A stretch of 37,070 bases of DNA, from NCBI GenBank assembly GCA_022788085.1, contig JALEWA010000022.1:1-37070 (forward strand), in the 5' to 3' direction. Shown piece by piece: positions 1-37,070 of the stretch; position 1 is the stretch's first letter; each line of letters starts with the position of its first letter. The notes beneath the pieces are model-generated. The model saw only the letters and a program-made list of their open reading frames with translations, did no database searches and was not told the origin of the DNA. Origin of the DNA: Lachnospiraceae bacterium. Its GTDB lineage: Bacteria; Bacillota; Clostridia; Lachnospirales; Lachnospiraceae. The position numbers were made by a program, and so were the translations under genes.

Positions 1-437
1 CTGTCACTTTCTGAGCAATTCTCTATGACCGTATGAATCGTTTTGCTTTCATATAAATCACCAAGACGATAGCTTAATACCTTATTCTTCTCCTGAAGTG
101 GTATGAACTCAGCCTCCATCAGCAGATTATAGATATCATCCGCAATGTAGTCTTCCTCCATAAGTCTTGCAAGGACATATCGGTAACCACTGGCTCGCAG
201 TTCACTTTCCATATATTCCAGAAGAGAAGCTGCCACATACTGTTCGCGCCATTCTTCTTCCACATAAATATAGGTAAGTTCAATATATTCCGGATAATTC
301 ACTCTTTCCGAATAAACAGCAAATGCCACAAGCATATCCTCTTCTACGGCGCCTACCGCCAGAGAGTTTTCCTTTTGCATATAGCTGCTCCATGGCATAC
401 CCTCTTCTTTTTCCAATAGTATATATTCCACTCTCAT
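1..437 (-). CDS. GNAT-family N-acetyltransferase, 3' end cut by window edge
   Basis: About 145 residues are visible, starting at an ATG at 437 that is preceded by GAGGGGGAA. The stop lies outside the window. The protein begins MRVEYILLEKEEG and has the GNAT layout: a strand with LAVGAVEEDMLVAFAVYS, then YIELTYIYVEEEWREQYVAASLL, which matches the beta4-alpha3 acetyl-CoA region where a new arrival usually carries a Q/RxxGxG/A loop (here R-EQYVAA, a loose version), then LEYMESELRASGYRYVLARL. GNAT enzymes move an acetyl group from acetyl-CoA to an amine; the substrate cannot be read from sequence. It begins 14 bp after the AAA+ gene stop, so it is probably the next gene of the CIS operon. It could modify a CIS component or simply be a co-transcribed neighbour. 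Confidence 0.6.
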   Translation of the reverse strand, partial: MRVEYILLEKEEGMPWSSYMQKENSLAVGAVEEDMLVAFAVYSERVNYPEYIELTYIYVEEEWREQYVAASLLEYMESELRASGYRYVLARLMEEDYIADDIYNLLMEAEFIPLQEKNKVLSYRLGDLYESKTIHTVIENCSESD

Positions 438-451
438 TCCCCCTCGCCTTT

Positions 452-2803
452 TTAATCATCGTCACTCTCTTTTCGAAGTCCTACAAGATGTGCATAGGGT
501 TCAAAATCTGCTCTGGTAAATACCTTACCGGTCTTTACGAACTCATATTTGATAGCCTGCAGGTAATGCTTCATGCCTACCTTCTTCCCGTCTCCGTCTG
601 CTGCCGCAAGGAATGCCGCATTCAGGATACAGTTCTTGATATTACCACCAACAAACTCGAATCTCTCTGCCAGGAAACGGATATCCACATCATCATCAAG
701 AGGCGTTCCCTTAGGTATCGTTGTTCTCCATAGCATTTCTCTGGTATCAGGATCCGGGAACTGGAATTCGACAATATATTTCATACGTCTGAAGAATGCC
801 GGATCGATATTGTGCTTATAGTTCGTTGCCAGTACGGATACACCGTCGTATGCTTCTACCTCCTGAAGCAGAAGCGCTGTCTTATTATTATTCGATGCCT
901 GATTGCTGCCTCCATCATCCGAACGCTTTGCAAACAGGGTATCACATTCATCGAAGAACAGTACGACATTACATTTCTTCGCTTCCCTGAATATCATGGA
1001 AATAGATTTCTCTGTTTCACCAACGTATTTATCAATAACCTTGGAAAGGTCAACACGGTAAAGCTCAAGGTTCAGCTCATGGGCAATAACCTGGGCACAC
1101 ATGGATTTACCGGTACCGGGAGCTCCGAACAGAAGTACGGACAGCCCTCGTCCATAAGGGTATTTCTTCGTGTAATTCCAATTCTCATAGACCTGCTTCT
1201 TGAAGTTCATCTGGTCAATCGCATGCTGCAGAGTCTCACGCTGTGTCGGATTCATAACGATATCTTCAAAGCCGAAGTTCGCCTTTACCTTCGTTGCCTT
1301 CTGTGTCAGCTCGGAACTCATCTGGTTGTTACAGCCCTCGAAGAGCTTGGCTCTTGATATCTGTATCTCATGGTTCATAATTGCAAAACTTTTTGCCTGA
1401 TAAAGTGCGGAGCTTATTTTTCCCGGTGTAAAGAGGAACTTCGTTGCCACTTCCAGAAGGTCTACATCATCCGCAAGGGAGTAATTCCTGGCAAAATATC
1501 TCCAGCAGTTCTCTCTTTCCTGTGTATTTGGAGTCAGAAGCTCAAGCTCTGTAAAGTCCTTATCCGTAACACTCTTTAATGGGAGCTTGTCCCTGCTCAT
1601 CATGAAAATAAGTATGTCATGCTCCTGAAGCTTATTAATTGCAAGATCCATGTACCCAATATATTTTTCCTTCTCATCTTCTCTGTAATTAAGTTCATTC
1701 AGGCAACAACATGCATCCGTGAAGATACATTCCCTGTTCACTGCCCACAGAGCCTTTTCCACAAAGGAGAAGTCATATGCGAACAATTTCTTACAGTTCA
1801 TGATGATGGCGTTGATTCCGTTCTTCTTACAAAAATGCTTAATGAAGAATTTCCTTCCGCTTCCTTCATCACCATACCAGCTAAAAATTCTTGTTCCCTG
1901 CTGATAAGATATCTCCATGGCTTCCAGCTGTGAATCATTTGCCATGATGGGATCCAGCTCCTTCTCATCTGTCAGCATACTAAAAAAGCGGCTGTAGTTC
2001 TCATCAAGGCGCATCGGTGTCCGCCCAAACAAGTAATCTATCAGTCGCTTGTCCGGTGCAAGCAGCGTGGAAAAAGGCATGTTTGAATTTACTCTTAAGT
2101 CCATAACGGGAAGCAGCTTTTCAAGGCATACAGACATCTCGCTGTATGCTGTCGTAATGGAATAGCTGTCGCCAAAATACATACGCCCTGCTGATTCCAC
2201 AGTAGGCGCAACCAGATTTCCGTTCTCATTGACTACCTGGAAAACGGAAGCATAGCTTGTCTGTGTCGATGATAAAATCGCTGCCGCAAGGGCAAACACG
2301 GAAAAATGACCTAATTCCAGCTTCTTACACAATTCATGGAAGGGAAGCTTTACCTTATCGGTATTGGTAACGGACAATCTGGCATCAATAAAGGAAAACA
2401 TATTCTCTACCGTCATGCCTGCTTTTTTCTGCTCTTCATCCGATTCCTCGTCCTCTTCCTCTAAATCACTGTCATTCTCATCCTCTTCATCAGAGCTAAA
2501 GTTATCAAGGATACTACGCAGTTCATCATCAAATGCCTCATCCAGCTCCTGTATTTCCTCTTCTTCACTATCTGTACCATGAAAGAACTTATAGATACTC
2601 TCGCTACAAAGCTCATGAGCAATCTCAATATCCGGATACATGACATTCTTATAATTCCCCTGTCCTGCGTCATATTTCCTCATAAGTCCTTCAATATAAT
2701 CGGAAAGCCTGTAATTTACACATGCAAATACATAGTCCATATACTCGTCATAGCTTTCAAAGGGCTTTGACATCAATGATTCACTAAATCGTTTTTCCCG
2801 CAT
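452..2803 (-). CDS. AAA+ ATPase of contractile injection system (Afp15/Pvc15-like)
   Basis: 783 aa, near the usual length for the Afp15 family. The C-terminal AAA+ module has Walker A GAPGTGKS (about residue 560), Walker B LFFDECDTLF (about 615) and a following RRMKYIVEFQFPDPDTR arginine-finger region. A second, degenerate P-loop-like stretch, GDEGSGRK (about 310), suggests an inactive first ATPase domain. Residues 78-128 are extremely acidic (runs of E/D/S). In eCIS operons this ATPase accompanies the baseplate genes; it is thought to help assembly or remodelling of the particle, but its exact job is not settled. The start ATG has AGAGGATAGG upstream; another Met at residue 11 is possible. 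It lies 20 bp after the ABC ATPase gene. The identity as the CIS ATPase is firm; the role is family knowledge. Confidence 0.9.
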   Translation of the reverse strand: MREKRFSESLMSKPFESYDEYMDYVFACVNYRLSDYIEGLMRKYDAGQGNYKNVMYPDIEIAHELCSESIYKFFHGTDSEEEEIQELDEAFDDELRSILDNFSSDEEDENDSDLEEEDEESDEEQKKAGMTVENMFSFIDARLSVTNTDKVKLPFHELCKKLELGHFSVFALAAAILSSTQTSYASVFQVVNENGNLVAPTVESAGRMYFGDSYSITTAYSEMSVCLEKLLPVMDLRVNSNMPFSTLLAPDKRLIDYLFGRTPMRLDENYSRFFSMLTDEKELDPIMANDSQLEAMEISYQQGTRIFSWYGDEGSGRKFFIKHFCKKNGINAIIMNCKKLFAYDFSFVEKALWAVNRECIFTDACCCLNELNYREDEKEKYIGYMDLAINKLQEHDILIFMMSRDKLPLKSVTDKDFTELELLTPNTQERENCWRYFARNYSLADDVDLLEVATKFLFTPGKISSALYQAKSFAIMNHEIQISRAKLFEGCNNQMSSELTQKATKVKANFGFEDIVMNPTQRETLQHAIDQMNFKKQVYENWNYTKKYPYGRGLSVLLFGAPGTGKSMCAQVIAHELNLELYRVDLSKVIDKYVGETEKSISMIFREAKKCNVVLFFDECDTLFAKRSDDGGSNQASNNNKTALLLQEVEAYDGVSVLATNYKHNIDPAFFRRMKYIVEFQFPDPDTREMLWRTTIPKGTPLDDDVDIRFLAERFEFVGGNIKNCILNAAFLAAADGDGKKVGMKHYLQAIKYEFVKTGKVFTRADFEPYAHLVGLRKESDDD

Positions 2804-2823
2804 ATCCTATCCTCTCCATTTTT

Positions 2824-3486
2824 TTACACCTGCTGCTGTATGCAGCTATCTAAATCAAACACCTTGCCCGGTATCCCTTCTATTGCCTCATTATCATGAG
2901 TTGCTATCAGCATGGTGATTCCTAACATATCATGAATCTGAACCAGAAGCTCCATAATGGCTCTTGAGCCTGCCGGATCCAGATTACCTGTTGGTTCATC
3001 AGCTAGAACCAGCATCGGATTTCCTACAAGAGCCCTTGCAATGGCAACTCTCTGTCTCTCTCCCCCTGATAACTCCCCCGGATATCTCTTAAAATAATCC
3101 TCTAAACCTACCATTCTCAGCGCATGCGCTACCTGAACCGTTACATTTCTGTTTGCGACCCCTGACACATATTTTGTCAACGCTACATTCTGAAATATAT
3201 CCATATCTTCAATCAATTTATAATCCTGAAAAATGAACCCGATATTTCTTCTGTAATAAGGAAGCTGCTTTCTGTCAATCTGTGCAAGATTCTTTCCATT
3301 CACATACACATTGCCCTCATCTGCTTTAAGTTCTCCCAAAAGAAGCCTTAAGAGAGTTGTTTTTCCACACCCGCTTTTTCCTTTCAGAAAGCACAATTCT
3401 CCAGGCTTCATATAGAAATCCAAATCTTTTATTGCTACTGTGTCTGTATCATGAAAGATCTTGGTTACCCGTTCTAATCTGACCAT
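2824..3486 (-). CDS. FtsE-like ABC transporter ATP-binding protein, no permease in operon
   Basis: 220 aa, a full ABC nucleotide-binding domain: Walker A GKSGCGKTTLL (about residue 37), Q-loop IGFIFQDYKLIEDM, signature LSGGERQRVAIARAL (about 140), Walker B LVLADEPTGNLD, and H-loop IATHD. The Q-loop and overall spacing match the FtsE/LolD/MacB subgroup and are closest to FtsE in wording. It has no membrane segment and no FtsX-like or other permease is encoded anywhere in the window. It starts 2 bp after the STAS gene stop, so translation is probably coupled. FtsE works with FtsX to control peptidoglycan hydrolases at the membrane. By analogy (inference) this protein may energise one of the operon's membrane proteins or a wall-opening step. 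It may also use a permease encoded elsewhere. Confidence 0.85.
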   Translation of the reverse strand: MVRLERVTKIFHDTDTVAIKDLDFYMKPGELCFLKGKSGCGKTTLLRLLLGELKADEGNVYVNGKNLAQIDRKQLPYYRRNIGFIFQDYKLIEDMDIFQNVALTKYVSGVANRNVTVQVAHALRMVGLEDYFKRYPGELSGGERQRVAIARALVGNPMLVLADEPTGNLDPAGSRAIMELLVQIHDMLGITMLIATHDNEAIEGIPGKVFDLDSCIQQQV

Positions 3487-3488
3487 GG

Positions 3489-3788
3489 CTACTCAATCTT
3501 CAGAATGGAATCAAAGCCCGACATGGTTATTACATCCTTGACCGTATCCTGAAGATTCGTCAGCTTCATGGTTCCTCCCTTAGAAGCAGCCGTCTTATGA
3601 CCAATCAATAATGCCCTTAAGCCTGCACTGGATATGTATGGCACATTTAAGAAATCCAGTACAATATTTTTATCTCTCTGAAATGCGTTGAGTATAGCCT
3701 GCTGTAGTTGGGGACTTGTATTGGCATCCACTCTTCCTTCTATGATAACACGGGTATAGGTTCCACAACCTGTTACTACTACGTTCAT
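3489..3788 (-). CDS. STAS-domain protein (anti-sigma-factor-antagonist type)
   Basis: 99 aa from the ATG at 3788; a GTG at 3812 in frame would give 107 aa, but AAGG eight bases before the ATG favours the shorter form. The whole protein is one STAS domain: beta-rich start with VTGCGTYTRVIIEGRVDANT, the strand IVLDFLNVPYISSAG, and LRALLIGHKTAASKGGTMKLTN. The conserved phospho-acceptor position of SpoIIAA/RsbV corresponds to Ser53/54 in YISSAGLR, so regulation by a Ser kinase is possible. No RsbW-type kinase or PP2C phosphatase is visible in the window, although a HATPase-only protein is encoded at the operon start. It sits between the baseplate gene for tail protein I and the FtsE-like gene. 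Its partner is unknown. Confidence 0.85.
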   Translation of the reverse strand: MNVVVTGCGTYTRVIIEGRVDANTSPQLQQAILNAFQRDKNIVLDFLNVPYISSAGLRALLIGHKTAASKGGTMKLTNLQDTVKDVITMSGFDSILKIE

Positions 3789-3796
3789 TCTAATTA

Positions 3797-3800
3797 CCTT
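3797..3800 (-). promoter_or_regulatory. Ribosome binding site deciding the STAS start
   Basis: On the minus strand AAGG lies eight bases before the ATG at 3788. The upstream in-frame GTG at 3812 has no comparable site at the right distance. Confidence 0.5.
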
Positions 3801-3815
3801 GCCCTTCCGCACGTA

Positions 3816-4886
3816 TTATTGAATCACAACAGTTCCATCCATAAGCTGTTCTTCATCTAAATCTGCAACGGAGCTTGTAAATACACACGCATTACGATCA
3901 AGATAGTTGTAGCTGTCAAGTACTCCTGTATTCTCAAGGAATACAACAGCGATTCTGCACCTTACCGGCTTGAACTGTTCCAGCAGATGTAACAGCTGAC
4001 GTCTTGTCGTCAGCTCCACCTTCGATTCAATCAACAAAGTTACATCATATGGATTGTCTCCATATAAATTATTATACACCTCTGTCTCTGAATACCTCAA
4101 GTACCTGCTCATCATACTTCGTTCAAGGATAATAGGTTTCTCACCAATGAAGAGTTCACAAAGCCTGTCAATGCACTGCCTCGTTCCCTTATTTGCCATA
4201 AGCCATGCTACATCTTTCAGAAGTGAACGCATAACAGCTTCACTGACATATCCCCCGGCAACATCCACACCAAACCATTTCAGATACATTTCCAGAAGCT
4301 GTACCGGCATCCTGTCAGGCTCCAGTAAATCCTCCATATGATCGATATTATTCTGAAAGTCATTATATATACTTGAAAAAATCGAAAGATAACGATGCAT
4401 AAAGCTGTTCTTCTCACGATAAACTTCCGGGAACAGTCTCATGAAATTATCTCCCGGTGCCTGAACGACCATGTTTGAAACCTTAACACCTTCACCAATA
4501 ATCTCTATGGCAATCCACAGATATCTTCCTTCGATTTCGTAAAGAAGTGCATCCTTTTTATTGATGAAGCGAAGGCATCTGTTCGCTGCAAGGAATCTGA
4601 TTTTCTCACGGAAACCTTTCTCGCTATCCATCATAATTTCTCTGCCAAGCGGTTCATTCATTGCACACAGATATAGATAAAACACGGTATCCTCAGGCAA
4701 TTCCATATCAAAGGATATTCGTCCCCAGGAGCAGTCAGCCACCCCACTGTCCAGGAGCGGCAGTATCATATAATGCATCCCTGTGTTTTCACTGCATTTT
4801 ATTCCATTTTCTCCATCCGGCTCTATTCCATAATAGAATGTCTTATCCAGTCTGTTTCTGCCAATCGTAAATTGTATTCCAGCCAT
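3816..4886 (-). CDS. Baseplate protein, phage tail protein I-like
   Basis: 356 aa. The central region (about 150-260) reads RLFPEVYREKNSFMHRYLSI, then DLLEPDRMPVQLLEMYLKWF, then LMANKGTRQCIDRLCELF, which is the pattern of the phage tail protein I family used in eCIS clusters (TIGR02242-type domain). In phage P2, gpI is a baseplate wedge-tip protein linking to the fibres. The N-terminal third is beta-rich and is typical of the CIS versions. It directly follows the two baseplate-J proteins, the conserved wedge gene order. It likely closes the wedge and could provide a fibre attachment point, but no fibre gene follows. The start ATG has AAAGGGG upstream at a somewhat long distance. Confidence 0.85.
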   Translation of the reverse strand: MAGIQFTIGRNRLDKTFYYGIEPDGENGIKCSENTGMHYMILPLLDSGVADCSWGRISFDMELPEDTVFYLYLCAMNEPLGREIMMDSEKGFREKIRFLAANRCLRFINKKDALLYEIEGRYLWIAIEIIGEGVKVSNMVVQAPGDNFMRLFPEVYREKNSFMHRYLSIFSSIYNDFQNNIDHMEDLLEPDRMPVQLLEMYLKWFGVDVAGGYVSEAVMRSLLKDVAWLMANKGTRQCIDRLCELFIGEKPIILERSMMSRYLRYSETEVYNNLYGDNPYDVTLLIESKVELTTRRQLLHLLEQFKPVRCRIAVVFLENTGVLDSYNYLDRNACVFTSSVADLDEEQLMDGTVVIQ

Positions 4887-4921
4887 AGTAACAGCCAGCC
4901 CCTTTCTCTTTCTACCGTTTT

Positions 4922-7033
4922 CTATACATTTGTTGCTGTCAGCACCTCAATCGTAATTCTGCCGGGATAGAACAAACAGTTCTTTGCCGGATACAGGTCT
5001 GCTCCTTCTGTCGATACATACTCTGCTTTAGCCGGCTCAATGTTCAGCTCATATACATAGGACACACATTCCAATGTATCCAATGCATGAAATACCTTAT
5101 CAAATCGAAGAGGTTCCCCAAAATTCCGGGTTCCGTGTATATAATCCAGTTCCCTGACTACTGTTTCATGTATGATCAGATCACAATTCTTAAGATGTGG
5201 CTTTACATAAACCTTTCCACTTACATTTACGGGTACATATACCGGCTGTAAGATTCTGATTGATGTTGACAGCAGTCTCTTTCGTTCCAAATATCTGTCT
5301 AATATTCTCAGATAGACATCGCTCATCTTAGGGAACTCCTGTTCAAGCTTTGGCATCACTGCAACCTGTACCTCATTTCTGTCATCATCCCTCCATGCTC
5401 GGGCCTTACCAATGCATAGCCCCGGAGTGTTCTTTACGAGCTTTTCATAATCCTCCTCTATGACTGCCGTCTGCGGTGTATTCATTTCAGAAATGAATCT
5501 TCGTCTGACCTGCTCTAAGGTTTCCTGATAACTTCCTCCAACACCTTTCGTTGGATTGGAAAAGGTTATGCTCTCATCAATCTCAGCGCTGATAAAGGTA
5601 TTTCCTTTCCTTACATTACCATCCTCGCCTGCTACCACTGCCACGGAACCGATAAACAGGGAGGCTCCGACATAATCACCTGCATCATGAATGACAATCT
5701 TACCTTCATTCTCATAAAGGTAATAGGACATCTTTTTCTCATCCATTTTATTAGGCTTCAGGAAATCATAAAGGTAACCGCCTTCTCCATCCTCCCTGCG
5801 GGCAATCACACAGAAGGTCTCTGTTACAACATGTCCTACAGGAAGCTTAATCTCCTGATTATCATAACCATATACATCACCAAGATAGTATTTTCTCATC
5901 ATCTCTTCATTATAGATTACGATTTTCACCGGATTCTTTATATTTGCCGGGGCATAGCCAAAAGCATCCTTATCAAAAGAAAATTCCGCTTTGCCATGTC
6001 CTGTTTTTCTTTTTCTGTAATATCTTCCCACGGGAAGTTCTGTATAGACATCATCCACACACTCCTCATACTTGCGATAGGAGCTTCCCTTCTGTTCTTT
6101 TGCAAATACACTGATATAGCCGTCCTCCAGCATATTGCATTTCATACAGATTTCTGTGCTTCTCTGAAAGCTGTGTGTAATGGCTAATGTTTCCTTCTGT
6201 ACTACCTGAAAGAGGAATCCTGACACATGCTTTAAGGCCGGTGCAACATCATACTCTGAATGAACCAGAGTAGCTCTCCATACATAGCCCTTAATCCCAT
6301 CCTGCTCATACAAAGCTGCCGGAGCGGATGGCTGTGTAAATACAAGCTCTCCATCCATTAAAAATCCAACGGTACCATCCTCTACCTCCATTTCAATGAA
6401 TCCGCTTTCACAGTAACACTCCCATTTCAGCTGTGCAAATACCCCGATCTGTTCTTCATGAAAAGGATTTCGCCCATAATCACTTGCCACATCAATATGT
6501 ATGATTCCCTGTTCTCCCGGCTTAAGCGGTTTATCCATAACAATATAAAGCTGGGAGCCTGCCTGTGGTTTCTTTCCGAATATTCTTGCAAGCATGGAAA
6601 TATTCCTGTCAAGAACATAACTCAAATCCTTTGAATGCTCACCTGTACGATTGAAAATACCTGTGATATGGCTGTCTACGACCTCAATCGGGCGATTTGT
6701 TTCAAAGCACATATCCCCGACCATGAATCTTTGGTCAGCCAATATAAAAAAACGTTCCAAAACATGTTCCGGCTCCAGATATACCCTTGCTCCTTTTCCT
6801 TTCCTTGGTGTATATCCAAGGAGCTTCAGGATCTTTGCCTTCACATCATCCGTAACCTCATCCATTCTGTTCTGTTGAATAATCTGGGCTCCGGAAAGAT
6901 TCTCCAATATTGTGATACCGGGATCGGACGGATTATAATTTGTCCACTCGTCGGTATAGATCGGTATCTTACTTATATTTTCATCCATGAGCTCTGCATA
7001 TGTTTTTTGTGGCATTATTTTCGGACTTAACAT
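4922..7033 (-). CDS. Baseplate wedge protein, baseplate J-like (second, 703 aa)
   Basis: 703 aa. The N-terminus contains YNPSDPGITILENLSG, the hallmark of the 'putative baseplate assembly protein' branch of the baseplate-J family, followed by KILKLLGYTPRKGKGARVYL. The C-terminal half holds the J-type segment with RRRFISEMNTPQTAVIEEDYEKLV and a ferredoxin-like end with VPVNVSGKVYVKPH. It corresponds to the second wedge subunit (gp7/Afp12-like) that pairs with the longer J protein encoded just upstream. Wedge proteins surround the hub and trigger sheath contraction. Start at 7033 is chosen over Met at 7015 because it keeps the conserved N-terminus; the ribosome site (AAAGG or GGTAAG) is ambiguous. 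Confidence 0.9.
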   Translation of the reverse strand: MLSPKIMPQKTYAELMDENISKIPIYTDEWTNYNPSDPGITILENLSGAQIIQQNRMDEVTDDVKAKILKLLGYTPRKGKGARVYLEPEHVLERFFILADQRFMVGDMCFETNRPIEVVDSHITGIFNRTGEHSKDLSYVLDRNISMLARIFGKKPQAGSQLYIVMDKPLKPGEQGIIHIDVASDYGRNPFHEEQIGVFAQLKWECYCESGFIEMEVEDGTVGFLMDGELVFTQPSAPAALYEQDGIKGYVWRATLVHSEYDVAPALKHVSGFLFQVVQKETLAITHSFQRSTEICMKCNMLEDGYISVFAKEQKGSSYRKYEECVDDVYTELPVGRYYRKRKTGHGKAEFSFDKDAFGYAPANIKNPVKIVIYNEEMMRKYYLGDVYGYDNQEIKLPVGHVVTETFCVIARREDGEGGYLYDFLKPNKMDEKKMSYYLYENEGKIVIHDAGDYVGASLFIGSVAVVAGEDGNVRKGNTFISAEIDESITFSNPTKGVGGSYQETLEQVRRRFISEMNTPQTAVIEEDYEKLVKNTPGLCIGKARAWRDDDRNEVQVAVMPKLEQEFPKMSDVYLRILDRYLERKRLLSTSIRILQPVYVPVNVSGKVYVKPHLKNCDLIIHETVVRELDYIHGTRNFGEPLRFDKVFHALDTLECVSYVYELNIEPAKAEYVSTEGADLYPAKNCLFYPGRITIEVLTATNV

Positions 7034-7063
7034 ATTCTTACCAAACCTTTCCTTTCCTGCCGC

Positions 7064-10000
7064 TTACAGGAAGTGTATCTTGTGTTCCCCATTCATTACC
7101 AATACATAAGGATTCCCCTGCAGTGCAGCCAAATCTGCTTCATGCGTACCATTTTCGTCTTCATACATAGCTGAAAACATCACTTTCTCGATCAGAGCAC
7201 TGCCCTTTTCTATATTCAGCTGCATTCCTATCTGCTTTGCACTGACCATTCTTCCAATATCCCAGAATTCATTGCTTACAGGATCCAGATATTCTTCCAG
7301 AACATTGATAAAATGCTGTTGCATATCAAAGCTGTCATCTGATTCTATCAGTCTTACCCAAAGCTGGGCTGATACTTTGACGAACAAGGGCTGTACCACG
7401 TCCAGATACCGCTCATCCACGGATAACTCGCACTTTGTCAGGAGATGGTCTCTAATTCTGTTCTTCATCTTTAAGAAGGAATTATCACCATCCTTAAAAT
7501 CATTCATCAACAGTACAATTGAAATTGCCCCCGGCACATTTGTTCCATCCTTACGTATATTGACAATTGCCTTTGCCTGACTGATACAGTTTGAGAAATT
7601 AAGTACCTCTCTCTCATAATCCATGGTAGAGATAAGACGGTTCTTACTTCCAAGCTGTGTGGCGCCTCGTCTTAACGCTTCGTCCAATGTTTCCATGTCC
7701 GTTCCACCAAATGCCGGCATCGGATTATAGATATCGTTAACGAACATGATATTTCCCAACGGAGCATTGATAGCTCCTGCTTCTACATTTGCCAGGCTTC
7801 CTTCACATCTGCGTACAACTATCTTAAAAGCGATTCCCCTGGTATTCTTAGGAATCCTTACATGTACCCCATCACCAAAGGATATCGTGTTATTCTGTCT
7901 GTCAATCATATAATGTCTGTCAGAGGCACAGGAATTGTCAAAATTATCGACTTCCTCCCACTTTATGTAGAACTCCTGTATCGCGCCTCCCAGGCTATAT
8001 TCCGCTCTTGTCACGGCAGGCTGCTCACCAAGCATGCTGCGCATTTCACTCTCTGTGAAGTTATCCATCTCATTTACCCATACATCTGCATCCAGAATAT
8101 TATCTGTATTCAGGGCAAAGGTCATATTCGGTCCAAACCAGTCGATGTAATAATCCTGCTCGTTCAGGGTATCTATGTTATTGACTTCTACCGCATTCAC
8201 CCGTATGCTCTTAATCATCGGACTCTTATTCGGTTCCAGCTCAATCTCCTGCTTCTCATCCGTGATTCTGATCCAATAAGCTTCTTCTCCTTCCATGACT
8301 CTCTTAGCCATATCTGTCGGCGGTATGAATACAATGGTGCCGGAATGCTCCAGCCCATTTGTGTTGTCAATCAGCTTAAGCCTTGAAAATCCCTCTCTTG
8401 TTGAGTAATAATACCTGATATTTCTTCCTGAATATCCCTCTACTTCCTCCACATCTATCAGGATACTGACAGGTCCGTCTTCCATTCTTCTATCAAACCC
8501 AAGATATAGAGAAGTAGTATTATATGGGTTTCTGAAGAATACCGGTGTATATGGATTTTCTGCCAGCGTAGCTGTCATATCCCTTTTTCTGCTACCCTGG
8601 AAACAGATCAGCTTCTGCGGTGTATCCAAATGATGCTCGTAGGAGTATGACACCGTCAAGTTCCGAATAACCGGATAGTTATGAACCGCCGGCTGATAAT
8701 AACAGTTATCTGCCTTAAGAAGCCTGAATCTAAGCCAATGTCCTTCGCTGCTTCCCTCCTCCACACTCTTCCAGTCCTTCGGACATTCGAATTCTATCTC
8801 ACATTTTCCGCCCTTTGCATTCTGGAAAAGCTGACTTACAGGTGCTGTCGTGTTGAGGCGCTTCCAACCAATACCATTGTAGTATTCAATAATAATCTCA
8901 TCTGCATATACTTCTGCCGGAGCACCATAAATGTCTCTTCTTGGTTTCCTCTTAATAACCTTGAGCTGTTCTTCCTCTTCATATCTTGGAATTGACACCA
9001 TTTTCGTACCAAACTCCAGATAAAATTGAACTGTAATATATGCCCCCGGTTTCGTGAAATATTCTTCATGATTCATATAAAGCTCTGAGTACATGCTCAT
9101 AACTTCGCCAAACGGTTTAAAATGGTCTGTCTCAAGCTCACTGTTACCGTCCCACACATTCTGTAACGCTTCCGGCTTTCCTTCAGAAGAAAAGCCAATT
9201 TTTGATACCATAACTGTTTTCGTGATTGGCACCGTTGGTTCTATCAGTAATATGGAATACTCTGTTCCATTCTGCGTGAGCTTGCCACATTCCTGCTGCT
9301 TTCTGAATACAATACGTTCCTTACTTTCTCTTGTAATATCTGTTATCGGAATAAAGCTGCCCTGTCCAAAATATTTTAATTCATAGCTTCCTGAAACAAT
9401 ACCATCAATAATTTCTTCCCCACCCTTAAGTTCCATCACAATGTCATTGTCCTGCACATCAAACAGGTGGGAATGGTACAGAAGCATTCCATGAAGTCCG
9501 TAATCAGGCTGATCAAAATCAAACAGGCGAAACGGGAATCCCTGTTCCTGTTCCTCTTCCTGCTCCTCCTTTACCATTCCTTCCAAAAGTTCCTGCAGGT
9601 TTGTAAAGAACTCATTCATTCCCTTTGATATTTCTTCAGCCAGAGTTGGTTCTTTCTCGATATCCGCAGACCTGCTGCTTTCCTCCGCTTCTGCGGAAGC
9701 ATTTTCCATTATCTGCGTTTTCGGGACTTCTTCCTCTTCTTCCTCATCCGTTTTTACTACAATGCTATCAGGCTCAATATAAGAAGGCTGTTGGAAATCT
9801 CCTGTAACAGGATATAAATTTCCTGTCATTCCCGATGTCATGAATACTGTCTTAAGCTGTGAGTTTGTAAGATATACGGTATTTGCCGTTTCAAAGATAA
9901 TCTCCTGTTCTCCACCGTTATCTGCCAGAAGCTTTATTCCTTTCGGAAGCTTCACACCCGGTACCGTATTATCAACAAGATCCATAAGCACTATACTATG

Positions 10001-10270
10001 AGCCGGGTAAGCTGCCTTTAATGCGATGTTGAGCATATTGACAAGTTCTACGCAGTTACGCTCCGGAATGGTATTATATCTCTTGATCAGCTCCTGCATC
10101 TCATCTGCATACAAAAGCGCGATACAGGAACCGATATCAGGATTATCCACATCAAACTGCCACTCCGGTGTATAGGAAGCCGAAAGCTCTTTGATTTTGT
10201 CCAGAATGTCCTCCCTGCTTCTGCTGTCTAATATATAATCATTCAACAACGTCGTCTTCCATTGTCTCAT
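7064..10270 (-). CDS. Baseplate wedge protein, baseplate J-like (large, gp6/Afp11-type, 1068 aa)
   Basis: 1068 aa. The N-terminus has FDVDNPDIGSCIALLYADEM, the same motif family as its shorter neighbour. The C-terminal baseplate-J core contains FGDGVHVRIPKNTRGIAF, FGGTDMETLDEALRRGATQL and NRLISTMDYEREVLNFSNCI. This matches the large wedge subunit of eCIS baseplates. Residues about 170-245 form an unusual acidic, low-complexity insert (runs of E with EEEEEEVP and QEEEQEQ). The ATG at 10270 has a strong AGGAGGAAGC site and overlaps the end of the gp25 gene by 32 bp, which implies coupled translation and probably keeps wedge subunits in balance. The assignment is firm; the function of the acidic insert is unknown. 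Confidence 0.9.
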   Translation of the reverse strand: MRQWKTTLLNDYILDSRSREDILDKIKELSASYTPEWQFDVDNPDIGSCIALLYADEMQELIKRYNTIPERNCVELVNMLNIALKAAYPAHSIVLMDLVDNTVPGVKLPKGIKLLADNGGEQEIIFETANTVYLTNSQLKTVFMTSGMTGNLYPVTGDFQQPSYIEPDSIVVKTDEEEEEEVPKTQIMENASAEAEESSRSADIEKEPTLAEEISKGMNEFFTNLQELLEGMVKEEQEEEQEQGFPFRLFDFDQPDYGLHGMLLYHSHLFDVQDNDIVMELKGGEEIIDGIVSGSYELKYFGQGSFIPITDITRESKERIVFRKQQECGKLTQNGTEYSILLIEPTVPITKTVMVSKIGFSSEGKPEALQNVWDGNSELETDHFKPFGEVMSMYSELYMNHEEYFTKPGAYITVQFYLEFGTKMVSIPRYEEEEQLKVIKRKPRRDIYGAPAEVYADEIIIEYYNGIGWKRLNTTAPVSQLFQNAKGGKCEIEFECPKDWKSVEEGSSEGHWLRFRLLKADNCYYQPAVHNYPVIRNLTVSYSYEHHLDTPQKLICFQGSRKRDMTATLAENPYTPVFFRNPYNTTSLYLGFDRRMEDGPVSILIDVEEVEGYSGRNIRYYYSTREGFSRLKLIDNTNGLEHSGTIVFIPPTDMAKRVMEGEEAYWIRITDEKQEIELEPNKSPMIKSIRVNAVEVNNIDTLNEQDYYIDWFGPNMTFALNTDNILDADVWVNEMDNFTESEMRSMLGEQPAVTRAEYSLGGAIQEFYIKWEEVDNFDNSCASDRHYMIDRQNNTISFGDGVHVRIPKNTRGIAFKIVVRRCEGSLANVEAGAINAPLGNIMFVNDIYNPMPAFGGTDMETLDEALRRGATQLGSKNRLISTMDYEREVLNFSNCISQAKAIVNIRKDGTNVPGAISIVLLMNDFKDGDNSFLKMKNRIRDHLLTKCELSVDERYLDVVQPLFVKVSAQLWVRLIESDDSFDMQQHFINVLEEYLDPVSNEFWDIGRMVSAKQIGMQLNIEKGSALIEKVMFSAMYEDENGTHEADLAALQGNPYVLVMNGEHKIHFL

Positions 10271-10685
10271 ACGCTTCCTCCTCTGTGGCAGGTTCCTCTC
10301 CTAAATAGAAAGGAAATACCATATTTTCCCTTACATTTCCATTTCTAATGTAATAATCAATATAGATAAACAGACATCCCGGTTTCGTATTCTGATCCAT
10401 TCTCACATCCACCCGACTGATACGAGGCTCATTATGAAGGATATCATCCTCAAGCTCCCTTGCCATCATACTCAGCATGGTCGCATCTACACTGTTAAAG
10501 ACGTAGCCTGCTGCGTTGCATCCATAATCCGGCCGCAGCTTCCGCTCTGTCTTATGTGTCATAAGGATAAGATAAATACTCTCCTTCACGCTTTCATTAC
10601 CCTCTACACATAGAAACCTTCCCGTTGCAGGATTAATCTGCGGTGGGAATTTCATTCCCTTTCCAAGATAGAATGTGTTATCCAT
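10239..10685 (-). CDS. Baseplate protein GPW/gp25 family
   Basis: 148 aa from the ATG at 10685, beginning MDNTFYLGKGMKFPPQINPA. A GTG at 10706 in frame would add seven residues; GGAAGGG sits before the ATG, though at a long distance, so the start is uncertain. The family pattern is clear: ESVKESIYLILMTHKTERKL, then RPDYGCNAAGYVFN, then LEDDILHNEPRISRVDVRM. The conserved glutamate-rich EPRI stretch is the part that, in T4 gp25 and T6SS TssE, contacts the sheath and holds it in the extended state. It overlaps the start of the large J gene by 32 bp. The C-terminus is acidic (EEPATEEEAYETMEDDVVE). Confidence 0.92.
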   Translation of the reverse strand: MDNTFYLGKGMKFPPQINPATGRFLCVEGNESVKESIYLILMTHKTERKLRPDYGCNAAGYVFNSVDATMLSMMARELEDDILHNEPRISRVDVRMDQNTKPGCLFIYIDYYIRNGNVRENMVFPFYLGEEPATEEEAYETMEDDVVE

Positions 10686-10722
10686 AAGCTTACCATACCC
10701 TTCCACTAATTATTTCTTCTGC

Positions 10723-11535
10723 TTAACCGATCTTAACCGGCGAGCCTGCGACAGATGCCATTCCGCTGCTTTCAAGCTTTAACATCGAAGAAGCCTCTAC
10801 CTTGACCGTACCTCCTGACAAACCAAATCTTGCACTGGAATCCATGTCAATTCCTTCTGTTGCTTCCAGCTTGAATTTGCCGCATTTCATTGTTATCGTT
10901 CCGCTGTCTGCATTCATGATAAGTTCAAGATTATCTCCTACCTTGATGCTCAGCTTATGCTCTGTTTCAATATCAATATTTCCATTTTCCGACTTGATCT
11001 CAATCTTATTCTTGGACTCTTTGTCAGCTATGGTTATCTGCTTCTTCTCATTATCCAGAACGAGCTTTCGTTCTTTGCCCGCCGTAATAATGGATATCTT
11101 ATCCTGCTTTCCTTCTGTATTCTCCTTATCATCAAACTGAATCGTACTTCCATGCTTTGTTACGATTCTCTTAATCTGGTTTTTCTTATCCACCGATTTT
11201 GTCAGGAACTTGTCACTCTGTTTGGAAACACATCCTATGACATAGGGTTTCTCAATATTGCCCTGCTCGAATACTATGAGAACCTGATCACCTACCTCCG
11301 GGAGAAAATAATGTCCCCATTCCTTACCGCTTGAGAGCATGGCGACCCTTGCCCATTTCAATTCATTTGCTTCACTGTCCCTGACAGGTATCTGCACACA
11401 TACCCGTCCCGGCATCTGTTCATCATAATTCTTGACTACGATTCCAACAATGACTCCGTAGATTCTGTTGTCACCGGTTTCCGACTTGGTCACCTGCTTT
11501 GCTGCAATTTCATCCATGATGTCATATAATCCCAT
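10723..11535 (-). CDS. Central spike protein, phage baseplate assembly protein V-like (gpV/VgrG C-part)
   Basis: 270 aa. An N-terminal OB-fold region has YGVIVGIVVKNYDEQMPGRV, then WARVAMLSSGKEWGHYFLPE, then VGDQVLIVFEQGNIEKPYVIG, the conserved gpV/VgrG core. The C-terminal half is a run of short repeating strands (KISIITAGKERKLVLDNEKK, KNKIEIKSENGNIDIETEHK, ending ASVAGSPVKIG), which is the triple-stranded beta-helix of spike proteins. In many CIS the hub and spike are fused in one VgrG/Afp8 protein; here the hub half is the separate gene directly upstream. The tip is probably capped by the PAAR-like protein encoded further upstream. The start has a good GAGGAGAATGAATA site. Confidence 0.92.
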   Translation of the reverse strand: MGLYDIMDEIAAKQVTKSETGDNRIYGVIVGIVVKNYDEQMPGRVCVQIPVRDSEANELKWARVAMLSSGKEWGHYFLPEVGDQVLIVFEQGNIEKPYVIGCVSKQSDKFLTKSVDKKNQIKRIVTKHGSTIQFDDKENTEGKQDKISIITAGKERKLVLDNEKKQITIADKESKNKIEIKSENGNIDIETEHKLSIKVGDNLELIMNADSGTITMKCGKFKLEATEGIDMDSSARFGLSGGTVKVEASSMLKLESSGMASVAGSPVKIG

Positions 11536-11553
11536 TTATTCATTCTCCTCTAT

Positions 11554-12969
11554 CTAAAATAGTGAACCAATACCTCCAATAGCATCTCCTACACTTCCGG
11601 CTGCATCTGCTAATCCACCAAGATCTCCTGCCAGGTCTCCAAGGTCTCCTGCCATATCTCCCAGATTCTCTAAATCATCCAGTCCTCCTGCCAGATTTCC
11701 GGCAGAATCCATATCACTGAAATCTCCAATGGCATCCAGACCTCCCATATCGCCAAGTCCTGCCAGGCTTCCTAAATCATCAAGGGAATCCATCTCTGTT
11801 CCTCCGGCACTGTCACTGACACCTTCCAATGTCACCAGATATCTTCCGTCCGTACTATACTCATGTCTTACCTTCGTAAGATAGAACTTGTTGTCAGCTC
11901 CCGTTCCCAATCCATACAGCTTGATGAAATATCCTGGTTTCAGAATGGGAATTCCTATCATTTCACATGTCATGGAGCCATAACGGTAAGATATCTTCTC
12001 TGCAAGGGATGCTGCTCTTGCATCTGCATCTTCTTTGGAAGAAACCGTGGAATCAAGATATACCTTCTGGCTTCCGGAAATGACCTGCTTTGCGTTATTT
12101 CCCTGTGAAAGCTTATTGGAGAGCTTCTTCTCAGACTTAATGCTCTTTGCCTTCGATACATCCATTCCCCTTACGATTACCTTATCTACGATTCCTGTAA
12201 TATCATAGGATATGTCAAAGCTTCGAAGTCCCATGGTCGGAGCAATCTCCATCAATATTTTATTATTTGCCTTTGCTTTTCGGAATACGACATTTCCACA
12301 GTCTGTATAGAATTCGTAATTATTCCTCTTTCCTGCCTTTACGACAAATTCATAATCGCTCTCTGCTACCATCTCTATCGTTTTATCTGTAGTCTGCTTT
12401 TTCCCCGGCACTGCACCGGCGCTTGCACTGGCTGACACCTGCTGCTTATCGGCAGTTGCCTGAACCACGATTTTCTTAATTACCCCTGAATTTTTGAGTT
12501 TATTGTAAGCTGTTTTCTTAAAAATCTCGGAAACAGCGTCAGAATAATTTGATGCTTTAAGCTGTCGTGCATAACTTCCTGCCATCATGACTCCCTTGAC
12601 ATCCATTGCCGTTACGCGGACGCAGGGAACTCCTTCTGTCTCAAACAGGAAATTGACTCTTGTGATGACTCCTACGAACACAAGCGTTGTTTTCTTCTTA
12701 TATCCCATTGAAATCTCTACCTTAGAGCCAATCAGGATGAATTTCTTCACGGCATCGAACATAAATTCATTCTGTGCAAGATTATATGTATCATAGATGG
12801 AAAACTCTGCTACAGATGCTTCATATCCGCTTGTAAGGTCTACTACCACATCACTTACCGGAAATCCCTTTTTACCAGTAAGTTCATTGTTCCCCACCTT
12901 AATTACTACCTCAGGATTATCAAAATACCCATATTTTCCCTGTAACTGTTCATATGTGAAAACTGCCAT
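11554..12969 (-). CDS. Baseplate hub protein, phage late control gpD-like (VgrG N-part)
   Basis: 471 aa. Features of the gpD/gp27 hub family are visible: GFPVSDVVVDLTSGYEASVA, KVEISMGYKKKTTLVFVGVI, FVVKAGKRNNYEFYTDCGN and LKPGYFIKLYGLGTGADNKF with YLTKVRHEYSTDGRYLVTLE. The hub links tube and spike. Residues about 388-471 are an unusual tail composed almost only of G, D, L, A and S in a loose repeat (for example LGDLAGDLGGLADAAGS), not part of the standard fold. The tail could be a flexible segment inside the tube or a chaperone or cargo contact; that is a guess. The gene is separated from the preceding adapter gene by 92 bp with a strong hairpin. Confidence 0.88.
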   Translation of the reverse strand: MAVFTYEQLQGKYGYFDNPEVVIKVGNNELTGKKGFPVSDVVVDLTSGYEASVAEFSIYDTYNLAQNEFMFDAVKKFILIGSKVEISMGYKKKTTLVFVGVITRVNFLFETEGVPCVRVTAMDVKGVMMAGSYARQLKASNYSDAVSEIFKKTAYNKLKNSGVIKKIVVQATADKQQVSASASAGAVPGKKQTTDKTIEMVAESDYEFVVKAGKRNNYEFYTDCGNVVFRKAKANNKILMEIAPTMGLRSFDISYDITGIVDKVIVRGMDVSKAKSIKSEKKLSNKLSQGNNAKQVISGSQKVYLDSTVSSKEDADARAASLAEKISYRYGSMTCEMIGIPILKPGYFIKLYGLGTGADNKFYLTKVRHEYSTDGRYLVTLEGVSDSAGGTEMDSLDDLGSLAGLGDMGGLDAIGDFSDMDSAGNLAGGLDDLENLGDMAGDLGDLAGDLGGLADAAGSVGDAIGGIGSLF

Positions 12970-12996
12970 CTGCTGTTGCTGCTCCTCCTCTGGTCT

Positions 12997-13043
12997 ATCA
13001 TGTACTCTCGGAATCTTTTAAACAGATTCCGAGAGTACATGAT
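12997..13043 (-). other. Perfect 20-bp inverted repeat (RNA hairpin) before the hub gene
   Basis: Arms 12997-13016 and 13024-13043 are exact reverse complements (ATCATGTACTCTCGGAATCT against its partner) with a 7-base loop. It lies between the adapter B stop and the ribosome site of the gpD-like gene. No T-run follows on the minus strand, so it is not a standard terminator; it may set mRNA stability or processing or limit downstream expression. Confidence 0.85.
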
Positions 13044-13061
13044 ATTGAAACCATTAACCAA

Positions 13062-13856
13062 TTAAAAATTCGTATTCAATATATTGCTTACACTTGAAGA
13101 CATCTTGGGTTTCTTCTTACCTAACGCCTTGAACTGCTTGTCCCATTCTTTTTCTTCTTTCTTTCTGTTTTCTTTTGTCTTCTCCTTGCCCTTTTCAGCG
13201 GCCTGTGTAACCTGATCCTGCCGTATCTGAAGTGATACCCTGGCTCGTACCGGCTCTCCCTTCGTATCGAACATGATATAAGAAGCGCTCACATTTACAA
13301 GTTCTCCCCAGAAAATCATCTTATTCCATGCAAATCCTATCCAGCGTGTACTTGGAAATACAGTCGCTCCTACCAAAAGCTCAACGATATATCTTACGCT
13401 CTTCTTTTTCTTAGCAAGCCCGGTTACCACATCTTTTGCCGTTTTGTCCATCATGAAAGCATTGTTTGTTTCCATGGTATCAAAATACAGTTCCATGCCC
13501 ATCACAGTTTCTGCCGGTCTGTCAAAGTCCATAAAGGTTCCATCATGACTTGGACCCTGTACACCTTTCAAACCGGAAAAGGTTATACTGGAAGGGTTAT
13601 ACTGTACCTTTATGGGAATATACCCTCTTTCATTTGCTATTGCATAAAGTGCCCCATTCATGGAAAGCAGGGAAGCAGCATTGGAAATCATATCTATCCC
13701 GTTCTGCAAAGTATCTGCAAACTGTAAGAAGTTATCCGTCGCTTTATCTGTCTCCTTCATAATATCCTTACGGACAAGAAGATATGCCTTTTCTGCATTT
13801 CCCGTAAGTGCATTAGAGTTTGTTATCTTTTCCTTGGCAGTATTCAATAAATCCAT
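13062..13856 (-). CDS. CIS tube-adapter protein B (CIS_tube N-terminal domain family)
   Basis: 264 aa. The core has IPIKVQYNPSSITFSGLKGV, then MGMELYFDTMETNNAF, then VGATVFPSTRWIGFAWNKMI with VSASYIMFDTKGEPVRARVS. The FNPSS/YNPSS strand with later W and 'G-P-V-R-A' segments marks the Afp7/CIS_tube adapter family, which joins the inner tube to the baseplate hub. Afp7 relatives often end in a LysM domain; none is visible here. The last about 50 residues are instead very rich in K and E. It is clearly a paralog of adapter A encoded 14 bp upstream. The ribosome site is GGGAGAGAAT. Confidence 0.82.
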   Translation of the reverse strand: MDLLNTAKEKITNSNALTGNAEKAYLLVRKDIMKETDKATDNFLQFADTLQNGIDMISNAASLLSMNGALYAIANERGYIPIKVQYNPSSITFSGLKGVQGPSHDGTFMDFDRPAETVMGMELYFDTMETNNAFMMDKTAKDVVTGLAKKKKSVRYIVELLVGATVFPSTRWIGFAWNKMIFWGELVNVSASYIMFDTKGEPVRARVSLQIRQDQVTQAAEKGKEKTKENRKKEEKEWDKQFKALGKKKPKMSSSVSNILNTNF

Positions 13857-13870
13857 ATTCTCTCTCCCAT

Positions 13871-14623
13871 CTATCCTATAATCCTGTCTGTTATGGAAGA
13901 ACCGGACAAATCAATTCCCATTTCAGAACCACCATAGCTTTTCAATTCTTCCATGGCTTTTTCATACTTTGATTCCCATTCAGCCTTCATGGTTCTTTTT
14001 TCCTTCGATACACACATGATTCTTATTGTGATTTCTGCCTTGATTGGATTTCCGGATGGATTGAACATCGTGTATCTTGCAGATACGTTATTTAATGTTC
14101 CTCCATAATGCATATTTCCCCAATGAAACCATATCTGACTGCGCCCGGTATCTCTTAGTGCTGCAAGGAGTCCTTCCACATAAGCTGCCACACTGTATTC
14201 CTGATTACTTAACAAATGATAAGCAGTTTTAGCGATTCCAACAACACCACCTCTGTCAATTCGTTCGAAGAGAAAGGCATCCGCATTGTTTACTTCATCC
14301 ACATAAGCAGTAAAGCTTACCTGGATACGTGGATCCACCGAATCAAGCATTGTTCTTCCATCCGATGTAACTATCGGTTGCTTACCGCCTGCCACTGCGT
14401 CGATTCTAATGGAGGATGGATTAAAAGGGAGCTCAAACTCAATCGCCTCGGCTGCATCTGCACTGAGAAGATCAGAAGTTGTATATCCTCCTAGCGTAAT
14501 CCTTACCCTGTCGCTATTTCCCAATATGCTGCCGAATGTATCTGACAGATTGTCTTTCACATTCTCAAATGCTGTCTGTGCTGCACCTGAAACAGCATTT
14601 GCTACACCTGATAATATACCCAT
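13871..14623 (-). CDS. CIS tube-adapter protein A (CIS_tube N-terminal domain family)
   Basis: 250 aa. It contains IEFELPFNPSSIRIDAVAGG, IQVSFTAYVDEVNNADAFLF, SQIWFHWGNMHYGGTLNNVS and YTMFNPSGNPIKAEITIRIM, the same layout as adapter B. As with that protein, no LysM domain follows the core; the C-terminus is a short charged helix. Such proteins form the rings between the tube and the gp27-like hub, changing symmetry from six to three. The first 40 residues are alanine/serine rich and helical. It follows the coiled-coil 661-aa gene by 23 bp and has a strong GGGAGGAAGTTAA site. Confidence 0.82.
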   Translation of the reverse strand: MGILSGVANAVSGAAQTAFENVKDNLSDTFGSILGNSDRVRITLGGYTTSDLLSADAAEAIEFELPFNPSSIRIDAVAGGKQPIVTSDGRTMLDSVDPRIQVSFTAYVDEVNNADAFLFERIDRGGVVGIAKTAYHLLSNQEYSVAAYVEGLLAALRDTGRSQIWFHWGNMHYGGTLNNVSARYTMFNPSGNPIKAEITIRIMCVSKEKRTMKAEWESKYEKAMEELKSYGGSEMGIDLSGSSITDRIIG

Positions 14624-14646
14624 TTAACTTCCTCCCAATGCCTTTA

Positions 14647-16632
14647 CTAAAGGCCTCTTCTTCTCTTCTCACTGTCCATACGCTTTTCGAGCTTTCTGTA
14701 TACCTGATCGGACAGGCTGCCTAACTGTTCCCTCACATTAGTTGCTATGATGTGGGAAAGTTCTTCATTCTGCTGAAGCTGAATCTCATTTACACGATTT
14801 GTCACTGTCCTGTAAATATCTTCCTTCTCCTGAACATTTTCCACATGCTGCTCTACATTTCTGGTGACATTCCTGTTCACATTCCTGATTTCCTCCAGCA
14901 ATTCCTCATTGATACCTGTTTGGGTAACCTTATGAAACAGTTCCACATTCTTTGGATTGCTGACATATTTCACTTCCGGTGCTTCCTTACTTATGATTCT
15001 ATCAAGCTGCGATTTGATTTCCTGCTGTCTGGTGTCATGAATCAGCGTATCCACCTTCTCTTCCACATGCTGCTCCACCAGTTTTTCTCTTGGTGTAGGT
15101 GGAAGTGACGTATCACGCATAAAGGATGCTAATGCCGCATCATTGACTGTGATATTTTCCGGTATCCGGTCAGGATTCCTGTGATATTGCTCAATCTGTT
15201 CGAAAATCTTAAGAACATTTTTATCGATAACCTTCTCAAGCTGCTCTCTTGTCTGAGTTTCATAATGTTCTACCGTATTCTGGCTGTTCATGTATTCCAA
15301 CATGACTTCCTGTGAATTCTCCATTGCCTTTCTGGCATCTGCCATCGCCTTAGTCCTGTTGATCTGTAATCTCGGTGACGGCTTTATCTGATTGATGATC
15401 TGCTCCAGCTTCTCCTGCTTTTCCAGATTTGTCTGGTTTATGATCTCAAGCTGCTGCTTTAAAAGCTCCTCTTCCTGTGATAAATGATTGATCTGCTGAC
15501 CGTGAATATGATTCTCCTGCCTCTGAACGATTTGCTGTTCTACCGCTTCTTCCCGATATTCATTGGTATTGTCATACTGTTCATAAAGCATCTGCAGGGA
15601 TGTGATTTCATTTGTGATATTCTCCTGCATGGAACGGTTATATTGATCCGCTTCCAGAAATGTAATATTGGTATGCTCATGAAAATCTTCAAAGCGGCTC
15701 AAGGTATTCTCTGCTGTCTGTCGGATACTTTCTGTCAGACTGTACCATACACCGGAATGGTCATTGATTTCATTGTAACGCAATGCATAAGCATTATTCA
15801 CTGCATTCAGGATAACAGCTTCTATCAGTTCGCTCCTGATATGATCCCCTTCTGTAAGATATTCTTCGACATCTCCCATTTCATAGGTATTGACGGTTCT
15901 ATATTCAAGAGGTTCGTTATGATACATGGTACGATTCTTTATTTGGTTAAGACTGATGTTCCATGACTGTACAAGCTGTTCACCAACATTGAATTCTCTG
16001 GCATCAATGTACTTGTGGGTATCATACATCGCCCGATAGAAATTCTCGATTTCCTTATAGATTTCTCCCGTTTCCAACCTGTTCAATATAGTCTGATGAA
16101 GCCACATATCATGAAAATGTTCTTCCGTTATGATATCTGCCTCTTTCTTCTCATTCTCTATATTTACTTTCTTATATTGCTGTGTTATCTCCTTCAGGAT
16201 ATCCCCACCCTTATGATACAATTCAATGAGTTTGTTCACATTTTGGGTATTCTGTTTCAGAATACTGACCTGATGCATGAACTGCTTTACATCTGTGATT
16301 CCCATACGGCTAAGCACCATGTCAACAAAGGTTCTGTCCTGATAACTTAACGTACTGTTGTCTGACACAAGGATACGATTCAGCACATTATTAATCAGCT
16401 CTACGTTAATCTGCTGAGTATTAATCCGGCTATTCATGGAAACCAGTGATGTCATGGAGTCTCCTTCCATGTAAACATCCGACTGACCCGATACGAAATG
16501 AAGCATACTCTCCGGACTAAGTGTGCTTGCCATAACCTGATAATTTGCCTCAACGCGTCTCCCCAAGCTATCATCCAGCTTTATCATGGATGGTCTGGCA
16601 GATAACCTGATTGGCTGTTTTATTGTAAGCAT
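14647..16632 (-). CDS. Large coiled-coil protein, candidate tape measure
   Basis: 661 aa with no recognised catalytic domain. From about residue 100 to the end it is almost wholly helical and rich in N, Q, E and I, with heptad-like runs (for example EEELLKQQLEIINQTNLEKQ and ELSHIIATNVREQLGSLSDQ). There is no signal peptide or membrane segment. Position supports a tape-measure role: it lies after the tube genes and the chaperone-like pair and before the adapters, the place of the tape measure gene in phages such as P2. T4 gp29 shows that tape measures may be hydrophilic. If fully helical at 0.15 nm per residue, it could span roughly 100 nm. No homology to Afp14 is evident by eye, so the call rests on position and composition. 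Confidence 0.5.
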   Translation of the reverse strand: MLTIKQPIRLSARPSMIKLDDSLGRRVEANYQVMASTLSPESMLHFVSGQSDVYMEGDSMTSLVSMNSRINTQQINVELINNVLNRILVSDNSTLSYQDRTFVDMVLSRMGITDVKQFMHQVSILKQNTQNVNKLIELYHKGGDILKEITQQYKKVNIENEKKEADIITEEHFHDMWLHQTILNRLETGEIYKEIENFYRAMYDTHKYIDAREFNVGEQLVQSWNISLNQIKNRTMYHNEPLEYRTVNTYEMGDVEEYLTEGDHIRSELIEAVILNAVNNAYALRYNEINDHSGVWYSLTESIRQTAENTLSRFEDFHEHTNITFLEADQYNRSMQENITNEITSLQMLYEQYDNTNEYREEAVEQQIVQRQENHIHGQQINHLSQEEELLKQQLEIINQTNLEKQEKLEQIINQIKPSPRLQINRTKAMADARKAMENSQEVMLEYMNSQNTVEHYETQTREQLEKVIDKNVLKIFEQIEQYHRNPDRIPENITVNDAALASFMRDTSLPPTPREKLVEQHVEEKVDTLIHDTRQQEIKSQLDRIISKEAPEVKYVSNPKNVELFHKVTQTGINEELLEEIRNVNRNVTRNVEQHVENVQEKEDIYRTVTNRVNEIQLQQNEELSHIIATNVREQLGSLSDQVYRKLEKRMDSEKRRRGL

Positions 16633-16667
16633 ACTGTTTTCTCCCCTTTATAAGCTTTCGAAACAGA

Positions 16668-17180
16668 TTATTGACTCTTACTTGTAGATGTTATTCCAAA
16701 CATATTAAGATACTTATCGAAATCCGTATTGATACACATCAGCTCACGATAGGCAATTGTTACCGTTTCCGTAAGAAGTCCGCTTCGTTCTGAATTCAGT
16801 TCCCCATACTCCTTCGCCATGACAACAGCTCCGGTAAATGCATATGTACGGATTGGCATGTTTGAAGTAATATCCGTTCCATTATATACCATTAAGATCA
16901 TGGGAAGTACGGCTTCATAACCGACCGGCAGTGTCTCCAGCACCAGACTGGTATCTGCATATCTTTCCACCTGAAAGGTAAATGGCTTCGTAACACCTTT
17001 TCTTCTTAAATGAACATAATCATTTACGCCGCCTTCCTGAATCATGTCGTATTCGGCTTCTCTCTTAAATGCCTTGACGGAACGAAGAGGTACATTGGTA
17101 ACCCCTTCTACAAGAAGTGTGAACGAATAACCGGTTATGAAATCATTCTTATTTGTCCATACATCCCAAAAACTACCCAT
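16668..17180 (-). CDS. Tail tube protein 2 (gp19-like)
   Basis: 170 aa from the ATG at 17180. The longer frame from a GTG at 17198 is rejected because its second and third codons are the AGGAGG ribosome site. The protein has MGSFWDVWTNKNDFITGYSF, LLVEGVTNVPLRSVKAFKRE, YVHLRRKGVTKPFTFQVERY and TVTIAYRELMCINTDF, the gp19-type tube fold with a conserved 'F..EV.G' equivalent near the start. CIS usually encode two or three tube paralogs; the second ones (Afp5-type) form the first rings on the baseplate. It is diverged from tube 1. It starts 20 bp after the DUF6760 stop. Confidence 0.85.
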   Translation of the reverse strand: MGSFWDVWTNKNDFITGYSFTLLVEGVTNVPLRSVKAFKREAEYDMIQEGGVNDYVHLRRKGVTKPFTFQVERYADTSLVLETLPVGYEAVLPMILMVYNGTDITSNMPIRTYAFTGAVVMAKEYGELNSERSGLLTETVTIAYRELMCINTDFDKYLNMFGITSTSKSQ

Positions 17181-17186
17181 TTTATG

Positions 17187-17192
17187 CCTCCT
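17187..17192 (-). promoter_or_regulatory. AGGAGG ribosome binding site deciding the tube 2 start
   Basis: A perfect AGGAGG on the minus strand lies six bases before the ATG at 17180, and overlaps the first codons of the longer GTG-initiated frame, which is therefore unlikely. Confidence 0.85.
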
Positions 17193-17200
17193 TAACACCT

Positions 17201-17461
17201 TTACGGTACTTTAAAGTCTAAAATACTCTTTTCCTTTCCCTTTTTATCAGAAGAGGGATTAATGCTCTTATGAATGGCAGATATTTCCCTGCACCATTGC
17301 CTTCGGCTTCTGTGGTCAAGCTCCATGACCTCATTGTTTGGCCAGTGGAAATAGTAAGATATGAACGCCATCTCCTTATACATACTTTCTTCCGGATAGA
17401 GCCTTAACCCTCCATAGTAAAATTTATAGGCGCTTCTACCGTTTCTCCACAATGAGGACAT
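17201..17461 (-). CDS. DUF6760 protein; probable frameshift (GT-like) extension of the upstream gene
   Basis: 86 aa if it starts at the ATG at 17461, which has only a weak GAGAG site. The conserved part begins at about residue 22: LYPEESMYKEMAFISYYFHW, then PNNEVMELDHRSRRQWCREI, the signature of the DUF6760 family found in eCIS clusters. The first 20 residues are encoded in an overlap of 58 bp with the preceding gene in the -1 frame and do not look conserved. A slippery heptamer in the overlap would instead yield a 188-residue fusion to the upstream protein. Role by analogy: tail-assembly chaperone extension (T domain) that contacts the tube. It sits between the tube genes, as expected. Confidence 0.8.
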   Translation of the reverse strand: MSSLWRNGRSAYKFYYGGLRLYPEESMYKEMAFISYYFHWPNNEVMELDHRSRRQWCREISAIHKSINPSSDKKGKEKSILDFKVP

Positions 17462-17766
17462 ACAACTCTCATCTTAGGTGGCTCCACATCATTGATCTTC
17501 TGGTACATGTCCTGCAGGAATGCAAGATCTGCGGTAAATAGTCCCTCGATAAGATTAGGAGTTATGAAATCGACTCCCTCTATCTGTGTAATGACCTGTG
17601 CAAGAACTACAATCGTAAGGTATGACGGATTTGAAAGCACTCTTGGATCCCTTGTTGCACTAATCTCATCCCTTGCCGTTGCCAGTCTCATCTTCCCCCT
17701 CCTGTGAACCTGCCCGGCATTGTCAACCAGCCCTTTTGGTAATGTAAAATCATATACTGTTTCCAT
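17404..17766 (-). CDS. Putative tail assembly chaperone (G-like) with CPHC motif
   Basis: 120 aa. It starts METVYDFTLPKGLVDNAGQV and continues MRLATARDEISATRDPRVLS, then YLTIVVLAQVITQIEGVDFI, and ends with VVCPHCGETVEAPINFTMEG. This protein family regularly occurs right after the tube gene in eCIS clusters, and the CPHC gives half of a zinc-ribbon-like site. The gene is separated from tube 1 by 76 bp with a hairpin and has a strong AGGAGGAATTTTTAC site. Its 3' end overlaps the DUF6760 gene and contains the -1 slippery site six codons before the stop. By analogy to phage lambda G/GT and P2 E/E', it may be made both alone and as a longer fusion. The function is inferred from position. Confidence 0.8.
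   Translation of the reverse strand: METVYDFTLPKGLVDNAGQVHRRGKMRLATARDEISATRDPRVLSNPSYLTIVVLAQVITQIEGVDFITPNLIEGLFTADLAFLQDMYQKINDVEPPKMRVVCPHCGETVEAPINFTMEG
17419..17425 (-). promoter_or_regulatory. Candidate -1 ribosomal frameshift site A AAT TTT
   Basis: On the minus strand AAATTTT is read in frame as A-AAT-TTT (X XXY YYZ). After a -1 slip both tRNAs re-pair with AAA and TTT, and translation enters the DUF6760 frame. The -1 frame is open across the site. No clear stimulatory hairpin or correctly spaced Shine-Dalgarno was found by eye. Confidence 0.6.
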
Positions 17767-17799
17767 GTAAAAATTCCTCCTTCTTATAATCTGATAGAC

Positions 17800-17825
17800 C
17801 CGCAGGAGCCATACTGCTCCTGCGG
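17800..17825 (-). other. GC-rich hairpin after the tube 1 gene
   Basis: A perfect 10-bp inverted repeat (CCGCAGGAGC / GCTCCTGCGG, loop CATACT) lies 18 bp after the tube 1 stop. No T-run follows on the minus strand, so it is not a complete intrinsic terminator; it may protect the 3' end of sheath-tube mRNA or partially attenuate transcription. Confidence 0.75.
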
Positions 17826-17842
17826 TACGATCAAATCATAAC

Positions 17843-18409
17843 TTATGTTGTTCCTGCTGCTGTTGCTCCTGCTGCTGTTGATCCTACTGTTGGAATCTTA
17901 AGTGTCTCATAAGCAATCTCAACACTCTCGATAGCGATTTCACTCTGCATTGCATTTAAATCAGGTGCTGTATACTTAGTAACCCAGGCATTTTCAAGAA
18001 TCCATGTATTTCCCTTGTTCGATAATGTGGTCTGCAAAGCAGTCGGAGAATCACCGGATACGATATCAATCAGTTCGATTGAAACAGTTGTTCTGTCCAT
18101 ACCTTTTCTTGTTGAGCCGATGCAACTGTCAACCCACTTTTTGAATTCATTTTCCGTTGTATACCCAAACTTTAATGTCACATTTCCATGCTTTACAAGT
18201 CCCGGCACCTTAACAGGTGAAAGGCTTTCTGAATTACCCTGACGGAATTCAATGACATCTACAGTTGCTTCAATGCCGGTAACCTCGCTAAATGCTGCCT
18301 TAGCTGTATTTCCGTTTGCTGATTTTACCGTTACAACAAAGTTCATTTTTGTTAACGGATAAAAACTTCCACCATTATCTAAAGTAGTCTTTGCATATTG
18401 ACTTGGCAT
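17843..18409 (-). CDS. Tail tube protein 1 (gp19-like, major inner tube)
   Basis: 188 aa. The pattern FYPLTKMNFVVTVKS, AAFSEVTGIEATVDVIEFRQ, LSPVKVPGLVKHGNVTLKFG and FKKWVDSCIG is the standard signature of CIS/gp19 inner tube proteins (Afp1/Hcp-like fold). It forms the hexameric rings of the tube that is driven into the target. The final 16 residues are a low-complexity A/G/T tail. It lies 22 bp downstream of the sheath gene, the standard sheath-tube pair, and is followed by a hairpin that may stabilise this highly needed message. The start has a good AGGAGA site. Confidence 0.95.
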   Translation of the reverse strand: MPSQYAKTTLDNGGSFYPLTKMNFVVTVKSANGNTAKAAFSEVTGIEATVDVIEFRQGNSESLSPVKVPGLVKHGNVTLKFGYTTENEFKKWVDSCIGSTRKGMDRTTVSIELIDIVSGDSPTALQTTLSNKGNTWILENAWVTKYTAPDLNAMQSEIAIESVEIAYETLKIPTVGSTAAGATAAGTT

Positions 18410-18431
18410 AATTCATCTCTCCTTTTATTAT

Positions 18432-20144
18432 TTATTCTTCTGTTTCTGCGCTTGCTTCTGCCCCTGCTTCTGCTGTAAACTGTGATACACGGAATACAAC
18501 AAATTCTGCCGGACGTGAAGGAGCAATACCTATATTACAAATCAGACGTCCACTCATAATGTCATCCTGTGACATGGTAGAAGGTCCGATTTCAACGTAG
18601 AATGCCTCTGACGGTGTGCTGCCGGCAAGCATTCCACTTCTCCAAAGATTCTCCAGAAAGCTGCTTACTGTGAGATTTACTCTCTGCCACAAAGCTACAT
18701 CATTTGGTTCAAATACAACCCAGTTGGTACTTGCCTTGATGCTCTCTTCTACGAAGATAAAGAGACGTCTTACATTGACATATCTAAAGCTGCTGTTTGA
18801 GCTTGCTGTTCTTGCGCCCCATACACGGATTCCCTGTCCCGGAAGGCTTCTTAAAAGATTTACGCCTGCCGGATTTAAAGCGTCCTGCTCTGCCTTTGTA
18901 TACTCTGTCTTAAGGCCTGTACAGAATACCGTTTCATTTGCAGGAGCCTTATGTACGCCTCTGTTTGCATCTGTTCTTGCATATACACCCATAACTGCAC
19001 CTGAAGGTGGGATGAAATCCGGCTTATTGGAAGAACGGTCGAATACCTGAATCCATGGATGATACATTGCTGCATAGGTGCTGTCTATCATTTCTCTGTA
19101 TGCTAACAGTTCATGAACCTTTGATGCATCCTTTGGCATATCAATAATCGCCATACGATTCTTAAGATTCTCACAATGACCAACAAGAGCTACAACTACC
19201 TCCGGTATTGTGATTCCCGGAACAGCAATGATGCTTACTACATCGTTCTCTACAAAGGAAGCAATTCCTGTTCTCTTACCAGGTCCTAAATCCTCACCGA
19301 TAAAGGTTCCTGCTGTAACCTTGGAAATACTTCCGTCCATACCGCCATCCAGCATCACCATGCCGCCTGTCGTACCTGTTCCAAGAACCGCTTCTACCGG
19401 ATTTATACTTTCTTCCGCAGGCTCAACCGCAATCTTTACGATTTCACTCTTTGCCATGCGGTATGTAATATAATTCGGACTTGCCATATTCAGGGTCAGC
19501 CCTGCATATTTCTCCTGCTCATTACCATATCTTATGGTAATGTCCATCTCAGCCAGATATAAAACTGTGGAGGGAACGATAGAAGCATCTACCACATCAA
19601 CGGTAAATGGCTTCTCAAAGGTAACGCTGTTATCCAAAATTGTCCTGATACGATTATATTCGTTACCTGCAACTACAACATCACCTTCACGGAAACCGTC
19701 TACAGACTTGGCAATATAGGTATCTCCATTCATTCCGACAATCTGCATCTTACGCTTCGCTACAGAATTGAAGGATATCTGAATCTTATTTCCCCACTTT
19801 CCTTCATTCACTGCTTCTATGCTTAAGATACCTTTCTTAACAGACGCTTTCTGTGCATCCTCCGGAATTACTCTGGCTATGTAGCACACGCCGCCTCCAT
19901 TAGCAAAGAAATTCTCTACGCTCGGTGCGAGATAACGATATTCTCCATAAATAAAGTCACTTAACGGATTGCCAAATTCCTTTACAAAATCTCTATAACT
20001 TGTTATACGAACCGGTGCTCCCTGGGTCCTTCCTTTCTCTGCAAGACCAATAAATCCGGCAACCGAGGTTCCGACTCCATCAATAACTCTCTGCGAATTA
20101 TCTGATTCTTCAACATAAACACCAGGTGTAAAATACTGTGCCAT
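18432..20144 (-). CDS. Contractile tail sheath protein
   Basis: 570 aa. The N-terminus FTPGVYVEESDNSQRVIDGV with GTSVAGFIGLAEKG is the typical sheath start that forms the interlocking arm; GGGVCYIARV, VALVGHCENL, RMAIIDMPKDASKVHELLAY, WIQVFDRSSNKPDFIPPSGA and VWGARTASSNSSFRYVNVRR mark the conserved C-terminal two domains. The end, ICNIGIAPSRPAEFVVFRVS, is the conserved C-terminal strand donated to a neighbour subunit. Residues about 210-290 are the variable inserted domain facing outward. The gene is preceded by AAAGGAGCTAAT and is one of the longest gaps in the block (54 bp), but no promoter is convincing there. Confidence 0.97.
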   Translation of the reverse strand: MAQYFTPGVYVEESDNSQRVIDGVGTSVAGFIGLAEKGRTQGAPVRITSYRDFVKEFGNPLSDFIYGEYRYLAPSVENFFANGGGVCYIARVIPEDAQKASVKKGILSIEAVNEGKWGNKIQISFNSVAKRKMQIVGMNGDTYIAKSVDGFREGDVVVAGNEYNRIRTILDNSVTFEKPFTVDVVDASIVPSTVLYLAEMDITIRYGNEQEKYAGLTLNMASPNYITYRMAKSEIVKIAVEPAEESINPVEAVLGTGTTGGMVMLDGGMDGSISKVTAGTFIGEDLGPGKRTGIASFVENDVVSIIAVPGITIPEVVVALVGHCENLKNRMAIIDMPKDASKVHELLAYREMIDSTYAAMYHPWIQVFDRSSNKPDFIPPSGAVMGVYARTDANRGVHKAPANETVFCTGLKTEYTKAEQDALNPAGVNLLRSLPGQGIRVWGARTASSNSSFRYVNVRRLFIFVEESIKASTNWVVFEPNDVALWQRVNLTVSSFLENLWRSGMLAGSTPSEAFYVEIGPSTMSQDDIMSGRLICNIGIAPSRPAEFVVFRVSQFTAEAGAEASAETEE

Positions 20145-20198
20145 ATATTAGCTCCTTTCTATACTCTTAAAAATATCTCTTCTTACAATACTTGCCTG

Positions 20199-20588
20199 TT
20201 ACACCATTACCTTTGCCTGCCCTGCGGATAGGATTTTGATTACCCCCATTCCCATACCGCATGTCAGGGTAGATTCATTTGTAACACAAGGCTTGCCACC
20301 TATCATGACTGTCGCCTTATTCGAAGTCCAGGTTCCTGCCGGTGTCATGGTACAGGGCTGCGGTGTCAGCACTCCAAGGGCTGCCGCTGTGGCTGATGCA
20401 ACTGCAGGATTTGCAAGAGATGTACACATCCCAAAGCTTGCGAGATTTGCTCCCGGCTGCATATCCTGAATAGTAGCTATGGGTTTGCCTTCTGCCATGC
20501 ATTTTAGTTGAGAGGTAACCTTCAATGCGCAAGGCGTTGTACCGGATGAGCAACTGCATGTAGCTCCTGAAACTACCACAATTCCCAA
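20199..20588 (-). CDS. PAAR-like spike tip protein (DUF4280 type)
   Basis: 129 aa. It has a repeating glycine/cysteine layout with SGATCSCSSGTTPCAL, ATIQDMQPGANLASFGMC, TAAALGVLTPQPCTMTPAGT and ATVMIGGKPCVTNESTLTC. This is the DUF4280/PAAR-like family, which folds as a metal-bearing cone that sharpens the spike. Eight cysteines are present. The start is TTG directly after the preceding TAG stop, with GGGAGG nine bases before it. A PAAR tip is normal for CIS, but its position before the sheath rather than next to the spike gene is less usual. Tip proteins can carry effectors; this one is too short to hold one. Confidence 0.88.
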   Translation of the reverse strand: MGIVVVSGATCSCSSGTTPCALKVTSQLKCMAEGKPIATIQDMQPGANLASFGMCTSLANPAVASATAAALGVLTPQPCTMTPAGTWTSNKATVMIGGKPCVTNESTLTCGMGMGVIKILSAGQAKVMV

Positions 20589-21326
20589 CTATTCCAGCCT
20601 CCCTTCCATCTGTTCTCCAAATGCGAACTCTTTGAACTTGGTCACTCCGTTTACGGTGTAACGGACCAGATATTTTGTTCCTTTGCCATCCATCCTTACG
20701 CGTAGAAGATACCTACCATTGGCTTCTGTCTTGCCACGTACGATTCTGGCTATGCCCTCTTCAGGCTTACATTCCTTTAAAAGGGGTTCCTTTAACTGAA
20801 GTAACATTCCCTTTTCTGTTTTCTTGACAATGCGGAACTCTTCAAATTCCATGTCCTCCTTATGAAAGACTGCATAATCATTTTCATCAAGCTCTCTTGA
20901 TTCAAAAAGTCTGAGGGTATTCTTCTTAGCATTGTAGGCGCCGAGCAAGGCATCTATTCTGTTAAGTGATATTGCGGCTAAGTCCGTAATTCCCGGCATG
21001 TTTCCCTCTAAGGAACACATATCACTATAGCCATATGGCATAATGACCGGTATCATGGGAGCTTCAATCGTCGGGAATAATTCTGAAAGCCTTTCGTATC
21101 TGACCGGAACCGTCAGGGTATGATATCCTTTTACGGATATTTCCAGCTCCATATCCATTCTGCCGTGGTTCAGCAGAATGTAAGTACCTTTCTCCCGGTT
21201 CAACATGGATACAATCTGACCATTACTTCGAAACATTACTTCCTTTTGACTGATAGGAATACCTGTTGTCGTATCGAGAAGATTCACTATCAGATCCAGC
21301 TTGTACCTAACGTTTCCCTCTGCCAC
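20589..21326 (-). CDS. Ig-like accessory protein of CIS (function unknown)
   Basis: 245 aa with a GTG start immediately after the DUF4255 stop and GGAAGGAAAG upstream. The first about 80 residues (VRYKLDLIVNLLDTTTGIPI, then SQKEVMFRSNGQIVSMLN, then ISVKGYHTLTVPVRYE) look like a carboxypeptidase-regulatory/Ig-like beta sandwich; the C-terminal part has GRYLLRVRMDGKGTKYLVRY, also beta. No signal peptide or membrane segment is seen. Genes of this kind occur beside DUF4255 genes in other eCIS clusters as far as I recall, but the exact role is not known to me. Possible roles are cap accessory or surface decoration of the particle. Confidence 0.6.
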   Translation of the reverse strand: MAEGNVRYKLDLIVNLLDTTTGIPISQKEVMFRSNGQIVSMLNREKGTYILLNHGRMDMELEISVKGYHTLTVPVRYERLSELFPTIEAPMIPVIMPYGYSDMCSLEGNMPGITDLAAISLNRIDALLGAYNAKKNTLRLFESRELDENDYAVFHKEDMEFEEFRIVKKTEKGMLLQLKEPLLKECKPEEGIARIVRGKTEANGRYLLRVRMDGKGTKYLVRYTVNGVTKFKEFAFGEQMEGRLE

Positions 21327-21926
21327 TTACTTTCCTTCCCCCTTTCCTCTTCCAATGAGATCAATGTCAAAGGAAGCATCACTGACTCTTGGAGGCTCAA
21401 CAATGATTTCGCTGGATAACATTACAGGTGCCGCCTTATAGAACAGACTTATCTGATAGGGCTTTGATATAGCCTGCCACACCCTTACCTTCTCCTCCAG
21501 TGTTATCTTCGCCTGAGAAAACACTATCGGTGGTTCTGTTGCATCCAGCCAAGGCTGAAGATGATGTGGATACACAGATGCATTGTCATTTACTATCTGT
21601 GCAATCCTGCCTATGATTTTCTGTATATCCGGTGCCTTTAATCCCATCTGGGAGGAACCGTTGATAAATACCATATAGTATAAGCTATACGGTCTTGGCG
21701 GCTTAGTCAGCTGCACCCTTCCATGCGTAATCCTTGGTGGTGGTGCAACCTGCGTCTCTTCCCTGATATCATACAGATATAATCCAATGATATAATCAAC
21801 ATCCTGTGATGCCGGAGAAGATATTTCTATATTATTGGGAGAAGGAACCGGTTCCGGACACATCTTCTCTCTTAGCGTTTTTACGATATAATTACTTACA
21901 TCTGCGATAATTGTATAATCTGCCAT
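21327..21926 (-). CDS. Tail terminator/cap protein, DUF4255 (Afp16/Pvc16-like)
   Basis: 199 aa. Family pattern: ADVSNYIVKTLREKMCPEPV, VDYIIGLYLYDIREETQVAP, RPYSLYYMVFINGSSQMGLK and VWQAISKPYQISLFYKAAPV, all typical of DUF4255. In Afp and PVC this protein caps the distal end of the sheath and tube and stops elongation. The last 15 residues are charged and glycine rich. It is the first gene of the structural block, 35 bp after the large secreted protein gene. Confidence 0.9.
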   Translation of the reverse strand: MADYTIIADVSNYIVKTLREKMCPEPVPSPNNIEISSPASQDVDYIIGLYLYDIREETQVAPPPRITHGRVQLTKPPRPYSLYYMVFINGSSQMGLKAPDIQKIIGRIAQIVNDNASVYPHHLQPWLDATEPPIVFSQAKITLEEKVRVWQAISKPYQISLFYKAAPVMLSSEIIVEPPRVSDASFDIDLIGRGKGEGK

Positions 21927-21961
21927 TTTTACACAAACCTTTCTGATTAAGTCACCTATGT

Positions 21962-24889
21962 TTACTTAAGCTGTGCTACCATCTGGTTGTATATTTCCGT
22001 TGTAGTCTTCTCTACCTGTGGTGTTACAACAATCGCATAATCACAACCATGAATATAACCTGCTGTTGTATTAAAAAGCTTCCTCGCATCATCCGTAAAG
22101 ATATAGATTGTCTTCTGAAAGACTGACGGAGTTTTCAGTGTCGATGACTTCTCGCCTGTATAGGAATACTCTATGCTGCCCTTTGTAAAGGTATAATAGG
22201 TACGTCCCTTACTTAACGTTACGCAATAATGTATATCATCAAACACATATCGATAATTGAGCACGTCTCCCAATGCTTTGGTAGAAACAAATTCCCGGTT
22301 ATCATCTTTCAGTTTCAGGTAAATATATTTATCCCTGTTGTTATACATATCTCCTGCATAAGAAATGGCAAGACTTCTGGCATTCTTATTGTTATAATCA
22401 TAACCGAATCTTGATAATGCAAGTACTGCGCTGGCAAGTTCAAGAGAAGAAGCATTATCAAGGGCATGTCCAAGGATTCCTTCGAGCATGTCCAGAAGCG
22501 CGGATGTACTTAAGTTCGAAGCATTCGTTGCCAGGTCTGATTCAAACTGCCTCTTCATATCTCCAAGTGAGGATTCCATTGACTTTCTCAGTGAATCATC
22601 CAGGGAAGATGCATTATCAAGGGCATTTTCAATATCAGAAAGTGCCTGTGAGGCTGCGTTCGGATCAAGCTGTCCTAAAGCATCAAGGGCTGCCATCTTG
22701 TTGAGGAGATCACTATTTCCAGAACCTCCTGTACCGGAACCGCTTCCACCTGTTCCGCTTCCACCAGCACCACTTCCGCCTGCTCCGTTTCCTCCTGTTC
22801 CATTTCCGCCTGAGCCTCCGTTTCTGATGCCTGAGGTAATATCAGAGGCCAGTGAGTTGATCATAGATGCCGTATTACCTTCCCCAAGCTCTGCTAGGGC
22901 ACGTGCCTTATCTGAAGGCGAACTGCTATCGGATCCCAGAATATCAACATACTTTTTCGTCAGATCATCAATGTCCTTCTGCTTGGCTTCCATATCCGCT
23001 GCAATTTTCTTCTCGCCTGCAAGGTCATTATTATCAAGTGCTTCCTGCCTCTTCTTCTCCAGATCACTCAGCTCTGAAGAAAGCTTGTCCATATCGGTAG
23101 AATCACCACTCTCGGCAAGTGCCTTTGCGAACTCCTGTCTGAGCCATTCTTCATGGTCTGCTACCGTTTCCAGTTGATAATTCTTCACATCATCATTCGG
23201 TACTAAAGCCTGCAAATCAGGAATGCCGTTTAACAGCTTTTCTATTGTCTGCAGCTTACTCTTACTGCTCATTCTGTCAAAATAAGCCGTCAGCAGATTC
23301 TGATATTCCAATCTCGAGGAAGTCGTCGAGGTCTTCTGATCAGACAGTAATTTCTGCTTCACAGTCATTTCCGCATTTTCGATTACTGCCTTCTTATAGT
23401 CTTCATTGATACCTTCCGCAAGCTTTCCCTTATAATCAAGATATGCATTACCGGATACCTCCTCTGCCGTGACAAGCTCTGAATTCACATCTACGATAGA
23501 ACCGCTTGTAATATTGGCCAGGTCTACCAGCTTTTGTGTCGCTGTATCACATCCATTCAGATCATAATCTATACTTGTAAAGATCTGTGTCTCAGTTAAT
23601 ACTTCAGCATAACGTTCAGCCCATTGAGCAGCATATTGGTTACCCTGATTTAACCAATATAACTGACGTTCCCATTGCCATGTCTGACACCAGCAGGTAT
23701 TCCATGGAATCCTGAATTTTTTCTTTTGCGTCTGGGTTATCGTCGTGGTTATCTTCACGGAATTCATCAGGTCATTGGAATACTGATACCTTGCAAAGCT
23801 CGAAGCAGTAGAACCTTCTGTCAGGATAATACTGGAATTCTTGGTAATACTCTCTTCTATCTTCTTCTTAGCCTGTCCGATTGCTTCCGTCAGTTCTGAA
23901 TTAACATAGTATTCCTCTACGGTAGCCCACCAGGGGTACTTGACAGGCTTCTTCTCCCATCTGCCATCAGCACTTAATACATATTCATATTCTCCATACC
24001 ACAAAAAGCTTATCGAATAATAGCCTGCTACATACTTTACCTTTTCCTGACCACCTACCTTATTCAGTAAATCATCCAACGCATCATTAAGAAGGTTGAA
24101 TGCTTCCACTCGTCGAAGGGCATCTGTATGTTTTAAGACCTTATTGACCTCTTCTGTCCAGGTTTCCGGTTTATCTCTTTCTCCAAGTGTACTCTTATAC
24201 TTCTCAAGTCCTGTGATGATGTTGTCATATTTATCCGTCTTCTCATTTCGGACGTTTGTTTCATAAAACTGCTCCAGAAAATATATGACAGCTTTGTCAG
24301 AAGGCGTCTTATTCTCCTTCTTTTTCAGAATATCGAACTGGTTCCTGATTGGCTCAAGTTCCTCGAGCACCTGTAAATTATATGGAGCAACAATATCAAA
24401 CGGTGATAATGAAAAACCTGTTCGTAAGTCTGTGATCGCACCGCTTGCATCTACCCTGTGGGTAAGCTTCAGATTCTCTATCACACTGCTGTCAACCGGG
24501 GTTCCCTCCGATGTAATTTCATCGATGGAGGTCGCTGTTGTCACATCGAACCATTTACCACCTGCAAGCTCTGACTTATAGTACCTGTTCGTTTGATTGA
24601 ACTTACTGACTGTTTCCTGCGCCTGCTCATATGCCTCATCGGTCAGTCCTTTCAGATTAATGACATAAGAGCCTATGATCAGACAGGTCTTCTCTATTTC
24701 AGAATCCTTCAGATGCACATATTCTTCTAAGGTATGTGTCTCCACATATCCCGTATCCTCCACCGTTTCTACTCCTTCCGGTGCCGCTTCTTCTGCTCTT
24801 ACTGTTAATGGCTGCAACGCAGGTATTGTCGCCAACACCATGCTAAGCATTACTGCTGCAGCACGTAGGATATTGTTCTTCTTCACCAT
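21962..24889 (-). CDS. Large secreted protein with Gly-rich linker and stalk-like C-terminal domain
   Basis: 975 aa. A signal peptide is clear: NNILRAAAVMLSMVLATIPA, then a likely cleavage after TVRA before EEAAPEG. Mature protein: helical N-terminal region, a tryptophan-rich patch (CWCQTWQWERQLYWLNQG, about residue 400), coiled-coil segments (SELSDLEKKRQEALDNNDLA, about 600-650), a glycine/serine/asparagine repeat linker (about 688-725), a helical domain, and a C-terminal beta domain (about 855-975; VSTKALGDVLNYRYVFDDIH) resembling copper-amine-oxidase-N1-type stalk domains of Firmicute surface proteins. No sortase motif or C-terminal membrane segment is visible. It is likely a wall- or surface-located partner of the CIS. 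The function is unknown. Confidence 0.65.
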   Translation of the reverse strand: MVKKNNILRAAAVMLSMVLATIPALQPLTVRAEEAAPEGVETVEDTGYVETHTLEEYVHLKDSEIEKTCLIIGSYVINLKGLTDEAYEQAQETVSKFNQTNRYYKSELAGGKWFDVTTATSIDEITSEGTPVDSSVIENLKLTHRVDASGAITDLRTGFSLSPFDIVAPYNLQVLEELEPIRNQFDILKKKENKTPSDKAVIYFLEQFYETNVRNEKTDKYDNIITGLEKYKSTLGERDKPETWTEEVNKVLKHTDALRRVEAFNLLNDALDDLLNKVGGQEKVKYVAGYYSISFLWYGEYEYVLSADGRWEKKPVKYPWWATVEEYYVNSELTEAIGQAKKKIEESITKNSSIILTEGSTASSFARYQYSNDLMNSVKITTTITQTQKKKFRIPWNTCWCQTWQWERQLYWLNQGNQYAAQWAERYAEVLTETQIFTSIDYDLNGCDTATQKLVDLANITSGSIVDVNSELVTAEEVSGNAYLDYKGKLAEGINEDYKKAVIENAEMTVKQKLLSDQKTSTTSSRLEYQNLLTAYFDRMSSKSKLQTIEKLLNGIPDLQALVPNDDVKNYQLETVADHEEWLRQEFAKALAESGDSTDMDKLSSELSDLEKKRQEALDNNDLAGEKKIAADMEAKQKDIDDLTKKYVDILGSDSSSPSDKARALAELGEGNTASMINSLASDITSGIRNGGSGGNGTGGNGAGGSGAGGSGTGGSGSGTGGSGNSDLLNKMAALDALGQLDPNAASQALSDIENALDNASSLDDSLRKSMESSLGDMKRQFESDLATNASNLSTSALLDMLEGILGHALDNASSLELASAVLALSRFGYDYNNKNARSLAISYAGDMYNNRDKYIYLKLKDDNREFVSTKALGDVLNYRYVFDDIHYCVTLSKGRTYYTFTKGSIEYSYTGEKSSTLKTPSVFQKTIYIFTDDARKLFNTTAGYIHGCDYAIVVTPQVEKTTTEIYNQMVAQLK

Positions 24890-24938
24890 ATCAACATCCT
24901 TTCCCTTCTGTTTCTTTCTGTTCCATGTATGTCGTCAC

Positions 24939-26984
24939 TTACTCCTCTGCCGGTTCTGAACCCTCAATCTTTCGAAGAGTCTTATCCGTTGTCTGGAATC
25001 TTGCCTTATACATCAGATTCTCATCTTCGTCATAGAAGGTAATCACAAGCTTTTCAAGGCCGCCACTTGCAAGACCTAAGTATGTGAAATCCTGCTTGAT
25101 ACTCTGCTTCTCGTCATTAATCAGATATTCACCACTTTCTGTCTGAATCGTGTAAAAAGCAAACAGCTCATCCATTTCCGGAATAAAGTTAATCGTTGCG
25201 ATACCTCTATCGTCCACGCTGATATCATAAGTACCCACAAGATTTCCCTTGTTCGATACAATTGTGTAGTCTTTTGTAAGATTGAGTTTGGCTGAATAAA
25301 TCGTCGGATCGATATCACAGTCATCCACAAAACTATTATTATTATAGATTCTGACAAATACTCTCTCTGTCTGCTTGAGGTTCAGAGTCAGATGTCTGAT
25401 GGTATCACCTAATGCTGTACGTGTTCCGATCTGTATGCCGTTCACCCATAGTTCAAAATGGGTGAGCTCCACATCTGCATCCTCTGTTACCGTTAATCCA
25501 AAGTCAAATACATTATCGGATACAAGCTGGTGAATATAGTAATATACACCTTCTCCTTCATTTGCCACTGCATAGCTGTTGGCACCGCTTCCTCCGGTTG
25601 AAGTAAAGTTTGTAGAGATACCAAGTATATCTGACAGCTTGCCACAGGTAAGCCTGTCGAAACCATACAGGATTTCACTGTAATCCGCTTTTGTCTGGAT
25701 CAGTTCTAATTGCAATTCCTCGAATTCACTCTGAACTGCATCATACTCTTCGTAGGCCATTTTCCCCATCATATTGAGTGACTTTGCTTTGATCAATTCT
25801 TCTCGCTTGTCCTGAATCTGATTTTCTACAGATTCTACTGCCTTCCCGGATGAAACATAATTCTCAAAGGTGTCTGTTACGGAATCGCTGATCTCCGTCT
25901 TCGTACTCTCCTGTTCTTTTACCGCATCCTGGTATTCAAGTGCACATTCATACAATGCATATGGTTCATCCTCCACATATCTGACACCATCAATAGAACC
26001 CTTGAACCACTCCTTAGGGAAACTGATGAACAGGATGCGATAGCTTCCGGTCCACGGTTCGTCTACTTTCTTTAGGAATTCATTATATTTTAGCTTGAAA
26101 GCTGCAGTATCGACTTTATCTCCTCTCTTAATCTGATTAATATAGCTGTCAAGCATGGTAATGTCAGAACCATACTGTCCTTTCATCAGATTGTAATTCG
26201 TATTCAGGGCAATCAATGCATTGGATGTTGCCGTCTTAGCCTGATAATAGGTATGATCATGCTCTAAGGTATAGTGAATCAGGTCGTCAAGGATATCTCT
26301 GCTGATTTCACCATCTACAAAAGGATTGTCAAATTCATAACCTGCAGTAACATCTATTCCTATCAGATTACCAAGTTTCTTCTTCTGTGCTTCGAAATTC
26401 GATTTATCTGATACCAATGTGCTTTCTATGGCAGATACCTTGCTCTCCATTGCTGTGATATCACTCTCATTCGCCATTCCAAGCGTAAGTCTTGTTCTAT
26501 TTTTATCTAATGTCTTGTTATATTCCGTCAGTCGTTTCTCATTGTAATTGATTCTCTCCTGCAAAACATATATCTTTGTAAAGAGAGAAGAAATATCATA
26601 ATAAACCTGATAAACGGTATCACTGATCTGATGTTCCAGTGTATCCAGCTTAGACTGTAATTCCAGTGGTTTATATGAATATTCAAAGGCTTCTGAAAGA
26701 TTCGGTTTCTGCGGGAACTGAAAGTTCAAAAGCGGTGACCACCGGAAGGTTGATTGATTCTTTTCTTTTAACTTAATTGCCTTAATTGACTGGTCATACT
26801 GAATCTTTGTCAATTCCAATTTATTCTGAAGCTGTTGATAGGTCATACTATTTGTCAGCCCCATACTCTTTGCCATCTTAATGCTCAGATTTTTCTGTGC
26901 TGCCTGTGTTTTCGGCATTGGTATGCTGAGAGAAACCAGGCATACAGCCAATGCAAGTGCAAACCACCGGTATAATCTTTTCAT
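24939..26984 (-). CDS. Secreted TolC-like coiled-coil protein
   Basis: 681 aa with a signal peptide (RWFALALAVCLVSLSIPMPK, cleavage probably after TQA). Residues about 40-225 have the layout of the outer-membrane-factor/TolC helical hairpin: LQNKLELTKIQYDQSIKAIK, LYNEKR-type helices (INYNEKRLTEYNKTLDKNRT), LGMANESDITAMESKVSAIE and KKKLGNLIGIDVTAGYEF, the L-G-x-A-x-x-D and N-x-L-G-x-D-like signatures of that family. A second helical part runs to about 465, followed by two beta domains (about 490-681). It makes no usual sense as an outer-membrane channel in a monoderm. It probably acts in the wall space, perhaps as a tethering or periplasm-like scaffold. It follows the MORN gene by 33 bp. Confidence 0.65.
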   Translation of the reverse strand: MKRLYRWFALALAVCLVSLSIPMPKTQAAQKNLSIKMAKSMGLTNSMTYQQLQNKLELTKIQYDQSIKAIKLKEKNQSTFRWSPLLNFQFPQKPNLSEAFEYSYKPLELQSKLDTLEHQISDTVYQVYYDISSLFTKIYVLQERINYNEKRLTEYNKTLDKNRTRLTLGMANESDITAMESKVSAIESTLVSDKSNFEAQKKKLGNLIGIDVTAGYEFDNPFVDGEISRDILDDLIHYTLEHDHTYYQAKTATSNALIALNTNYNLMKGQYGSDITMLDSYINQIKRGDKVDTAAFKLKYNEFLKKVDEPWTGSYRILFISFPKEWFKGSIDGVRYVEDEPYALYECALEYQDAVKEQESTKTEISDSVTDTFENYVSSGKAVESVENQIQDKREELIKAKSLNMMGKMAYEEYDAVQSEFEELQLELIQTKADYSEILYGFDRLTCGKLSDILGISTNFTSTGGSGANSYAVANEGEGVYYYIHQLVSDNVFDFGLTVTEDADVELTHFELWVNGIQIGTRTALGDTIRHLTLNLKQTERVFVRIYNNNSFVDDCDIDPTIYSAKLNLTKDYTIVSNKGNLVGTYDISVDDRGIATINFIPEMDELFAFYTIQTESGEYLINDEKQSIKQDFTYLGLASGGLEKLVITFYDEDENLMYKARFQTTDKTLRKIEGSEPAEE

Positions 26985-27017
26985 TCTATGCCTGTCCCCT
27001 TTCCTGCTTTCTTTGAA

Positions 27018-28229
27018 CTATACAGAAATCGTATACATGAAGAACTTATCCTCATGTCCTACTGCTATAAAGGTATAACTCAAATCATTAATCTCATATA
27101 CATACATATAGATGAGTGCCTCTCCATCAAAGCTGTCTACCTGTACATATTCATCATATTCCTCTGTGTATTCCAGATTTGGTTCAAGTGCAATATCTCT
27201 GCCATTGTCCTGACACCACTGAATGGCAACTGCATCATAAAAGTTCATGTAGCTGTTACCTTCAAACTGTGGCTCACCTAAGTGTTCCTTCAGTTGACTG
27301 ACTGTTTCAATTCTTTTTTCCCCTGATACAAAAACATCCCTGATCACATAAAGTGTCTGAGCTTTTGCGGTTGTATCCAGGCTATTTTCTGTACTGGTTG
27401 GAATGTAGAGCGCTGAAATCTCATTCATTGCTATCATACTCTCGTCATTGTAGGCATATAGCTTTTCACTGCCGGTATAAATACCATTCATATCTTCCAC
27501 TGTTTTGTCAAGAAGCTGTGTATATTGCAGTTCTCCACGTTTGAATGATCCGGTAAATACCTTTTTCTCTGCAAGATTGTATAACTCTCCTTGTCCATCC
27601 TGATAGTTCTCCTGAAACTCTCCGGAATAATACAGTGCCCCTCCCGGTCGGTAAAGCTTGCCTTTACCCTGATACAGATTGTCTACAAAGTCACCCTCAT
27701 AGTGAAGCTGCCCGTTTGGATAATACTGTTTTCCTGTTCCGTTATACATGTTCTTCGAAAACTCTCCGGAATAAACGAGTCCTCCGTCCGGATCAAAGAG
27801 TTCTCCCTGCCCTTGTGCATATCCTCCCTTGACATGTCCTGTATAAGCAATGTATCCTCGCTTGGCAGTGATATTTACATCCGCATCCATGAACTTTAAC
27901 GGCCATGAATTATATTTATATGTTTTTATGCTTCCGTCACTTCCCAAAGACTGGAAAGGCTTTACCAGCCACAGATAGCCAAGACATATCAAACCGACAC
28001 ACAGGATAACTACATGAGCCAGTCTCCTGCTCACCATGATTCCAAGGAAGGTGTAGTAATCTTTCTTATTTCTTGGTTTTACATTGAACAGTCCTGCCAG
28101 CCACTGTTGAAATCTGTTAATGACTCTTGTCTTAATATAGTTAGCATTTGTCCAATAACGTAATCTCGCAGAAATAGCTGCAAACCGATATTTAATTGTG
28201 TTAACAATCATATTAAAAAATTGATTCAT
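27018..28229 (-). CDS. Membrane-anchored MORN-repeat protein
   Basis: 403 aa. A basic N-terminus of about 65 residues is followed by one membrane segment (about 70-90, VVILCVGLICLGYLWLV), which predicts an inside N-terminus and outside C-terminus. Residues about 128-235 contain four to five MORN-type repeats: GGYAQGQGELFDPDGG, NMYNGTGKQYYPNGQ, NLYQGKGKLYRPGGA and NYQDGQGELYN. The remainder is a beta-rich C-terminal domain without a clear family. MORN repeats usually bind proteins or membranes; an extracellular placement beside a CIS suggests a scaffold role at the cell surface (inference). The ribosome site and short gaps make it part of the envelope block. Confidence 0.75.
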   Translation of the reverse strand: MNQFFNMIVNTIKYRFAAISARLRYWTNANYIKTRVINRFQQWLAGLFNVKPRNKKDYYTFLGIMVSRRLAHVVILCVGLICLGYLWLVKPFQSLGSDGSIKTYKYNSWPLKFMDADVNITAKRGYIAYTGHVKGGYAQGQGELFDPDGGLVYSGEFSKNMYNGTGKQYYPNGQLHYEGDFVDNLYQGKGKLYRPGGALYYSGEFQENYQDGQGELYNLAEKKVFTGSFKRGELQYTQLLDKTVEDMNGIYTGSEKLYAYNDESMIAMNEISALYIPTSTENSLDTTAKAQTLYVIRDVFVSGEKRIETVSQLKEHLGEPQFEGNSYMNFYDAVAIQWCQDNGRDIALEPNLEYTEEYDEYVQVDSFDGEALIYMYVYEINDLSYTFIAVGHEDKFFMYTISV

Positions 28230-28258
28230 TTTCTGTCCAATCCCTTCCTACTGTTCCA

Positions 28259-29923
28259 CTAGAATAAAGAAAATCTGTGGTCTCCCTTATTCTCTTCATT
28301 CAGGCAGCTCTCACACCGGAATATGTAATGCTTTGCTACATCATCTTCAGGACAATCCTTTAATATCTCCGTGAATAGCGTCCTTGCAAAATAGAAATCC
28401 GACTGATAAAAAAGTTTGATTGCTTCATTGAACTTTGCCAGAGTATCTATACGGCATTGTCTCTCTCTTGCAGGATATGCATCAAGGACTTCATAAAGAT
28501 TGAACTTCATATCGCCCTCCTGTATATAGCCTGCATATCTGCACTCGATTCCCGCAGGGAGCATCTCATGCACATAGTCAGTAACTGCCATACGTATGCC
28601 CATTTTTCTCAACGGATCAATAAATTTTTCAATTACTTTCATTTCCCTGGAATGTGCAAATGCAAATGCCTGCTCATCATCACCTGAGATACCATATACA
28701 AAAGAAGTTCTATGTAAAAGGACAAATATCTTCTTTCTATTATCAAAGGTTCTCTCACCGGAGACCATCTCGATTCCAAACCGGACTGCTTCCTTGATCT
28801 CTTTATTGAACATCATCTGAATGGTGCTCAAGTCACTGCTACTGTTAAAAATGATCCCGTTGTGAAGTTTTCTGTTTTCACCCAGCCTGGTGTAATATGA
28901 ATTGATATCATTCAGCTGTTCGTGCTGCTCTAACCGCTCGTTAATATTGAAAGAAATATATGCCACTGTAGCTTCCATATTAACCTGTTCATTGATCATG
29001 ACATCCTGTATGGAGGCTTTTCCCATAATCTTTTCTATATCCTTTGGAGCGAAGCGGTAATATGTCTGGAGTGCCTTATACTTTGAATAATTAATACGCT
29101 GTATATCTGTTGATATCTGTCTAAGGCCATTATAGAGTGCCCGCATTTCGTTACTTCTTACCCACCTGCTTCTCTTCTCATCCGCAAGAACTTTCCAGTC
29201 TTCTTTTCCTTCTGCCACACGGGAAACCAGCTTAATCATTTTCTTTATTTCGCAATGTTGCAGGAATATAATCATGATATAAATCAAGGTCGCTGCACCA
29301 AGTATGATTCCTCCGTACAGCAAATATGTCTGCCAGATGGATGCAAGTCTTTCATTCAATGCATTCGGAGTCACCTCCATAATCACTGCAAACTGTGGCA
29401 TGATCATCGTTTTATCCATGATCACGAATATGGTATTTCCATCCGGTAAATCTCTATATTTTACTCTTCCTGTTACCCTTGCACTTTCAATCAAATCTGT
29501 ACATGCTTTCTCCCGTTCCTGCCAGAATAATTGATTCTCGCCCAAGGTATAGCATTCCGCGTATCCGCTTCCCATTTTTTTCTGTATCAGACAGGCACTT
29601 ACATAAGGTTCCTTTACCGCAGATACCATTGCCGCATCCAGTTTAGAATACAGTTCCAATGCACCATTCTTCGTCTCTTCTGCGTCCTCGAGCTCCTCCA
29701 TAAAAGGGTAAATTCCACTAAGCTGTGCCGTTAGTATTTCATAATACTGTTCTGACACAACCGTAGCAGATTCATTATACCCAAGATAAACACAGGCAGA
29801 GACAGCCAGCATTGTAAAGAATTCCATGATTCCAAAACGCTGGAGTGCCATTGAATGTGTGAACATCAACATGATCATCACAATCATCAGTATGCCCATT
29901 CCTATGACAATAACCGTATCCAC
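28259..29923 (-). CDS. Membrane receptor with degenerate class III nucleotide cyclase domain and TPR-like tail
   Basis: 554 aa, GTG start with AGGAGG eight bases before it. Two membrane segments lie at about 4-25 and 32-48, an extracellular sensor region at about 50-190, and a third membrane segment at about 192-215, followed by a HAMP-like stretch ending LYNGLRQISTDIQRIN. The next part resembles adenylyl/guanylyl cyclases: YYRFAPKDIEKIMGKASIQD, then VNMEATVAYISFNIN where active enzymes have the metal-binding 'FSDIRGFT' sequence. That aspartate is lost, so it is probably inactive. The C-terminus (LYEVLDAYPARERQCRIDTL, KLFYQSDFYFARTLFTEILK) is the TPR-like helical tail normal for this cyclase family. 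It may sense an outside signal and pass it to the CIS. Confidence 0.75.
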   Translation of the reverse strand: MDTVIVIGMGILMIVMIMLMFTHSMALQRFGIMEFFTMLAVSACVYLGYNESATVVSEQYYEILTAQLSGIYPFMEELEDAEETKNGALELYSKLDAAMVSAVKEPYVSACLIQKKMGSGYAECYTLGENQLFWQEREKACTDLIESARVTGRVKYRDLPDGNTIFVIMDKTMIMPQFAVIMEVTPNALNERLASIWQTYLLYGGIILGAATLIYIMIIFLQHCEIKKMIKLVSRVAEGKEDWKVLADEKRSRWVRSNEMRALYNGLRQISTDIQRINYSKYKALQTYYRFAPKDIEKIMGKASIQDVMINEQVNMEATVAYISFNINERLEQHEQLNDINSYYTRLGENRKLHNGIIFNSSSDLSTIQMMFNKEIKEAVRFGIEMVSGERTFDNRKKIFVLLHRTSFVYGISGDDEQAFAFAHSREMKVIEKFIDPLRKMGIRMAVTDYVHEMLPAGIECRYAGYIQEGDMKFNLYEVLDAYPARERQCRIDTLAKFNEAIKLFYQSDFYFARTLFTEILKDCPEDDVAKHYIFRCESCLNEENKGDHRFSLF

Positions 29924-29949
29924 ACAATCCCCCTCCTATCTGTTCAGGC

Positions 29950-30792
29950 TTAATCAATCAAAGATTCTGTTCCAATCTTTTTAAAGGTGTGGAAAAATAA
30001 TCGTAAAAGCGGTATGTCCCCCCAAACAGTCCTGCTTATGAAAACAATCAATGCCAATATAGCCAAAATCAGACTTACTATCAGCAGTATCCGGAAAATA
30101 GTAGAATCATTCCTGATGAAGAATGCCTTAATTCTTCCAATCAGACTGCGCTTTTTAGCTGTCGTCGCGGCAAGGCGGATATCCTTATAAAGCTCACGGA
30201 AGCTTATGTAACTCTGTTTTGGAATCTTCTTGGCTAACAACTTATATCCTATGTTCTTCTTCGATATCTTCTTTTCCAGCATATCTCTGACAACAAGTGC
30301 ACATTGCATCACGCATCCTGCTTCTGTACAGTTTTCGTCAAGCTCCTCCAGGTCAACTGCATAGCTGAGTGCTATTCCATTATCCTTCAGTAGCTGAATC
30401 TGCTTCTGTTTTATGATTAGCTCAAGCAAAGGGTATGGCAGTCCGGAAGTCATACACTGCACGACCAGATTCAGGCATATATCCTCACATAATTCCAGAG
30501 GCATATCCCTTGCCATGAAGAAATCGGTAAGCTTTCTTTCCTTGACATAATCAAATACCATGCAGAAACCTTTACTGCTGTCGAACATATCGATGCAGCA
30601 TTCTCTTCCCATCGGAGAAGCTTCCATGATAATCATCAGCTTTCTGACTGTTTCATGGTTCTTGATTACGAGAACGGTATAATATGTATTTCTTCCATTC
30701 TTTACGTTTTCGCATATCTCTACGTCATTTACCTTTCCGCTAAAAACATCCATAACCGTGCTCAGCGTCATCTTTCCTGACTGATAAACCAT
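29950..30792 (-). CDS. Membrane-anchored pseudokinase-like protein
   Basis: 280 aa. The N-terminal about 200 residues resemble a small protein-kinase fold: strands with ICENVKNGRNTYYTVLVIKN, a hinge-like FCMVFDYVKERKLTDFF, then helices LELCEDICLNLVVQCMTSGL and a short KQIQLLKDNGIALSYAVDLE stretch where the catalytic loop would be. No HRD or DFG motif is present, so any kinase fold is catalytically dead. Near the C-terminus (about 230-256, LLIVSLILAILALIVFISRT) is one membrane segment, with a 24-residue tail outside. EssB/YukC of type VII secretion has a similar pseudokinase plus membrane design, which is an analogy only. A membrane-anchored CIS partner, as seen for CisA in Streptomyces, is possible. 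Confidence 0.5.
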   Translation of the reverse strand: MVYQSGKMTLSTVMDVFSGKVNDVEICENVKNGRNTYYTVLVIKNHETVRKLMIIMEASPMGRECCIDMFDSSKGFCMVFDYVKERKLTDFFMARDMPLELCEDICLNLVVQCMTSGLPYPLLELIIKQKQIQLLKDNGIALSYAVDLEELDENCTEAGCVMQCALVVRDMLEKKISKKNIGYKLLAKKIPKQSYISFRELYKDIRLAATTAKKRSLIGRIKAFFIRNDSTIFRILLIVSLILAILALIVFISRTVWGDIPLLRLFFHTFKKIGTESLID

Positions 30793-30804
30793 ATATTTCC
30801 TTTC

Positions 30805-32640
30805 CTACTTCATTTGAAATAAATCATTTTGAGCCTTATCCTCTTTGATTTCATCGACTGCCTTCTTCTTAACAATTGCATATGCATAAGTACAGATTAA
30901 CGGCTTGTCTGTGCAGAATATCTTAATCTCATAAACTCCTTCCTTCGATGGTGCTGTGTAAATACCATCGGAGGTAATCTCACCACTTGAGCTTTCTGTA
31001 AGCTCATAACTAATAGAACATGCCTTCATGTTATTATACTTAACCTGGAAGAAGTAGCTTTCCTTTGTTCCAAGTACAATCGTAGGAGTCACTGCACTAA
31101 TACTCTGATTGGTTGTCGTCTCAATCTCCTCCTGAAGATTCTCACTATCATAACGTATTGCCACCCAGCGGTATGTGAGCACCAGCATTCTTACATTCTG
31201 TAGCAGTTTTACAGCTACCACAAAGCTTCCCTTGTCGTTAAGTACCTTGACTGCTGTTTCCGCAGCTACATTGATTCTATCCTTCTCAAACAGCTCAGGG
31301 TTACCATAAATCGTTGTCTTTGTTGGATTCTGACTGACAGCATTCTCTTCAAGATATTCATAACCAACTTCTACATAGACATTTCCTGCGCCTAAGCCAT
31401 GCATGATTTCGCCGGAATAACAGATATCGCCCTTCTTAGCATTCTCTCCGATTGGGATTTCAACGATTCCCGTTTCCAGTCTTGGCATATTTACCGAAGA
31501 ATTACTCTTTGTAATATCTGTTTTTCCCACCGCTGCCGAAGGAGTATTTCCTTCATACATCGGAAGTCTCTTACTGAAATAAGAACTGTATTCCAGCCTC
31601 TTCCATGCATCCCTCATGGTAGGCACATAATTCTTTACATTTTTCTCATCTACTGTTTCAATCAGATAAGCAGCTCCTGTCTTTACAATAGTCAGGTTAG
31701 CAAGCCTGATTCTGTCTGATGAGCTTCTCATTCCCCTGAGTTCTATATTCACATTTCCCGTCTGCCTTGCTGACAGATGTGATGTTGATTCGTCCACAAT
31801 AACAATCTTACAGTTAAGCTGAGATATAATTGGCTGCTCAACGCCGTTTACGAGTGCTTTTCCACTCCCCGCCTTGAACATGATACTTGTATCCGGTGTT
31901 TCCTCTGACTGGGCAAGCATCCAATATTCACGGACAATTCTCTGTCCTTTATTCAAAGAGATATTTTCAAGGAGAAGTGAAAGTTCCTGTCCGCCTTCCA
32001 TCGTGCTTAATGCCGGTGTCTGAATTACACCTTCGTAGTAAAGATTTGCTTTACCATCACTTAGCTTCTCTACCTGAAGATCTATCTTTACATATTGTCC
32101 TGCGCAAATATATGACGGCAGCTTAAGCTGTACCTTATAGTCCTTATTTTCTAAGAGAGTACCACCTGTGTAGAATTCCGTTTCCGGTTCATAATCCTCT
32201 TCAAGACTTTCTATGTCTTTTAAGAACAGTTCATAACCTTCTTCGATTCTGTTGTTCTCATATTCCTTCTCACTATCCTGTCTGTTGATTGCATATACAG
32301 GCTGTGTTTCTGTCTCTGCGTATCGGATACAAAGACATACATCATTTGTTTTCAGTTCTTCAAATCCGGCAATGGTAGAAAGCTTCTTGACAACGGAGTT
32401 CTCGACCACGATTTCACGTCCTGTTTCATCAATCGCCATACCACTTTCAATCAGAAGTGACTGATCATCAAGGCTGACTACATTTAATCCGCATACAATA
32501 CCTGATCCTGTTACCATGGCATTCAGGAATCTCCTCTTGTCATTCATGTAACTCTGTTCTGCTTCAAAGTCCACTGATGTAAGCATCTTTCCCTTATAGT
32601 ATCTGTTTCTGCTAAATGGTAATAATCTGTTATTATTCAC
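30805..32640 (-). CDS. CIS-associated protein with conserved N-terminal baseplate-like motif
   Basis: 611 aa with a GTG start and TAGGAGTG seven bases before it. Residues 13-54 hold RYYKGKMLTSVDFEAEQSYM, NDKRRFLNAMVTGSGIVCGL, which matches the 'YFNGQLLTARDLQDEQDYHxxKRRxHNRxLHGWGVVCGL' type N-terminus seen in a protein family recurrent in eCIS clusters. The middle is beta-rich with repeated sandwich-like strands, and the last about 100 residues (TPTIVLGTKESYFFQVKYNN, SDGIYTAPSKEGVYEIKIFC) look like an Ig-like domain. There is no signal peptide. It is likely a particle component, possibly a peripheral baseplate or surface-binding part. If any gene here substitutes for a tail fibre, this is a candidate. 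Confidence 0.6.
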   Translation of the reverse strand: MNNNRLLPFSRNRYYKGKMLTSVDFEAEQSYMNDKRRFLNAMVTGSGIVCGLNVVSLDDQSLLIESGMAIDETGREIVVENSVVKKLSTIAGFEELKTNDVCLCIRYAETETQPVYAINRQDSEKEYENNRIEEGYELFLKDIESLEEDYEPETEFYTGGTLLENKDYKVQLKLPSYICAGQYVKIDLQVEKLSDGKANLYYEGVIQTPALSTMEGGQELSLLLENISLNKGQRIVREYWMLAQSEETPDTSIMFKAGSGKALVNGVEQPIISQLNCKIVIVDESTSHLSARQTGNVNIELRGMRSSSDRIRLANLTIVKTGAAYLIETVDEKNVKNYVPTMRDAWKRLEYSSYFSKRLPMYEGNTPSAAVGKTDITKSNSSVNMPRLETGIVEIPIGENAKKGDICYSGEIMHGLGAGNVYVEVGYEYLEENAVSQNPTKTTIYGNPELFEKDRINVAAETAVKVLNDKGSFVVAVKLLQNVRMLVLTYRWVAIRYDSENLQEEIETTTNQSISAVTPTIVLGTKESYFFQVKYNNMKACSISYELTESSSGEITSDGIYTAPSKEGVYEIKIFCTDKPLICTYAYAIVKKKAVDEIKEDKAQNDLFQMK

Positions 32641-32652
32641 TTTCTTACACTC

Positions 32653-33177
32653 CTATCTTTCTTCCGTGCTTTCCTCTTGTATCTCTGTAAGCTCCAGATA
32701 TTTTGCTGAAACATAGCCTTCGATATCATGGAACCGAATCAGATGCCACTCTTCTCCGACCTCAATGACCTCAGCCGTATTTCCGTTTTTCATGAAGCTG
32801 ATTACTTTTCCCTGCATGGATGCTGCATCCCTGATCATAAGTCTGCTTGTGCCGACATTGACTGCTGTTGCCATATATTGCTTCACAGGCTCCTCTGTCA
32901 CAGTACTTTCTTCCACTGTTGGTTCTTCTGTTTGTTCTGTTTCTGTTGTCTGTTCTGTTTCTGCTTCTGTCGTTGTTTCTATTACTTCCTCTGTGCTTTC
33001 CGTTACTTCACTCTGTTCGTTTTCTGTCTGCCATGTGCTGCTTTCCTCACATTCTTCTGTAACAGCCGCTACCTCAGTAGTTGGATAATCCGACTGCCCA
33101 TAGCATATCGCTCCGGCTCCTATTCCACAGATTCCATAAAGTAATCCCAGACTAAGCAGCGTTTTCTTTCTATTCAT
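32653..33177 (-). CDS. Membrane-anchored SH3b-domain protein with Thr/Glu-rich linker
   Basis: 174 aa. The N-terminus (KKTLLSLGLLYGICGIGAGA) is an uncleaved signal anchor or signal peptide. Residues about 33-100 are a low-complexity linker of T, E, S, V and Q, typical of wall-spanning parts. Residues about 102-165 form a bacterial SH3 domain: AVNVGTSRLMIRDAASMQGK, VISFMKNGNTAEVIEVGEEW, HLIRFHDIEGYVSAKYLEL. SH3b domains bind peptidoglycan or peptides. The protein probably sits outside the membrane within the wall and may help position the CIS or sense the wall. It lies between the sensor kinases and the 611-aa protein with short gaps (5 and 12 bp). Confidence 0.82.
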   Translation of the reverse strand: MNRKKTLLSLGLLYGICGIGAGAICYGQSDYPTTEVAAVTEECEESSTWQTENEQSEVTESTEEVIETTTEAETEQTTETEQTEEPTVEESTVTEEPVKQYMATAVNVGTSRLMIRDAASMQGKVISFMKNGNTAEVIEVGEEWHLIRFHDIEGYVSAKYLELTEIQEESTEER

Positions 33178-33182
33178 AGGCC

Positions 33183-34076
33183 TTATCCTTTATTTTCAAC
33201 CGGAAACTGTATATAGATTGCCATTCCTTCACCCACGCTGCTCTTTGCATATACCGTTCCATTGTAATGTTCTACGACCGCCTTTACCTGTGCCAATCCC
33301 AATCCATTACCGCTCTTACGATTAGAGCCCTGATAATTTAATTCAAAGATATGTGGAACTTCATCAGGGGAAAGTCCATCTCCGTTATCCTTACAAACAA
33401 TGAAGATTCCCTCTTCTCCAATATTGGAAATCGTAATTACAAGACTTCCACTTCGGTTCATGTACTTGATGGAATTATCAATAATATTGCTAAGAAGCAC
33501 AATCATGTATCGCTCATCACATTTCATGTTCAGTGTTTCGAAGGAAGTTGCGAGTTCAAGTCTGATTCCATTCTCCCTGCAAGGCTCTATAAACTTCTCA
33601 TAAACTTTATTAATCACAGAAATCAAGTCTGTTTCCACTGCCACTTCATTCATAGGAAGAAGCATATTGTATTTTTCCTGATTGTTCTTCAGAGAATCCT
33701 CAATTTCCTTTTCCGAAAGCTTACGTAAGAGTTCTTCATTCTCCTTCTGTATGTCCGTCACATCACCTGTAAGCTTCTTTACCTGAATATCAAGCTCTCC
33801 TTTTTCCTGTCTGAGTGCAGCGATTGTTTTGTTCTTCTCCTCTGTATCAGCATCTGTATATTCTGTCCTGTTCTCCTCTGCATCCAGTGCTGCCTGGATG
33901 AATCTGTCCTGACTGATATAGAAATAAGCCATCGTAAGGACTCCATGTAAGGCAAAGAAAAGTAACGCATAATTTCTGTCATTGTTAATCATGAAATACA
34001 GTGATGCAATATAACAGGAAAGCATAATCACAAGGACGACGATTTCTGTTTTTGTTATTTTTTGTATTTTTTTCAT
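33183..34076 (-). CDS. Membrane HATPase protein lacking a visible H-box (histidine-kinase-like)
   Basis: 297 aa. Two membrane segments (about 10-30 and 38-55) are followed by a coiled coil (about 60-125), then a GHKL ATPase domain: N-box NIIDNSIKYMN, G1-type CKDNGDGLS, F-type PHIFELNYQGSNRKSG and G2-type NGLGLAQVKAVVEHYNG. Between the coiled coil and the ATPase domain, where a DHp histidine should be (SLKNNQEKYNMLLPMN), there is no histidine. It could still bind ATP and control a partner, or it phosphorylates a residue I cannot identify. The ATG shares bases with the upstream TGA stop (ATGA overlap), so it is translationally coupled to the response regulator. Confidence 0.8.
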   Translation of the reverse strand: MKKIQKITKTEIVVLVIMLSCYIASLYFMINNDRNYALLFFALHGVLTMAYFYISQDRFIQAALDAEENRTEYTDADTEEKNKTIAALRQEKGELDIQVKKLTGDVTDIQKENEELLRKLSEKEIEDSLKNNQEKYNMLLPMNEVAVETDLISVINKVYEKFIEPCRENGIRLELATSFETLNMKCDERYMIVLLSNIIDNSIKYMNRSGSLVITISNIGEEGIFIVCKDNGDGLSPDEVPHIFELNYQGSNRKSGNGLGLAQVKAVVEHYNGTVYAKSSVGEGMAIYIQFPVENKG

Positions 34077-34471
34077 TTTTCCTTCACATCCTTACGTTTT
34101 TTCATGTATAACAATTTGTTTATCTTCTGGATGAAGGCTTCCTCATCAATAGGCTTTAATGCATAATCATTAGCACCATGCTTAAAGCATTCTAATACGT
34201 GTCCCTTATCGTTATTGGAAGTCAGCATGATAATCGGCATTGCTGATTCTGGATTTGCCCTTATGCGGTCAAGGACTTCAATTCCATTCATTTCCGGCAT
34301 ATCAATATCAAGGATCAGTAAATCAGCTTCTTGGACTTCCAAAAACGCCAATGCCCTATCTGCTTTCGTAAAGCCTCTAAACTCATAATTGCTGCCTAAA
34401 AGTACTTCCAGCATTCTTACAATGATTGCACTGTCATCCAATGCTACGATTCTCTTCTTTCTAACTGCCAT
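34073..34471 (-). CDS. Stand-alone response regulator receiver protein
   Basis: 132 aa, one REC domain only. Acidic pair in IVALDDSA (Asp12/13), phospho-acceptor Asp in LLILDIDMPEMNG (about residue 55), the conserved Thr in IIMLTSNND and Lys in DYALKPIDEE are all present, so it should be phosphorylatable. There is no DNA-binding or other output domain, so it signals by protein contacts or takes part in a phosphorelay. It is 3 bp after the hybrid kinase gene and overlaps the next HATPase gene by 4 bp (ATGA). The likely phosphate donor is the HPt domain of the hybrid kinase. Confidence 0.92.
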   Translation of the reverse strand: MAVRKKRIVALDDSAIIVRMLEVLLGSNYEFRGFTKADRALAFLEVQEADLLILDIDMPEMNGIEVLDRIRANPESAMPIIMLTSNNDKGHVLECFKHGANDYALKPIDEEAFIQKINKLLYMKKRKDVKEK

Positions 34472-34474
34472 CGT

Positions 34475-36778
34475 CTATTCCCCTCCCAAAAGATTTTTCA
34501 AAATATCCATTGCCTTATCATCATCATATTCCATCGCAACTGCTTCTTTCGCAGCTTCCAGATTTTTGCCCCAGCAAAGCCAGCTTTTTTCATGAATCAG
34601 TTTGTCTAACAGTTCCGTCGCCTTATCGGATTCGAATTCTTCCAGAAATGTATTTGCAGTTTTTATCTGTTCCTGCCATTTACTGATATCCGACCATACT
34701 GCATACTCATTTTCATTCTCCACATTTCCCCTGGAAAGCTTTCGAAATACTTCCTGTGTTCTATGTGTCATTTCTTCAAGCTGCTGATAATGTTTTGTCA
34801 GGTATTCCATGTTGCCTTCCTGCGCATTCTTCTCATGCTCCAATGCGCATTCCGCCAGCTTTTCTGCCCCCAGAGTAGCTGCATTTCCCTTTAAGCCATG
34901 CACCTGTATCTTATATCCGGCTGTATCTTTCGTTTCCAGAAAGCTGTTCAGTTTTCCTAAGATTTCATCTGCCTGCCTTACGAACATTCCTGCAAGTTCC
35001 AGATAAGCTTCAAGGTCTTCATGCAAATGAGATAATCCCTTCTCAAGGCTGATGTCATATTTCTGAAGTAACTCTTTGATTTCCTGTTTAACGCTATTGG
35101 AACCTTCTTCCTGTTTTTTCCTGGGGCGCTCTGTACAGATCAATTCCTGAGGGATCAGCCTGGCAACCATCTCTTCGAGTTTTAAAGGATCTATTGGTTT
35201 CGTCAGGATATCATCAAATCCTTCCTCATGATATAACTGTGTCAGTCCTGATACTGCATTGGCTGTCAGCATGACTACAGGTGTCTTATGCTGGTCAAAG
35301 TTCTTATTTTTCCTTAGCTCCCGTAAGGTCTCGATACCGTCCATTTCAGGCATCTGATGATCCATTAATATCAAATGGAATTCTTCCTGTTTAACAATTT
35401 CTAATGCCTTCTTACCGCTTTCTGTCGTTGTGACCTGCACTCCCGTTCTCTTTAGAAGTCCTTTGGCAACCTCTAGATTCATGGAGTTATCATCTACTAC
35501 TAATATCCTGGCTTCCGGTGCATACAGGGTAGTTTGATCATCCTTTGCATTTCTCTCAATGCTCATTTTCTCCTGCATGCTGACCTTTCCAATCGGCTCG
35601 CTGCTCTTAATTTGTTGCGGAATCGTTACAGTAAAGGTCGAACCTTTCTGATATGTACTTTCAAGCTCTAATTTACCTCCCATAAGTTCCAGGAGTGACA
35701 TTGTAATATTCATGCCTAGTCCTGTTCCTTCTATACGTTTATTCTTCTGTGCATCAAGTCTCTTGAAGCTTTCAAAGACAGCATCCTTATCTTCTTGACG
35801 AATACCGATTCCGGTATCCTCTACTGCAATGATTAAATCAATCATATCTTGTGTTTCCGGTTTCTTTTGAAAGCTTAATCTTAGGTTCACCTCACCCTTG
35901 GGTGTATATTTCACGGCATTGGTCAACAGGTTTGTAACAATCTGTTTGATACGGATATCATCACCATATAGTCTTGCCGGTGTATCCGGATCAATATGGA
36001 AATAAATAGCAAGTCCTTTTTCCCTTGCTCTAAGGAAAATCAATCCCCAAAGCTCCTGTAACAACCCCTTCAACTCATACTCTGCTTCCGTCAGTTCCAT
36101 TCGTCTTGCTTCTAATTTTGACATGTCCAGAATATCATTGATTAGAAAATGTAACGTCTTTCCTGCATTTTGCATGTGTAGGGCATACTCAAGAATCTTA
36201 TCATCCTGAGTTTCCCTCAATATCATTTCATTCATGCCCAATACTGCATTGATTGGTGTCCTGATTTCATGGGAAATATTCGATATAAAACGGCTTTTTG
36301 CCTCATTTGCTTCGATTGCCTCATTCTTGGCTGCTTCCAATTCTTCGTTAAGAAGTCTGATTTTATTCAGTGCCATACGTGCATCGCGAAGTTCGTTGAT
36401 TCCTGTCAAATCTTCCATGACTATGACAACAGCCTTTCCTGCTTCCTTGCTGTTAAGATAGCTTACGGAAACAGAAACCCATATTTCCTCTTCCTTCTCT
36501 TTGTCTCCTTTTTTCCCGGCAAGTTTTACTATTTGTCCTCTGACTCTTTTTCTTTCAAAGATAGTACTAAGTACAATCTCATGAAATTCGTCATTTTCTT
36601 CATTTTCTGCCATGAATAAAGCATATGGAAAGCCAATAACGCTGCTGTCAGCATCTAGTAGCTGCATTGCAACGTCATTCATCCGGATAACCGTCCCCTT
36701 TGCATTTATAACAATAATTCCTTCCTGCATGCTGTCCATCATTTCTTCATACAGGATTGCATTTAATTCCGTTCCCAT
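34475..36778 (-). CDS. Hybrid sensor histidine kinase (PAS-HisKA-HATPase-REC-HPt)
   Basis: 767 aa from the ATG at 36778, which has GGGGA upstream; a TTG at 36808 in frame (777 aa) is also possible. Domains: PAS (about 5-110, SMQEGIIVINAKGTVIRMND), coiled linker, HisKA with SRFISNISHEIRTPINAVLG (His about 172), HATPase with VEDTGIGIRQED and GTGLGMNITMSLLELMGG, REC with ILVVDDNS and MDHQMPEMDG (Asp about 472), and HPt with QVHGLKGNAATLG (His about 626). No membrane segment is present, so it is a cytoplasmic sensor; the PAS domain would bind the signal. It is the first gene of the operon and probably starts a phosphorelay to the stand-alone REC protein encoded directly after it. Confidence 0.93.
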   Translation of the reverse strand: MGTELNAILYEEMMDSMQEGIIVINAKGTVIRMNDVAMQLLDADSSVIGFPYALFMAENEENDEFHEIVLSTIFERKRVRGQIVKLAGKKGDKEKEEEIWVSVSVSYLNSKEAGKAVVIVMEDLTGINELRDARMALNKIRLLNEELEAAKNEAIEANEAKSRFISNISHEIRTPINAVLGMNEMILRETQDDKILEYALHMQNAGKTLHFLINDILDMSKLEARRMELTEAEYELKGLLQELWGLIFLRAREKGLAIYFHIDPDTPARLYGDDIRIKQIVTNLLTNAVKYTPKGEVNLRLSFQKKPETQDMIDLIIAVEDTGIGIRQEDKDAVFESFKRLDAQKNKRIEGTGLGMNITMSLLELMGGKLELESTYQKGSTFTVTIPQQIKSSEPIGKVSMQEKMSIERNAKDDQTTLYAPEARILVVDDNSMNLEVAKGLLKRTGVQVTTTESGKKALEIVKQEEFHLILMDHQMPEMDGIETLRELRKNKNFDQHKTPVVMLTANAVSGLTQLYHEEGFDDILTKPIDPLKLEEMVARLIPQELICTERPRKKQEEGSNSVKQEIKELLQKYDISLEKGLSHLHEDLEAYLELAGMFVRQADEILGKLNSFLETKDTAGYKIQVHGLKGNAATLGAEKLAECALEHEKNAQEGNMEYLTKHYQQLEEMTHRTQEVFRKLSRGNVENENEYAVWSDISKWQEQIKTANTFLEEFESDKATELLDKLIHEKSWLCWGKNLEAAKEAVAMEYDDDKAMDILKNLLGGE

Positions 36779-36842
36779 GTTAAATTCCCCATAAATGTTC
36801 TGATTCAAACAGCCCTTTTTATAAATTTTCTTTCTTTTTCAT

Positions 36843-36876
36843 ATTATACACGCAATACCGTTACCAAACCGTTACC
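36843..36876 (-). promoter_or_regulatory. Candidate operon promoter with direct-repeat operator
   Basis: On the minus strand a perfect TATAAT (36843-36848) lies before the first CIS-operon gene. The spot for a -35 box has no good TTGACA match; instead two copies of GGTAACGGT (36857-36865 and 36868-36876) sit 11 bp apart. This pattern suits an activator-dependent promoter. The predicted start of transcription is about 36836. Confidence 0.55.
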
Positions 36877-36898
36877 GCAACACACATTTTTCATACTA

Positions 36899-36938
36899 AA
36901 ACAGCCTTTTTTATCTTTGTTGACAAAAAAGGCTGTTT
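36899..36938 (-). terminator. Hairpin with 14-bp arms between the flanking gene and the CIS operon
   Basis: Arms 36899-36912 and 36925-36938 are exact reverse complements (AAACAGCCTTTTTT and partner) around a 12-base loop. It begins 14 bp after the stop of the right-edge gene. The T-run after the arm is short on both strands, so it is a modest, possibly bidirectional, terminator. Confidence 0.55.
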
Positions 36939-36951
36939 ATATTTATCATTT

Positions 36952-37070
36952 TCAGTTCTTTATAGCATCTTTTATACTATTGAGTTGGGCATTTCTTGAC
37001 TCCGCCCAGGAATATTCCTTCATATATTCTCCGCAATAATTCTGGAGTTCATTGATATTACCGGAAAGTA
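36952..37070 (-). CDS. C-terminal end of an unidentified protein, cut by window edge
   Basis: Only 38 codons and a TGA are visible, ending NAQLNSIKDAIKN. The segment is hydrophilic and helical, with NELQNYCGEYMKEYSWAES. The 'EYSWAES' wording recalls the C-terminal helix of GT4-type glycosyltransferases, but this is far too little for a call. It is followed by a terminator-like hairpin and then the CIS promoter, so it is probably a separate transcription unit. Confidence 0.45.
   Translation of the reverse strand, partial: LSGNINELQNYCGEYMKEYSWAESRNAQLNSIKDAIKN

Follow-up and report, generated by a model that had tools for sequence, protein, structure and literature searches.

How could a contractile injection system (CIS) act across the thick wall of a Gram-positive bacterium? 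The locus described here, from a bacterium of the family Lachnospiraceae, supplies a small set of genes that bears on this question, encoding a Cis13-like protein (D611), the membrane proteins PK, CYC and MORN, a TolC-fold protein (TOLC) and a further protein with a signal-like segment (SEC). Moreover, the machine is not rare, its sheath being found, divergent clade included, in 44 of 397 genomes of the family, about a tenth.

The gene cluster and its host

The window, by which we mean the whole stretch of DNA analysed, is an entire contig of 37,070 bases from a genome of 3.69 Mb that is 96% complete. All of the 31 genes considered are on the minus strand, the one for an acetyltransferase being truncated where the contig stops, and neighbours are no more than 92 bases apart or overlap slightly, so it is plausible that the whole array is a single long operon, a transcription unit predicted from this arrangement. 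A promoter and terminator scan of positions 17700-37070 gave sites no more numerous than in shuffled sequences. The remaining genes are the following.

34475..36808, minus strand: HK1, soluble hybrid kinase (PAS-HisKA-HATPase-REC-Hpt), no full-length homologue found by the CIS of relatives
34073..34471, minus strand: RR, single receiver domain
33183..34076, minus strand: HK2, HATPase with two hydrophobic segments, no HisKA match
32653..33177, minus strand: SH3b protein with an N-terminal hydrophobic segment
30805..32640, minus strand: D611, Cis13-like baseplate/fibre protein, no transmembrane (TM) segment
29950..30792, minus strand: PK, single-pass membrane protein (protein-kinase fold, residues 1-213; TM helix, 235-253; conserved C-terminal IGTE motif past the TM helix)
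28259..29923, minus strand: CYC, membrane receptor with a degenerate class III cyclase domain, by profile comparison, and a C-terminal tail
27018..28229, minus strand: MORN protein, one TM segment (71-89), MORN repeats and a C-terminal domain after it
24939..26984, minus strand: TOLC, N-terminal hydrophobic (signal-like) segment, TolC-fold domain (33-459) and C-terminal beta domains
21962..24889, minus strand: SEC, 975 aa, signal-like segment, without family match
21327..21926, minus strand: Pvc16-type cap/terminator (Pfam/NCBIfam)
20589..21326, minus strand: CRD, 245 aa, between cap and PAAR, weak carboxypeptidase-regulatory-like match
20199..20588, minus strand: DUF4280/PAAR tip (Pfam/NCBIfam)
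18432..20144, minus strand: contractile sheath (Pfam/NCBIfam)
17843..18409, minus strand: inner tube protein, gp19 (Pfam/NCBIfam)
17404..17766, minus strand: P120, tail assembly chaperone-like (phrog_508)
17201..17461, minus strand: DUF6760 protein, overlapping P120 (Pfam/NCBIfam)
16668..17198, minus strand: second tube protein, gp19-type, weak match to CIS5 tube adaptor
14647..16632, minus strand: CC661, putative tape measure, length highly variable among relatives
13871..14623, minus strand: CIS_tube protein a (Pfam/NCBIfam)
13062..13856, minus strand: CIS_tube protein b (Pfam/NCBIfam)
11554..12969, minus strand: gpD-like hub protein
10723..11535, minus strand: spike, Phage_base_V, VgrG-related (Pfam/NCBIfam)
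10239..10706, minus strand: gp25 sheath initiator (Pfam/NCBIfam)
7064..10270, minus strand: large baseplate protein (TIGR02243), putatively Cis11-like
4922..7033, minus strand: baseplate J protein (TIGR02243)
3816..4886, minus strand: Tail_P2_I protein (Pfam/NCBIfam), putatively Cis12-like
3489..3812, minus strand: STAS protein, kept in 10 of 12 close loci
2824..3486, minus strand: FtsE-type ABC ATPase, no permease gene in the window, kept in 5 of 12 close loci
452..2803, minus strand: AAA+ ATPase, Cis15-like

Pfam and NCBIfam models were matched for a Pvc16 cap, DUF4280/PAAR, sheath, gp19 tube, DUF6760, CIS_tube (twice), base_V spike, gp25, baseplate J, Tail_P2_I and AAA. The eCIS-type core, made up of sheath, tube, spike, gp25, baseplate J, tip, cap and AAA ATPase, is thus found in one cluster. 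The original prediction had described a complete CIS on the same strand as a set of signalling and envelope genes in a monoderm host, and both the full CIS and every accessory gene that it named are present. As for the host, the genome gave no match to Omp85, in a search that found matches in 7 of 14 control genomes, and three to sortase, and the source bacterium is therefore taken to be a monoderm, as proposed. No wall-hydrolase domain, toxin domain or holin/endolysin (the latter by Pfam) was matched among the 30 window proteins scanned; lysis genes could sit elsewhere in the genome. A prophage origin was considered and rejected, since a tblastn search (E 1e-3) of 50,697 phage records gave no match to PK and the sheath matches 2,606 of these, always below 60% identity and never over 80% of its length.

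Predicted folds of the envelope proteins

D611 matches the CIS13_fam model (NF053767; E 8e-28) with 97.8 bits over residues 9-154, against a curated cut-off of 370 bits, and has only the N-terminal domain in common with that family. By hydropathy it has no TM segment, as is the case in 13 of 16 aligned Cis13-like sequences, window included; the other three carry one, near the N-terminus in two of them. The adjoining gene encodes PK. The best PDB sequence match of PK is a kinase (E 0.0028), and a profile comparison with 15 kinases gave a probability of only 1.2; since proof from sequence alone failed, the fold was settled by a predicted structure model, in which the protein has a bilobal protein-kinase fold. 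A second hydrophobic segment, found by crude hydropathy in 24 of 45 PK proteins, is a helix of this fold in the model, and only about 27 residues lie beyond the TM helix. Active protein kinases conserve a catalytic Lys, HRD and DFG. In the PK alignment, with columns assigned by eye, Lys occupies position 44 in 23 of 45 proteins and no HRD is found at the expected place, and the fold looks catalytically inactive.

A comparable picture is given by CYC. Class III nucleotide cyclases carry two metal-binding Asp residues and an Asn-Arg pair. In hhalign, CYC aligns with relatives' class III cyclases at a probability of 96.6 (E 6.8e-10), with no Asp at the first metal position, no Asn-Arg pair and an Asp near the second metal position, and its cyclase domain is degenerate in sequence; no cyclase was found by PDB sequence searches, nor by Pfam in any of 12 CYC members. 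The repeats of the MORN protein are probably on the far side of the membrane. TOLC has the TolC/OEP fold; with respect to an outer-membrane beta-barrel, its model shows only short strands, in linkers of 17 and 31 residues, and the genome gave no Omp85 match. For SEC, neither Pfam nor NCBIfam nor PDB sequences gave a match. The membrane pseudokinase-like protein, the pseudo-cyclase receptor and the two large secreted proteins of the original prediction can all be recognized here, the first in the predicted kinase fold and TM helix of PK, the second in CYC and the last two in TOLC and SEC. TolC-like proteins were also considered as a hallmark of such CIS, and this was rejected, OEP matches being present in 11 of 22 genomes searched, own genome included.

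Conservation and co-divergence with the machine

The sheath, PK and TolC-like searches were apparently made on the same draw of 397 family genomes. The PK alignment matched 30 of these, all among the 44 with a sheath (one of them, G006, by a 30-residue fragment only) and none among the 353 without; the TolC-like alignment matched 22, of which 21 are sheath-positive and one is sheath-negative (G222, a weak, partial match). Two-by-two tests of association with the sheath, uncorrected for kinship, gave 1e-34 for PK and 1e-21 for the TolC-like gene. As to the 14 sheath-positive genomes with no PK match at the cut-off, some are contig ends and some have a divergent PK; G046, G253 and G361 look like CIS remnants.

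Twenty neighbourhoods were compared, 12 of the near clade and 7 of a second, divergent clade (clade B), with G046, a lone sheath, left out. MORN, TolC-like, SEC and PK genes were matched in all 12 near-clade loci (the SEC match spans 13-94% of the length, and PK is cut at the stretch end in two loci), the Cis13-like gene in 10, the stretches of the other two ending before it, and CYC in 9. The idea that the accessory genes are conserved with the CIS thus holds for these six (9-12 of 12 loci) and does not extend to the HK1/RR phosphorelay, the HK1 match in the 12 loci reaching at most 32% of the length. The SH3b gene was matched in three loci.

A scan of 84,980 species with the Cis13-like alignment gave at least 565 relatives, and gene order was counted in the best 80, which are mostly Lachnospiraceae, the rest being named Butyrivibrio, Eubacterium, Dorea, Acetatifactor, Eubacteriales, Clostridiales, Bacillota or plain 'bacterium'. 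With only visible neighbours counted, and among closest relatives that do not describe all CIS, the Cis13-like gene is followed by PK in 77/77 loci, PK by CYC in 71/74, CYC by MORN in 63/63, MORN by the TolC-like gene in 58/61 and this by SEC in 50/55. Many of the 77 contigs with the first pair come from ruminant guts, by their titles. These sequence comparisons confirm the finding, a CIS type of monoderms that carries a conserved envelope module, and extend it beyond what the original prediction could see.

The signalling genes behave otherwise. None of the 23 HK1 hits in the best 80 loci covers 80% of the query, and HK1 and the single-domain RR were rejected as a conserved phosphorelay part of the machine; 11 of 20 HK2 hits among the same best 80 of at least 565 relatives do cover 80% or more. 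The phosphorelay as such, which the original prediction had included, is not borne out as a conserved part. What stands is that, of the 63 loci among the same best 80 that have at least 3 kb upstream of the Cis13-like gene, 26 carry RR/HK-like genes, mostly of other kinds, no more than four genes upstream of it. Two-component genes adjoining eCIS have already been reported (PMC8213781). Large open reading frames upstream of the Cis13-like gene were tried as effectors and rejected (6/22 scanned: four without a Pfam match, one PolC and one with an ABC1 kinase-like domain).

Clade B, with sheaths of about 50% identity, has in most loci the baseplate genes followed by Cis13-like, PK and MORN genes. 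The downstream stretches of 15 of its genomes were considered and 11 show the Cis13-like gene and the next gene, those of G333 and G344 ending before it and G253 and G361 being without baseplate genes. The PK model matched this next gene in 9 of the 11; G242 has in its place a protein of PK size with a TM segment and tail, and G380 a shorter one with a profile match only (E 2.2e-7). A profile of 10 clade B sequences, G242 included and G380 left out, matched the window PK family with a probability of 99.5.

Beyond the family, PK was matched in 5 of 341 genomes of a class-wide sample, four of them strongly, and these four, own genome included, all have a sheath of at least 66% identity. One of the strong matches (G435) belongs to another family of the same order, and the length of the array that it shares suggests transfer. 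The fifth match (G455) is weak (E 5e-7), with no sheath match. A further 13 sheath-positive genomes of this sample have no PK match at the cut-off, among them G022 despite its PK-like gene, so divergent copies can escape this search. In Paenibacillus cellulosilyticus and Haloferax larsenii, the Cis13-like loci gave no PK, CYC, MORN or TolC-like match, and the envelope module is thus not general.

Distances were compared in the same 11 genomes, giving 55 pairs that are not independent. PK correlates with BPJ2 (0.86) and the sheath (0.83), the Cis13-like protein with GPI (0.87) and MORN with the sheath (0.80), and we read the Cis13-like, PK and MORN proteins as a probable inner membrane unit inherited with the machine. 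The TolC-like protein correlates poorly with nine other CIS-locus genes (0.04-0.39), values that do not support it as a co-evolving part, and on our reading it may be exchanged or evolve under other rules; PAAR, a core tip gene, is likewise low (0.13-0.39), so a low correlation is in itself no reason to exclude a gene from the machine.

Proposed docking at the membrane and the systems most alike

Our preferred reading, to which we give about an even chance, is that the CIS of these monoderm Lachnospiraceae is docked on the cytoplasmic membrane of its own producer and fires outward on a signal. D611 would connect the baseplate with PK on its cytosolic side, and PK would be the membrane adaptor, in the anchoring role of the Cis13 TM helix of thylakoid CIS or of CisA in Streptomyces; since D611 has no TM helix and the product of the next gene, wherever a near-clade locus shows one, crosses the membrane once and has a large fold in the cytosol, replacement of the anchor by PK is the simplest mechanism. 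CYC could sense an outside cue and, because its cyclase domain looks dead, relay it by protein contact and not by a nucleotide, releasing the baseplate and thereby causing firing. The MORN, TolC-fold and SEC proteins might provide or direct a passage across the wall, and the conserved IGT tail of PK possibly touches them, while nearby two-component genes could set expression. Gene order and co-divergence do not amount to proof of binding, and the contact of PK with the CIS is proposed from them. The broader claim, that monoderm Lachnospiraceae have evolved a trans-envelope T6SS in which a Cis13-like protein docks on a pseudokinase, a receptor with a dead cyclase is the trigger and firing passes through a TolC-fold conduit spanning the cell wall rather than a periplasm, we hold to be rather unlikely.

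Compatible with docking by PK is the idea that TOLC and SEC belong to a module of their own, open to exchange and simply carried along in the operon, which might be a surface appendage or a cargo exporter; we consider this possible although somewhat unlikely. Besides the low distance correlations of the TolC-like gene, it is favoured by the 4 of 55 loci (best 80 of at least 565 relatives) where the cap directly follows this gene and SEC is absent, and by two clade B genomes (G320, G086) that keep PK and CYC and have no TolC-like gene. Furthermore, shorter TolC-like genes in two other families adjoin FtsE-type ATPases, a regulator and a kinase in stretches with no CIS genes, and the FtsE-like and TolC-like genes of the window may derive from such an exporter. 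On the other hand, the near restriction of the TolC-like gene to sheath-positive family genomes speaks against a separate module, as do three OEP frames of 677-700 aa in further genomes of the genus, which were located independently of any CIS and yet lie in such clusters, the short contig of one (G404) showing CYC-MORN-TOLC-SEC only.

Two further readings concern the particle itself. It could be a cytoplasmic CIS of the Streptomyces kind, with free particles that PK, as an analogue of CisA, recruits to the membrane only under stress and whose firing kills the producer. The Streptomyces machine also has a monoderm host and depends on a membrane protein whose gene occupies the usual tail-fibre site (PMC12237407); PK adjoins the Cis13-like gene, in clade B right after the baseplate genes, and the window has no toxin domain match. 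Near-clade loci, however, retain a Cis13-like protein along with the secreted proteins TOLC and SEC, for which a device that kills its producer would have no obvious use, and we judge this reading unlikely. Alternatively, the particle might be a released eCIS that leaves by lysis, with the Cis13-like protein as a receptor-binding fibre and membrane proteins that only time assembly, loading or lysis. The Afp/PVC-type core gene set, with AAA ATPase and Pvc16 cap, agrees with this, but no holin or endolysin was matched in the window, and proteins that only set the timing would not be expected to diverge in step with the baseplate, as PK and MORN do; release therefore seems to us quite improbable.

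If the preferred docking were true, an unsampled player would be added to bacterial competition in the gut. A literature search, with most subscription papers and all preprints outside its scope, found nothing joining contractile injection and pseudokinases, and a CIS in Lachnospiraceae only as a reference-list mention. To our knowledge, and by that search, docking once shown would make this the first T6SS-like machine known in a monoderm bacterium. A cultured carrier strain probably exists, since some titles are not those of metagenome-assembled genomes (Butyrivibrio sp. Su6, Lachnospiraceae bacterium AD3010).

Some known systems resemble the window in part. In T6SS subtypes i-iii a trans-envelope complex holds the contractile machine at the inner membrane; TssJ, TssL and TssM have no Pfam or NCBIfam match among the window proteins scanned, and an unrelated membrane module may stand in their place. 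EssB/YukC of type VII secretion has a cytosolic pseudokinase domain, one TM helix and an extracytoplasmic tail, an architecture like that of PK, but the profile probability is only 0.2 against a single EssB sequence, from a same-genus genome; EssB is also absent from the fold matches listed for PK, which does not speak against a relation. According to a study of archaeal CIS, the T6SS had up to that time been described only in Gram-negative bacteria (PMC11566945), and CIS of Bacteroidota have been reported from the human gut in a metagenome survey (PMC12210884).

By analogy, three systems appear closest. Haloarchaeal CIS bind the cytoplasmic membrane, in a T6SS mode, in Halogeometricum borinquense, and their nearest Cis11 relatives are reported as Bacillota; like the window they belong to a cell without an outer membrane and have a clade-specific putative anchor, but this has six TM helices and a cytoplasmic domain of about 150 residues where PK has one helix, and the word 'pseudokinase' does not occur in that paper's text (PMC11566945). 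Since these CIS bind the membrane and one haloarchaeal locus, that of Haloferax larsenii, has a Cis13-like gene beside the sheath, docking of this kind is feasible without an outer membrane. The thylakoid CIS of Anabaena shares the Cis13 family with the window: its Cis13 trimer binds the baseplate and is anchored by a C-terminal TM helix (PMC8894136), whereas D611 has none and the next gene encodes the TM protein; the Anabaena machine is held at a membrane, as is proposed here. Finally, the Streptomyces CIS, in a monoderm host as here, requires CisA, a bitopic membrane protein whose gene lies by those of the baseplate and whose cytosolic part is described as largely unstructured (PMC12237407), in contrast to the predicted kinase fold of PK and its short tail beyond the TM helix.

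Distribution of the two CIS kinds and isolated sheath genes

The array from the Cis13-like gene through the tube genes is also found in sampled genome G435 (contig C35, fetched stretches L193 and L194), which belongs to another family of the same order as the window's genome and carries a sheath 70% identical, an occurrence that likely reflects horizontal transfer. Within the genus to which the window's genome belongs, one species, G196 (contig C33), has a CIS of the divergent clade B, whereas others, G403 and G409, have CIS of the window's kind.

A sheath gene of 62% identity lies at G046:C1:3754917-3756605 (junction of L050 and L051), where no other CIS genes were matched within about 20 kb on each side. 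Unmatched genes also follow the sheaths of G253 and G361, and the sheaths of these three genomes may be remnants or sheaths put to another use.

Candidate tape-measure and effector genes

The gene at window 14647-16632 (-), between the second tube protein and CIS_tube genes, encodes from about 170 to 1,606 aa across relatives, a length variation that makes it a tape-measure candidate. Four ORFs of 1,098-2,317 aa are candidates for effectors or surface proteins.

Very large ORFs 5' of the Cis13-like gene in fetched stretches, all lacking a Pfam match
L115:451-7401
L137:3349-7839
L144:5816-9925
L105:1894-5187

ATPase, signalling and possible export genes

The AAA ATPase (window 452-2803, -) matches the model of the anti-phage ATPase IteA, below the cut-off. 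HK2 (window 33183-34076, -) has a HATPase domain, with neither a HisKA match nor a His seen by eye in the segment preceding it, and could form a partner-switching pair with the STAS protein. In stretches L205 (G423) and L206 (G427), short TolC-like genes of 379 and 438 aa adjoin an FtsE-type ATPase, response regulator or kinase, gene sets that perhaps represent a TolC-containing exporter in monoderm relatives.
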